A stretch of DNA of 64,000 bases from contig NC_087074.1 of the NCBI RefSeq assembly GCF_026151205.1, positions 496,001 to 560,000 of the forward strand, written 5' to 3'. This DNA comes from Bolinopsis microptera (Eukaryota; Ctenophora; Tentaculata; Lobata; Bolinopsidae). How positions within the stretch are numbered: position 1 is the stretch's first letter; the number at the start of each line of letters is the position of its first letter. A program made the translations under genes and the position numbers. Under the pieces are notes generated by a model. The model made no database searches. It was not told the DNA's origin and worked only from the letters and a program-made list of their open reading frames with translations. This document shows, in pieces, positions 1 through 64,000 of this stretch.

Positions 1-98
1 CTGTAATGCTGGTACTGTAATGTTGGTACTGTAATGCTGGTACTGTAATGCTGGTACTGTAATGCTGGTACTGTAATGCTGGTACTGTAATGCTGTAG
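1..98. repeat. 14-bp tandem repeat
   Basis: About seven head-to-tail copies of a 14-base unit, ctggtactgtaatg, with one T/C variant. The array is cut by the window edge, so its full length is unknown. No coding potential is seen. Bases 99-442 hold AT-rich sequence with nothing recognisable. Confidence 0.9.
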
Positions 99-442
99 GT
101 ATAAACATACCAGTTAGTGATAATAATAGAGCTAATGTTTTCAGCTGATGTAATATTATTTACCCCCTACATTATACATTTGTACACAGCTGTACAGTTC
201 AATATTATGCTAATCTATATTCGCATTATGCACTGCATAATATCCTACTATTAGTGATATCATTTGCGAATGTAACCTAGTCTAGTACCTACAATAGTTT
301 AATATTACTAGTAGAGATGTACTACACCGGTATAGTAGAGTTAACAAGTTTAACACCGGTAGAGTTTAACACTTAACACCTCAAAATACACAAAGTCATT
401 CTAAATCTAGCAAAAAAGGTCCAACACACACCGTACTAATAA

Positions 443-1606
443 CCAGTTCAACATGTACTAATGAGACAGTACAATACTCCAGTGTAGTGTACAGCCACGC
501 CCCTCTACACCAGTTCAACATGTACTAATGAGACACTACAATACTCCAGTGTAGTGTACAGCCACGCCCCTCTACACCAGTTCAACATGTATTAATGAGA
601 CAGTACAATACTCCAGTGTAGTGTACAGCCACGCCCCTCTACACCAGTTCAACATGTACTAATGAGACAGTACAATACTCCAGTGTAGTGTACAGCCACG
701 CCCCTCTACACCAGTTCAACATGTACTAATGAGACAGTACAATACTCCAGTGTAGTGTACAGCCACGCCCCTCTACACCAGTTCAACATGTACTAATGAG
801 ACAGTACAATACTCCAGTGTAGTGTACAGACACGCCCCTCTACACCAGTTCAACATGTACTAATGAGACAGTACAATACTCCAGTGTAATGTACAGCCAC
901 GCCCCTCTACACCAGTTCAACATGTGCTAATGAGACAGTACAATACTCCAGTGTAGTGTACAGTCACGCCCCTCTACACCAGTTCAACATGTACTAATGA
1001 GACAGTACAATACTCCAGTGTAGTGTACAGCCACGCCCCTCTACACCAGTTCAACATGTACTAATGAGACAGTACAATACTCCAGTGTAGTGTACAGCCA
1101 CGCCCCTCTACACCAGTTCAACATGTACTAATGAGACAGTACAATACTCCAGTGTAGTGTACAGTCACGCCCCTCTACACCAGTTCAACATGTACTAATG
1201 AGACAGTACAATACTCCAGTGTAGTGTACAGCCACGCCCCTCTACACCAGTTCAACATGTACTAATGAGACAGTACAATACTCCAGTGTAGTGTACAGCC
1301 ACGCCCCTCTACACCAGTTCAACATGTACTAATGAGACAGTACAATACTCCAGTGTAGTGTACAGCCACGCCCCTCTACACCAGTTCACCATGTACTAAT
1401 GAGACAGTACAATACTCCAGTGTAGTGTACAGCCACGCCCCTCTACACCAGTTCACCATGTACTAATGAGACAGTACAATACTCCAGTGTAGTGTACAGC
1501 CACGCCCCTCTACACCAGTTCAACATGTACTAATGAGACAGTACAATACTCCAGTGTAGTGTACAGTCACGCCCCTCTACACCAGTTCAACATGTACTAA
1601 TGAGAC
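443..1606. repeat. 67-bp minisatellite, about 17 copies
   Basis: A 67-base unit beginning ccagttcaacatgtactaat and ending acgcccctctaca is repeated about 17.4 times with only scattered substitutions. The unit contains the self-complementary pairs tgtag/ctaca around the GC-rich segment, so single strands could fold. The high identity between copies implies recent expansion or homogenisation. Bases 1607-2287, between the array and the VPS18 stop codon, are AT-rich and show no gene. Confidence 0.95.
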
Positions 1607-2287
1607 ACTAGTATTGGGACTTTATACAATATTATACATCACACTTTCTATATCTTATATTTACATTACACGTGCCCGGTTCCCAGATTTATCACAATTT
1701 TCTGAAAGTGGACCATCTCCGTGTTCTAAATAAATTTCTCCCATAAATTAACGGTTTCACACTATTGGAATATTGAAGATTTACAGTCGTTATGTTTGGC
1801 AAATTATATAAAAGATAGTTTTGATTAATCGAATAATACTTGCATAAACTGTCAAAAACAAAAATCGTAGAGTATTCAATCAACTAATCAATATAAACAA
1901 GAATAATTGAACAATCTATACGGGTTACACTAGTACTTTCAATATGTTCAGTTCTTACAGCTGAATAACAACACCTTTCTACTATGGTTCCTATAGTTAC
2001 TAGTAGTTACTACTAGTTACTACAGAGTACAGTTCAGCTATTAACTTGTAATTGTGGATAATTTAACTACAAAATCAAAATATTCAAACAAAGCATCAAC
2101 AGTTTCTAGTCTTTATCCAACATATGACTTTACAACTAAATAAACTTCAATCTTTAATATAATCCGACCAGTTCATCATCAAAATCAAATCCAAGTACAA
2201 AAATAAAAAGGTATGCATCAAAATATGTAAGTTGATCAACAACCGATAATTATCTAAAATTCAATAAACAAAAGGTTTGAGCCTGCA

Positions 2288-5191
2288 TTAAGACCACTCC
2301 GACCTTAGCTTTTCAAACAGGTACTCATCTCGAGGTAAGAAGGGTGTGTCTATACTCTGAATCATGTACTCTCCACACATCAGACACTCCTCCGCTATCA
2401 TCTCATCCAGCTCACACTTTGCACGCCGGTAGGATTCAGTTCTCGTCTGATCTTCGTCCTTCAGATTTAGCAAAACTTTGTAAATTTGAGACACTTCCTC
2501 AGCCTTTCTCTTGGAAAGATAACCAGTTATCTCCTTGACAAGACAGGCAGTATGAAACATGTGGCTGCAGGGGAAAACATAAAAGGAGCGTGTAAGCAAG
2601 GGAATATCACAGAGGTAGCAACTCTTGGAGGATTCCACCACACAGTTCTTACGTTTCAGATTATCTATGTCATTATGTATTCTCTCAGCACTATCAGTAG
2701 CGTCCTTCATGTCATCATTCAACTGGTTGATGTTCTGATTATAGATCTCCAAAGACTTACAGATGGAATCTTTGAAGTCGTCAATGTAAAAGAAGTCGTT
2801 GAAGAATGGGAGAATATCCTCTATCTTCAACACCTGTTCAGCTCTGTTGATCACTTCCATTACACGTTTAATATCCTTCTCCTCCTCCACAACATGTCTT
2901 GCAATCATCAACCAGAGCTTCTTTATCATCTCCTGTTGTTCAGGGCGACTGTAACTCTGGGCTTCCAACGCTGTTTTCTCCGCTTCGTGGACATTTCCCA
3001 GCTTAGTTAGGGCTAGTTTCACTGCTTCCTCATAAAGCCCCATCTTGGTGTAAATGTAACAACATGCTTTCCATTTCCTGTGCTCTGAGCACAGTCTCAG
3101 TGCATATTTTCTATCTACATTTGCATCAGTTTTATCTAAAAACTCAAGGAGCAAACCTTCATCGTCTTGCTGAACCACAAGGGATAAGAGAAAGTTGTGG
3201 ATAGCTTCATCTTTACATTTAGTGCTGAAAACAACGAACTGAAGATACTTCAGAGCCTGTTCCTTCTGATCCAGGGTTTTACAATGGATGAAGGAAGGTA
3301 ACAGTTGTTTGGGATCAAGATGTCTTCCAAACTGCTCCAACACTTCTACTGTGTTTCGTGGGATGTACTTCATAAGTGTAGGGGTATACTTGTAAAACAG
3401 TTCAGGACTCCTCCGTTTCCGCAGGGTATTTAGAGCTGAGGCATACTGTTGATCATGAATGTGATGCATTATTACTTTCTCAATATCTTCCATTAGATCA
3501 GCGAAGTATATCATATCAGAGGTGTCGCCATAGCTAGCCATCATCTCCTGGATCACTTTGATAATAGGCTTATTCTTCTTTATGTTCCTGCTAACAAACT
3601 CATTGCCAAGAAAGTTCCTTAAGTCAGCCCTAGTAGACTGGACAGTGTCACACTCTTCTTCACTAGATTGTTGTTGCTTCTCCAAACTACTAATTTCGCT
3701 TAGATAGAGTTCAACAATCCAAACGACAAGCATGCAGATCTGAGTTGGGCTGTTGGAGTTGTTGATTGAATCCAGTTTTGATCTCAAGAAGTTCATGAGA
3801 GCAGGTGTGGTGCTTTCATTGATAAATTTGAGTGCGATCTCCTCAAATGATCTATGTGAAAGTGCATACGTTTGAGCAGCATCATCGTAGTACTTCTGCT
3901 CAAAATAATAATCACCTTCCTCGCTAGCAATCTCAAAAAGTTTAGTCTGATCTCCATCAGCGTATTTCTCTGCTTCTTGGAATTTACGAAGCTGCATATA
4001 CATCCTCCAGACGTTACGATCCTCTTTGTGGATCTTAAATCTGATGATGCTTTGCTTTGCAGAGCAGAAGAATTTACTTTGGTCCATTGGATCGAGAGCA
4101 AGAGTATTGTAAGTTCCTCCTGGAGTTCTCAAGGGCTCATAATGAACATGTTTCCAATTTATGAGACTTTTCGCCTCAAAACCATTCTCATACATAAGCA
4201 ATAAATGAAACTCTGAGACACCAATAGCCACTGGAATACCTTTGTCAGTGAATGGGGTCAGTTTATTTTCTGACAAAACAGTCTCTTCGTCAAAAGAGGC
4301 TGAGTCGATATTAATCCTTGAATACTGAATCCCAACGCCTGTCATCCAGACAAGAGAGCGAGGTTGAGGATACTTTATGTACGCCACAGCCATAAGACCC
4401 AAAGATTCAATGTTTTCTTTGAACTCAGGCAAACTATTCTCGCCAAAGATAAAACCAAATTTGCATTGTTCATTGGATTTCAGTCTGCCAAAAAACTGAT
4501 ATATTCTTGTAGGAGTAGTGGCAATAACGACGGTCCTCTGTTTCGGATCACCATTTTCATGAAAATAAACGAGACCTGTAATAGCTTCTGGTTTGTCTAA
4601 ATTGTAAAGTATTTTGGAGTATGCAACAAGTTGTTTATCAGAGGAAGGATTAAGCTTAGTTTCATAAATTGTTCCAAGCGAATTGCCTATGAGAATTTCC
4701 TTGGTGTCAATATCAGTTTGCTTGGTTTGACTCCAGGCAACAGAGTCAATCTTTACAGATAACTTCATTTGTTTCGAGCATGGCCATAAGGTTTGCTTAC
4801 CATAGAAGCCGTAAAAAAGTTCCCCAGAAGTCATAGAAACGAGCAAATGTTTACCAGTTGGATCCAGAAAAATGTTATGAAATTTATCACCAACAGGTCT
4901 AGGAATATCTAAGACATCATCCAGCTCGGTAGCTTGTGTGTAGAATCTCTTCATTTTGTTGCTCAATAGCCCCACAACTAGTATCCTATTAGCAGTGGCT
5001 AACTTTATTATGGCTGCTGTTTCTTTAACATAAGTGTCCTCCTTCTCAAAGATTGGCCGCTTGTCAATAGAATCTACTGGCTCCTTCAAATTGATGACAG
5101 ATGTGTTGAAAGAACTTTCCCTGTTGCTGCCTCGGCTGCCAGACTCATAACTCCGCTCATCTTCTTGGTACTCATTCCACAGCCCGGCCAT
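2288..5191 (-). CDS. VPS18: Vacuolar protein sorting-associated protein 18 (HOPS/CORVET core subunit)
   Basis: A single uninterrupted 967-codon frame, close to the length of animal VPS18. VPS18 is a core subunit of the HOPS and CORVET tethering complexes, which act in endosome and lysosome fusion. Seen: an acidic N-terminus, a region of about 60-440 matching the Pep3/Vps18 beta-propeller (for example FLDPTGKHLLVS), a long alpha-helical clathrin-heavy-chain-like repeat region, and a C-terminal RING-H2 finger (roughly residues 860-940) with CYLC, CSHMFHTAC and CLMC ligand groups. The end, MIQSIDTPF, is also typical of VPS18. The ATG is preceded by an AT-rich leader, and the frame closes about 580 bases downstream of RICTOR on the same strand. 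Lack of any intron across 2.9 kb contrasts with the plus-strand genes of this window. Confidence 0.95.
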   Translation of the reverse strand: MAGLWNEYQEDERSYESGSRGSNRESSFNTSVINLKEPVDSIDKRPIFEKEDTYVKETAAIIKLATANRILVVGLLSNKMKRFYTQATELDDVLDIPRPVGDKFHNIFLDPTGKHLLVSMTSGELFYGFYGKQTLWPCSKQMKLSVKIDSVAWSQTKQTDIDTKEILIGNSLGTIYETKLNPSSDKQLVAYSKILYNLDKPEAITGLVYFHENGDPKQRTVVIATTPTRIYQFFGRLKSNEQCKFGFIFGENSLPEFKENIESLGLMAVAYIKYPQPRSLVWMTGVGIQYSRINIDSASFDEETVLSENKLTPFTDKGIPVAIGVSEFHLLLMYENGFEAKSLINWKHVHYEPLRTPGGTYNTLALDPMDQSKFFCSAKQSIIRFKIHKEDRNVWRMYMQLRKFQEAEKYADGDQTKLFEIASEEGDYYFEQKYYDDAAQTYALSHRSFEEIALKFINESTTPALMNFLRSKLDSINNSNSPTQICMLVVWIVELYLSEISSLEKQQQSSEEECDTVQSTRADLRNFLGNEFVSRNIKKNKPIIKVIQEMMASYGDTSDMIYFADLMEDIEKVIMHHIHDQQYASALNTLRKRRSPELFYKYTPTLMKYIPRNTVEVLEQFGRHLDPKQLLPSFIHCKTLDQKEQALKYLQFVVFSTKCKDEAIHNFLLSLVVQQDDEGLLLEFLDKTDANVDRKYALRLCSEHRKWKACCYIYTKMGLYEEAVKLALTKLGNVHEAEKTALEAQSYSRPEQQEMIKKLWLMIARHVVEEEKDIKRVMEVINRAEQVLKIEDILPFFNDFFYIDDFKDSICKSLEIYNQNINQLNDDMKDATDSAERIHNDIDNLKRKNCVVESSKSCYLCDIPLLTRSFYVFPCSHMFHTACLVKEITGYLSKRKAEEVSQIYKVLLNLKDEDQTRTESYRRAKCELDEMIAEECLMCGEYMIQSIDTPFLPRDEYLFEKLRSEWS

Positions 5192-5774
5192 GAACCTGAA
5201 TATTAATTATTAAACTGAAGTACTATACGGGTGTGTTACACTTAACACATTTTACAGCTTCAGGTATTTAATACATATTATGACGAAGGAAATTAAAGTT
5301 ACGGAATTATTTCCAGTAGGATTCAAATCTTGAATTGCTAAAAAAGGAAACGTCAAACTGTAGGAATCGGTACACAAATTTAACAAAGCATAATAAAACA
5401 AAATATATCATTCACACAAAGAAGTAAATCAAATCAAATAAAATCAATAATAAAACTGAAGTACTATACGGGGCGGGGCGGCTGGGCATAACTTACTGTT
5501 TCATTAATTAGAATTAGTCATTTTTGAAACCATTAAGATCCTTAAAATATGGTCTACAGTTGCCGCAGTCACTGCAGTTGACGTACGCTTCCTTCTACCA
5601 TAAATGTATCGAAAGATCCACTATAAAGTTAATAAACCTGCTTCAAATAACCACACACCTAAAATAAGAGTTTGATGTAAAAACTTATAAAACAGTTGAA
5701 ATATTATCCCATTAAGTCAAACATCAATCAAAAATAAAATCAAAAAAGCATTTAAAGTGTTAATTGAGAGGATG
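5192..5774. other. Intergenic region between RICTOR and VPS18
   Basis: AT-rich, no gene. It must contain the 3' end of RICTOR and the promoter of VPS18 (both minus strand). The 14-mer gaagtactatacgg occurs twice (near 5217 and 5457), about 240 bases apart, and could be a repeated element or a binding site. No clear TATA box was identified. Confidence 0.5.
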
Positions 5775-8700
5775 CTAGGACAATGCTGCACTTGTTGTGC
5801 TGCCGATGGAAGTTAAGGAGGGTGACTTGATCATGAAGCCTGCTGATGATGATTTAACAGCAGTATCGAATAGTTTATGTATGAACCTCCGAGCACCCTG
5901 CCTATACTTGTATCTAGACATCAGCTCGTGGACAGTTATATAGTTTCTAAAATCTGAAAATAGCTGTTTCTTAGTTTTAGCCAGGTCTTCAAGTTCAGCA
6001 CTGTAGGCACTTGCCCGCAGAGTTGATGAGAGACATGTAATGAGGTTCAGCAGCTGAGTCACGTCTTTGTCCTCAGGCTTCTCTACGCTGAGTTCAGGGA
6101 AAGCAGGTCGTCTGAAGTCGACCTCTATAGTGAAGAATTTCTGGATATCATTAGAGATACAGAGACCAATCTTTTCGCCAGGTTGGGTTTCTTTACTGTC
6201 AAATGCGTGAGGGTTACCAGCAGATTGGATAAGAAAGTTGAGCTGTGTTTCCCCTAAACTTCGGTTCTTTGAGTGTGTCTTGTGTCTAGGTGGCTGCAAT
6301 GTGGAACTCCTCTGACGATTTCCAACAATCTCTGGCAGACCAGGACCTGCAGGTGAGAATGCGCTGTTCATTTTCTTGTTATTTGGCTGACAAATGCTGA
6401 AGTGATGAACAAAATCCCTTCTACTGGCAGTGAATTTAAACTGTTCGATAGCTGCACACCCGCTCTCAGTTTTACATATCAAGTTTAATACATAGACACA
6501 TGTCCCCCTAACACTAAGATTGTCGTGCGAATCAGACAAGTTGAAGATTTTACCGACAAATTCAAATTGTGAAATTTTAGCAAAACCATAACATGATGCA
6601 CCAATATGACCAATCGCCCAGGCAGCTGCTTTAATATCTAAAATATCCGAGCTCTTCAACATTTTATCAAGCTCAGTAAAGACACCTTCATCTTGGAGCC
6701 TCTTTATTCCAGTATCAAACTGAGACAGCTCTCCGTATAAATGAACTGGAGTGTAACAGTACTCCGGAAACTTTAATTCGTTAGACCGGAAAGTAGGGTC
6801 ACCACGTTTGAATCCTGTAAGAGCTTCAAGCAATGTCGTCTCCACTTTCCTCACATACTCTAAACATTTATAACGTTTCCACTTTTCCATTTCAGTGTCA
6901 ACAAAACCCAGCTCAGACAACTGTTGAAAGCCCCTAGGAATGGAAAGGAACCTCAGGACTAGCTCATATCCTTTGTCGCCGAGATGTATCAATGCAGGAA
7001 ACATGTTGAACAAATGCTCCAAACACTCTTGATCCTGACAAGCTTCTGTTAGAACAGTTAGTGCTTCTTCAACAATCTCCTCGGCATCTGAGGTGTTGTA
7101 AGCATACAGCTGACTTACAAGCATAGGTAGGATGAACTTTTCAAAGTTCTGATAACCGGTTCTGATAAGAGTCCTGAGGAATTTGATAGCAAATACGCGG
7201 ATAGTCACAGATCCACGGTGGAGAATTGTGCTAAAGATAGCATCAGTAATGTTCTCTTTACCGTACAGCAAACTGACCAGAACACACTTCATTATTGTGT
7301 CCTTGTCAGGTGACTTTTCAAACAACTCAATGTACGTTTCGAAGATATTCGAGTTCTTTAGATATTTATTTCCTTCCACATCAGAGTATAGTGTACCTAT
7401 CATAAAGAAATAATCACTTACTAAAGATGAACGAAGGCTAGATGCAGAAAATATGCCAGATCCTACTTTGGATTTTTTCAGTTCAACAGTCATATTACTC
7501 AAAAATTCTGGAATTAAATTCTTCAATTCCTCGATCCCTGAACAACCAATCTCTAAAAGCAAGTTCATCAGAGTAACTCCAACTCCTGTATAGATGGAAC
7601 TATTACCAAGACCAGTAGTGTCATCGTAGTAATGCACCATTGTCAGGATATACCGGCTGGAAAAAGGCTCCATTACTTTCTTTAGAAATCTTTGACAAGT
7701 TTCATCGATCTGTTGAGTTCGGAAGAATCCTAACTCCAACACAGAAGCAATTATTTTCCAGTCCCATTGAAAAGGATCTTCCTCTGCAAAGACTTTAGTG
7801 TTTTCAATAAACCGGATGTGTTGTCTCTCCTCGTGCTCATCTCGTTCTTGATGTCTGAACTGATAGCTAGGGTAGTAACCTTTCTTGAACTTCAAAACCC
7901 TCTCTCTTATCAATGTAAGTTGATAGCTCAATAATGTGAATGGACCCTGAGCTTGGCGTTGTCTATGATTTAGAAGCTTTGTTATGCATTGAGAACTCTC
8001 AACTCCAAACCCTTTGTGAACAGCAACTGCTTCAACTAGCAGTGGTTGGATGTGGGCTATGTGTTGCTCTGAAATAAGATCAAACTTGTTGATCAGGTGA
8101 AGCAGCTCCCCGACCAAAATCGCAGCAAGAATTGCCTCTTCTTTTTCTCCATTGATAGCAACATGGGTAACAGAGTCAAGTTTGGGATCTACAGAAAGAA
8201 ACAGAGCTAAGAGTGTGGCATGATATATCTCGACTAGATTTGGTCGTTCAATGTGGTGAGGAGGTAAGATCTCCTCAGCTTCTCCAACAACCCAGTCTTC
8301 TGTGATTACCCAATCTGGGTTTTGTTGCCAATCGATGATGGAACTGAGTGCTTTCTCAAATGATTCCAAGTTAGAGGGTAGTTTGAGGTTGAGCATGTCG
8401 TAGATACAGTTGACTACAGTCCTCTGGATTTTAGGAAATGGTCGGGTAAGTGCGCTCATCATCTCCTTAAAGACCACCTGTATTGTGTACAAACCGGGCC
8501 AAGTACGACAAAGCGAAAGAATTGCATTTTTACAACCATTTAGCCATATTTCACGTTCTTCAACGTAATCACATTCCTTCTTATTCTCCATCTTCTTCTC
8601 GAACAAGATGAAATAGGGGTCAGACAGAGATGCAACAAGGAAACCAACATCATTTCGCAAATGAACGAAGTTTCTAGTGGTGACATTGTTAAACAGATAC

Positions 8701-9293
8701 ATGAAGACTTGACAGAGGACTTCAGTTTCCTGATACTCCCCTCCCATAGCAATGGCTTCCAAGAGACATTTAATACCTCCACTTTCTATGAAGGAGCTTG
8801 GTTGAGATAATGCATAACATGATAAAATAGCAGTAGCACACTTTTTGTAGTTTTCATTGGTAGTCGTCCTAACCAGTGACAATAAACAAAATAAGATAGC
8901 TTTAGGAAGTTTCCCATACTTAGCAAGGTTGTAGATAAACTTCAGAGCTTCGACCCCCTCCAAAGCCTCATTTCCATCTTTTCCACCTCCAGTATCAATC
9001 GCCCGAACGAGAAATAGGTCAATATTCAATTTTTGAACATGTTCGTGAGTGATATTGGGCAGGCTAAGCGTAAAACATCGAAAAGTGTTGGCTCTGATTT
9101 TGGGTACTTGAGAAGTGAGCTGGGTGGCCAACTTTTCAAAGACCACATGAGGATCAACCTGTTCAAACACCTTGTCGCCATAAGTCTTGATGATTCTTAC
9201 GAAGTCGGTTTGTAGACATGACACAGAGGAGTCCGGAGCGTTCGAGTCTGCGATCTGATCTAGAATCTTATGAAGATCAGACAGCTCAACCAT
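5775..9293 (-). CDS. RICTOR: Rapamycin-insensitive companion of mTOR (TORC2 scaffold subunit)
   Basis: One open frame of 1172 codons without introns. RICTOR is the defining scaffold of TOR complex 2, which phosphorylates AGC kinases such as AKT. Seen: armadillo/HEAT-like helices from the N-terminus with the RICTOR N-terminal domain (about 60-430), the following RICTOR middle domains (about 500-750), and the strongly diagnostic RICTOR-V block (about residues 910-970) with AAWAIGHIGASCYGF and SVRGTCVYVLNLICKTESGC. The C-terminus ends in an ARRFIHKLFDTAVKSSS-like helix, equivalent to the conserved end of vertebrate RICTOR. The protein is about 500 residues shorter than human RICTOR because the long unstructured region after RICTOR-V is reduced to about 150 residues (Ser/Arg-rich around QRSSTLQPPRHKTHSKNRS). 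The start was chosen as the first in-frame ATG before a conserved hydrophobic N-terminus. Confidence 0.93.
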   Translation of the reverse strand: MVELSDLHKILDQIADSNAPDSSVSCLQTDFVRIIKTYGDKVFEQVDPHVVFEKLATQLTSQVPKIRANTFRCFTLSLPNITHEHVQKLNIDLFLVRAIDTGGGKDGNEALEGVEALKFIYNLAKYGKLPKAILFCLLSLVRTTTNENYKKCATAILSCYALSQPSSFIESGGIKCLLEAIAMGGEYQETEVLCQVFMYLFNNVTTRNFVHLRNDVGFLVASLSDPYFILFEKKMENKKECDYVEEREIWLNGCKNAILSLCRTWPGLYTIQVVFKEMMSALTRPFPKIQRTVVNCIYDMLNLKLPSNLESFEKALSSIIDWQQNPDWVITEDWVVGEAEEILPPHHIERPNLVEIYHATLLALFLSVDPKLDSVTHVAINGEKEEAILAAILVGELLHLINKFDLISEQHIAHIQPLLVEAVAVHKGFGVESSQCITKLLNHRQRQAQGPFTLLSYQLTLIRERVLKFKKGYYPSYQFRHQERDEHEERQHIRFIENTKVFAEEDPFQWDWKIIASVLELGFFRTQQIDETCQRFLKKVMEPFSSRYILTMVHYYDDTTGLGNSSIYTGVGVTLMNLLLEIGCSGIEELKNLIPEFLSNMTVELKKSKVGSGIFSASSLRSSLVSDYFFMIGTLYSDVEGNKYLKNSNIFETYIELFEKSPDKDTIMKCVLVSLLYGKENITDAIFSTILHRGSVTIRVFAIKFLRTLIRTGYQNFEKFILPMLVSQLYAYNTSDAEEIVEEALTVLTEACQDQECLEHLFNMFPALIHLGDKGYELVLRFLSIPRGFQQLSELGFVDTEMEKWKRYKCLEYVRKVETTLLEALTGFKRGDPTFRSNELKFPEYCYTPVHLYGELSQFDTGIKRLQDEGVFTELDKMLKSSDILDIKAAAWAIGHIGASCYGFAKISQFEFVGKIFNLSDSHDNLSVRGTCVYVLNLICKTESGCAAIEQFKFTASRRDFVHHFSICQPNNKKMNSAFSPAGPGLPEIVGNRQRSSTLQPPRHKTHSKNRSLGETQLNFLIQSAGNPHAFDSKETQPGEKIGLCISNDIQKFFTIEVDFRRPAFPELSVEKPEDKDVTQLLNLITCLSSTLRASAYSAELEDLAKTKKQLFSDFRNYITVHELMSRYKYRQGARRFIHKLFDTAVKSSSAGFMIKSPSLTSIGSTTSAALS

Positions 9294-9647
9294 AGTACCG
9301 CTGACGAAGTGATATGTTAGTACTGTTTATTACAGAGATAAAAAGTATGAGTGATCCAAAAGTCTGAGTACAAAAGTAACTCTACAGATAGCAGGTTCCA
9401 TAGCAACCGACACTTTCGTTATTCATTGAAATATATCCACTTTTGTTTCCATATTTAGCCAGAAAATAATCGAGCATTATGACAGAACCATAAAACTTCT
9501 ACTTCAAAAAATGTTGTCACAGAAATGAATTATCTTGCGCCATTTAGGAATTATTTACAAAGTAAGTTTAGGTCAGACTTTTGGATAACCCTGTGTACTG
9601 TATAGTATGCTATGCCACTAAAACTTTTTTGAAATACAATTCACATA

Positions 9648-9822
9648 CAGTAAAACCCCAATTTACTGTGCCCCGATTTACCGCAAAACCTGATTTATCG
9701 CAGCCATCTCCTTTCCCCAAATAAAGCTTACCATGCATAATGTAAACAATCAAAACCCTGATTTACCGCAAACCCTGATTCACTGCGGATGTTTCTTTTC
9801 CCCCAAACTCGGGGTCTTACTG
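9648..9822. mobile_element. 175-bp MITE with pogo/Tigger-like ends
   Basis: Terminal inverted repeats cagtaaaacccc and ggggtcttactg, one mismatch, flanked by TA on both sides (9646-9647 and 9823-9824). Inside are several imperfect copies of the subterminal phrase cctgatttaccgca. The TA target duplication and cagt-type ends fit non-autonomous pogo/Tigger-like (Tc1/mariner superfamily) elements. No transposase is present. Flanks 9294-9647 and 9823-10254 hold no gene. Confidence 0.75.
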
Positions 9823-10254
9823 TACTACACTTCCCTCAGTGACCATTATTATACAGAGCTATCATGGAGGAATGACACTAGAACAAGCATTTAAAAACCC
9901 CGGCCCTACTTACGTTGTATATGAAAGACCCCAAAGTAATTTAATCTATTCAAAAAGGGAATCTGTAAAGGTATTTTTGAAAATTATAGTAGTCGAGGCA
10001 GTGACACAAAATAAGTAACAAAATAAAAATATATCATTAAACAATAAATTTACTTGTTTGCAATTTAAAAATGTAATATAAATCTATAAGTCAAACGATA
10101 AGTTCTCGGTATTATTTTATTTGGTATTATTAAGTTCAATCCATAGCAATGCTCCTCCACTGATGAGCGTGTCCACAAACTAGCATGGCAATGCTCCTTC
10201 TGTGCAGTGTACATGCATAGACATGCTTCTTGAATGTTTTTCAGAAGGGTGGTT

Positions 10255-11058
10255 TAAATGTTCCTGCATCCATAATGTCACAGACTAGGTTGGGCTGAGG
10301 TGGCCTGAATCCCCATCTTAAAACCGTGCCCAGTTCAGGACAGGGTGATAATATGATCTCGATGTAATTCCCACGAGATCAGTAAATTGGTATTTTGCTC
10401 CTTTAAGGCTGACAGCCCAGTCACTATGTAGACACAGCAACTATTGGTGGCTCCCTATTACAGATCGCTGATTTATCATCAAACACTCAAAGCTGTATAT
10501 AAGTGTTCTCAATGGTTCAATACACAGCTCAGTATCAAATGACATATCAGGGTTTTCAGGGGTCAGAATAACTCGCAAATAAGTTAAAACTGATGGCTCT
10601 GTTATTGGTGGTTATGTTCCTGCATCTATAATGTCACAGACTAGGTTGGGCTGAGGAGGCCTGAATCCCCATCTTAAAACCGTGCCCAGTTCAGGACAGG
10701 GTGATAATATGATTTCGATGTAATTCCCACGAGATCAGTAAATTGGTATATTTTCTCCTTTAAGGCTGACAGCCCAGTCACTATGTAGACACAGCAACTA
10801 TCAGTGGCTCCCTATTACAGATTGCTGATTTATCATCATACACTCAAAGCTGTATATTATATGTTCTCAACGGTCCAATACACAGCTCAGTATCAAATGA
10901 CATATCAGGGTTTTCAGAAGGGTCAGAATAACTCGCAAATAAGTTAAAACTGATGGCTCTGTTATTGGTGGTTATGTTCCTGCATCTATAATGTCACAGA
11001 CTAGGTTGGGCTGAGGAGGCCTGAATCCCCATCTTAAAACCGTGCCCAGTTCAGTGGA
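10255..11058. repeat. 358-bp direct tandem repeat, 2.2 copies
   Basis: A unit of 356-360 bases starting near gttcctgcatc is present as two full copies (starting about 10261 and 10617) and a truncated third (about 10977-11055). Copies differ by a few substitutions and small indels. No open frame is conserved in it. Its origin (satellite or part of a transposon) is unknown. Confidence 0.88.
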
Positions 11059-11915
11059 TGTAGTTGTAGAAAGAATAAAGAGTGGGCTGCAGAGCTAGTA
11101 GGAAGTTGGCGACATCTTGAGACGTTGATGCCCTGAAGAATTTTTACTATCATAAATCAATATAAATTGTAAACCTCTGTAAGCTTATTGGCAATTTGTA
11201 AACCTCCCCCCCCCCCCCCCCCCCCCAAAGTAAAGTCATGGGCCCCAGTTTTTTTCTCAACTACTACCTCAAAATCGAGTTTCACAAGAAAGTCACGGCA
11301 GGAAAAAAACATGTTGTAATTAGGCACTTCAATGAGAAAATCATGTGAGAATAACTTGATTGAATGACATACCTGCGCTGTACGTATCTTGGAACACGCA
11401 TTCGTACGACTCAACAAAAGTAGCATAATCGATTTATCATATCCACTAAATAGAAGATTTGATTGATAAATTTAATTCATTGGTCAGCTGCTTTTGATCC
11501 CATGGAAAAATATTGTTTCTAGCCGAAGTTATCGCCGGTCAAAGTTCAAAGGTCAGCGCTCATGTGTAATTGTATTGCATGAGTGAATTTCGATCAAGAA
11601 AACAACAAATTTCAAGAAAACAACAAATTTTTATTTAAATCAATTATAGCAACAATTTGAAAAACTTTAAAGCTCTTCTATTACCATGGAATATACTACG
11701 GGTATGGTGACTTGGGCTAATGAGTTGTTAAGTAGATTAAGATTAGTAAACCTGCACTTGCATTGTATATTTTATAAAAACTAGAAATTAGGCTTCACGG
11801 TAAAATGGAGAAGCAGGCTGATCTTGGAGAGAGCAGACCGTAAAGTTTACGCACCCACCAGGGCTACCTACCTACCCCAGTTGTTCTTTTTGGTTTATCA
11901 GCTTGTATTGTTATA
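11059..11915. other. Unannotated spacer with a poly-C run
   Basis: No gene recognised. A run of about 19 C lies at 11207-11226. The short open frame across it on the minus strand (poly-Gly stretch) is a by-product of that run. Confidence 0.5.
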
Positions 11916-12664
11916 CAGGGTGGGCCAAAAGTCAGTACCCATACGTTGGGTCTTATACCTCCGCCGTCTTTTATATTTGAGAGTTGTTGCTTTTCAAATG
12001 GCATACTGTACCTATTTGTTCGAGGATTCCGTCGCCAAAATTTGAAAATTCGAACATTTTAAACCACGCCCATTCAATATTAAAACACCTATATTGTTCT
12101 CTCTGAACATGTTGGACGCCTAATTTTTTCTGAGACGGCAGATTATTATATTTTGCATCTGATCTGAAATAATGATGTGAAACGGATTAGAAATGACGAA
12201 GTTATCAAGCGATTTGTGTATCTCGTTAGCAAAATTGATTGGGTGATTATGTGACACCGTGACACGACACCTTAATTGGGCAGCCTTAACGATTCCCATA
12301 ATGTTTAACAGGGTAGTTAACGGGGTCACCTTATCACGTGATTAGGTAAGCCAATCACCTGATCACACGTAATGAATATCTCGGTCATCTGAGAAGCTAT
12401 AACTCTAATTTTTTCAGGACAAACGTAATTCGAATGGCCAAACACAATTCAATAAAATTTAGCTCGATCCGACTATCCAAATTATAAAATAAATGCGAAA
12501 ATGAATCTTCATTCGAAAAAAATGAACACGAATATTTTTCGAGTTGACAAATTCCTCGAACCAGTGGTGGTACTAAGTTATACCAGAAAGAATTATTTCA
12601 ATTAGGCACTCAGTGACTGAGCTGTAAAGGCCAACGTATGGGTACTGACTTTTGGCCCACCCTG
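11916..12664. mobile_element. 749-bp mariner-like non-autonomous element
   Basis: The first 34 bases (starting cagggtgggccaaaagtcag) are repeated perfectly, inverted, at the other end, and both ends are flanked by TA (11914-11915 and 12665-12666). This is the standard architecture of a Tc1/mariner-superfamily element. The interior contains no transposase-like frame, so it is non-autonomous. Perfect terminal repeats suggest fairly recent movement. A related right end (tgggccaccctgta) occurs at about 27133-27146. Confidence 0.88.
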
Positions 12665-12869
12665 TATTTATGGACCCCAGTCACCACACTAAGAAGGAGT
12701 ATGTAAAAAAATAATAATAAGTTAAGTTAATATCATCATATCTGTTTAAAACAGTAAAAGTCAAGTTGAGGATTGACTTTCCTAGTTAATTTAAAGGTTC
12801 AAACGTTTGGGAATATAATAATGTTGGTATTTGTATCTGCTGCAGCAATAATATCGAAATGTCATTTGT

Positions 12870-14118
12870 CTAGAAAATTTTCGCTACTTCAATAGATATT
12901 GGGTCGGCAATTTGGTGAGTGAGTGATGAACTGGTTTGGTCTGTGACTGAGTGAGGGGGGATGTGAAAGTTGTGGTAAGTCCAGGTGTTATTATTGTTGA
13001 TGGATTGAGATCCCAGGATGATACTTTTACAGCGTAATTTAACCAAAGATACAGAAGTAGTGAGGATTTCCCCATTCTCATTTAGAATCCGTTTATGTAT
13101 GCAATTCCACAATTTGGAGGCTATATAAAGAAAAGTGTTGGTTTTTCTTGGGAGGATTATGACATTGCTTGTATCACGTTTTGATGAGTCTATAGTACAA
13201 TACAACGAGTATGGAGTGCGAAATTTCATAATTCGAAATATCTCAGATATACAGTGGTATTTGTACAAGTTTTGAACAGTAAGCAATTTTAGTCGATTAA
13301 AAATGGGCTTGGTGTGCTCTTTTTCGAAAAAAGCAGCTCCTAACCTCTGTTTTGTATAAGGTCTGGCTCGTGCACAAGTGGCATGTTTGTTGAGGTATGC
13401 ATTTAGGTCTCCAAAAAGGATTCTTATACAACGTTTCTGAGTTATGAACAGCTTATCGTTTGGTTGGTCTTTGAGGGCTGAGCCCCAAACACTTATTCCG
13501 TAAGCAAGATGTGATTCCAATAATGCAGAGTATATTTTTTGGTAGTGTTCCCCTGGAACTGAATGTTTAATCCTGTTAAGTGCTCCTGTAGTGGATCTAA
13601 TTTTTTTTCTTAGATATTCTATATGTGGGCCCCAGCTAAGTTTTTCATCAATTACTACACCAAGAAATTTGGTGTTGCTAACCTTGACAATTTTGTATCC
13701 ATTTATAAATATTCCTTGTGATTTGTCATATTCATTGGCATACGGCCTAACCCTGGTGCAGGTTTCATCAGATTCGTATGCAGGTAGAAAATGTATGTAG
13801 CAGCATTTAGACATATTTATATGTAAGAGATTACTTCTCATGAATTTGCATACGAAATCAAGAACTTTATTGGCCTTCAAGTATGTTGCTTCTTTGGACG
13901 GTCCAGTGATAAATATATTTGTGTCATCAGCATAGAGCACAAATTTGCATTCATCGCCTTTGTAACAGTTTATTATGTCGTTCATATATAATAAGAAAAG
14001 TAGAGGGCCTAGTATGGAACCTTGGGGAACTCCATATTTTACATTCATAGTCTCTGATGTAGTGTTGAGAAATGAAACACATGCAATCGAATCTTTAAAA
14101 ATTATCTTTTCTTACACT
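12870..14118 (-). pseudogene. 5'-truncated CR1-like LINE reverse transcriptase fragment
   Basis: A 392-codon frame, with a short open extension upstream to about 14118, carries the second half of a non-LTR reverse transcriptase: YGVPQGSILGPLLF, the catalytic FVLYADDTNIFI, and the thumb-like FLGVVIDEKLSW, followed by a C-terminal region (SHLAYGISVWGSA). The fingers and endonuclease domains are missing, as expected from incomplete reverse transcription. An (AAT)n-like microsatellite at about 12706-12720 may be its 3' tail. It is a different family from the plus-strand LINE next to it (YGVPQGS/YADD versus YGLPQGS/FADD). Confidence 0.88.
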
Positions 14119-14611
14119 TTTAGAGCAGACACCCTAAAACTTTCAGGATATGTTCTACGGATCATATAGAAGATATTCTAATAAGAGATTAGACAGAATT
14201 TTGAGGCCCAGATTGGTAACAATGTATTGTGCTTTGCCAATTGCAACACTTAATTTCAATGAAACAAGAAATTTTCAATGAAACAAGAAATTAAATTTTA
14301 GCAAATTTTACAGAATCAACAAATTTATAACAATGAAAATATAATGCTCATTTGGTGTATGACTTTCTGTCCATCACTTGAGTTTCAAACTATTTTCACA
14401 ACTACAATTAAATACATTTATTGAGGTATGTGAAATGTACAAGTAGTGGAATCGTAAACAAGCTATAACGGTGGCTCTGACCAGACAAGGCCTCCAGACC
14501 AGTCACTGAAGACCTTTCTTCACTTCTCATCTAAATCTTTAAAGGGAGTCCGACCCACAAGTCGGAACCTCTCCGGTGGGTTAAATCTTTCTCAATTTTG
14601 TTTCGACATCT

Positions 14612-16045
14612 TTGGATCAACACATACTTTGGACAGCGTTCGGAATGGCTACTCCTATAAAGTTAATTTTAACTGAACTAACCTCTCCTCAGCTTGATAG
14701 TGTCTTATCCAAATTCCAGCTGACTGCTCCAGAGGGCTATGACGAGGATGGAAAGCGCAAACTTCTTCGCAGCAGCAAAGTCTTCACAAGAGGAATTGGT
14801 AACCATGATAATGATAACACTTTGGCAGTATTTGATAAAAAAGGTACATTTGTTGATTTCGAATCAGTAGATGGAACGGTAAAAGGAATTTTTGCTAAAT
14901 CAGAATCGGGTAAGGTGATGTACCCATGTTCTGTTTGCTGTAAAGAGGTTACAAATAACTCGGATACATCAGGTCTTGGCATTGAATGCAGTGGATGTGG
15001 GTGGTATTTTCACACCAACTGCACAGAAAAGCCCATTAGTCTCAGCCTGTTTAAAGCACTTAGTGATTCTCCAACATACATTAAGGTGCTGTGCCCCCCG
15101 TGTAACTCAGTTTATGGTAGTGCTCTATCCAAGTTGAAGCGTGTGGAGCGTAAAGTGGATGCTATTACCGTGAAAGTTACCACTGTCGAGAAACAGTTAA
15201 AACAGGCAGCAAATAAAGGACCATTATACAGTGCAGCTGTTTCAAACGGTATCTCCAAACATAGTCCTATCCCACAAAAGGTCATGGAGGGTCTGAAATC
15301 GATTTCAAAAGCTAGACAGGACTCTGACGATGTTGAGCGACTCAAACGTACCAGAGTTGTTATCCGACCAGAAGATACTACCATAAGGACTAGTCGTGAT
15401 ATTCGTAAGGCTTTTAATCAGCATTACCAAGGCATGGTGATCAAACATTGTAGGTTAACGGCATCAGGTTCCATCACATTTGAATTTGAGGATGAAAACA
15501 CAGCTAAAACTGTGCAGTCTAACTGGAAAACCAGTCATTTTGGTGGTAATAAAGGTATGAAAATACCAGGTGACTATAACACTGTTGCCATGGTTAAGCA
15601 TGTGTATGATGATCACAACGAGGATGATATGAAGAAGGATATTATGCAGAATTACCCTGGTATAATCACTAAGTGTGAATTTCAACAGAAGAGGTCTGAT
15701 AAATCATTCAATGGAATGATCAAACTAGAATTTTCATCACGAGAAGCAATGACAAAAGTTATAACAGACAAGATAAAGTTTTGCCATCAACGCTACATAG
15801 TTGAAGAGTACAAAAGAAAGTCTAGGGTAATCAAGTGCAATAAGTGCCAAGGTTGGGGACATATTCACCGATATTGTACCAAACCAGCTAAGTGCGGTAA
15901 ATGTGCAGAAAACCATGAAAGCAATAGCTGTCCAATAACTAGTGGCTTCAAATGTGCACATTGCAAGGAAGATCATCAAGCAGGTTCTTTTGACTGTGCA
16001 GTGTACAAAGAGAAATTGGCTAAGTTCTCCCATGATGCATTATGA
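14612..16045 (+). CDS. LINE ORF1: PHD-finger and zinc-knuckle nucleic-acid-binding protein
   Basis: 477 codons. Seen: a PHD/RING-like Cys-His cluster at about residues 108-168 (CSVCC, CSGCGWYFHTNC, CPPC), a short coiled segment (KLKRVERKVDAITVKVTT), an RRM-like region, and three Cys/His zinc knuckles at about 408-464 (CNKCQGWGHIHRYC, CGKCAENHESNSC, CAHCKEDHQAGSFDC). Gag-like ORF1 proteins of Jockey/I elements bind their own RNA and form the RNP with ORF2. The PHD finger is an uncommon addition and may guide binding to chromatin, which is inference. ORF1 ends in TGA that overlaps the ORF2 start as ATGA (16042-16045). Confidence 0.9.
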   Translation: MDQHILWTAFGMATPIKLILTELTSPQLDSVLSKFQLTAPEGYDEDGKRKLLRSSKVFTRGIGNHDNDNTLAVFDKKGTFVDFESVDGTVKGIFAKSESGKVMYPCSVCCKEVTNNSDTSGLGIECSGCGWYFHTNCTEKPISLSLFKALSDSPTYIKVLCPPCNSVYGSALSKLKRVERKVDAITVKVTTVEKQLKQAANKGPLYSAAVSNGISKHSPIPQKVMEGLKSISKARQDSDDVERLKRTRVVIRPEDTTIRTSRDIRKAFNQHYQGMVIKHCRLTASGSITFEFEDENTAKTVQSNWKTSHFGGNKGMKIPGDYNTVAMVKHVYDDHNEDDMKKDIMQNYPGIITKCEFQQKRSDKSFNGMIKLEFSSREAMTKVITDKIKFCHQRYIVEEYKRKSRVIKCNKCQGWGHIHRYCTKPAKCGKCAENHESNSCPITSGFKCAHCKEDHQAGSFDCAVYKEKLAKFSHDAL

Positions 16046-19000
16046 TCAAAAATCATAACTCAATCGGAAATGCTGGAAATAACACTGTGCTTGGAAAATT
16101 CTGCACAATAAACATCTGTGGTCTATCTCAAAGAAGCAACATGATGCTAAGCAAGTATGCGTCTGATAACAACATTCTTCTTTTTGGTGTGCAGGAGACT
16201 GGTAGTAGCAGCCAGTGGAAATCACTAACCAACATGAAAACCTTTGAAGATACAAATAAGAATAGCAACAAAGGATGTGCAATTATTGTTAAACAAGAAG
16301 TCATGTTCACACAGCTTCCTGTTATCTCACATATTTCATCCAATATTGACTCGGTTTGGGGAATATTATCTTGGAACGGCAAGAGGTACATAATTGGGAA
16401 CCTTTACCTGAAACTAGACTATCTATCAGGTGTCAAAGAGATGCTGGTAATGCTTGATAAGGCAAATGAACTGAGTAGGTTTTACAAATGTGCAGGTGTG
16501 ATTGCTATGGGGGATTTTAATGCTCGTCATTATATTTGGAATGATACTGTGGTAAATAAGTACGGAAAATATATTGAAGAACATCTAGACTGGTCTAAGT
16601 TCTGTGTGCATGCATCTTCTTCAAGTACATTTTTGGCAAGGAATGGTAGCAGTCATATCGACTTTTTTATCACATCCACTCAACTTGATAAATATCTAGA
16701 TCATCCAATTGCAGATCATTTTGCTAATTTGTACAGTGGGGCTCCCCTGAGAGGTCATGTCCCAATCTCAATCAATATCCAAGTACAACCTGTCGCAATC
16801 AGGTCAGAGAATGTTAAGAAGTATAACCTTAAATCAATGGACTGGTTCAACTGGACTAGAGACATAGAGCTTGACCTGGAAATTGAAAAAATTGACAGCT
16901 TAGCTACTGATGGGACTATCAAGGAACTGCTGGAGGCCATTAACACAGCTATTGATGTTTCCACAAAAGAAAACTGCCAAATGAAATGTGTCTCCAAACA
17001 CAGCAAACCGTACTGGACCCCCAAGCTATCACTACTCTCTGAAAGACTCAGATTGGATCTCAAATCATATCTATCCAGAAATACTGACTCAGCCTTTGAA
17101 GCTCTGCAGGCTTCCAAGAAAGAATTTGAGGAAGCAAGAAAGCAGGCATGTCAGCAGTTTATTCTTCGAAAGACAAATGACCTTAACACTTCTCAGGCAA
17201 AAAAGTTCTGGAAGGAGTTTAATAAGCTTTTCAAACCCCCATCAGATCAGATGGTTGAAGCTCTTATATCGGACGATGGAACTATTCTTACAGGAAATGC
17301 TGACATTGAGAAAGAAATGTTTGAAACATTTTTCCAGGCTAAACACATCGAAAATAATATCGATAAATTCGATAATGCTTTCTTTCAGGATATAAACAAA
17401 CTGTATGATGACATAAAATACAGAAACTTTCAACCCAGTGCAACTGAGGCAATGGCAGATAGGTTTACCAACAGCTCCACACTTTATTGCCCTGTTACAC
17501 CATGGGAGGTCTCTGCTACTCTGAAAGGCATTCAATCAACAGCCGCCAGTTTTGATAACCACGAAGTGCATCAGTCTATGCTAAAGAAACTAGGTCCGAT
17601 TGCAATTCATGCACTAAGCAAGCTTTTTACACTCTGCCTGCGAAATGGGCTCTGGCTGTGGAACGATTCTAAGATTGTGTTTCTCAAAAAAGACGGAAAG
17701 TCATCATACTCCCAAGCAGGTGCATACAGGCCCATTTCAATATCTTCATATGTAGGGAAACTGTTTGAACGAATCCTGGCACGACGACTTGATATATATC
17801 TTATGAAAGTGGGACTTACGGATGTAAATCAGGAAGGATTCTCAAAAGGCAAGAATACTATTAGATACCTCAATCGACTGACTGTTGGTATTAAAGGTGA
17901 TATTATAAAGAAGCTTACGGTACTTTGCTTGTTTATCGACTTCGAAAAGGCATTTGATTCCGTCTGGAAAAAAGGTCTAATTGTTAAGCTCTGGAGAGCT
18001 GGTGTTCATGGCTGTTACCTAAAAACTATAGACAGTTTTCTATTTGGTCGCACAGTGTGCCTATTAATAAATGGATTCCTTGGCCCTGTTAGGGACTGCT
18101 TGGACTATGGGTTACCACAAGGATCTGTGCTGTCTCCTATTTTGTTCAAATTCTTCATTATGGATATTGAGGCAGTCTGTTCAGTGTACCAACAAATAAG
18201 TGTGTTAAAATTCGCTGATGATGGTACGGTGAAAGTGGTTGGTAGAGACTTGGAAGAGTGCCTTTTCTATCTCAACCTGGCTATGGACAGCATTGAATAT
18301 TGGACCTCTTGTTGGCGCATGGTTATCAACTGCAACAAAAATAAGACTGAAATTATATGCTTCAACTGCTATGATCATGCTGGAGTCCCGACTTCATTCA
18401 ACCTTGGAGGGAAAACAATTCAGTTAACGGATCAGACAAGGGTTCTTGGTGTCATTTTGGACAGTAAGTTAACCTACAAACAGCATAGCAAGCATGTACA
18501 CAACAATCTAGTATATCGCTGGGTTTGTATGAGCCGTTATGCAAACAGAAACTGGGGCATGAACCAAGCAGTTATAGTGAGAGTGACCAAAACAATTCTG
18601 TTCTCGACCTTGTTTTATGGTTCTACCATATGGATGAACAATTCAAATATGTCAGACATAAACAAACTATGGTACAGAGTGTCTAAAGCTGCAGTTGGAG
18701 CTGTTTTCAACGTCCATGGGGCCATACTGGAAGTCATTCTGGGTGTGCCACCACTCCAAACTTTGGGAAGAATAATCTCGATCAAACACTACCTCAAGGT
18801 TCTCCATGACTCAAATGACATTCACTATGACTTTGTGAAAACTCAGCTAAATGAAAAGAACCCAACAGTGCTCTGTCATCTCCGAGAGGTGCAGAAGTTC
18901 CTACAATGGAAAGCAGAACATTTTAACACAGAAGTTCAGGCCTGTGACCTCGGTGAAATCAGCCACAGAAACCTGGACCACATTCTGCTACTATCCCCAA

Positions 19001-19500
19001 AGACTTACAAGTACACCAAGGGAATGATACAGCAGTTCACAGAGCTACTTTGGCAAGAAAGTCTACAAAACCTACTACTTATGGAAGGATGGTCTGATAT
19101 TCCAAGAGTCTCCTGCAACCCCCTTCCCATCCCCTTTGGAGTGAGCCGCGAAGTGGAAGTATTGGTTATGAGTCTCATGTACAAGAACAATCTACTGAAC
19201 TCGTTTCTCTTCAGAGTTGACAGAGCAGCGGCCTCTCCGCTGTGCATCTGTGGCTCGGATGAGCAAACAGCACTGCACCTACTATCAAGTTGTGAGCTTG
19301 TGGACACAAATCTACAATGTCAAGCGGAACGAATCATCACCCTGTGCAACAGTGGTAGGCCCATAGTCGATCTAGCAACTGAGCAGGGCTCCATCATACT
19401 AAACTGCTCAAGGGACGATATATTTATAAATGTGTGTGTTAAAATTGTAGAAAGCGAGGGGTTAAATCTTAAGCGGAAGATAAATCTTTCGAAAAGATAA
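16042..19500 (+). CDS. LINE ORF2: endonuclease and reverse transcriptase
   Basis: 1152 codons, no lesion. Domains: APE-type endonuclease at about residues 10-230 (QETGSS, the catalytic GDFNARH, and SHIDFFI), reverse transcriptase at about 490-790 (FIDFEKAFDSVW, YGLPQGSVLSPILF near 688, catalytic FADD near 722), and a C-terminal Cys-Cys-His-Cys motif at about 1066-1086 (CICGSDEQTALHLLSSC), as in Jockey and I elements. The start codon overlaps the ORF1 stop by four bases (ATGA), an arrangement used for termination-reinitiation in some insect LINEs. The protein would nick target DNA and prime reverse transcription there. Confidence 0.93.
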   Translation: MIKNHNSIGNAGNNTVLGKFCTINICGLSQRSNMMLSKYASDNNILLFGVQETGSSSQWKSLTNMKTFEDTNKNSNKGCAIIVKQEVMFTQLPVISHISSNIDSVWGILSWNGKRYIIGNLYLKLDYLSGVKEMLVMLDKANELSRFYKCAGVIAMGDFNARHYIWNDTVVNKYGKYIEEHLDWSKFCVHASSSSTFLARNGSSHIDFFITSTQLDKYLDHPIADHFANLYSGAPLRGHVPISINIQVQPVAIRSENVKKYNLKSMDWFNWTRDIELDLEIEKIDSLATDGTIKELLEAINTAIDVSTKENCQMKCVSKHSKPYWTPKLSLLSERLRLDLKSYLSRNTDSAFEALQASKKEFEEARKQACQQFILRKTNDLNTSQAKKFWKEFNKLFKPPSDQMVEALISDDGTILTGNADIEKEMFETFFQAKHIENNIDKFDNAFFQDINKLYDDIKYRNFQPSATEAMADRFTNSSTLYCPVTPWEVSATLKGIQSTAASFDNHEVHQSMLKKLGPIAIHALSKLFTLCLRNGLWLWNDSKIVFLKKDGKSSYSQAGAYRPISISSYVGKLFERILARRLDIYLMKVGLTDVNQEGFSKGKNTIRYLNRLTVGIKGDIIKKLTVLCLFIDFEKAFDSVWKKGLIVKLWRAGVHGCYLKTIDSFLFGRTVCLLINGFLGPVRDCLDYGLPQGSVLSPILFKFFIMDIEAVCSVYQQISVLKFADDGTVKVVGRDLEECLFYLNLAMDSIEYWTSCWRMVINCNKNKTEIICFNCYDHAGVPTSFNLGGKTIQLTDQTRVLGVILDSKLTYKQHSKHVHNNLVYRWVCMSRYANRNWGMNQAVIVRVTKTILFSTLFYGSTIWMNNSNMSDINKLWYRVSKAAVGAVFNVHGAILEVILGVPPLQTLGRIISIKHYLKVLHDSNDIHYDFVKTQLNEKNPTVLCHLREVQKFLQWKAEHFNTEVQACDLGEISHRNLDHILLLSPKTYKYTKGMIQQFTELLWQESLQNLLLMEGWSDIPRVSCNPLPIPFGVSREVEVLVMSLMYKNNLLNSFLFRVDRAAASPLCICGSDEQTALHLLSSCELVDTNLQCQAERIITLCNSGRPIVDLATEQGSIILNCSRDDIFINVCVKIVESEGLNLKRKINLSKR

Positions 19501-19560
19501 GGCTTTATTATAGCATCTAATTTTGCTAATTTTGCTACTATTATGATAAAGGATTAAATA

Positions 19561-21681
19561 CCAAGCATATTGAAGTGTAGTATAGTGTTATTGGACTATG
19601 TTTATCTGAAAACAATCACCTTTAAACTAAATATTGTTATATTAATAACAAGGGAATGAGTTTTTCTATTTGAGCTGTTCAGTTCACAGGAAAGCAGATA
19701 TGGACTGCTTTAAAACTTTTATTTTGGATAAAGTTTGTTTCAGTAACCATTAAGAACCAGTGGCCTTTTGTAACTGCATCTTCAACCTCAGTTTCATTTT
19801 GAAACGTCAAGAGACTGGTAAAGTCAAATATTTTGTTACATAAACATTTTTATTAATTTTTGAAGGGTAGTAATTGTTTAGATCATAATTTTTATACGAA
19901 ACTATTAATGTTTTTTAATAGCTGTTAGCAGGGTAAAATTTGTTAGGTGTGTTTCTATAAATTTCTCTATTGGAAATTAAGGTTTTTGATCTCTACTATT
20001 TATTGTTATTAAAATGCTCATTGTAGCCAGTTATTTTTAAAAGATTTTCATCATCAAATGATTTAATTGAGTGTATATATTGTTTAAATGACATAGTTTA
20101 TTTTTTTTAATTAGCCTACACTATTGGTAATAGTATTTTTAAAAGTTTCAGGAAGAACAATTAGCAGAATTTGCATCCTAAACGATTACATCACTGAATG
20201 TTTGAATTAAAATGGTCAGTTTCAGAATTTAATTTCAAGGTGATACAAGATTCAATGAACTGATCTACCGATCATATAATATGACAAGTACACAGCAGAA
20301 AAATTCATTTATAAAAATAAGTACAAACAGTATATATACTATAAAGTAATTCAAGTGTTGCAATTGGCAGAGCACAATACAGAGGTAACAGATATTGTCC
20401 ACTGCTACCAATCTCTACTATAATTCAGAGAATTGTTTTTGTAGAATGTATGTATGTACGACCGCCCACGTGCAAATCAGATGAGAAATAGGAATTTAGG
20501 TAACAACCAAAATGTTGTTGGTAGCAACGGTGTTTTAATGCACACATGCACGTGCAAAGATTGTTTTAACGTCATTTTGATCGGTTTTGTGGTAATTACG
20601 TTGTGTTTAAAGTATTTTATATTTAAATCGGCTGTATCTTCGGTTGAGATGGATATTTTTTGATGCGATTAAAACTTTCTTTCAAAGAATACTACTAGCT
20701 TCGTCCTTGTTACCACGGGCTTTCTAGTATTATATAATATGAAATATCAAAAATCAAATATATACACATCTACTCCATCATAGGGGCAGGGATGAGGTTA
20801 TAAGTACATCAATGGTAATTGTCACGGTAAAAGTAAATTATTGATGGATGATCTTAAGGATCGTAATTTAGTTATGAAAACTTTAGTAAATTTAAATGAA
20901 ATAAATGATATAGCTCGCTGTAGACAATGTCGCAAAATTCTCTGTGGTTTTTTTGCACAGTTTACGGTTTACCCCAGGCTATTGTGGGGACCCCAGGCTA
21001 TTATGTTCATAAACATAGCCTGGCGCATTTGAACCCTTTCGGGAAAGCAGTTGCGTTTTTGAGATGTTACAAGCCAATAATCAAATTTTACTATTTAACT
21101 CAGCGCGGCTTTTGTAGCGTATAGGTTTATAACCTACCAGGACACGCGCCGATTTGAAACAAATATTTTACGAGTATCACCCGTTAACGTATACCATATA
21201 CGTCACTTCTTCCCAATTGGTAGTCAGCGTGCACATGTTTTTTCCGAGGCTGCAATCGGTTATAAACGATGCTAGTAACGCGCACAGTAACTTCCAAAGA
21301 GCATCCGCACTTTTTTCAGGGCGATGGAGGTTGTAATTTACTCAGCTCATCAATAATTTAGTATAGTCAATAGTGAAACAAATTTTTAGTGAAACAAATT
21401 TAAAATTATATCCTTTATTTTATAATCATAATATAATAATATTTATAAGCCTCCGTTTTGAAAGTTTTAAATTTTAATATAGTCACATTTCTATTTAAAA
21501 TTAAATTTAATGTATAAGTCAATAACTGGCCGCCAAAGCCGCGCATTCATGAAAACAGGATTAACTTGGTCATAATTATACGACAAATAGAAATTTAAAA
21601 CTATCCGTGGTTTTTAAAGTAAATTATAATCTTACCTAAATCCAAAGCCAGCTTTGTAAAATTTACTATTAGATCATAATA
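19561..21681. other. AT-rich spacer without recognisable genes
   Basis: Only short frames occur. A hairpin-forming repeat lies at about 20980-21030 (ccaggctat ... atagcctgg), and a related phrase is found near 61365. Otherwise nothing was recognised. Confidence 0.45.
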
Positions 21682-21787
21682 GTATCACGTGGTGACCCCC
21701 ACTGTCGCTTCACTACCCCTGTAGAGTTTCGACGATACAGGGGGAGCCGCGCACTCGTGCGCGGCGGGTCATACAACGTAGGACAAG
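21682..21787. mobile_element. 106-bp hairpin MITE, copy 1
   Basis: Short element with imperfect terminal inverted repeats (gtatcacgtggtgaccc at the left, gggtcatacaacgtaggac at the right) and a GC-rich internal palindrome (gccgcgcactcgtgcgcggc). It is flanked by a perfect 9-base duplication atcataata (21673-21681 and 21788-21796). A second copy is at 27011-27111. The 8-9-base duplication suggests hAT or Mutator-like transposition; the superfamily is not certain. Confidence 0.8.
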
Positions 21788-21796
21788 ATCATAATA

Positions 21797-23009
21797 TATT
21801 GTCAATTCTAAATGTTTACAATGCAACATTTCATTAATCTTATGCGGCGCGGCTCAAGCCACGCACGCACATATTATTTTATACTTTTTGCTTTCTAATA
21901 AATATCGTGTCAATGTGTACGTCTAAATGTTCATGTTTTGTGTAAACCGAATTCAATTGAGATTAGCAACAAGGATAATGACCCAAGTGCCTGTACGGCT
22001 TTTTCGGACCCCTGTGGACCACTACTCTTGAAATCGCTCTACAACTATTGAACATTTATAACTGTTATATAATATATAACGTCATTTCACAATTATTATC
22101 ATTAATCTACAACATACAATCTAACTGTCTTGCTGAGGGGGAGGAGTAAACGCTTCACATTAAAATACTTACAACATACAAAATCTAAAACCATCAACAC
22201 GGTTAGTTAATATCATGGACAATTTGGTATACATCTATTTCGTTGTAATATCTTCACATTTGCTTTATCTTACTACTATAATGAAATACAGTAGGATACA
22301 TGTTTCGAGAAAGAAAGGTTGGTCCGATTATTAACAAAAGTCCATCAGGGACTCCGTGGAGTCGAAAAAGGTACACGGCCGCTGTCTGGTGCTGCTAGGC
22401 ATTTACTGATCAAGATGTTTTATTGTATTGTTTGTTTGGGGACCGGTTTTTGGTACACCGGCCAATGTTTACAAAATCATATGATACATAACAATATAAT
22501 TGTATTTAATATACGTGAATATTATAATAGAAATGAAATCTTAAATTTCTATTTATTCCCTGAAATTGTTACTAAGTTTTAGATTAGATTAGATTAAGAA
22601 TAATGACATAAACATCATCACTGTTTGACATTTCTTCATCATAAACATCATCACTAGTTTTAAACATTCTTTCTGGTTTCCTCATTATCAGAACTGTGAA
22701 CATTTCACAGACAAATTCTATAACTAAAATAATTGTCATAATTTATTTACATTTAGTAGAAATTAAATTAGTAAGTTATTTAAAAAGTTTAAGCTTAAAT
22801 AATAAAATATGAGCCACAGTTCATGCTGCCTAAATCTCCTCACAAAATACTGCATCGTAAAAAAACTCGTTAAAAACGGTTTATAGAATACAACGGCCAC
22901 CACTTACACCAAATTAAAATACATACTATGTAAAAACTACACTGTATCACCACGTAGATAACGAAAGTGAACATAATAATAATAATAATATTTATTATTT
23001 GTATAATTT
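21797..23009. other. Spacer with possible LINE tail
   Basis: No gene. The segment around 22310-22600 ends in a ttaga-type microsatellite (near 22580) and may be a LINE 3' end, by analogy with the repeats at 23.0-23.7 kb. This is weak evidence. Confidence 0.3.
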
Positions 23010-23674
23010 GTGATTGTTTCTCCCGGTTTTCTTCCCTTGCGTAGCAAGCCCTGTCTCTTGTAAAAACAACCTCGAAAGATTTGTAGATACACATAGTCTC
23101 TACACCTTTACCCTCTGGTCCCTAGGGTCAGCTGATCCCGGGCCAGAGGAAAACTACCGACTGCCAAGGTTTGACGCCTAGGCAGTCGAGACCTCTTATT
23201 GAGACCCTTTATGATAATAATTTGTGTTTAGTGTTTAGTATTTTGTATATTGTATTTATTGTGGTAAATTGTGGTTCAGATTTCGGTATTAGTAATTATA
23301 GGTGTTTGCTGAATTACTGTAATATACACTCTGTTGCCAGCTCTTGTGTGTCCCATCTCTTGCCCTGCAAGCCCTGTTTCTTGTCTATACAACAAATTAT
23401 AATTGTGTAATAAACATTTATTGTAGCGTAGGATTGTTTGAATTTCTATTTGCTAATTCATATAATATACACTTTATGATTGTTTCGCCCATTTTTCTTC
23501 CCTTGCATTGCAAGCCCTGTCTCTTGTAAAAACATCCACTTTTGTAGATACACACAGTCTCTACGTCTTTATCCTCTGGTCCCTAGGGTCAGCTGACTCC
23601 GGGCCAGAGGAAAATTACCGATTGCCAAGGTTTGATGCCTAGGCAGTCGAGACCTCTTATTGAGACCCGATATA
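23010..23674 (+). mobile_element. Two copies of a LINE or SINE 3' tail
   Basis: Two direct copies (about 23010-23213 and 23476-23674), roughly 90 percent alike by eye, share cttcccttgc, caagccctgtctcttgtaaa, tctggtccctagggtcagct and gcagtcgagacctcttattg. Each ends in gagaccc followed by a TAA/ATA-rich simple repeat. That pattern is typical of 3' ends of 5'-truncated retroelements inserted near one another. No reverse transcriptase is attached. Sequence 23675-24572 is otherwise unrecognised. Confidence 0.65.
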
Positions 23675-24572
23675 ATAATAATAAATTAATGTTATTTTTA
23701 TACAGCACCAAAAGGTTAAGCACGGAAGTGGAACAAGAAACTGTTCAGAAAACAGGCGATAAAAACTGTAAAATATAATAATCAATAACGTAACTAAATA
23801 AGGCAGATGCACCTAACAAGCAGATATCCAAGAAGGGTTAGCAGGTTTTCTAACAGAGGACTAGAGGAAAGGATAATGACTACAAGAAATCGCAGTATGA
23901 AACTCAACAGCCTAACAAATTTAAAAATCAGGTTTATAAAAATATAATTCCCTGATACGGTATATTAAAAATTCTATAAAAACTCAATAAAAATTCCTTA
24001 AAAAAATCCATAGAAATTCTATAGACTCCAAATATACAAACAATCTGAAGTTTCCAATATACAATAAAAATTGATTGAAGAAGTTTACTGCAGAACAGTA
24101 ACTGATGATAAAGATTATATCTGAAAATCCAATACAGTCATACCAAACAATCTGGGCAACATAAAAGTAGAGACAGTAAAAAAGAGAAGAAAAAGATGCT
24201 CTAGTACTTGAGACAAAATACAAAGAATAAGGTAGCTTTCTCCCGGGTGCCAACCCAAAAAGTGTTGGTGTCCCAGGATAGAGCCTCCTTTTCCGACCTA
24301 CACTACAATTTTGTTGGCAGACACAGTGAAACGCAAAAAAAAGATTATTATCTTAAATGTTGCCCAAAAATCCTTGAAAACTAATAGCCTAAAATAATTT
24401 AATTTAAAGCGTGAAATTGACCTGCTATAAGATAAACATTTTAATTAAATTTTAACCTTCAATAAAGGATTAGTTACTCAGTACAAATCAAAGGACTTTC
24501 TAAACAGGTGAGCTTTAAGTTTTCCCTTAAAGTCCTTGATGTTTACACATTTCGTATATAACATATTAAAGT

Positions 24573-25428
24573 TCATAAATTCTGATAACAAGTCAGTGTA
24601 CTTGTAGATAAGGCTCTAGTTCTCATTTTATTGTCTCTGATAAAATAACGCTTGCTATTGTCCTGCTTTATTAGTTCTTTCATCTGTTTGACAAGTCCAC
24701 TGTGTAGTATTCTCTGCTCCCTTGTCCTATCCGGTGCAAGATAAACTGACTTAAAATCATCATTTGTTTTAAGTTTGTGTGCATTCCTTAGTATAATGTC
24801 CACATCGCTAGAGCTTTGTAACTGAACTTTGACTGGTCGCGTTTTCTCAGGAACTTTCTTCCCAATCCTGCATATCTCATCCGTGTCAGGAAAATGACAG
24901 CCGGCAAAAACTGACTTGAAAAAGTCCGGGAGAGGGTCCATCTCTAATACGTCCTCCCACTCCCCTTCTTCCGTCTCCTTCAAACCGTAGATAATAAAGT
25001 TTCTCGACTCTTTCTTCTTCTTTATTCACTGATTGCACGGCTTCTTTCACAGTTTTTGTTGTCAGCTGATAGTTTTGGACGCTGTTCTTCTTGACGACAT
25101 CTGCCCAACTTTTCATTTCATTCTTTACAGTTTTCTGCACCGATTCGATCTGATTCTGCTGTCTGTTTATCAGCTGCTTTTGCATGTCTATCTGTTCTGT
25201 TTTCATCTCATCTATCTTGCTGGCTGCAGACCTGCATAGCTTCATATTGCTGTCCATTAAATTTACTATGCTGCTGAGGAAATTTACAAGCGGACCCTTA
25301 AGCAGTTTTTGTAGAACACCCTGGTTGATATCAGAGAAGGACGAGACATTCACGGCTTTCATGAGCTTTCCAATCTCCGATTGCATATCCTTTTCCACTG
25401 TGTGTAGTAAGTCCACAGAGAAATTCAT
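24573..25428 (-). pseudogene. ORF1-only retrotransposon remnant
   Basis: Two overlapping frames (25428-24886 and 24983-24573) form one protein broken by a frameshift near 24980. The N-terminal part is a coiled coil (KIDEMKTEQIDMQKQLINRQ). The C-terminal part has the LINE ORF1 RRM/C-terminal-domain pattern: YGLKE, RIGKK, RPVKVQL, then YLAPDRTREQR. No endonuclease or reverse transcriptase follows on the minus strand, so this resembles HAL1-type (ORF1-only) retrosequences. A homologous, more damaged copy lies in the EXOSC10 gene at about 39550-40465. Confidence 0.8.
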
Positions 25429-27001
25429 CAGGTTAGCGTGGTGTGTAACACTTGCAGATAACGACTGCTGATAACAAGCTAAAAACGATACAAATGCTAA
25501 AAGTGGTTTACTGCGAACTGATCCAGAACTGATGATTCTATTGTTCGTGACTAATCAAGTTCTAAGTGGAGGTATAAAGTGCTGCTTAAGATACTTCGTC
25601 ATCTCATGTCCAGTATAATGATTAAGATAGTATACAATACAGTTTCAGTAGTTGACCCATACAGTTAAGTCCGTCATAACTCACAATCGTTTAATCATCT
25701 GTCAAATGTCAAAGTCGTTGTGTGTTTATTCGCTGAGATAGCAGTAAGATAAGTTGTTATGCGCGCGCGCGTTTAATACCGTCGACGTGAAATGTGACAA
25801 TGAAAACGCAACAGAATTATTATTTTCGCGCGTTACGTAGAGTTTACTAGTGTGTAATACTGGTTAACACTGGTGTACACTGAGTGTAAGTCGCTAAGTT
25901 TCATATACGAGCCGTTGAATATTTCCAATTTTGATTGTATCGTGAGCATGATTAATTGATATATCACACACTACGATTCAATGAAACAATAAGTTTCATA
26001 GGAAGGTTTATTGACATATTATTACACACTGCACTAATAAATTAAAATACACCCACAAAAAAATAATAAGAACAAAACAACAGCACTAATCAAATACGGT
26101 CATATAAATAATGTTTAAGGCTACCTTTGAAACTGTCTACATCGCGTAGTGAACGTATCTCCCAGGGAGGTGAATTCCATGCAGTTGGTGAGTAGTTGGT
26201 GAAACGACGTAGACCAATTCTACTATTTGTAGTTTTAGGAGTCTTTAACCTGTAGCAATTTTTCTTACCTTCTTAACTGAAGTTTATTATAATCGCATAA
26301 CCCTCTCTGAATTTAACTTAGCTTTAAAAGATTCGAGGTTTTTACCTAATGGCAGAGTGGTAAGCACTGAAAAATATTAAACTCACTGAACTGTCAGTCT
26401 TTCTTCGATTTCATAAACTATAGTTAGGCATTCTTTTTTGGTGGGAATTACTTTGAATCACTCTTTCTGTACGCCTATCATATATCGTGAAACAAGGCTC
26501 AAGCTGTACAGGCTGTTGGGCCCTTATCATTGCTGCTAGTCATAAATGGGATCAACTTACACTGAAAACTGAACGTAAGAATCATAATACTAACTATATT
26601 ATATTATACTAGTGGGAAAGTTTACGACTTGTAATTTTATGAAAATTTTACGAAAAAAACGCTTAATCACGTGACTTTTTAAACACGTCCTCTAGGTGGC
26701 TCTGAATGACTATTCGAAATCATAAGGCTATAATCTGATCTCAACCCTAACCCTAACCCAATCCCAAACTGAAGCATATATGCTGAAACCCTAACGAGAA
26801 ATTAGACCAACTTCCTCACATGGTCATATCACGTGATCGAGACAGTTTTTCGACAATAGCGAAAAAGAGGGAGTGGCGTGCCACACCCACTGTAATTAAT
26901 TGAATTTGACGAAACTTTCAGGAAATCTAAGTTTGACCCATATCTATAATCTCTGAAATTTTTGTGCAATTCTAAGAAGAATTATGTGAGTTATTTTAGG
27001 G
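25429..27001. other. Spacer with short interstitial telomere-like repeat
   Basis: No gene recognised. Bases 26742-26759 read as about three ccctaa units, the complement of the animal telomere repeat; this may be an interstitial telomeric remnant or chance. Confidence 0.4.
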
Positions 27002-27010
27002 TTGCGTGTT

Positions 27011-27111
27011 GTATCACGTTGTGACCCCCACGGTCGTTTCACTATAGTGACAATACAGGGCCGGGGGAGCCGCGCACTTCGTGCGCGGCGGGTCATACAA
27101 CGTATGACAAG
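27011..27111. mobile_element. 101-bp hairpin MITE, copy 2
   Basis: Second copy of the 21682-21787 element, with the same ends and the same GC-rich palindrome (gccgcgcacttcgtgcgcgg). Flanks are ttgcgtgtt (27002-27010) and ttgcgtgtg (27112-27120), an 8-9-base target duplication with one possible later substitution. It sits just inside a mariner-like right end at about 27133-27146, so it appears to have inserted into that older element. Confidence 0.8.
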
Positions 27112-27132
27112 TTGCGTGTGGGCAGTTACTTC

Positions 27133-27146
27133 TGGGCCACCCTGTA
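27133..27146. mobile_element. Right end of a mariner-like element
   Basis: tgggccaccctgta closely matches the terminal repeat of the 11916-12664 element. The matching left end was not located, so only this end is claimed. Confidence 0.45.
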
Positions 27147-27515
27147 TGTTGCAATTAGATAGCAATAATAAATGAATTTAACCATTTGGCAGCTGAAATT
27201 TAGATATTTCCAATCAATTTAAAAGAACATGGAGTTGTTTGCTTTTTATTTCAATTGGTTTATAATTGTTTGATAAAGGTTTTGGCTCAGGTCGCGGTTG
27301 CATGTGGTCAGAAATTAAATTGCTATTATTTTTCTCGTTAAAAAACTGCAACTGTCAACAGCTTTTTATGATTTTCATGATGTTATCATATTATTTTATT
27401 GTAAATAAAGGATACAATTTAACATATTTTATTTCAAAAAAACATGATACTTAATTTGCATAATATTTTGTTCTTTCTAACAATAGCCAATGCTTTAAAT
27501 CAGGCTGATGGTAAT

Positions 27516-30500
27516 ATGAGCAAGTACACAGCATTGAGCAGGGCTCAGCTCAGTTTTGAATATCTGCACACCAACAGGTTTGACAGCTATTCCATTATTG
27601 ATTATTCATTACTTTCATTGAAATACATATGTAGCATATCTGATCCGTCTTTCTGATTATTAATGAACTTTTTCTAAACTTGCACTCCTGGTAATTGCGT
27701 TCCATGACTGGGGATGAGCGTAACATCATTTTCAAAATATAATCATTTGAATTATACACTAGTCAAAATTATACAACCAGTTAAAAAATACTGACTGAAT
27801 AGTTATAAATAGATGCAATTTTCAGCACAATACAACTCATGAATTCCTCTTTCAGCACAACTCATGAATTCCTGTTTGGGGCCCTAGCAGAGCTTCTCGA
27901 CAACTCAAGGGATGCTGCAGCCACAAAAGTCAACATTTTCACAGTCCAAAGAGAAGACCTCCGAGGAGGATGCATGCTATGTTTTCTAGATGATGGTGAC
28001 GGTATGGAACCAGATGAAGTATCATCAGTTATGAGATTTGGGTCGTCTTGTAAGAAATCTGGGGAGTCAAACATGATTGGACAGTATGGTAATGGCCTCA
28101 AATCTGGCTCCATGAGGATAGGGAAGGATTTTGTTTTGTTTACAAAAAAAGAAAATACAATGAGTTGTCTGATGCTGTCAAGGACTTTTCACGAAACAGA
28201 GAATTTGAACGAGGTTATAGTGCCCATGCCAAGTTGGAACAGACAAACCAGACTCCCACTTCCTGCTCATGATGACGACAGGGAAAAGCATTCCATTGTT
28301 AGTTTTTTTTCAGAACATTTCATACATATTTATTGTGTGATTGTTTTCAATTTTCTATAGCATCATTTAAAAATCACAGTTTTACAAGGTGTAGCAATCT
28401 GGTTATTTCAGTTTTATTGTCAAAGGTTCGGGTAATTTAATTTCAATTAATTAATTAGATTTTAATCCCCAGGAGCTGGATTTAATACTTAAGTACTCTC
28501 CATTCAACACGAAGAAACAGCTGTTTGAACAGTTTGATAAGATTGACAGTGATACAGGGACATTGGTGGTGGTTTACAACCTAAAAACACTAGATGATGG
28601 GGAACCTGAAATCGATGTATGCTCTCATATCAAATAATATATTTCACTTTCTCATATCATATAATATATTTCACTTTCCAAAACGAATGTTGTCTGTTCG
28701 TATAATTTGTCAAATTTATCTCCAATTTTAGCTTAAGCTGCACCTGCAGACAACCCCGTATTTTTTATTTTAGTTCCTCTTAAACCCAAATCTGATGACC
28801 TCATAACAGTTAAAATAACAGGTAAAATGATTTTTCAGATCTACACAGATCCGCAAGATATACTGTTGACACAGATGGACTACGAGAAAGAGTATGAAGA
28901 TGAACGGGAGCACTTCACCATCCCAGAGAAGAAGTCTTTTCGTGCTTACACGGCAGTTCTTTACCAAGAGCCCAGGATGCGCATCTATGTGCAGAATTCT
29001 AAAGTCAGAACTAAACGACTGGAAACTCTAACTCATTTAACAAAGTAAGATTTTCATCTTGAATTATAAATATTACACGTATTATAATACTTTACAAGCC
29101 ACTATAGGGGATGTGTACTACAAATAGGACTTAGTTCTAAAAGTATAGATTTACTATTACTTACTACTAGTACTACTTTATCTAGCTCGTACTTTCCAAT
29201 TTCCGTGATCTCTGTTTCATTTTTGTGTCCATTGTTATTATTTTAAAGTTAAATTGATTTTTTCAGACAGATTTTCATTTTCAGACAGTACGAGTATTCC
29301 TCAGCTCGGTTCAAAGCTCGATCAGAAAAAGAAACATTTGAAGCAGAAAACCGTTGCAAGCTGGCAGAAGAACGGGCACGAGAAGCTGAATCAGATGCGC
29401 GGAGCGTAGAGAGACGTCTAGGAGAGGGGGGGTCTAAGGAGGAGAGGATGGAGATGAGGATAGCTCAGAGACATGCTATAGAGTGTAGGAGGGACTGTGA
29501 GGTTCTCAAGAAACTAGCTGAGAGAAAACGAAAGTACGTTGGATAGCCTAGTTGCCATAGTAACTAGTAGTGTAGCCTAGTTGCCATAGTAACTAGTAGT
29601 GTAGCCTAGTTGGGTCATTCAGTGCATCTCACACTTTATTCTTATCATGACACAATATTCCTGGTTACTGTCATCAATTTCTTCAATTTCTTCGTCGTCA
29701 TGGGAAACAGTTTTTATCTTTTCTGAACCATTACGTCAAAATATATAAATTTTAACTGATATTGGCCTCCCCAGATCATTGAAAGAACCAAAGACCCTCA
29801 GATTCACATTCGGTCTGAACATCCAAAACAGGAAATGTTTCGGAATGTTTGTTTACAACTGCAGTCGCCTGATAAAGATGTACGAGCGCGTGGGACCTCA
29901 GCTAGAGGGAGGCAGTTCGGGTGTGGGGGTCATTGGTGTTGTTAATGTTCCTTATTTAGTACTGGAACCTACGCATAATAAGCAGGACTTTGCTGACGCT
30001 AAGGTTTGTTAGTAGGCGCTGTCTTAGGAGTTTTATAATTGGTGCTTTCGTATCATGAGAGCTTTAAATGGGATCACTTCTATTACTTTTGAAAGATTTG
30101 CTGTCGACTTAAAATACAGTAGTACCTTGATTTGGGCTAATGTTAATAAAGTTTCGATGTGTTATCAATATATTAAAGACAGACTTGTTACAGGAGTACA
30201 GGCATCTGTTGCGAGCCCTAGGAGAGCACCTCCATCACTACTGGCAGGTGTGTGGAGTAGTAGACCCCCGTACAGGATCTGGTGTCAGGAACTTCTGGGC
30301 TGAGTTCGGATACTTCACCAATAAGTGGACTGAGGAACCCAGTCAGGAACCGAAATATATGAAGAAACGACTCATGAAGACTAACCAGTGGATGCAATGC
30401 GGTGAATAACCAGCTTATATATAGTAGTGAACTACCCTCCCTGCTACTGGAGTAGTAGTGTTGAAAGTATTAACCAGCTCCGTGCTGAAAGGATAAAACT

Positions 30501-33193
30501 TTCGTTCTTGTTAGCTCTCTTTATATAAATTAACCAAAAAGTAACCGATTAGTAACCGAATTATTTGTCACGTAGATCGGTGTCTAAAGTGGAGAGTACT
30601 GCCGTTTTCTCACGCTAATTACAAAGTCAACGAGAGCCTAAGTGACGAATGGACTTGTCATCAAAACCCTGATGTCAACTATAACAAGTAAGCCTCAAAT
30701 ATCCTCTTCATGTTTACAGTTTAGGGGATACGCACTTTAATCAGTGTATAGTGGTGTGTAGTGGTATAATCTCTGTCTTTAGGATCTGTCATAGACTTTG
30801 ATCTTTTATTATACCTTGATTTGGGTCCAGTAGATTGTGTAGACTTATAAAAGTAATTACTCTCTCAGGTGTATGATAGCAGAACAGCAGATAAAGATTC
30901 CCTCAGCCAGTATTGCACAAAAACCTTTCGAGGATAAAACTCCAAAAAAAGCAATAGAGGCACCTCGTGATCGGAAGAAGAGTGGGGAAGAAAGGAGGAA
31001 ATCTGCTGCTGATGATATCATCGCTAGACGTGTTAGTATTCCACCACAATTATAATAATAATAATAACAATAAATTGAAGTTTAATAACACCGCTATTAA
31101 GATAAAACTTACACTCAGCAGTGTTTAAACTACTCATCCCAGAAAATGATATGAATACTAAGTTAAGAAAAGTAACTGCTTGAAAATATATCGTCAATAC
31201 TAAAGCCAGAAAATGGTACTTAAACATATTATGCAAAGATCAAACACCAGATAAGACAAAAATAGTTATCGATAAAGTTTTTCAATTTCATCTAGGGACA
31301 GTTTAAAAAGGTAGGTTATACTATTTAATCGAAAGGATTTCGGATAGAAATATTCTAAGTATAAATTTATCTCTTACCGTACTAACCATCGACTTAGACC
31401 CTACCTCATGGTATTTACATTTTCTTATTTTTCAGAGTTCTAAGAGGAGTGTATCCCCTATAGTAATGTCCAGAACCCCGGAGACAGCTAAGAAGAGCTC
31501 CTCTAAACTTGTCTCTAAATCCACACCTAAACCCCCAAAAGCAGTCGTATCAGAGAAAAAGTCAGATAATGTGAAGGAGAACAGCTCGAGGATTCCTTCA
31601 AAAAGGAACGCAGTGGAACCTCCCGGGTTTGACCGGGTAATTTACTGTCTTCTTGTTGTTCTGTTTTAACTTTGTGTTTGCAGGAATAATTTTACTTTGT
31701 TATCTCTGACTTTGCTAGTTGGCCTCTCGTTACTAAAACTCGTCTGTTTCTCCATGGCACAAAGTTAAAGCTTAATCAGTATTATAATAAGTAGTTGAAA
31801 TCACTGAACAATGTTTCTATCTGGAGTAGGAAGAGTACAAACGATTAAAAGAGAAATACAAAAAGAAGGCTGCTGCTGCGGTTGAAGACGAGGAGGAGAG
31901 TGAGGAAGAGGAAGAGAAACCTACAGTAAAGAAGAATGGTATTCTCGGAAGTAAAAGGGTATGAATTATTCAGATCCTTTATTCAAGATGTAGTCTTCAG
32001 GTTAACTAAAATCAATTTATCAGTTAGTCTGTGCTTATGGCCCCTACTAAGAAAACTTGCGGTATTCGTTTTTATTGCCGAAATCTTTTGTGAAGAGAGT
32101 CTATCATTTCAGAGTATAACCCCTCAAAAAAGTACAGAACTGCCGAACAAGAAACCGAAAGAGAACAAACCCAACAACCACCATGCCGATATCGCTAGTC
32201 CAAACAAGAATAACAACATCGAGAAAGGTATGCTATGGAATTTATTCGCATTATATATTAACTAAATTCTGAAATGTCGATTCTTTATTTAACATCGCTT
32301 TATACAAGGTTTCTGTAACCTTTATCAGAATTCAGGACGCTCAGAAATGACACAGTTCATATCTAGTTCCCGATGATTATATTACCAGAAATATGCGCAT
32401 AACTCATAAATATGCGTGCATCTCGCCCTAATTGGAGCATTTAAGTAGATAAAATTAAAATACTACTCAATTTATACAAGAATCCTCAGTTGAAGCTCCC
32501 CGAGAGGTGGTGAACCTTAAGAAAATACAAGATAAATTAGCGGAGAGTTTGCGGCTGTGTTTACATTACTTCTCCCCTCCCTCCTGGCCAACTAAAAAGG
32601 AGGATCTTATTAACCTGGACCTAGATAAACTCCTAGACTTTCCTTTGGTTAGTTAATTAGTTGAACCATTACAATGCCCAGTTAAATTTACCGAGTTAAA
32701 TTTACTGGTTTTTATGTTTTACAATTTACACGATAAACTCCAATCTAATCTCTAACATTGGTTTTTATTATTTCCTATTCAACAGAATAAGTTTTTCGAC
32801 ACATACGAAGTGAATCTAACAGAACTGATAGCACAGTATCAGCAACACGCTTCAGACGCAGAGAAAAGGGCCGAGACAACCGAAACTAAACTAGCTAATC
32901 TTAGAAAACTTGTCATGCAGCTTCTAAAACCTTCTCTTAATTTCGTGAGTTAAATAAGGTTTAAGTTATGATTGGGTTAAATATCTGAGTCTTTTGCTTT
33001 TTAATATACGGAAATTTACTGATTCAAAGATAGCTGAACCAGGAAAAGTATTAAGATTAAATTTGTTATCATTGTACAGGACACAGAAACAGACTGTAAT
33101 ACAGACGAGATAGGAGACAATGTAGACGAGATCCTAGCAGCGGTGGTAAAAGAGAGCACCAAGAGTAGTCAGCCAAGTGATGTCACTTCGTGA
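27516..33193 (+). CDS. MORC2: MORC family CW-type zinc finger protein 2 (GHKL ATPase)
   Basis: Fifteen exons: 27516-27577, 27856-28297, 28473-28616, 28839-29044, 29285-29533, 29775-30003, 30194-30401, 30576-30687, 30869-31031, 31436-31636, 31830-31958, 32113-32227, 32481-32647, 32786-32944, 33080-33193. All junctions are GT-AG and the phases close (2700 bases, 899 residues). MORC2 is a nuclear ATPase that compacts chromatin and supports HUSH-type silencing. Seen: N-terminus [18 protein letters not shown] motifs [18 protein letters not shown] and [17 protein letters not shown], a coiled coil inserted in the ATPase module (exon 5), [14 protein letters not shown], and a CW finger (about 510-555) with CDRCLKWR and EWTC. 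A basic Ser/Lys-rich linker precedes a conserved C-terminal helix ([15 protein letters not shown]) and a terminal coiled coil. It is about 130 residues shorter than human MORC2, and no chromo-like domain was recognised. Two acceptors are tandemly duplicated in frame. Confidence 0.95.
27820..27880 (+). repeat. Duplicated 3' splice site of MORC2 exon 2
   Basis: The acceptor and first exon bases (ttcagcacaa...ctcatgaattcct) occur twice in tandem, AG at 27825 and again at 27855. The step is exactly 30 bases, and the upstream copy contains no stop in the reading phase, so use of the first AG would insert ten residues just before the GHKL domain without breaking the frame. The annotated exon uses the second site because it gives the conserved [11 protein letters not shown] join. 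Confidence 0.85.
28621..28678 (+). repeat. Two-copy repeat just inside MORC2 intron 3
   Basis: ctcatatca(a/t)ataatatatttcacttt is repeated directly with a period of about 28 bases, starting a few bases after the donor at 28617. It does not include the splice site itself. Confidence 0.75.
29255..29300 (+). repeat. Duplicated 3' splice site of MORC2 exon 5
   Basis: tttcagacag occurs twice, with AG at 29266 and 29284. The 18-base step keeps the frame and has no stop, so the upstream site would add six residues (QIFIFR) before QYEYSSARF. The second site restores the family sequence better. Confidence 0.75.
29543..29612 (+). repeat. 29-bp repeat with X-box-like motif in MORC2 intron 5
   Basis: About 2.4 copies of agcctagttgccatagtaac plus actagtagtgt begin about ten bases after the exon 5 donor. 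Each full copy holds gttgccatagtaac, which fits the RFX X-box consensus (GTNRCC, 0-3 bases, RGYAAC). Confidence 0.8.
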
Positions 33194-33243
33194 CGTCACA
33201 CCCTCTCCCACGTGACGTCATACCAACGTTCACGTGACGTCAT
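33178..33243 (+). promoter_or_regulatory. Cluster of CRE-type palindromes at the MORC2 stop codon
   Basis: Three perfect tgacgtca octamers lie at 33191, 33213 and 33235, spaced exactly 22 bases, with a variant tgatgtca at 33178. The first overlaps the TGA stop. tgacgtca is the CREB/ATF binding site; two of the copies also overlap cacgtg. The equal spacing shows this is a 22-base tandem repeat. Regulatory use is inference. Confidence 0.5.
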
Positions 33244-34437
33244 ACTACCTCTTACAAATGAGACTTGATTGAAGGAGTTAATTTAAAGTGTGTTTCTCAG
33301 AGCAGTGTGTTGCTTCGCGGCTTCGTTAAAAGATTAAATAATGGAAAATAAGAATTCTTCTCCAGCTCTCAGATCTAATACACTACACAGCAATTCTCTG
33401 AGATGCGTGAAAAATATGAACATTGTTTAATTTGTTTGTTTTCCCGTAAACATAATTGCAAAATTGTTGATTTGCACTTTAAAAAGCATTAATCGTTTTC
33501 CATTCAAATCGTGTACTTCGTTCTCATGTTTTTATAACTTCAGTGATCTGAATTGGAAACTACACAATAAGTACACAAGCATTACATATTTTGAGGTTAA
33601 TATATAGAATAATAGACAATATATTATAGTTCAATGTAGTAAGAGTACGATTACAATATATTATAGTTCAATGTAGTAAGAGTACGATTAGAGCACCATG
33701 TTTACAGAACTTACCAATATCTGGTTTTTTGTTTTTTTATTAATTTGTGTGACATAGCTTAAATTAAAAACTAGCATTACTTATATTCTAATGATAATAA
33801 TGAAGCAGTCTTCAATCTTCATCCACCGTATATAGTAAGAAGTACAGTTTGCATATAAAACACTTTTCGCTATTTGAAGTTTATTTCTTTCACAGAATAA
33901 GAAAATTGAATGTTGAACGTTGGTAATCTAGCTATATAAGTTATGACGCAGCGCCGAGCATTGCGCGCACAATAAAATAATTAACTTATTAACGAGGTGT
34001 AAGCTTGCACAAGAATATTATTTCCACCAGGAGAAGCTCATTATGATACACCCGAGAAAATTTGGTTTTCGATGGAAGTTTAGAATTTGTTTAGATGTCA
34101 CACGTAGGATCTAACATTTTACTCTTGCTTTATGTTGTCATTAATTATTTTAATTTTACTGCTATTTTGAAGACATCTATTCTTGAGTATTTCCTTACGT
34201 AGCCAACGTACGCGTTATATGGGGGGGGGGGGGGGGGGCATGATACCCCCGTTTTATATTACCAGCTAGAACTTAATACTTATGCATGTGGTATTTTGCG
34301 ATTCAGAATACGATTCAAAAATTTATAAAAATTAGATTAGATTTGATTACGCATGAAATTGAACCAATTATGCATTATATATCTCAAACTTACACTATAA
34401 ATACTATTAGGTTGTAAAAAACAAGAAGACAAAGAAA
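33194..34437. other. Intergenic region between MORC2 and EXOSC10
   Basis: AT-rich, no gene. It contains a 36-base unit in two copies (about 33617-33690, aatatattatagttcaatgt) and a poly-G run (about 34220-34238). The EXOSC10 promoter should lie at its right end. Confidence 0.5.
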
Positions 34438-37400
34438 ATGCCTCCCAGAAGGAAAAAGAAAAGGCCCGCAAAGGTCATAGACCTCGAAACAGTGAATGAA
34501 ACTGAAAACTCAAGTGAAACATCTCCTATTGAGACTATACCACCAGTTGAAGACAGTGAAACTGTAAAACCCACTACAAAGAAGAAAAAAGGGAAGAAAA
34601 ACAAGAAAACCGCTGTATCGCCCGATGATTCAGTAGTAGAACCAGTATGTCCCCCTGAAAGTGAAGAAGAAGCTAAATCAGCACCTCAAAAAAGCTCTGT
34701 CAGAAAGCGACCTACTGCAGCAGACCTTATAATATCAGAAGACCCCTCACCAGTTCCTGAAGTAAGCTCTGTCTCAGAAACCCTAGATATGAGCAGCGAG
34801 TCTTCTTCTAAAGTCTCAAGACGGGCTGCAGCGGTCGATTTTATGGACGAATCGACCCTGGTCCCTGCCAAAACGAGAAAATCCCCGAATACCAAGGCTG
34901 CGCTTCCAAAAGAGGAGGTGGTTAAAGCACATTCCTCTGAAACCGTGTCTCCAAACGAGAATGAGGAGATGACTGCGGAGGAGGAGGGGGATGGTATTGG
35001 AGGTGGCCTCGAGTTTCTAGGTTATCCTAACTTTGATGCTTACTCCAACTCTCTTCTGCCTGCAGGTTTGGAGAATTGTTTGTGGAGAATCGATAAATTT
35101 ATTTTTGGTCTGTTATTTGATTCTTATTCTTATCCTAATTGTGAAAAAATATTAAAGTATTATTCAGTGCCATTTCTTGAAAAAAATATATAAGTCACAT
35201 ATTGATTTCCTGGATAGTGGTTCAGTTCCTGAAGGTAACGAAACAGTTACCCAGCACAAAAGATGAGTACGATTTCTTCCTTTCTTACCCTTCCTTCATG
35301 GCGTTCAGTAAAAATCAGGGTCAAAGAGTCCTTCAACTCATTGGCAAGGTAATATATATTCAAATATTAACCTGTTTTTTATTGATACTGAGATACTGTG
35401 TGATCTTCCGCTATCAATATGATGCTGCTATCAATCATATGGATTTTCATAAAGTCTCTATCCAGTAATGTTCTATGCCAATAATTAATCATAACTCCTC
35501 CCCGCTATGCTAATTAAGCACTAATTAAGAACTTTATGTATTATGCTGATTTAATAGGACCCTCTCCAGATATTCAAACACCACCACGTGTATACTGATT
35601 TAGTCCTCCCCAGATATTCAAACACCACCATGTGTATCAAGCCTGGAACACACTCCCCTCCAACACAGTCACCGGTATAGAGGAACAGAGTGAGGCTGTT
35701 GTAGAGGCTAACGACACTCTGCTGGAGAGAGTTGATAAGATACTCGACATGTTGAAACAGAACAAGAACGAGAATAAACTCGAAGTGCAGCAGAAATCTT
35801 CTAAAAACGTGCGCGAGTGTTAAACGTTATTTCATCTGATTATCCGTGATTGAGAAAGTTTTGTCATATTTAATTTCCGAAATCTAATAAATTAGGTCTT
35901 GTCACTAGTTGAAATAGTTTTGATGATGATGAAATGTCAGGTGCTGGTAGCCGCATGGAACGCTAACAGTAACACCCAGCAAAACAAACCTATTCGTCTG
36001 CTCCACAGTAAGAACATCCTCAGACCGCAGTTGAGGTGGAAAGTGAAACCTGACAACACCAGTGTTCCCTTCGTCCCTAACATAAAACACAAACCTAACG
36101 CTAAGGTAACATGGTTATTGCTCTAGAAATATAAAGGTTATGTTACTTGTGTTCTAGAAATATAAAGGTTATGTTACTTGTGTTCTAGAAATATAAAGGT
36201 TATGTTACTTGTGTTCTAGAAATATAAAGGTTATGTTACTTGTGTTCTAGAAATATAAAGGTTATGTTACTTGTGTTCTAGAAATATAAAGGTTATGTTA
36301 CTTGTGTTCTAGAAATATAAAGGTTATGTTACTTGTGTTCTAGAAATATAAAGGTTATGCTACTTGTGTTCTAGAAATATAAAGGTTATGTTACTTGTGT
36401 TCTAGAAATATAAAGGTTATGTTACTTGTGTTCTAGAAATATAAAGGTTATGTTACTTGTGTTCTAGAAATATAAAGGTTATGTTACTTGTGTTCTAGAA
36501 ATATAAAGGTTATGTTACTTGTGTTCTAGAAATATAAAGGTTTTGCTACTTGTGTTCTAGAAATATAAAGGTTATGTTACTTGTGTTCTAGAAATATAAA
36601 GGTTATGTTACTTGTGTTCTAGAAATATAAAGGTTTTGCTACTTGTGTTCTAGAAATATAAAGGTTATGTTACTTGTGTTCTAGAAATATAAAGGTTATG
36701 CTACTTGTGTTCTAGAAATATAAAGGTTTTGCTACTTGTGTTCTAGAAATATAAAGGTTATGTTACTTGTGTTCTAGAAATATAAAGGTTATGTTACTTG
36801 TGTTCTAGAAATATAAAGGTTATGTTACTTGTGTTCTAGAAATATAAAGGTTTTGCTACTTGTGTTCTAGAAATATAAAGGTTATGTTACTTGTGTTCTA
36901 GAAATATAAAGGTTATGTTACTTGTGTTCTAGAAATATAAAGGTTTTGCTACTTGTGTTCTAGAAATATAAAGGTTATGTTACTTATGTTCTAGAAATAT
37001 AAAGGTTATGCTACTTGTGTTCTAGAAATATAAAGGTTTTGCTACTTGTGTTCTAGAAATATAAAGGTTATGTTACTTGTGTTCTAGAAATATAAAGGTT
37101 ATGTTACTTGTGTTCTAGAAATATAAAGGTTATGTTACTTGTGTTCTAGAAATATAAAGGTTATGTTACTTGTGTTCTCAAGAGCTCTTGAACCTGCAAT
37201 TGCAATATACACCTATCAAATATTTTCTAATGCTTCTTAGATGAAAAATGATAAATTATTTTTCCAGATTTTCAATTTCTACCCACAGGTGCCCCTACCA
37301 GAGATTTACAAATCACTGCTAAATGATGGACAGGATATAAATCTAACAGTTTTCTTGAAATCAGCAAGAGGAGATCAGAATGTCGACTATCCTCATCCCT

Positions 37401-40400
37401 ATCAGGTTTATATTTATCACGTTATTTCCGTCTTAGGATGTTCGTCATATTTTCGTAGCAGCATTATTGAATCAATTAAGGTGTAAACTGTAAAGATACT
37501 TAGTACATGAACAAATCAAAAACTATGTTAACTCATATCTCAACTTCTCAGCATGAGTTAGAAACTTTGGATCTACGACCATGGCAGCACGAACTAGGAC
37601 TAAAACAGGAGCCCAAGGAGGTAAAGGACACCCCCCTCACCATCATAGATCAACCTGATCAAATACCAGACCTCGTCAGGAAACTGGAGCAAGCTAAAGA
37701 GATAGCAGTGGATCTGGAGGCCCATAGTTACAGATCCTATCTAGGATTTACTTGTCTCATGCAGGTTTGTCTCATGAACCTGAACTTTTATTTCAGTTTC
37801 CTTCTCGTGATATAAACCTAAATTACTGAAAAATTTCACTGGTTCAAGATAGTGTGTCGAATACACCCAAAACTCGGCTTATCTCTGTTCATATCTTATC
37901 TTGTACCCTCCAACAGTCTCTGTTCATATCTTATCTTGTACCCTCCAACAGTCTCTGTTCATATCTTATCTTGTACCCTCCAACAGTCTCTGTTCATATC
38001 TTATCTTGTACCCTCCAACAGTCTCTGTTCATATCTTATCTTGTACCCTCCAACAGTCTCTGTTCATATCTTATCTTGTACCCTCCAACAGTCTCTGTTC
38101 ATATCTTATCTTGTACCCTCCAACAGTCTCTGTTCATATCTTATCTTGTACCCTCCAACAGTCTCTGTTCATATCTTGTCTTGTACCCTCCAACAGTCTC
38201 TGTTCATATCTTGTCTTGTACCCTCCAACAGTCTCTGTTCATATCTTATCTTGTACCCTCCAACAGTCTCTGTTCATATCTTATCTTGTACCCTCCAACA
38301 GTCTCTGTTCATATCTTATCTTGTACCCTCCAACAGTCTCTGTTCATATCTTATCTTGTACCCTCCAACAGTCTCTGTTCATATCTTATCTTGTACCCTC
38401 CAACAGTCTCTGTTCATATCTTATCTTGTACCCTCCAACAGTCTCTGTTCATATCTTATCTTGTACCCTCCAACAGTCTCTGTTCATATCTTATCTTGTA
38501 CCCTCCAACAGTCTCTGTTCATATCTTATCTTGTACCCTCCAACAGTCTCTGTTCATATCTTATCTTGTACCCTCCAACAGTCTCTGTTCATATCTTATC
38601 TTGTACCCTCCAACAGTCTCTGTTCATATCTTATCTTGTACCCTCCAACAGTCTCTGTTCATATCTTATCTTGTACCCTCCAACAGTCTCTGTTCATATC
38701 TTATCTTGTACCCTCCAACAGTCTCTGTTCATATCTTATCTTGTACCCTCCAACAGTCTCTGTTCATATCTTATCTTGTACCCTCCAACAGTCTCTGTTC
38801 ATATCTTATCTTGTACCCTCCAACAGTCTCTGTTCATATCTTATCTTGTACCCTCCAACAGTCTCTGTTCATATCTTATCTTGTACCCTCCAACAGTCTC
38901 TGTTCATATCTTATCTTGTACCCTCCAACAGTCTCTGTTCATATCTTATCTTGTACCCTCCAACAGTCTCTGTTCATATCTTATCTTGTACCCTCCAACA
39001 GTCTCTGTTCATATCTTATCTTGTACCCTCCAACGCTTCAACTGAGAAGTACTAACACTAAAACCTGCCCAGTTATCAACAAGAACAGAGGACTTCATAG
39101 TGGACACGTTATCACTGAGAACTGAGTTGTTACCATTAAATACTGTGTTTACAAATCCCGCCATACTCAAGGTATTTAATATACTGTGCCGAGTCACCTT
39201 TTACTTTGCAGCAAAAATAGAAGCAAATTCTTGAGATATAAAGCGTTTTAATAGGTTTATAGAGAAGTTCCAAGTGTTTCACTGTAAAATTGCAGGTACT
39301 ACACGGTGGTATAAATGATATCAGGTGGTTGCAACGGGACCTGGGACTTTACATTGTGAACATGTTCGACACCTACCATGCGTCCAAACAGCTGGGTCTG
39401 CCGAGATGTAGCTTATCTTATCTACTACACAAATACTGTGACGTTACTGCAGATAAACAATACCAGGTTTGTGCCAGGTATCTTTTTTTTACAGCGTAGT
39501 TTTTTTACAGCGCATTTGCGTGTGTACTTGTACATTACTATACAAGTACACCATGGAGGATGATCTTAATTTGACCCGATCTCTGAAGAAAATCAAGGAT
39601 TTCAATTATGAAGAAAAGGAAGATGTAGAGGGCTGTGTTGATAGATGGTTCACTACGACGGCAAAATAACTGAAAATAGACGACGTCGACATTCGTGAAA
39701 ATATGGACAAAGAAATATTAATAGCTCCGTCTATTTATAAAAGGTATATGGCATACTGGGTTACTCAAGCAGCAGACCTTGTACGGCGGCAGAGTAGGCA
39801 GATAAGCACTGTGATGGAAATCATTGAGTGCCTCAAGACGGAAGCGCGCGCTAGCAGACAAGGAAAAGGTGATCAGGCTGCAGGACCAGCTGCTGGTGCA
39901 GAAGGACGAACAACTACAGTTGTTTAAGACGTCGGTTGAAGAGACAGTACAAACAACGGTGGAGTCAGGGATTAAGAGCTACAGTGCAGCAGTACAAAAG
40001 GACAGCAAAAGTGGTACAATCTGCAACAGTAAAATTCTGAAGAATGTGATGAAGAGTGTGGCTGCAGAGGAGGACAGGAGCGAGAATCTGATTGTGTTTG
40101 GGCTGAAAGAAGAGGATGAAGAACAGCTTCCAGCTCTGGTAACCGCAGTATTGGAGGATATCGGGGAGAAACCTCATTTCGAAGCGAAAAGAGTCGGCTG
40201 GAAGAGGCCAGGTACGGCTATCAGACCAGTCAAGATCACCGTCCCAAGCTCAACAGCGGTTCATCAGATTCTGATAAAAACATGAAGACTGAGGCTGGCT
40301 GAGGCACACAAAGATGTATGGATTTGTCCTGATAGATCCAGTGAAGAGCGTGCAGCAAGGAAGAACGTGGTAACTGACCTGAAGAAGAAGAGGGCTGAAC

Positions 40401-43400
40401 AGACTCATCTCGACCACTACATCCGTAACGGGAAGGTCTGTAGCCGTGTTAAGAAGACACCATGAAATAATTCATGTCTCTCGGTTACCGATCAGTTTTC
40501 GGACGTTATCTGTATTTGAGAGACAATTATATTATATACATACACTATTATTTGATTGTTTCACACTTTTCACATTTCATCATTATATTACTATCCCAGT
40601 TAGCTGATTGGCGAATAAGACCGTTACCCGACGTAATGATAAAGTACGCTAGAGAGGACACCCACTACCTTCTATATGTGTACGACTGCTTGAGATACGA
40701 ACTTCTCAATCAAGGTTTGCTTATATCTTTACTAATATCATCTCTCTCCGAACTATTAATTGTTATAATCGATTCATTAGGTTTTGTCTTAATAGTGGTG
40801 TTATTAAACTTCAATTTATCATTATTATTATCAATTAAACTGTTAATTGCTCACTTGGATTTACCTTGGTAATACCCTAAAATGATCCTCCTTCAGGAAT
40901 GCACACACTAGAAAGTGTATACCGGAACAGTACTCTGGATTGTCAGCACACATTCCGAAAGCCTGTGTTTACTCAGGAATCCTACATGGAAGTTTATCAC
41001 AAAATACGAATCGCTCTCAAGCCACAGCAAAAAGAGTGTTTGAAGTAAGAATAAGATGTTCTATGTATTCAAGATAACGCTTTTAATGTTTATTATTATC
41101 TTTCTTGGCGTACAGAAAGAAACCGTTAGTTGAAAGCTTCTGGAACTTTCTAAATGTTCAACGAAGCTTCCAGAACAATGACATGACATGTACAATAATT
41201 GTATGTTTCGTCTACCTTACTAATTACTTCAAAATGTACCTCTTACCTACCTCCGTTCCTTAGCAGTTGTTCTACAGTCATCTTTAGTGTGCTGATTTTC
41301 CAATTAAGCGCCCAATCAAACAGTTAATTGTGTTCTTAATTGGGTGTTGTGTGAAGATTTGAGAAAGTTGGCCGATTTGTTCGATTATCTTCTAACGGTT
41401 GTACTACAGGTTGATATACGCGTGGAGGGACCATACAGCTAGGAGTGAAGATGAAAGTACAGCATTTGTACTGCCAAACCACATGATGTTCAAAATAGCT
41501 GAACTACTACCGGGAGATCAGGAGGGTGAGTGTGCTCCAGCGCCTCCCCCCTCTAGCGCCCTGCTAGTGGGCAGTGGCAGGGAGGGGGGTACCCCCTCTA
41601 GCGCCCTGCTAGTGGGCAGTGGCAGGGAGGGGTTGAGTGTACTCTAGCTCCCTGCTAGTGGGCAGTGGCAGGGAGGGGTTGAGTGTGCTCTAGCTCCCTG
41701 CTAGTGGGCAGTAGCAGGGAGGGGTTGAGTGTGCTCCAGTGCCCTGCTAGTGGGCAGTGGCAGGGAGGGGTTGAGTGTACTCTAACGCCCTGTTAGTGGG
41801 CAGTGGAAGGGAGGGGTTGAGTGTGCTCTAGCGCCCTGCTAGTGGGCAGTGGCAGGGAGGGGTTGAGTGTACTCTAGCGCCCTGCTAGTGGGCAGTGGCA
41901 GGGAGGGGTTGAGTGTACTCTAGCGCCCTGCTAGTGGGCAGTGGCAGGGAGGGGTTGAGTGTGCTCTAGCGCCCTGCTAGTGGGCAGTGGCAGGGAGGGG
42001 TTGAGTGTGCTCTAGCGCCCTGCTAGTGGGCAGTGGCAGGGAAGGGTTGAGTGTGCTCTAGCGCCCTGCTAGTGGGCAGTGGCAGGGAAGGATTGAGTGT
42101 ACTCTAGCTCCCTGCTAGTGGGCAGTGGTAGGGAGGGGTTGAGTGTGCTCTAGCGCCCTGCTAGTGGGCAGTAGCAGGGAGGGGTTGAGTGTACTCTAGC
42201 GCCCTGCTAGTGGCAGTGGCAGGGAAGGGTTGAGTGTGCTCTAGCGCCCTGCTAGTGGGCAGTGGCAGGGAAGGGTTGAGTGTACTCTAGCTCCCTGCTA
42301 GTGGGCAGTGGCAGGGAGGGGTTGAGTGTACTCTAGCGCCCTGCTAGTGGGCAGTGGCAGGGAGGGGTTGAGTGTACTCTAGCGCCCAGTTAGTGGGCAG
42401 TGGCAGGGAGGGGTTGAGTGTGCTCTAGCTCCCTGCTAGTATAGTGGCAGGGAGGGGTTGAGTGTGCTCTAGCTCCCTGCTAGTGGGCAGTGGCAGGGAG
42501 GGGTTGAGTGTACTCTAGCTCCCTGCTAGTGGGCAGTGGCAGGGAGGGGTTGAGTGTGCTCTAGCGCCCTGCTAGTGGCAGTGGCAGGGAGGGGTTGAGT
42601 GTGCTCTAGCTCCTTGCTAGTGGGCAGTGGCAGGGAGGGGTTGAGTGTGCTCTAGCTCCCTGCTAGTGGGCAGTGGCAGGGAGGGGTTGAGTGTACTCTA
42701 GCGCCCTGCTAGTGGGCAGTGGCAGGGAGGGGTTGAGTGTGCTCTAGCGCCCTGCTAGTGGGCAGTGGCAGGGAGGGGTTGAGTGTGCTCTAGCTCCCTG
42801 CTAGTGGGCAGTGGCAGGGAGGGGTTGAGTGTACTCTAGCTCCCTGCTAGTGGGCAGTGGCAGGGAGGGGTTGAGTGTGCTCTAGCGCCCTGCTACTAGT
42901 GTAGTGGGGGTTATTTGTCACTAATTTCGTCTTATTTGTGGTTAATTGCGAGTTTTATGTAAACATTTTACTCCACTGTTCGATATTATTCAAATTAAAG
43001 GAAAGTTGTATTTGAGTGTAACTTAAATTGCCAGTCAAATTAAAACTATCATATGATTTATCAGTTCACTGTCCTAGGTATCCTAGGTTGCTGTAACCCA
43101 CCCCCGCCTCTGGTGCGCCTGCACGTGCAAGAGTTACATCTAATCGTGGAGAAAGCGCGCCACTACAACCCCCTCCTTGATCCAGCTAATAATATCAGTG
43201 TTAACGAAGCGGAGTACACTCCTGGTTTGTTTAAGAGAAAATAATTTGAAATTTGTCTCTATCTAATCGGCCCTATTTAATCTATTGTTGATTTTCTCTG
43301 TTAAAGATATTGTGAGTAATTATTGTAGTCCCATTACCTTAGTATTGCTGTACAACTACTACAAATAATTGTTGTTGCTGGATTTAAAAAAACGATTAAT

Positions 43401-44184
43401 CCTTCAGGTTTTCTTGATATGACCCATCAGTCATCAGTAGAAAGCATTTTCACGTAATACTACTTCAGGTTTTCTTGATATGACCCATCAGTCATCAGTA
43501 GAAAGCATTTTCACGCCCAAGCAAACTCCAGCTCGCCGTATCAAAGAACGCAAGGAAATATTTTACATTCCCAAATCTGGACCCGATATAAAAATCAAGA
43601 ACAAGTCTGCAATCGAGGAAGATTGTGCATCAATAATATCAGAAACGGGAACTATCTCCGAATCAGTGTCTTCTCTCCAGTTCTTTGACACAGACGCCAT
43701 TAAAAATGAAATTACGGACGCTGTAAGGTCAGTAACCGACTCAATGTCAGCACCCTTCAGAATGTTCATGACGAAGATTGCTCAATTAAGAGACGAAGAG
43801 AAGAAAAAGGAAGATGAAACGCCCGAGCCAGTCAACCCAATCCAAGACATCGTTCCTCCAGAAAATAAAGAAGAAACAAATGAGGAGGATTCTTCTGTTA
43901 TAATCTTCAAACAACCTAATAAACGCACCTCAGAGGAAGCAGGAGACCTGAGAGCCACAACCAAACGCAGGAAGAAGACGGTGGGTGAGTTAAAACCGTT
44001 TAGTTACGAGGAAGTCACCATGACAAGTCTAGCTGCGGAAGAAGAAGTGAAGCCCCTGGAGCAGGGTGATATGTTAAATAAGGGAGACGATAGTCGGGCA
44101 ACTTCTATCAGGCAGAGGACTAATATAAAGTCCGGTAATAAGTCCAGTTTTCAGAAGTTTTTGAAGAAAAAGTTTAAGAAGTGA
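34438..44184 (+). CDS. EXOSC10: Exosome component 10 (Rrp6-type 3'-5' exoribonuclease)
   Basis: Thirteen exons: 34438-35065, 35218-35348, 35614-35808, 35941-36105, 37289-37405, 37552-37764, 39073-39171, 39296-39466, 40600-40714, 40897-41044, 41410-41525, 43078-43224, 43469-44184; GT-AG throughout, phases close (2961 bases, 986 residues). EXOSC10/Rrp6 is the nuclear exosome nuclease for rRNA, snoRNA and RNA surveillance. Seen: a long basic, acidic and Ser-rich extension in exon 1 (absent from the human protein), PMC2NT domain ([15 protein letters not shown]), [15 protein letters not shown], DEDDy nuclease ([43 protein letters not shown] in two parts, [14 protein letters not shown]), and HRDC domain ([29 protein letters not shown]). 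The last exon encodes a charged tail rich in Lys with likely nuclear-localisation signals. Introns 4, 6 and 11 are filled by minisatellites, intron 8 holds a retrosequence, and two acceptors are duplicated. Exon 1 start is inferred from the first ATG of the open frame. Confidence 0.95.
35556..35640 (+). repeat. Duplicated 3' splice site of EXOSC10 exon 3
   Basis: ccag followed by atattcaaacaccaccacgt occurs twice (AG at 35569 and 35613), step 44 bases, including the pyrimidine tract and about 24 bases of exon. A step of 44 shifts the frame, so the upstream site would yield a defective message unless the extra piece is itself removed. The second site gives the conserved frame. Confidence 0.85.
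36106..37180 (+). repeat. 31-bp minisatellite at the donor of EXOSC10 intron 4
   Basis: About 34 copies of a 31-base unit (gttctagaaatataaaggtt plus atgttacttgt) begin directly at the 3' end of exon 4. The real junction aag|gtaacatgg is followed by gctctagaaatat and aligns with the unit's aaggttatgtta...gttctagaaatat, so the unit appears to be derived from the junction, and each copy keeps a weak donor-like aag|gttatg. A ttatg/tttgc variant alternates with the main type, giving a partial higher-order pattern. Confidence 0.9.
37882..39037 (+). repeat. 35-bp minisatellite filling EXOSC10 intron 6
   Basis: About 33 nearly identical copies of a 35-base unit (tctctgttcatatcttatct plus tgtaccctccaacag). 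Every unit ends in a pyrimidine-rich run and caacag, and so looks like a 3' splice site. Because 35 is not a multiple of three and the unit lacks stops, all three plus-strand frames stay open for about 400 codons; these are not genes. The genuine exon 7 acceptor is 35 bases beyond the array, and a TGA blocks read-through in the exon 7 frame. Confidence 0.95.
39540..40470 (+). pseudogene. Degraded ORF1-only retrosequence in EXOSC10 intron 8
   Basis: Broken LINE ORF1-type protein: a coiled coil ([20 protein letters not shown]), SYSAAVQK, then [30 protein letters not shown], an in-frame TGA at 40283-40285, and continuation to [16 protein letters not shown] and a stop near 40465. Frame changes also occur near 39670 and 39870. 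It is homologous to the minus-strand remnant at 24573-25428. No reverse transcriptase follows; exon 9 starts 130 bases later. Target-site duplications were not identified. Confidence 0.85.
41526..42900 (+). repeat. 46-bp minisatellite at the donor of EXOSC10 intron 11
   Basis: About 30 copies of a GC-rich 46-base unit (tgctagtgggcagtggcagg plus gaggggttgagtgtactcta and gcgccc). The exon 11 end and donor, ggagg|gtgagtgtgctcc, align with the unit's ggaggggttgagtgtgctct, so the array was most likely seeded by duplication of the junction. In the units the donor gtgagt is altered to gttgag, which should weaken it. Variant bases (tactc/tgctc, gcgccc/gctccc) are shuffled among copies. Confidence 0.92.
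43401..43520 (+). repeat. Duplicated 3' splice site and exon start of EXOSC10 exon 13
   Basis: A 61-base step repeats ttcag|gttttcttgatatgac and about 45 further exonic bases through cattttcacg. Acceptors are at 43407 and 43468. The first copy then reads TAA in the coding phase, so its use would give a protein ending at ...VESIFT, without the roughly 220-residue tail. The second copy leads into the full last exon. Confidence 0.9.
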
Positions 44185-44554
44185 TCCGATTTTTTTCTTT
44201 TTAATTTTAGGGTAATTTATTCAGTTTTTATTGAGTGGTTGTAAACTGTTTTATCTTTTTTAAGTATTATAGCGACAAGATTTGTTATTCATTTTAACAG
44301 ACATTCTTAAATGATTATCTTTCTGCTGTTCGCTTGTTCTCACTTTGTATGTCTGAATGGTGGTGTTTGTTTCACAATTACTTAAACTCTGGGTTCGAAT
44401 CAAGGATTGTGGGACATAGTTGTGGGATATGCTAGGCTACTAGCGAAATTTGTACATCCTTGAGTCAAAAGCAAACTATCCTGTCATTGTTATGATTTTT
44501 GGCGCCGCGCGCAGCACGTATCCACGTTTGACCCAATCTTTTTCTTCAGTAGTG
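44185..44554. other. EXOSC10 to MDH2 intergenic region
   Basis: About 370 bases holding the EXOSC10 3' untranslated region and the MDH2 promoter. No further feature was recognised. ggttcgaatc at about 44394 resembles a tRNA T-loop, but no cloverleaf could be formed. Confidence 0.5.
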
Positions 44555-45973
44555 ATGGCTAATATTGTCAGAAGAGCTACCTGCCAGTTTTTCAATGTCG
44601 GGAGTAGAAACTTCAGTGTCTCAGCACCAAGACATGCCAAAGTCTCAGTTCTCGGAGCTGCTGGCGGCATTGGCCAACCCCTCTCTCTTCTCCTCAAACA
44701 GGTACTTTTAGTTTCAGTTACAAGTTCAGAAATGCTTTTGAAGAGATGCGTTTGTTTGCCGGTAAGGGTAGGTCTGAGCGTATACTAAAAAACATATGAG
44801 CCAGCCCATTATGCTCGGAATTTGTTTTATGTTGCCGGTATACCTCTTATCACAGAAAAGAAAGCCTTTTTCGGCCTGCGCCCATATACAACATGTATCA
44901 ATTACCGGTAGTAACCAAGAAGCCTGAGCACTAATAGTAGATTTTAAATTTGTCTACCCTAATATTGGTCAGGTTTTTGGATACTGCCCGATTTTAGTAC
45001 AATAAAACACCTTATATTTACCGGTTATGTAATTGAACGAGGGGGGGGGGGGGGGGGGGTCACTATAGTCACTATACTCGCGCCAGCATCCCCAACTAAT
45101 TCGAAGGACTTATGACTAATCGGTTCCGAATCAAAAGTTCAAAATTCAACTGTTTTATTTACCAATATGGATATGTTCATAAAGAATTCGTTTTAACTTG
45201 TTTGCATGAAAAGTATTAATAGAATGAAATAGTCTGTGTTTAACATATTATTACGTGCATAACAACAATATCAAATTAGTTTGTAAAAATAGGCATAGGC
45301 TGCTATATTCCCTGAATTAATCAACTATATTAAAACTATAATAAGAACCGTTGAGGTGAAATTGTTTGACTTCTAGATTGCTTGATGTGACAAAATTAAG
45401 ATTTATTGCCTCTATTTTGAAAAACCATACCTCGATTAGAACATAACTTTACTTTATGATCACTAGCAGGAACCCGTCTAACCCTTAAATGGTGTCAAGA
45501 CTCAAGAGACTAAAACAATTATTACCTATTTAATTCGCGTTTTTGACACCACTTGGGGTACCAAATTTTGGGCTCTAAAACTCCTATTTCTTGGCCAATT
45601 TTTTATTTTTTCATTCTGATTTGGAGGCCATTAAAGCATTTGACCCAGTCAAAAAAGTTTCAGTTGTATATCTTTGACGGTTTTTGCAGAAATTCGCGTT
45701 AAAGTTGATGCTGTGGTGTCAGTAAAATGGCAATATATATATATTTTTTACAAAAATCCGTTAAATATGCAGATAAATTTAGACTTATGGAACTATCCTA
45801 TTTATTGCACGGCAACAAGAGGCCCATATTGGGGGGGGGGGGGGGGGTCGCTACACTTGACCCCCCCCCTTAAGGTTTTAAAAAAAATCATTGATAGATT
45901 TACAGATCTAGCTTGACAAAAATTTTCAGAAAAAATCATGTTCACGGGAAGCGAAAATCCGTTCAGTTTTTCA

Positions 45974-46010
<37 letters not shown>

Positions 46011-49000
46011 CGTGTGTGTTTGTTTTAAAAAGTTGTTTTTATTATTTTAAAGTTTTTATTGTACTACAACTTCTGTACATCTTGTAGTTGTACACTTTCA
46101 TAACTTATTAAATAATCGAAATTTGATGATTGATTGAAATACAATGTTTTAATTATAATTTCGATTATTTGGAATCGAAAAAATTAATCTATAAATGAAT
46201 AACGGAATCTTCATTATGAAGTTACGAGATGATAATATAATTGGGGGGCAAAGTGGGGATCACAAAATTACCGGAAGTGTATGAGGCTGGCCGCTGTCGA
46301 GTGGGTCTGCCTAAAATTCACAGATCTAGCTATGGGTCTGAGACATATGTTTAAAAGAACCTTACCCCCACTTGACCCCCCCCCCCCCCCCGGCCCCCAG
46401 GCCACATTAGCTTAGTCACATATTTATCTCATGTTTAATATTGTACTAATATCCTCAAGTTCAAATGTTTTTACACATATGCTGATATGCTTATAGAATC
46501 GAGAATGTTCTGCTTTTAAAATCTAGAATGTTCTGTCTCGAATGAATGTTAGTTTGCTTAGATGTAAGGCTTGATCGATAAAATGTATATTAGGATAAAA
46601 TAACAAGTCGGGAAGTATTAGTCTAAATTAAAGCCGTGTGGATGTTTTATACTTAAGTTAGCTTTACTTATATCTGGATACTGTTGGGGAGCTTAAGTGT
46701 TTTGTTTTATGACTAATCTGTTTCCACTATTGAACAATGAAAATCTACAGAATCACTGTTCAAAACAAATGTATATATTAGCCTCATCTTTCTTTTCAAT
46801 GGAATTCACTAAACTTAATATAATTTCTGAGTTTTAATCCTCGCAGTAACTAAACCTCACCCCAGTCGACGCTGATCTCAGAGTTAGCACTGTACGACGT
46901 GGCTAATACTGTGGGCGTGGCGTGTGATTTGTCTCACATTGAATCTGCAGCTCAGGTCAAGGGATACGTTGGGGATTCTCAACTTGAAGAGTGCCTTCAG
47001 GGTTAGTGTTATCACTTACTTAACACTTCAGGGTTAGTGTTATCACTTACTTAACACTTCAGGGTTAGTGTTATCACTTACTTAACACTTCAGGGTTAGT
47101 GTTATCACTTACCTACTTAACACTTAACCAGCGAATTGTAAATATGGTAGAAGATTTTTAAATGGAGTGGAACTCATAGCCATTTAGCCATTTAGTCACA
47201 AAAGTTCGGTCTCTCACCATAATGTACCCATTATCATCGCCATGAACAAATTTGTTGTTCCCAAAGTGAGATTTTTCTCTACCCACTGACTTTGACTTAA
47301 CAAAAACTCATTTCAGGCAGTAAGATTGTGGTAATGCCCGCTGGTGTACCCAGAAAACCCGGCATGACACGTGACGATTTGTTCAACATCAACGCCGGAA
47401 TTGCTATGTCTCTCGCAGAGGCTGCCTCCAAAGCTTGTCCTGATGCCATGCTCTGCATCATCTCCAACCCGGTCAACTCTACTGTACCTATCGCTGCAGA
47501 GGTCAGTACTATATATATATTATATATAGAGGTCAGTTCTATCGCTCTCCCTACTACTAATGAGTCCGGTTTTTACCGTAAACTTGAAATTTAAAACATA
47601 ATTATGGAGGAATGCGGTTAGTTTTCGGAGTATATGCAGGCGAAAGGTCCGTGGGTATTGGTAACTATAGTTTCCTGACAAATTAATCTATTTAAAGACC
47701 TTACCTCACCTCTTAGGAGTCGTTCACATATTACGTAATCAGCCGAGGGGGGAGGGGGGGGTTTCCAAATGCTTACGGTTGATTACGGGGGGGGGGGGGG
47801 GGGGTTTCGGTTGTTGATTACGTAATCAAAATTTTGTTTTTTACCCTCTAGAATAATAACAATTTGACAATATTTTAATTCAAATTCCACTCAATTTCAC
47901 TCTGATAGTGATAAAATTTAGAAATTGATCGAATATCCGGCTATAATAGTAAGTAGTTTAGAAGGTGCCTGGCCGGATATCATGATAGCATGATCAGGGT
48001 AGCATGAAACGTAGAGAAAAGTGGTTTCTAGGGAAAAAGTCAAGGGGGCGGGGGGGGGGGGGGGGTCAGGCCATGATTACGTAATATTGCTGTCAGGAGG
48101 GGGGGGGGGGGGTTGGGTCTTGATTACGGTTGATTACAGAAGGGGGGGGGGGGGGGTAAAAATTGCTAAAATATTGATTACGTAATATGTGAACGACCTC
48201 TTATCAACACATACCAAGGTTTACAAGAAGAACGGAGTATTCGACCCTCGGAAGCTGTTCGGAGTAACCACGTTGGACATAGTGCGAGCTAACACATTCA
48301 TCTCGGAGCTGAAGGGAACTCCAGTAACCCAGACCCAGTGCCCTGTCATTGGGGGTCACGCAGGTACGTGCTAACCCAGACCCAGTGCCCTGTCATAGGG
48401 GGTCACGCAGGTACGTGCTAACCCAGACCCAGTGCCCTGTCATAGGGGGTCACGCAGGTACGTGCTAACCCAGACCCAGTGCCCTGTCATAGGGGGTCAC
48501 GCAGGTACGTGCTAACCCAGACCCAGTGCCCTGTCATAGGGGGTCACGCAGGTACGTGCTAACCCAGACCCAGTGCCCTGTCATTGGGGGTCACGCAGGT
48601 ACGTGCCACGAGGTTAGGGTTAGGTGTAAAGGGAACTCCAGTAACCCAGACCCAGTGCCCTGTCATTGGGGGTCACGCAGGTACGTGCTAACCCAGACCC
48701 AGTGCCCTGTCATAGGGGGTCACGCAGGTACGTGCTAACCCAGACCCAGTGCCCTGTCATTGGGGGTCACGAAGGTACGTGCTAACCCAGACCCAGTGCC
48801 CTGTCATAGGGGGTCACGCAGGTACGTGCTAACCCAGACCCAGTGCCCCTGTCATTGGGGGTCACGCAGGTACGTGCTAACCCAGACCCAGTGCCCTGTC
48901 ATTGGGGGTCACGCAGGTACGTGCTAACCCAGACTCAGTGCCCTGTCATTGGGGGTCACGCAGGTACGTGCTAACCCAGACCCAGTGCCCTGTCATTGGG

Positions 49001-51605
49001 GGTCACGCAGGTACGTGCTAACCCAGACCCAGTGCCCTGTCATTGGGGGTCACGAAGGTACGTGCTAACCCAGACCCAGTGCCCTGTCATAGGGGGTCAC
49101 GCAGGTACGTGCTAACCCAGACCCAGTGCCCTGTCATTGGGGGTCACGCAGGTACGTGCTAACCCAGACCCAGTGCCCTGTCATTGGGGGTCACGCAGGT
49201 ACGTGCTAACCCAGACCCAGTGCCCTGTCATTGGGGGTCACGCAGGTACGTGCTAACCCAGACCCAGTGCCCTGTCATTGGGGGTCACGCAGGTACGTGC
49301 TAACCCAGACTCAGTGCCCTGTCATTGGGGGTCACGCAGGTACGTGCTAACCCAGACCCAGTGCCCTGTCATTGGGGGTCACGCAGGTACGTGCTAACCC
49401 AGACCCAGTGCCCCTGTCATTGGGGGTCACGAAGGTACGTGCTAACCCAGACCCAGTGCCCTGTCATAGGGGGTCACGCAGGTACGTGCTAACCCAGACC
49501 CAGTGCCCTGTCATTGGGGGTCACGCAGGTACGTGCTAACCCAGACCCAGTGCCCTGTCATTGGGGGTCACGCAGGTACGTGCCACGAGGTTAGGGTTAG
49601 GTGTAAAGGGAACTCCAGTAACCCAGACCCAGTGCCCTGTCATTGGGGGTCACGCAGGTACGTGCTAACCCAGACCCAGTACGCTGTCATTGGGGGTCAC
49701 GCAGGTACGTGCTAACCCAGACCCAGTGCCCTGTCATTGGGGGTCACGCAGGTACGTGCTAACCCAGACCCAGTGCCCTGTCATTGGGGGTCACGCAGGT
49801 ACGTGCCACGAGGTTAGGGTTAGGTGTGACGTCATAGGGGGTCACGCAGGTACGTGCCACCAGGTTAGGGTTAGGTGTGACACATGATCTGTTTCATTCG
49901 CTGATGATTCATAGCTAATATCTGCGTAATCTGATAATTGTATGTGCAGAAAATGTTTAGGTCGTGAAGCACGTTGGTTATTGTAAGATGATATGTTATA
50001 TCGGGTTAGGTGCCACAAAACCCTGTCGTTAGTAATTCGGTACACTCTCAATGGTTTCAGGAGTCACAATCCTACCCCTCCTCTCCCAAGTGGAGCCGAG
50101 CTGCGAGTTCACAGACGAGGAACGAGCAGCCCTCACGGTTAGGATTCAGAATGCAGGAACTGAGGTTGTGGACGCTAAAGCAGGAGGTAGGAAACTTGTG
50201 GGCCAGGTCCCCAGACCGGTCTGGACTCATTAAATCTCGCAACTATTACACGTCCCCCCCCCCCCCCCCCCCCTCAACTATTACACGCCCCCCCCCCCCC
50301 CCAAATATTACACGTCCCCCCCAACTATTACACGTCCCCCCAACTAGTCCCCCCTCCCAACTATTACACGTCCACCCCCCCCCCCCCCAACTATTACACG
50401 TCCCCCCCCCCCCCCCCAACTATTACACGTCCCCCCCCCCCCAAATATTACACGTCCCCCCCAACTATTACACGTCCCCCCAACTAGTCCCCCCCCTCCC
50501 AACTATTACACGTCCCCCCCCCCAACTATTACACGTCCCCCCCCTCGCACCTATTACACGTACCCCCCCCCCCCCCCAACTATTACACGTCCCCCCCTAA
50601 CTATTACACGTCCCCCCCCCCAACTATTACACGTCCCCCCCCCCCAACTATTACACGCCCCCCCCCCCCCCCCCCAACTATTACACGTCTCCCCTCCCAA
50701 CTATTACACGTCCCCCCTCCCCCTCCCCAACTATTACACGTCCCCCCTCGGCCTCCCCCTCCCCAACTATTACACGTCCCCCCTCCCCCTCCCGCGCGAG
50801 TAAACCACATTTTGTTAAGCGACGTATCCTCTCAGGAGGCTCAGCTACTTTGAGTATGGCGTACGCTGGAGCCCGATTCGCGTTTGCTCTACTGCAGGCC
50901 ATGAACGGTGCTAAGAATGTCGTGGAATGCAGCTACGTAAGTAACCATTTTAATCAAGCCAACGATAACACAACTCAGTCTTCTCTAATGTCATATTCGA
51001 CTGAATATTTTAAATTCTCATTCTCAAAAATTATTTTTGAGTATTTTTGAGAAAAGTTTCCAGGAGATCGAGAGGCGGAAACTCATTCTCATGATTTTGA
51101 GTATTTTTGGACCACATTGCACTGATATGAAGAATGATTTGGTATATCATTATTTTTGAGTAGACAATTTTTAAGAAAATGAGAGATCCATGCTGAATTT
51201 CTCAGATTCAAACATAATTTTTTAGTGGACAATTTTTGAGAAAATGAGAAATCCATGCTGAATTTCTCAGATTCAAAAATAATTTTTGAGACATATTTGA
51301 GTATTCTCGGCGAAAATGGTCAAATTCTCAGATTCAAAAATTCTCAAAAATACTCATGACCCCCCCCCCCCCCCCCCCCCCTAAATTACTCGAGTTCATG
51401 ATAATATAAATATACCACATCGCAGGTTGAATCAGACGTAACAGATCTGCAATTCTTCTCGAACCCCCTTCTTTTGGGACCCCACGGAATCGAAGCGAAC
51501 CTCGGAATGGGAACCCTGATCGACTTCGAACAGGAATGTCTCGAGAAACTGAAGCCGGAGCTGTCAGGTAGCATCGCTAAAGGAGTCGCATTCGCCAACC
51601 AATAA
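44555..51605 (+). CDS. MDH2: Malate dehydrogenase, mitochondrial
   Basis: Seven exons: 44555-44701, 46866-47001, 47317-47501, 48219-48363, 50061-50186, 50836-50936, 51426-51605; phases close (1020 bases, 339 residues, human 338). The enzyme interconverts malate and oxaloacetate with NAD in the TCA cycle and malate-aspartate shuttle. Seen: an Arg-rich mitochondrial presequence (residues 1-24, [19 protein letters not shown]), the dinucleotide fold ([13 protein letters not shown], about 30-42), substrate-binding loop [33 protein letters not shown], active-site VIGGHAG at the exon 4/5 boundary, [11 protein letters not shown] and [14 protein letters not shown]. Exon 2 must start at 46866 because an in-frame TAA lies just upstream. 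Introns are loaded with tandem repeats, poly-G or poly-C runs and an inverted-repeat element. The stop TAA is embedded in AATAAA. Confidence 0.97.
46994..47120 (+). repeat. 31-bp repeat spanning the MDH2 exon 2 donor
   Basis: Four copies of cttcagggttagtgttatca plus cttacttaaca. The first copy begins with the last eight bases of exon 2 (cttcagg) followed by the donor gttagt, so exon end and 5' splice site are repeated together. The coding exon uses the first copy. Confidence 0.93.
47716..48197. mobile_element. Inverted-repeat element with poly-G tracts in MDH2 intron 3
   Basis: About 480 bases with matching ends gtcgttcacatattacgtaa and, inverted, attacgtaatatgtgaacga, flanked by cctctta on both sides (47709-47715 and 48197-48203, the last overlapping the end by one base). 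The interior alternates ggttgattac phrases with runs of 10-18 G. Related fragments are at about 54283-54310 and 61165-61180. No transposase. The right end is only about 21 bases from the exon 4 acceptor, so the branch point probably lies in the element. Confidence 0.75.
48312..49880 (+). repeat. 47-bp array copying the MDH2 exon 4 end and its donor
   Basis: About 33 tandem copies of a 47-base unit. In the first, 48317-48363 is the true end of exon 4 (codes [13 protein letters not shown], containing the catalytic His loop) and gtacgtg is the true donor. Later units repeat cagacccagtgccctgtcat, gggggtcacgcag and gtacgtgct with T/A and small length variants. Three longer units also contain aagggaactccag (more of exon 4) or gaggttagggttaggtg. 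Read in frame past any donor, the unit gives TGC TAA, a stop. Confidence 0.96.
50238..50795 (+). repeat. Poly-C minisatellite in MDH2 intron 5
   Basis: About 22 units of aactattacacgt followed by 6-20 C, later mixed with cccctc blocks. It nearly fills the intron up to the exon 6 acceptor. The C runs could form i-motifs, and the opposite strand G-quadruplexes. Open frames across it (poly-Pro or poly-Gly) are artefacts. Confidence 0.92.
50990..51382. repeat. Dyad-rich AT repeats and poly-C run in MDH2 intron 6
   Basis: Repeated and mutually inverted phrases of the type ttctcagattcaaaaataat and attatttttgagtatttt occur several times from about 51005 to 51358, followed by a run of 22 C at 51361-51382. 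They could form hairpins; origin unknown. Confidence 0.65.
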
Positions 51606-51606
51606 A
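51601..51606 (+). terminator. Polyadenylation signal overlapping the MDH2 stop
   Basis: AATAAA formed by the last Gln codon and TAA stop plus one base. If used, cleavage 10-30 bases later would leave a very short 3' untranslated region. Sequence 51607-52168, between the convergent MDH2 and Ig genes, shows no gene; plus-strand tttatt near 51778 is a candidate AATAAA for the minus-strand gene. Confidence 0.5.
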
Positions 51607-52168
51607 CAAACTACCATTAATTAATTAGTGATTCGTGATCTTCATTATAAGTATGGGACCCGATTACTAGTGTGATACTGGTGTGATACTGGTGTGTTAC
51701 TGGTAGTTACTGGGAGTTGATTGCACACCCCTTGACCTCTCTATTGAGAGAAAGTTACACTTAATTGTTATTGTTTAATTTATTAAACTTGCATCTAGCT
51801 TCAAATATTCGATTTTACAACACTAAGATCACCCTTCAGTCTTCGCTGGTTTTAGCCAAGTGACCGGAAGCTCTTATTTTGGTGTGGATTAGGATAAATG
51901 ATTTGTTTTGCCGTGAAAGTTTTGTACACATGTTTAGATCAATACTTCTTACACAGATGTAATAGCAAAGCGTATATTTTCTTTCTTCAGTTGAAGGTGG
52001 CGTGATTTCAAAACTGATTTTAATCATCTCAAAATCGTAAAGGTCAAATAAAGACATTCAAATAAAACTGTTTTTAACGATGTAATTTACGAGTCTCACA
52101 TTAGAATCCTCCGGCCTGAACCCAGCTGAATAACTTGTCCAATAGCTCACTTAAGAATGTGATCATAC

Positions 52169-55100
52169 CTAAAATAGTCTCATATAATAAGGGGTGGGAC
52201 TGGAAACCTCCTCTGAAGCCTCAGTTTCCGTAGTCAGAGGTCCGGTGGTGACGAGCTCGGGAGTTGTGCTCGCTGGATCAGTCACTGGATCAGTCACCAG
52301 GTCATCAAGCAGGTCGTTAATTTCAACAGGTAAAATAGGGACCAGCTCTCCGGTACCATAGAACGTGGCCTCGTTTTCAAATACCTCCACATAGTAGTCT
52401 TCGTGAGCTTCCCCGTGTGGGTTTGTCGCTCTGCATCTGTACCTGTGGATAATAGTATATTAGGATGAGAAATATACTGCAGATTAGAGTATATGTATAC
52501 ATGGGGGTGTGTGCTGTTAAAATCTTTTTATCTTATAAACGAAGAGGGTGGCAGGTCAAAAGTGTGACTATGTAACCTAAAATTGTTATTTATTTTGTTT
52601 GGTTATGTCTCGTAGAATCTGTAGCCTAGCCTGTTTATGACAAACTTCTTAATTTTATCGCCCCATTCAGGAACTTTAAGTAGAATGAGTTTATAATTTT
52701 AACAGTTTACAGCGATTATTAAGAACGGTCTCCAGGCCGCTGTAAAAACTTCTTCCTTAATATAATATAACGCTCGAGACAACATTGAAGTTATGGCGAA
52801 GTTGGAAATATGATTAGGAAAGTTTGTCCCACTTTTCCAGTCTATTGTGTTCTTTAACACGATTTCTAAAGCACGCATGGAATTTAGAAATTGGAGCAAA
52901 TCCAAATGTTTCTTAAACGCTGTCACCTTTACAGACACTTTGAAACTTTTGACACCCCTCTAATATAAAGTGCCAAGTTGTTACCTCCTAATAGAGTTGT
53001 TCTAATTGTCCTGAATGTGTTAGATGATAAGATATGCTAGATAGTAGATATGTATGAACTGCCATTCCACGGAACTGTCTATATTTTCCGCACGGTTGCT
53101 CTTTAATCAATTATCACGGCTAGGCGACCCATTACCATCTTAGTCTTACGTACTTAGGTCTTAGCCGTCTTTCAGTTTTACCCAATGTAAATCAGGAGAA
53201 AAAAGAAGTTTCTCTAGATTAGTGTTTAGCTGATTGTAACCAGAAGGAATCGATGATAGGGTGTTATAGTAACCAGGAACTAGTTACTGGGTGTCATAGT
53301 AACCAGGAACTAGTTACTGGGTGTCATAGTAACCAGGAACTAGTTACTGGGTGTCATAGTAACCAGGAACTAGTTACTGGGTGTCATAGTAACCAGGAAC
53401 TAGTTACTGGGTGTCATAGTAACCAGGAACTAGGGAATTAACTATTTAATCTTCTTTCATATGATGCATTTTATTTTAGCTACACGCGATATTTAGTACA
53501 ATGACTTCATGTCATTCTACTAAAATTGGCTTAATGCTTGATAGACATGTTCGATTTCATCTGCTTGCATAATGTGCATATTGCATATTATTATGTTGTC
53601 CTTTAAAAGTTTAAAGCACATATTACTATCTCGCTGCACAACACTGGAGCTGGGTAGCTACACATTCACTGTATTTAAGGTGTTATGTCAGCGACTCAAC
53701 AGAATACCAGACAAGATTTTGGTTCCCAATTTGTTGAGACGCCACTCCCCCTGTAGTGTGCTGTATTACTTAGTGTGACTACACTTACTTGTAGTTTTAG
53801 AGGATATTATATACGTTGACTAGACAAGGTTTGGTGGTTACAAGTGGAACTTGTAACATTAACAATAGGCTTCATTCTCCTGGAAACAGAAGAATGTTCA
53901 TTTTAACATGTTTGTGGCATAATAGCTGCTTTATGATTTTTCTACACCAAAAGTCAATTATGAGGTGGATTTGTAACCAAAATTGGTGAATTTAAAATTC
54001 TCCATAATTCACTTCCTTAGGTTTAGTCTTATCGACAACATAAAGAAGAAGACATGGTAATTTGATTTTCTGATAGCTTTTCATTGTCACGACGCACGAG
54101 GATTAGATAAATCCCGATCACCAGTCTCCGTGTATACTTTCGGTATAATGGTCTGTATCTTTTAATAATCATGCCGTATAATCCTCATGCGGGTCAAACA
54201 CTATGAGTTCTCAAAAGGGACTGCCTCCAGTTTGGATTTTGGTTCAACTTAGTTTTTAAAAGTACACTAAATAGCATTAACTCGTCGTTCATATATTACG
54301 TAATCAGTTCTAAATGATTATTGATTATGCTGGTGTAACTGTAATAACACAATAGCTATGCTGATCACGGAGGGGTGAGGGGTGAGGGGTGAGGGGTGAG
54401 GGGTGAGGGGTTATTACACCGCAGGATTATTAAAAGATACTGACCATTATATCACGTTTACACGAAGTCTATCCAGAGCTTCAGTCTAGAAACTGTAGTG
54501 TAGTATGTAGTGTAGTATAGTACCGTACCTGATTTATTGCTATTGGCTACTAGTTGAGTACTAGTACTACTGGCATAAGTTAAAGTAACTTTAAGTACAC
54601 AGTCACTAACTATTAATAATAGTAAACATAGTAGTATGTAGATTGTAGAAGTATGTAGTATGTAGTATGTAGTATGTAGTATTTAGTGTAGTATGTAGTA
54701 TGTAGATTGTAGAAGTATGTAGTATGTAGTATGTAGTGTAGTATGTAGTATGTAGATTGTAGAAGTATGTAGTATGTAGTATTTAGTGTAGTATGTAGTA
54801 TGTAGTATGTAGTGTGTAGTGTAGTATGTAGTATGTAGTACTAGTATTTAGTGTAGTATGTAGTATGTAGTATGCAGTTTGTAGTATGTAGTATTTAGTG
54901 TAGTATGTAGTATGTAGTATGTAGTATGTAGTATGTAGTATGTAGTATGTAGTTTGTAGTATGTAGTATGTAGTATTTAGTGTAGTATGTAGTGTAGTAT
55001 GTAATATGTAGTGTAGTATGTAGTATGTAGTATGTAGTATGTAGTATGTAGTATGTAGTATGTAGTATGTAGTGTATTATTCAGTATGTAGTATGTAGTA

Positions 55101-58100
55101 TGTAGTATGTAGTATGTAGTATGTAGTATGTAGTATGTAGTGTATTATTTAGTATGTAGTATGTAGTTTGTAGTTTGTAGTATGTAGTATGTAGTATTTA
55201 GTGTAGTATGTAGTGTAGTATTTAGTGTAGTATGTAATATGTAGTACGTAGTGTAGTATGTAGTATGTAGTATGTAGTATGTAGTATGTAGTATGTAGTA
55301 TGTAGTGTATTATTTAGTATGTAGTATGTAGTATGTAGTATGTAGTATGTAGTATGTAGTATGTAGTATGTAGTATGTAGTATGTAGTTACAAATAAAAT
55401 TAAAATTTTATATAACAGTTAAAAAATCAATAAAACCCACCAGCCACTATCCTCGACACTAGCTAGTTGAGTTAGGGTTACTTCTATCAAGGTGTCTTCA
55501 GCATTGTTACTGGTGATATCAAAATCCTGCGGCGGATGAGGAATTTAAAAAATCGTGCTAATTAGAAGAGTTATAACTGTCATGTAAAATGTAAATCGGA
55601 AATAGGATTTCATCTCATTCAATGAATCGAGTGTTAATCTATATCTTAATTTTGATTTTCCCGAAGTGATAAACTTTGTTAAGGAATTGCATGATTAATG
55701 CAGTGTAGCGGTGAAAAAGGTAGATCAAATTATTACAAACCAATTCAATGTCGTCTTCGTTGTCCACGCTGTTAAATGAATCCTCGCTGAGTTTTATTAT
55801 CTTGGCAGTGGGAGGGGGGTAGGCTCTGACTATGCAGGACAGAATCATCGTGTCTCCTGAGAAAGAGGGGATCATGGTGTGTCTCCTGAGAAAGAGGGGA
55901 TCATAGTGCCATCCCCGATCATGGTGCCACCCCCGACAAGATGAGGTAAATATAATTGTGACAAAATGCTTGAACAGGAATTTGCAGTACTAAGGGGCTA
56001 TCTGCTTACGACGTCCGGCAAATAGGGAGGGGTGGTTTTGGAATTTTGGAAAAATCCGGACAGGGGGAGGGGGGGGGTTGGTTTCAGTAAATCCGGACGT
56101 CCGGAAATGTTGGCAGAATTAACGAAAAAGTCCCATTTATTTCAACTCTTTGAATTCTATTTCAACTCTATGAATTTTATTAATAATGAATTTGAGTTGA
56201 TTTTATTTGTACTCTTAAAAGTAGCTGGATATCCGGACGTCCGGGGGAGGAGGGGGGGGGAGGGGTGGTTTTAAAAATTCGGACACACCCGGACAGGGGG
56301 AGGGGGTGGTCTGAAAATCTGCGATTTTGGCGGACGTTCAGTTTCCCATGATGTTGCTTTGAAGTTTAGTTAAAAGTCTTAGATATTAGAATGTAATTGT
56401 ATACCCATCATTGTGGCAATATTGTACTGTTCATGATACATTCAACACTACAATTATATAACAAATAATTTGAGGAAGCGATGTAACAGAACCAATATTT
56501 AATGTCCCCACCCCCTCCCCCAAGTCCCCATTCATCGCAGCTCTCTAGTTTTACTGCATCTTAATGTTATTCAGTACGAACTACAAGTCGTTCGGCTGTC
56601 AATTCAATAAAATTAATTAAATTCAAATTTTATATCAGGTAACTTGTGCTGGTTACTCTAATATGATGCGAACTCTCATTGAATCATGAGCAAGACACAT
56701 TTAAAGACAGGTCAACTAGAGGTTAAATACTGAAATTATTTCAGCCTAATTTGATCTTCTAATGTACCATTCACCACAATCCGTTACCTAGTGTCACTAG
56801 ACAGGTACTAGTAGTGCCTACCTAGTGGCACTAGGCAGGTACTAGTATTGTAACACTGGTAACTAGTAGTGCCTACCTAGTGGCACTAGGCAGGTACTAG
56901 TATTGTAACCCTGGTAACTAGTAGCGCCTACCTAGTGGCACTAGGCAGGTACTAGTATTGTAACCCTGGTAACTAGTAGCGCCTACCTAGTGGCACTAGG
57001 CAGGTACTAGTATTGTAACACTGGTAACTAGTAGTGCCTACCTAGTGGCACTAGGCAGGTACTAGTATTGTAACCCTGGTAACTAGTAGCGCCTACCTAG
57101 TGGCACTAGGCAGGTACTAGTATTGTAACCCTGGTAACTAGTAGTCCCTACCTAGTGGCACTAGGCAGGTACTAGTATTGTAACCCTGGTAACTAGTAGT
57201 GCCTACCTAGTGGCACTAGGCAGGTACTAGTATTGTAACCCTGGTAACTAGTAGTCCCTACCTAGTGGCACTAGGCAGGTACTAGTATTGTAACCCTGGT
57301 AACTAGTAGTGCCTACCTAGTGGCACTAGGCAGGTACTAGTATTGTAACCCTGGTAACTAGTAGTCCCTACCTAGTGGCACTAGGCAGGTACTAGTATTG
57401 TAACCCTGGTAACTAGTAGTGCCTACCTAGTGGCACTAGGCAGGTACTAGTATTGTAACCCTGGTAACTAGTAGTGCCTACCTAGTGGCACTAGGCAGGT
57501 ACTAGTATTGTAACCCTGGTAACTAGTAGTGCCTACCTAGTGGCACTAGGCAGGTACTAGTATTGTTACCCTGGTAACTAGTAGTGCCTACCTAGTGGCA
57601 CTAGGCAGGTACTAGTATTGTTACCCTGGTAACTAGTAGTGCCTACCTAGTGGCACTAGGCAGGTACTAGTATTGTAACCCTGGTAACTAGTAGTGCCTA
57701 CCTAGTGGCACTAGGCAGGTACTAGTATTGTAACCCTGGTAACTAGTAGTCCCTACCTAGTGGCACTAGGCAGGTACTAGTATTGTAACCTTGGTAACTA
57801 GTAGTGCCTACCTCTGACATGTGTCACGTGCTCAACACATGTTACTCATCAGGAAAGCATTTTAACCCTGTGATCATTCTATGTAAATGATGAAGTATTG
57901 TAACCATGGTAACTAGTGTAAATGATAAAGTATTGTAACCATGGTAACTAGTGTAAATGATAAAGTATTGTAACCATGGTAACTAGTGTAAATGATAAAG
58001 TATTGTAACCATGGTAACTAGTGTAAATGATAAAGTATTGTAACCATGGTAACTAGTGTAAATGATAAAGTATTGTAACCATGGTAACTAGTGTAAATGA

Positions 58101-59240
58101 TAAAGTGATTAAGCACACTCGTAGAATCAGGCAGATATTATCTCGACTCGAGCACTACTGTCAAAACAAGCCGGGCTACAGTATCTACCAGTGCGCCTAC
58201 TGGACGCCTCTACTTGTGTCGTAAGTCGGAGTTAACCCGATCAAAAGTTGGTTTAAGTTGTTTAGTAAACTATTTAGGGCACATACACTTCATTCCATAG
58301 TCTGATTGGCCTGATTCATTAACTATTGATATTGGATAACTATTGATATTGGATTTTGTTTGTTTGTTTGTTTGTTTTCAAGAGCTACTTGCCACTTAAG
58401 TCCAGCTCATTATATAACATTATATAATGTAGGACTTCTAGGCAGAGTGCTTGGTTGTGGGACACACTCGACTTTAAGAATAGTGAGAAACCACAAATCT
58501 CACTAGTGAGATATCAACAGAGTGTGAACCACTGCCTTGATATTGGATAACCCTGAACTTGAATTTACGGTGGATCAAATATGTGGGACATTAATTGAAC
58601 AGATCCTTGCAATTTCAATGCAACCGGTGATAAAGAGAAACTAGATCCTGGTTAATCGACAGATCCCCCTGTAGTCTGTACAACAGAGGTCTCATTTTAA
58701 TTGTGCAGGCACCTTCTTAGCCGGTAAACCATCAAACTGAGGTTAAACTTACAGTATCTTTCCATTTTATTGATAAAACTGGGATAATAATCTCACGTAA
58801 GTTTAAATCTATCATCTGGTGAATACCATGCTGTACTGTGAACAGATTAAGATACAGTCTATATCTAATCCTTATCTGTACCACGTGTCTTGGTACCAAC
58901 ACTCCACTCCTGTACCAACCCCTCTCCAGAATCCCTTGCAGTCTGTATCTCCACCGATACCGACCACACAAACACTGGTACACTGGCACTCGGACAGATT
59001 AGTAATTGACAGGTTTCCCCCACCCTAATTGCTATTATCAGATATAAATACTTCCTGATCTCATTTTCATTTATTTGTTTTATTTATCCGAATCTAGTTA
59101 AAAACTAAATCAATCGAAAGCTCACCCGAAATGAGGGAGACGGTGCCAGGTCCAGCTTCGACAATTACCGGAACCAAATCAAGCGGAATGTCAGCGGAGG
59201 AAATCCCCATCCACAAAATCACAAATACCAAAGGAAGCAT
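52169..59240 (-). CDS. Secreted immunoglobulin-superfamily protein (gene partly resolved)
   Basis: Supported exons, 5' to 3': 59240-59126 (ATG, hydrophobic signal peptide MLPLVFVILWMGISSA, then a strand-A/B segment VPVIVEAGPGTVSLIS), 55856-55741 (DTMILSCIVRAYPPPTAKI), 55526-55441 (TLIEVTLTQLASVEDSG) and 52442-52169. The last three join in phase and form one Ig domain: C of LSC, then DSGWYRCRATNPHGEAH, ending DYYVEV. After it comes an acidic Thr/Pro/Ser-rich tail ending at a TAG; no membrane segment is seen, so secretion is likely. The exon(s) between 59126 and 55857 are unresolved. A candidate with IIPVLSIKWKDT before a strong donor (gtaagt) lies at about 58853-58751. Introns contain large minisatellites. 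Function unknown; Ig proteins usually act in cell recognition. Confidence 0.65.
53260..53434. repeat. 30-bp minisatellite, about 6 copies
   Basis: Direct repeats of gtgtcatagtaaccaggaac plus tagttactgg, nearly perfect, inside the large last intron of the Ig gene. The unit is a multiple of three, so a repetitive open frame results by chance. Confidence 0.92.
54284..54310. mobile_element. Fragment of the MDH2-intron-3 inverted-repeat element
   Basis: cgtcgttcatatattacgta continuing atcag matches the end of the 47716-48197 element with few differences. Only one end is seen. Confidence 0.5.
54368..54412. repeat. 7-bp G-rich repeat
   Basis: About six copies of ggggtga in direct orientation. Four or more runs of four G make it a candidate G-quadruplex on the plus strand. 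Confidence 0.85.
54497..55387. repeat. Heptamer-based satellite (agtatgt)
   Basis: About 890 bases built from agtatgt with interspersed variants (atttagt, gtgtagt, attattt, gtagattgtaga). Several blocks are repeated as larger units, so the array has a secondary structure. Located in the Ig gene's last intron, ending about 50 bases from the donor of the 55526-55441 exon. Confidence 0.92.
55851..55912 (-). repeat. Duplicated 3' splice site in the Ig gene
   Basis: On the minus strand, cccctctttctcag|gagacac occurs twice with a step of 29 bases (plus-strand acceptor ends at 55857 and 55886). The step is not a multiple of three, so only the exon-proximal acceptor keeps the Ig frame. Confidence 0.85.
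55990..56347. mobile_element. G-rich element with ccggacgtccgg palindromes
   Basis: The segment contains aatccggacgtccgg and tatccggacgtccggggg with G-rich blocks (gggaggggtggtttt) repeated in the same order. The ends (gacgtccggc at the left, ggcggacgttc at the right) are roughly complementary. The layout resembles the poly-G inverted-repeat element in MDH2 intron 3. Class unknown; no transposase. Confidence 0.5.
56786..57815. repeat. 55-bp minisatellite with X-box-like motif, about 19 copies
   Basis: Unit: gtagtgcctacctagtggca, ctaggcaggtactagtattg, taaccctggtaacta. Each copy contains gtaaccctggtaac (two copies gttaccctggtaac), which fits the RFX X-box consensus, and a second dyad cctagtggcactagg. 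It lies in an intron of the Ig gene. Confidence 0.93.
57880..58106. repeat. 35-bp minisatellite with X-box-like motif, about 6.5 copies
   Basis: Unit gtgtaaatgataaagtattg plus taaccatggtaacta. It shares the core gtattgtaacc.tggtaacta with the neighbouring 55-bp array, so one probably arose from the other. gtaaccatggtaac is a perfect palindrome and an X-box match. Confidence 0.92.
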
Positions 59241-61673
59241 GCCAAATATCACACTGTTTAAATGTAGATCAGTAGGAAGTTTTATCACGAATGAGAGGAC
59301 ACGCGAAACGACTAGCGACAGCGGAGAAATGAGAGCATTGGCTGGTGAGCTCACGCTATGGGGATATGTTAACACTGTAATAACGCAGCGCATTCTCCCA
59401 ACTTGTTTATTTCTATTGTGAGTTTCACAGGGCACAGCAAATCGTTATTCGATTTTCAATGACCGAAGCAGTGCATATCACCATTCACCCTATAACTTCC
59501 TGTAAGCTTACTTTCGGAACTGTGTTTCCGGACATGGGACTAAGCAGAAAATGTGGTCACGTAAATCGGCCGGACAGGTCACGTGGTGTCTCGATCATCG
59601 GCTTGAGGCGGCGAGCTATTAGTATAAATTAGATGATCTCAGATCAAGATAACAGTGTCGTGGTTTAAATTGGCCTGGCTCAACCCACTAGTTTGTTGTA
59701 CTTTATAATATTAATAAAGTGATAATTAAAAGTTAAGGGTGACAAGTGGCCTTTAATTCAATAATAAGGTCGCAAAGTTATTTTTATTAGTATTACTGTT
59801 AGTGTTAGTGAACTCGGGCGTTTCATCGTTGGAGTTTATTTGACCAATCAAATCCATTCTAACCGTGCACATTGTACGATGTAGACTACATTCGAAATTG
59901 GATGATCATGAGTTTCTGAAAATTTCTGTACTACATACTGCTAAAATAAAATTATATTAAGTGTTCCAAATATCTCAAGTTACATTATAATGCAGGTCCA
60001 AAGTTTCTGTATTATTAGGAATCCCGCCATTTCATTTTCAACGAGCGTCCTAAATCACTCATTTCATTTTCAACGAGCGTCCTAAATCACTCATTTCATT
60101 TTCAACGAGCGTCCTAAATCACTCATTTCATGATTCAAGGACCAACCAAACAATTTCCCCTTCATCAATAGCAAATAGAGCTGCTATAATTTCCGAAATA
60201 ATTTTGTCAGATTAATGTCTGAAAAGCCCCTTTTAATAATACACTATTCAATACGTGCACCAGTAGCAGGGAGGCTGTACTACATGTTGAGTTCAGCTGT
60301 CAATATTTAAAATTAACGGGTGACAACTATACAAGTGGCATTTAATTCAATAATAAGCTCAAAGTTATTGCTATTTATAAATAATGTGCGGTTCATTGTG
60401 AGAGGACCCTATTCAATACACAATGTGTATTGGCATACAATTTTGGCCCGTAATACTAATATTGAAGCAACTCGCTGGATTTTTCAGTAATGGGCTACGA
60501 AAAATTAAATTAAATCAATATTTATTTAGACTTAGAGTTAGACCATGTAGTGACGTAGTCCCAGACTAATGGACCAACTTCGGCGGATTTTTATCATTTG
60601 TCATTGTTTTGCTACTAGTACTACAACTAGATGCCTTTAAAATTAAATCTTTTAGTTTTATCATCGAATATTACAGTTACACATTACACAATGACAAAAG
60701 TAATCGACGAAGTTTCCCACAGTGGACAGTGAGGTTTGAGCTTGGCGCTTATTACACTGACTACAGTGAGGTTTGAGTGGATATAAATAAAAATGATGAT
60801 TATGCCCGGTGTGCGGTGGACTAATCATGAGCAGAGGGGCTTCTTGCGAAGATTAAAGCATTCCATTTCCAAAGGCATATGTGTCTGTGAATGTGATATG
60901 GCGTACATGAAATGCAATAATATTATTCTAGTATTCAGTATTGAAACACGCACTCATCAAGCAGAGAGAGAGGAATGTTTTAGAAGATATGTAAACAAGT
61001 GCTTGAAGTACTGACCTAACTTTTAAAAGCAAAGCTGCAATTCAAACACGTGCTGATTCTTCGTGTTGAAGGTAAAATAACAAAACTTGTTGGGAGAAGA
61101 ACTACATAACTAGGTGCACTATTTAGTTCAGTGTTAAATGTATGACACTACAAGTACATAAGGGTCGTTCACATATTAATAATAAGTACATGGTTGATGG
61201 TATAGTACGCGCGGGCAAGTCCTGTATACGTATATAACAAGTATAGCCTATATACTAGGCGTAGTACAGTATATTACAGTATTACTGTATAAATATTAAT
61301 ACTGTACTTGATAGTGATACTGTTTGGCTTACTGGGCGGCGCTCAGCCTGAACATAATAGCCTGGGGTCCTCAGGTAATCTTTGGCAGATGCTGCCGGAC
61401 GGCCGGACCATCAGATCACCCATCAAAGTGGAAATGAGCTTGCCCAATAAATATATTTGATTAAAGTGGTACAGAAATATTACAGTTTAGTGAATAGTGA
61501 TTGTCCTTTTAAACGCTTGCCCCGGAAACCTGACTCCCAGAACCTCAATTGTGTCTATTGTGCCATCCACAGTTGACAGTGAACGCACTAGTGTACAATA
61601 ATGTTGTCAAAACAATTAAATTTCAGTCCAGGGAAGCTCGTCTTTTAAAATGGAATAATCCCGAAAAGTCATT
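59241..61673. other. Gene-poor region between the Ig gene and the hydrolase
   Basis: AT-rich; only short frames without recognisable domains. A 32-base unit is repeated three times at about 60029-60130 (atttcattttcaacgagcgt plus cctaaatcactc). gggtcgttcacatatta near 61163 is a fragment of the MDH2-intron-3 element family. The Ig gene promoter should lie just above 59240. Confidence 0.45.
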
Positions 61674-63942
61674 TTAGGGAGAACGCAGAACCTCTCTAAA
61701 ATAAACAACCATTCTGAACAAATATTATCAATTTCTGAAACCAACAAATTGAGTTTTATACAAGTATGGACAATTTAAGTGTGGAGGGATTCTTGAAACA
61801 TGTAAGTAGGTATTGCACCCCCTAATGTTGTGATACAATAGTTTTATAGTATTTATAGTAACAGAAGCTTTAAAAAACATATGTTAATTGTCTTCCGCTT
61901 TCAGTGAACATTTTAAAGTTAAACTCCAAGTCCCTAACTCCACGTATGATGGTCCTGTCTGTGGATGACATCTTTCCACTTCCTTGCAAAGATCTCTTCA
62001 CCACACTCCGACCAGCTCACAACCAGTCTCTCCTCCAGAGAATAAGAGTCAGCATCCCCCGACAAGACCTGGTGTGTCCTGATCCTGACCCCTACCTCCT
62101 TCTCACATGTGTCGCTAAACTCCAGGGAGTGAAACACCACCACGTGCTCCTGGTGGATCTTAGCTACAGCTTCAGTCACCTCAGTGTCACACTCGTAACT
62201 CTCGTGGGATTTCTCGAAGTGTTTCAGGTTTATGGTGTGAGGCAGGGACTTCACCCCGGAATCCCCCCTGAACACAAACTTCACTCTGTCCCCAATGTTG
62301 GTAACTAGATAAGAGTTAGTGCCCGGAGTAGTGGAGCGGTACGGCATGCTCAAAAGGGGTCTCGGAACTGGAAATGTAACAGTGTTGTTACTCAGATAAT
62401 CCAAACTCTCTGTCTGGTAGAGAAACATGCAGGCACTAGGTTTTATGTAGAGATGAGAGGGGACAAGAGAAGGCCACAGAAGTGGGAAGTTGTTTGGGGA
62501 GATGGAGAGGCAGAGCTTGTGACCAGGCAGGAAGCAATGTGATGTGAATCTCATGGGAAGTGAGAATGTCCTGCTATCTTCTTCACATTCGAGGGGTTGC
62601 AGATAGTTGAGATCAAACTGACATCTTGTGACTAAAGTGGCAAATCCGTCTGGGTGGATGTCACACACTTTAACGGAGAGGTAAACCCTTTTCCAACAAG
62701 AAGCAGACAGTTTTACTACAAAGTTTGGTGCTCCAATCATAACCAGAGATGTTTCTAATGGATCAGAAGAGAATGAGACCGACTTATCAATTGATGCGGT
62801 CTGGTCTCTTAGGGAGAACGCAGAACCTCTCTAAAATAAACAACCATTCTGAACAAATATTATCAATTTCTGAAACCAACAAATTGAGTTTTATACAAGT
62901 ATGGACAATTTAAGTGTGGAGGGATTCTTGAAACATGTAAGTAGGTATTGCACCCCCTAATGTTGTGATACAATAGTTTGTAGTATTTATAGTAACAGAA
63001 GCTTTAAAAAACATATGTTAATTGTCTTCCGCTTTCAGTGAACATTTTAAAGTTAAACTCTGCAAGTCTCTAACTCCACGTATGATGGTCCTGTCTGTGG
63101 ATGACATCTTTCCACTTCCTTGCAAAGATCTCTTCACCACACTCCGACCAGCTCACAACGAGTCTCTCCTCCAGAGAATAAGAGTCAGCATCCCCCGACA
63201 AGACCTGGTGTGTCCTGATCCTGACCCCTACCTCCTTCTCACATGTGTCGCTAAACTCCAGGGAGTGAAACACCACCACGTGCTCCTGGTGGATCTTAGC
63301 TACAGCTTCAGTCACCTCAGTGTCACACTCGTAACTCTCGTGGGATTTCTCGAAGTGTTTCAGGTTTATGGTGTGAGGCAGGGACTCCAGCCCGGAATCC
63401 CCCCTGAACACAAACTTCACTCTGTCCCCAATGTTGGTAACTAGATAAGAGTTAGTGCCCGGAGTAGTGGAGCGGTACGGCATGCTCAAAAGGGGTCTCG
63501 GAACTGGAAATGTAACAGTGTTGTTACTCAGATAATCCAAACTCTCTGTCTGGTAGAGAAACATGCAGGCACTAGGATTTATGTAGAGATCAGAAGGAAC
63601 AAGAGAGGGCCACAGAAGTGGGAAGTTGTTTGGGGAGATAGAGAGGCAGATCTTGTGACCTGGCAGGAAGCAATGTGATGTGAATCTCATAGGAAGTGAG
63701 AATGTCCTGCTATCTTCTTCACATTCGAGGGGTTGCAGATAGTTGAGATCAAACTGACATCTTGTGACTAGAGTGGCAAATCCGTCTGGGTGGATGTCAC
63801 ATACTTTAACGGAGAGGTAAACCCTCTTCCAACAAGAAGCAGACAGTTTTACTACAAAGTTTGGTGCTCCAATCATAACCAGAGATGTTTCTAATGGATC
63901 AGAAGAGAATGATACCGACTTATCAATTGATGCGGTCTGGTC
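61674..63942. repeat. Recent 1.13-kb tandem duplication
   Basis: Copy 1 (61674-62808) and copy 2 (62809-63942) are offset by 1135-1136 bases and differ at only a few tens of positions at most. The unit starts at ttagggagaacgcagaacct and ends inside the hydrolase coding sequence at gcggtctggtc. Each copy also has atggacaatttaagtgtgga with a following gtaagtag on the plus strand. Confidence 0.95.
61934..62830 (-). pseudogene. CocE/X-Pro dipeptidyl-peptidase C-terminal fragment (duplicate copy)
   Basis: The same 268-residue C-terminal frame as the adjacent gene (VCDIHPDGFATLVTRCQFDL to KWKDVIHRQDH), nearly identical, but cut at the 5' side inside ...FSGDQTASIDK. There it is replaced by duplicated downstream sequence (reading FSLRDQTAS), and no catalytic domain can be attached. 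The frame is open from about 62830, just after a tattttag that resembles a splice acceptor, so expression as an extra 3' exon is not excluded. Most likely a dead partial duplicate. Confidence 0.85.
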
Positions 63943-64000
63943 CCCAGAGAATCCCCAGTCGATCCGTAACCAGTGACCACTGTTAACACCTTGGAGAGGA
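63070..64000 (-). CDS. CocE/NonD family hydrolase (peptidase S15-like), C-terminal part
   Basis: Open to the window edge, so partial at its 5' end; 3' end complete with TAG. The visible part holds the end of the alpha/beta-hydrolase and lid region (GVNSGHWLRIDWGFSGDQTA) and the jelly-roll C-terminal domain of X-Pro dipeptidyl-peptidase/cocaine esterase proteins (VCDIHPDGFATLVTRC, FLPGHKICLSISPNNFPLLWPS, and the final LSGDADSYSLEERLVV). Family members are serine hydrolases cleaving peptides, esters or amides; the substrate is unknown here. The catalytic Ser and Asp would lie upstream, outside the window. Such genes are common in bacteria and fungi and patchy in animals. Its 3' end is tandemly duplicated downstream. 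Confidence 0.85.
   Translation of the reverse strand, partial: PLQGVNSGHWLRIDWGFSGDQTASIDKSVSFSSDPLETSLVMIGAPNFVVKLSASCWKRVYLSVKVCDIHPDGFATLVTRCQFDLNYLQPLECEEDSRTFSLPMRFTSHCFLPGHKICLSISPNNFPLLWPSLVPSDLYINPSACMFLYQTESLDYLSNNTVTFPVPRPLLSMPYRSTTPGTNSYLVTNIGDRVKFVFRGDSGLESLPHTINLKHFEKSHESYECDTEVTEAVAKIHQEHVVVFHSLEFSDTCEKEVGVRIRTHQVLSGDADSYSLEERLVVSWSECGEEIFARKWKDVIHRQDHHTWS

What the first reader, a model, noticed from the sequence alone, without database searches (positions are those of the whole stretch)
27820..55912. Recurrent tandem duplication of exon-intron boundaries across four genes
At least eight splice junctions in four adjacent genes are repeated in tandem with the splice site inside the unit: acceptors of MORC2 exons 2 and 5, EXOSC10 exons 3 and 13 and one Ig exon; donors of MDH2 exons 2 and 4, and, with divergence, EXOSC10 exons 4 and 11. 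Units range from 18 to 61 bases and from 2 to over 30 copies. By chance, short duplications should fall mostly in intron interiors. The pattern matches intermediates expected under the known tandem-duplication model of intron gain (duplicated AGGT-containing segments supply both splice sites) and suggests either an active mutational process aimed at junctions, such as R-loops or staggered breaks in transcribed DNA, or selection that preserves those falling there.
Basis: partly seen in the sequence, partly recalled or inferred. Interest (0 to 1): 0.9.

Follow-up and report, generated by a model that had tools for sequence, protein, structure and literature searches.

The report
Tandem repeats across splice junctions
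In what looks like a comb jelly genome, short stretches that straddle exon-intron borders have been copied in tandem, from twice to about seventy times, leaving genes with rows of duplicate splice signals; this resembles the 'mirages' known from lancelets and seems more frequent near intron ends than chance would give.

Summary
Of nine named junctions, six are clear tandem duplications with the splice site inside the unit (MORC2 exon 2; EXOSC10 exons 3 and 13; an Ig exon; MDH2 exons 2 and 4). EXOSC10 exon 11 is supported with divergence, MORC2 exon 5 rests on 11 bases, EXOSC10 exon 4 is not supported. The window alone shows no significant enrichment (P 0.18-0.35), because its introns are short. 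A sample elsewhere in the same genome (129 introns) does: 7 of 31 duplications span a junction against 2.6-2.8 expected (P 0.009-0.016); 14 of 31 span it or lie within 25 bp against 6.3 (P 0.0003-0.0014). The excess covers intron ends, not the splice site alone. Intron gain by duplication is not supported (1 of 161 introns, as in the null). The closest known thing is the 'mirage' of amphioxus; the genome fits the ctenophore Bolinopsis microptera. At 14 junctions examined the frame-keeping site is the exon-proximal copy; 10 of them carry 206 decoys about as strong, 200 of which would bring in a stop, so splicing should choose by position. No RNA was available.

The parts
27516..33193 (+). MORC2 gene, 15 coding exons
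   Evidence: closed frame, GT-AG; PDB MORC2 match of the first 462 residues, 4.7e-186
27820..27877 (+). two copies over the MORC2 exon 2 acceptor (used junction 27855/27856); the upstream copy would add 30 nt
   Evidence: 11 bases identical through the junction at offset 30, 17 more at offset 25
29262..29298 (+). marginal repeat at the MORC2 exon 5 acceptor (junction 29284/29285), 11 bases at spacing 18
   Evidence: shuffle P 0.0035
34438..44184 (+). EXOSC10 gene, 13 coding exons
   Evidence: closed frame, GT-AG; PDB EXOSC10 match of the first 611 residues, 4.6e-107
35540..35640 (+). two copies over the EXOSC10 exon 3 acceptor (junction 35613/35614)
   Evidence: offset 44; gapped alignment of 49 columns
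36122..37178 (+). 31-bp x 34 array inside EXOSC10 intron 4, 16 bp after the donor; not a copy of the junction
   Evidence: junction similarity P 0.42
37882..39034 (+). 35-bp x 33 array inside EXOSC10 intron 6, no junction included
41516..42895 (+). EXOSC10 exon 11 donor (junction 41525/41526) and the 46-bp x 29 array derived from it with divergence
   Evidence: junction against consensus unit P 0.0005, against first unit P 0.11
43402..43515 (+). 61-bp period, two copies over the EXOSC10 exon 13 acceptor (junction 43468/43469)
   Evidence: 53 of 53 identical
44555..51605 (+). MDH2 gene, 7 coding exons
   Evidence: closed frame, GT-AG; PDB malate dehydrogenase 3.9e-130
46995..47112 (+). 31-bp x 3.8 array over the MDH2 exon 2 donor (junction 47001/47002)
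   Evidence: 100% matches; 3 decoy donors as strong as the used one
48325..49881 (+). 47-bp x 32 array, with larger nested duplications, over the MDH2 exon 4 donor (junction 48363/48364); 30 decoy donors
   Evidence: found only here in the genome search
55849..55936 (-). 29-bp x 2 copies over the acceptor of an Ig-domain exon (junction 55856/55857), plus an 18-bp repeat upstream
   Evidence: that this is an Ig exon is read from the translation, not from a profile search

Best explanation
These are 'mirages': local tandem duplications whose unit happens to include a splice junction, some of which later grew into minisatellites. SHOWN: copies straddle the borders of existing introns in several genes of this genome, on donor and acceptor sides; in the sample, duplications that span a junction, or span it or lie within 25 bp, are 2.2 to 3.1 times as frequent as uniform placement predicts; at the 14 junctions examined the site that keeps the reading frame is the exon-proximal copy (first of a donor array, last of an acceptor array). 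INFERRED: duplication is more frequent, or survives better, in the terminal ~60 bp of introns; one that crosses the border is tolerated because an intact exon-proximal copy remains; slippage or unequal exchange then expands some pairs into long arrays; splicing still works because sites are chosen by position next to the exon (exon definition), since sequence alone cannot tell the used site from its equal decoys. Mutational bias against selection is open; I lean to mutational bias, because decoys that bring in stops should if anything be selected against.
For: Six clear junction duplications in the window. Independent sample of 129 introns: 7 spanning of 31 events, 5 at donors and 2 at acceptors (kinesin L006, L014, L015, L017, L024 twice; TBC-domain gene L062), expected 2.82, P 0.016 or 2.64, P 0.009; larger events 7 of 18 against 2.24, P 0.003; spanning or within 25 bp 14 of 31 against 6.3, P 0.0014 and 0.00035. 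87 arrays away from called junctions hold better donor motifs than random windows (one-sided P 0.002). No exon-side site within one bit of the used one at 14 of 14 junctions; 206 intron-side decoys at 10 of 14, 200 with a stop. The MDH2 unit is found only at its own locus.
Against: The window alone is not significant (4 of 14, P 0.18 and 0.35). Numbers are small and a few thresholds were tried. Acceptor motifs are not enriched in arrays (P 0.31). The coverage peak lies inside the intron, not at the junction. At 4 of 14 junctions (MORC2 exon 2, EXOSC10 exons 3, 11, 13) the used site already outscores the other copies, so no positional choice is needed there. Junctions are predicted, not confirmed by RNA.
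Confidence: 0.75

Rival explanations
1. Uniform tandem duplication in a repeat-rich genome: junction cases are the share expected by chance when introns are short, kept because one copy of the junction survives.
For: The window alone agrees with this (4 of 14, expected 2.3-3.0). About 14% of the examined bases lie in tandem arrays (48,146 of 342,770).
Against: The sample shows an excess under a pooled and a within-intron null. GC is not higher at intron ends (0.30-0.37 in the first and last 120 bp against 0.37 deep in introns), so composition does not explain it.
Confidence: 0.2
2. Intermediates of intron gain by tandem duplication: a duplicated exonic segment with AGGT supplies both splice sites of a new intron.
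For: Units carry splice sites, and the globin paper proposes mirages as raw material for new introns (PMC3087553 passages).
Against: Donor and acceptor flanks of the same intron are no more alike than chance: mean 4.57 against 4.51, 1 of 161 over the threshold. The duplications sit at introns that already exist; the L015 intron shares position and phase with one of L005.
Confidence: 0.05
3. Selection keeps junction duplications because extra splice sites help splicing or regulate it.
For: In long arrays the copies keep strong sites: 30 decoys at MDH2 exon 4, 49 at L006, 67 at L062 within one bit of the used site.
Against: 200 of 206 decoys would bring in a stop. Homogenisation of arrays keeps sites without selection. 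Arrays that lie close to a junction but do not include it are also in excess (7 of 24 interior events within 25 bp against 2.96, P 0.022).
Confidence: 0.15
4. Assembly artefact.
For: If the genome is B. microptera, it was assembled with wtdbg, gap-closed and polished with short reads (PMC10232365 passages), so copy numbers of long arrays may be wrong.
Against: Copies differ by point variants, two-copy cases of under 120 bp exist, and the pattern recurs in unrelated genes on several contigs.
Confidence: 0.03

Closest known systems
'Mirages' of amphioxus: minisatellite-like tandem duplications of exon-intron boundaries (Adh3, globins BflGb6 and BflGb9, troponin C, PGBD5)
   Same: Tandem repeats span a 5' or 3' exon-intron border, copies carry AG/GT signals, units of tens of bases, near-identical copies within a cluster (PMC3087553 and PMC3902484, passages only; the original 2002 paper is not held).
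   Different: Another phylum (ctenophore, inferred); arrays up to about 70 copies against 3-6 reported for BflGb6; tested for enrichment here. RNA evidence exists there, not here.
Intron gain by tandem duplication of AGGT-containing exon segments
   Same: Small tandem duplications that carry splice signals.
   Different: Here existing borders are copied; intron flanks are not copies of each other (1 of 161). The potato case PMC4974935 was seen as a listing only.
Ordinary intronic minisatellites
   Same: Unit length, local arrays with similar copies; 24 of 31 sample events are interior.
   Different: Junction cases include coding sequence and a splice site that the gene needs in the first or last copy.

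Membership tests
Mirages (junction-spanning minisatellites) | Tandem repeat spans an exon-intron border | tested here: met
   six clear in the window, seven in the sample
Mirages (junction-spanning minisatellites) | Both donor and acceptor borders affected | tested here: met
   sample 5 donors and 2 acceptors; window 2 donors and 4 acceptors clear
Mirages (junction-spanning minisatellites) | Copies keep splice signals | tested here: met
   206 decoys within one bit of the used site at 10 of 14 junctions; none that strong at the other 4
Mirages (junction-spanning minisatellites) | Regular splicing is not disturbed | not testable with these tools
   no RNA held
Mirages (junction-spanning minisatellites) | Length instability between haplotypes | not testable with these tools
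   one assembly only
Tandem-duplication intron gain | Donor and acceptor flanks of an intron are copies of one segment | tested here: not met
   1 of 161 introns over the threshold, null 0.5%
Tandem-duplication intron gain | Intron absent from relatives | not testable with these tools
   no other ctenophore genome held
Introner elements or dispersed repeats | The same sequence at many places in the genome | tested here: not met
   one unit tested: all 12 matches of the MDH2 query lie in its own array; the DNA search skips very common words

The most novel reading that the evidence does not exclude
In ctenophores the DNA next to splice junctions is a hotspot of small tandem duplication tied to transcription or splicing, so that the genome carries very many junction-spanning arrays, some with 50-70 equal splice sites. 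Such genes work only because splice sites are chosen by exon definition (the copy next to the exon), which makes the arrays natural experiments on splice-site choice and a live source of raw material for new exons and introns.
Probability: 0.3. Interest if true: 0.8.

Novelty: new member of a known kind. Interest (0 to 1): 0.6.

Why it matters
In the papers seen here, mirages are described only from amphioxus genes. Finding them in what looks like a ctenophore, with a measured excess near intron ends, points to a general process rather than a quirk of one group. The arrays pose a sharp question: how does the spliceosome pick one site out of up to 68 near-equals (L062)? Full-length RNA could answer it directly. 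They may also mislead gene prediction, which can stop at the wrong copy.

Tried and rejected
Rejected: intron gain by tandem duplication. Rejected as the cause of the excess: base composition. Rejected in general: that arrays close to junctions are decayed junction copies (0 of 15 side-tests within 60 bp at P < 0.02; 1 of 53 farther ones); EXOSC10 exon 11 passes against the consensus unit but not against its first unit (P 0.11). Inconclusive: microhomology at young duplications. A first list had 16 of 16 with one or more shared bases; a stricter exhaustive list had 18 of 45 with none (P 0.106), many of these inside larger arrays; I draw no conclusion. Not pursued: donor against acceptor bias (5:2 in the sample, 2:4 among the clear window cases). 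Searches that gave few usable introns: PF00501, PF00443, PF00566, PF00069. PF12780 was not used further.

Limits of the sample. Pieces were chosen by where exon matches lay, without looking at repeats. Profile rows typed in: 108 of 109 kinesin and 65 of 73 myosin; only rows inside fetched pieces. Introns: 98 called of 101 tried in the first set, 47 of 51 in the second with 5 more skipped as open in one frame; 129 of these 145 kept after score cut-offs and removal of duplicates. Earlier versions of the caller gave 70, then 97, of 102 for the first set and 51 of 56 for the second; with 90 introns of the first set there were 6 spanning events. Two pairs of near-identical gene copies (L001/L002, L022/L023) are counted as separate introns. 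In the window, one C-rich array of MDH2 intron 5 is split into three interior events, which lowers the window's spanning share. Not in any count: arrays in L038, L045, L063 (two) and L073 that follow open frames of 45-65 codons with a good donor.
Full report
WHAT THE WINDOW IS. It lies on contig C3 of a 264.65-Mb genome in 232 contigs. Contigs C1 to C13 are 15.2-26.2 Mb long and sum to about 258 Mb (lengths). A published table gives 265 Mb, 13 chromosomes and a largest chromosome of 26.2 Mb for the comb jelly Bolinopsis microptera, but 346 scaffolds (PMC11797021, passages). One glutamate-receptor gene of this genome matches ML032222a best in the PDB, at 407 bits against 243 for the next molecule, kainate receptor 2; that ML032222a is from the ctenophore Mnemiopsis is recalled. 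A second receptor gene matched kainate-type entries best. I take the genome as a ctenophore, most likely B. microptera (inference).

THE OBSERVATION. All exons of MORC2, EXOSC10 and MDH2 were placed, with closed reading frames and GT-AG introns, and the names hold against solved structures. MDH2 exon 4 is the most vivid in the window: 39 coding bases plus 8 intron bases, repeated about 32 times, with larger duplications nested in it.

IS IT MORE THAN CHANCE? In the window alone, not significantly: 4 of 14 events span a junction against 2.30 (pooled null) or 3.00 (within-intron null), P 0.18 and 0.35. This strict count misses MORC2 exon 2 (gapped) and EXOSC10 exon 11 (diverged), leaves out the Ig gene, and splits one C-rich interior array in three. 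So I sampled the same genome elsewhere, choosing pieces by exon matches of eight protein families and fetching 73 pieces. Borders were called from neighbouring profile matches, splice-site scores trained on the window, and reading frame; 129 introns were kept. With the same detector 31 events fell in them: 24 interior, 5 across donors, 2 across acceptors. Expected spanning: 2.82 (P 0.016), or 2.64 with each event confined to its own intron (P 0.009). For larger events (score 25 or more, unit 20 or more) 7 of 18 against 2.24 (P 0.003). Counting events that span or lie within 25 bp, 14 of 31 against 6.3 (P 0.0014; 0.00035). Sample and window together: 11 of 45 spanning against 5.12 or 5.64 (P 0.008 and 0.015). 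Numbers are small and a few thresholds were tried, but the sample results point the same way.

WHERE THE EXCESS LIES. With arrays cut to two copies, and all 161 introns pooled, coverage rises from 0.037 at the junction to a peak of 0.070 about 30 bp inside the intron, then falls to 0.014-0.022 at 120-160 bp, with a rise at 200 bp that rests on 4 of 74 intron sides. Deep positions come only from long introns, so the profile is a guide; the within-intron test is the firmer one. The excess thus covers intron ends, and junction-spanning cases are the part that reaches into the exon. GC does not explain it, and the near arrays are in general not decayed junction copies. Independently of border calls, 87 arrays away from called junctions hold better donor motifs than random windows (P 0.002); acceptor motifs show nothing in 98 arrays (P 0.31).

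HOW IT LIKELY WORKS. Small tandem duplications arise locally; the one unit tested, that of MDH2 exon 4, is found only at its own place. Where one crosses a border, an intact border remains next to the exon, so the gene can still be spliced correctly. Some pairs then grow to tens of copies: about 32 at MDH2 exon 4, 25 at the L015 donor and 70 at the L062 acceptor (array lengths). At the 14 junctions examined, 7 in the window and 7 in the sample, no site within one bit of the used one lies on its exon side. At 10 of 14 there are decoys within one bit or better, 206 in all, on the intron side, and 200 would bring in a stop; at the other 4 the used site is stronger than its copies. If the genes are expressed, splice-site choice at the 10 must depend on position, as in exon definition. 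This is inference: the used site was assigned by coding frame and no RNA was seen.

WHAT IT IS NOT. Under the duplication model of intron gain, donor and acceptor flanks of an intron are copies. Among 161 introns one passes the threshold, as in the null. The mirage intron of kinesin L015 has the same position and phase as one in kinesin L005, so it is probably old.

CLOSEST KNOWN. Amphioxus 'mirages' fit closely (PMC3087553 and PMC3902484, passages only; the original 2002 paper is not held). Searches for ctenophore minisatellites or junction duplications found no report in this library, which holds only part of the literature; most listed papers were seen as listings only. I therefore call it a new member of a known kind, with the enrichment test as the main new fact.

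OPEN. Mutational bias against selection; the breakpoint mechanism (microhomology results conflict); polymorphism; RNA.

Noticed in passing
window 2291-5206 (-) and 5778-9326 (-): VPS18 and RICTOR homologues are each one long open frame without introns, beside intron-rich genes.
   Followed up: no
window 12873-14111 (-) and 16036-19497 (+): Open frames with reverse transcriptase domains, LINE-like, the second also with an endonuclease domain.
   Followed up: no
window 61937-62830 and 63073-63999 (-): Two very similar open frames side by side (similar by eye); the first matches PepX_C.
   Followed up: no
arrays in the window (e.g. 29544, 53259, 56807, 57882) and in the sample: Some unrelated arrays share words such as ACTAGTAGTG (4 of 98 arrays, 0 in 292,776 other positions) and GTAACTAGTA (3 of 98, 1 elsewhere).
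   Followed up: partly
L001/L002 and L022/L023: Near-identical gene copies (97-99.7%) on the same contigs; one copy of each pair carries an extra stretch of about 0.9 and 3.5 kb; in L002 it lies in an intron and contains tandem arrays.
   Followed up: partly
window 34221-34238, 45041-45059, 45831-45847, 45974-46009, 51360-51381: Long runs of G or C, 17-36 bases, in introns and between genes.
   Followed up: no
L024 4550-4865 and 5717-6250: In one kinesin intron an interior array resembles the acceptor region that forms the acceptor array at the intron's end.
   Followed up: no
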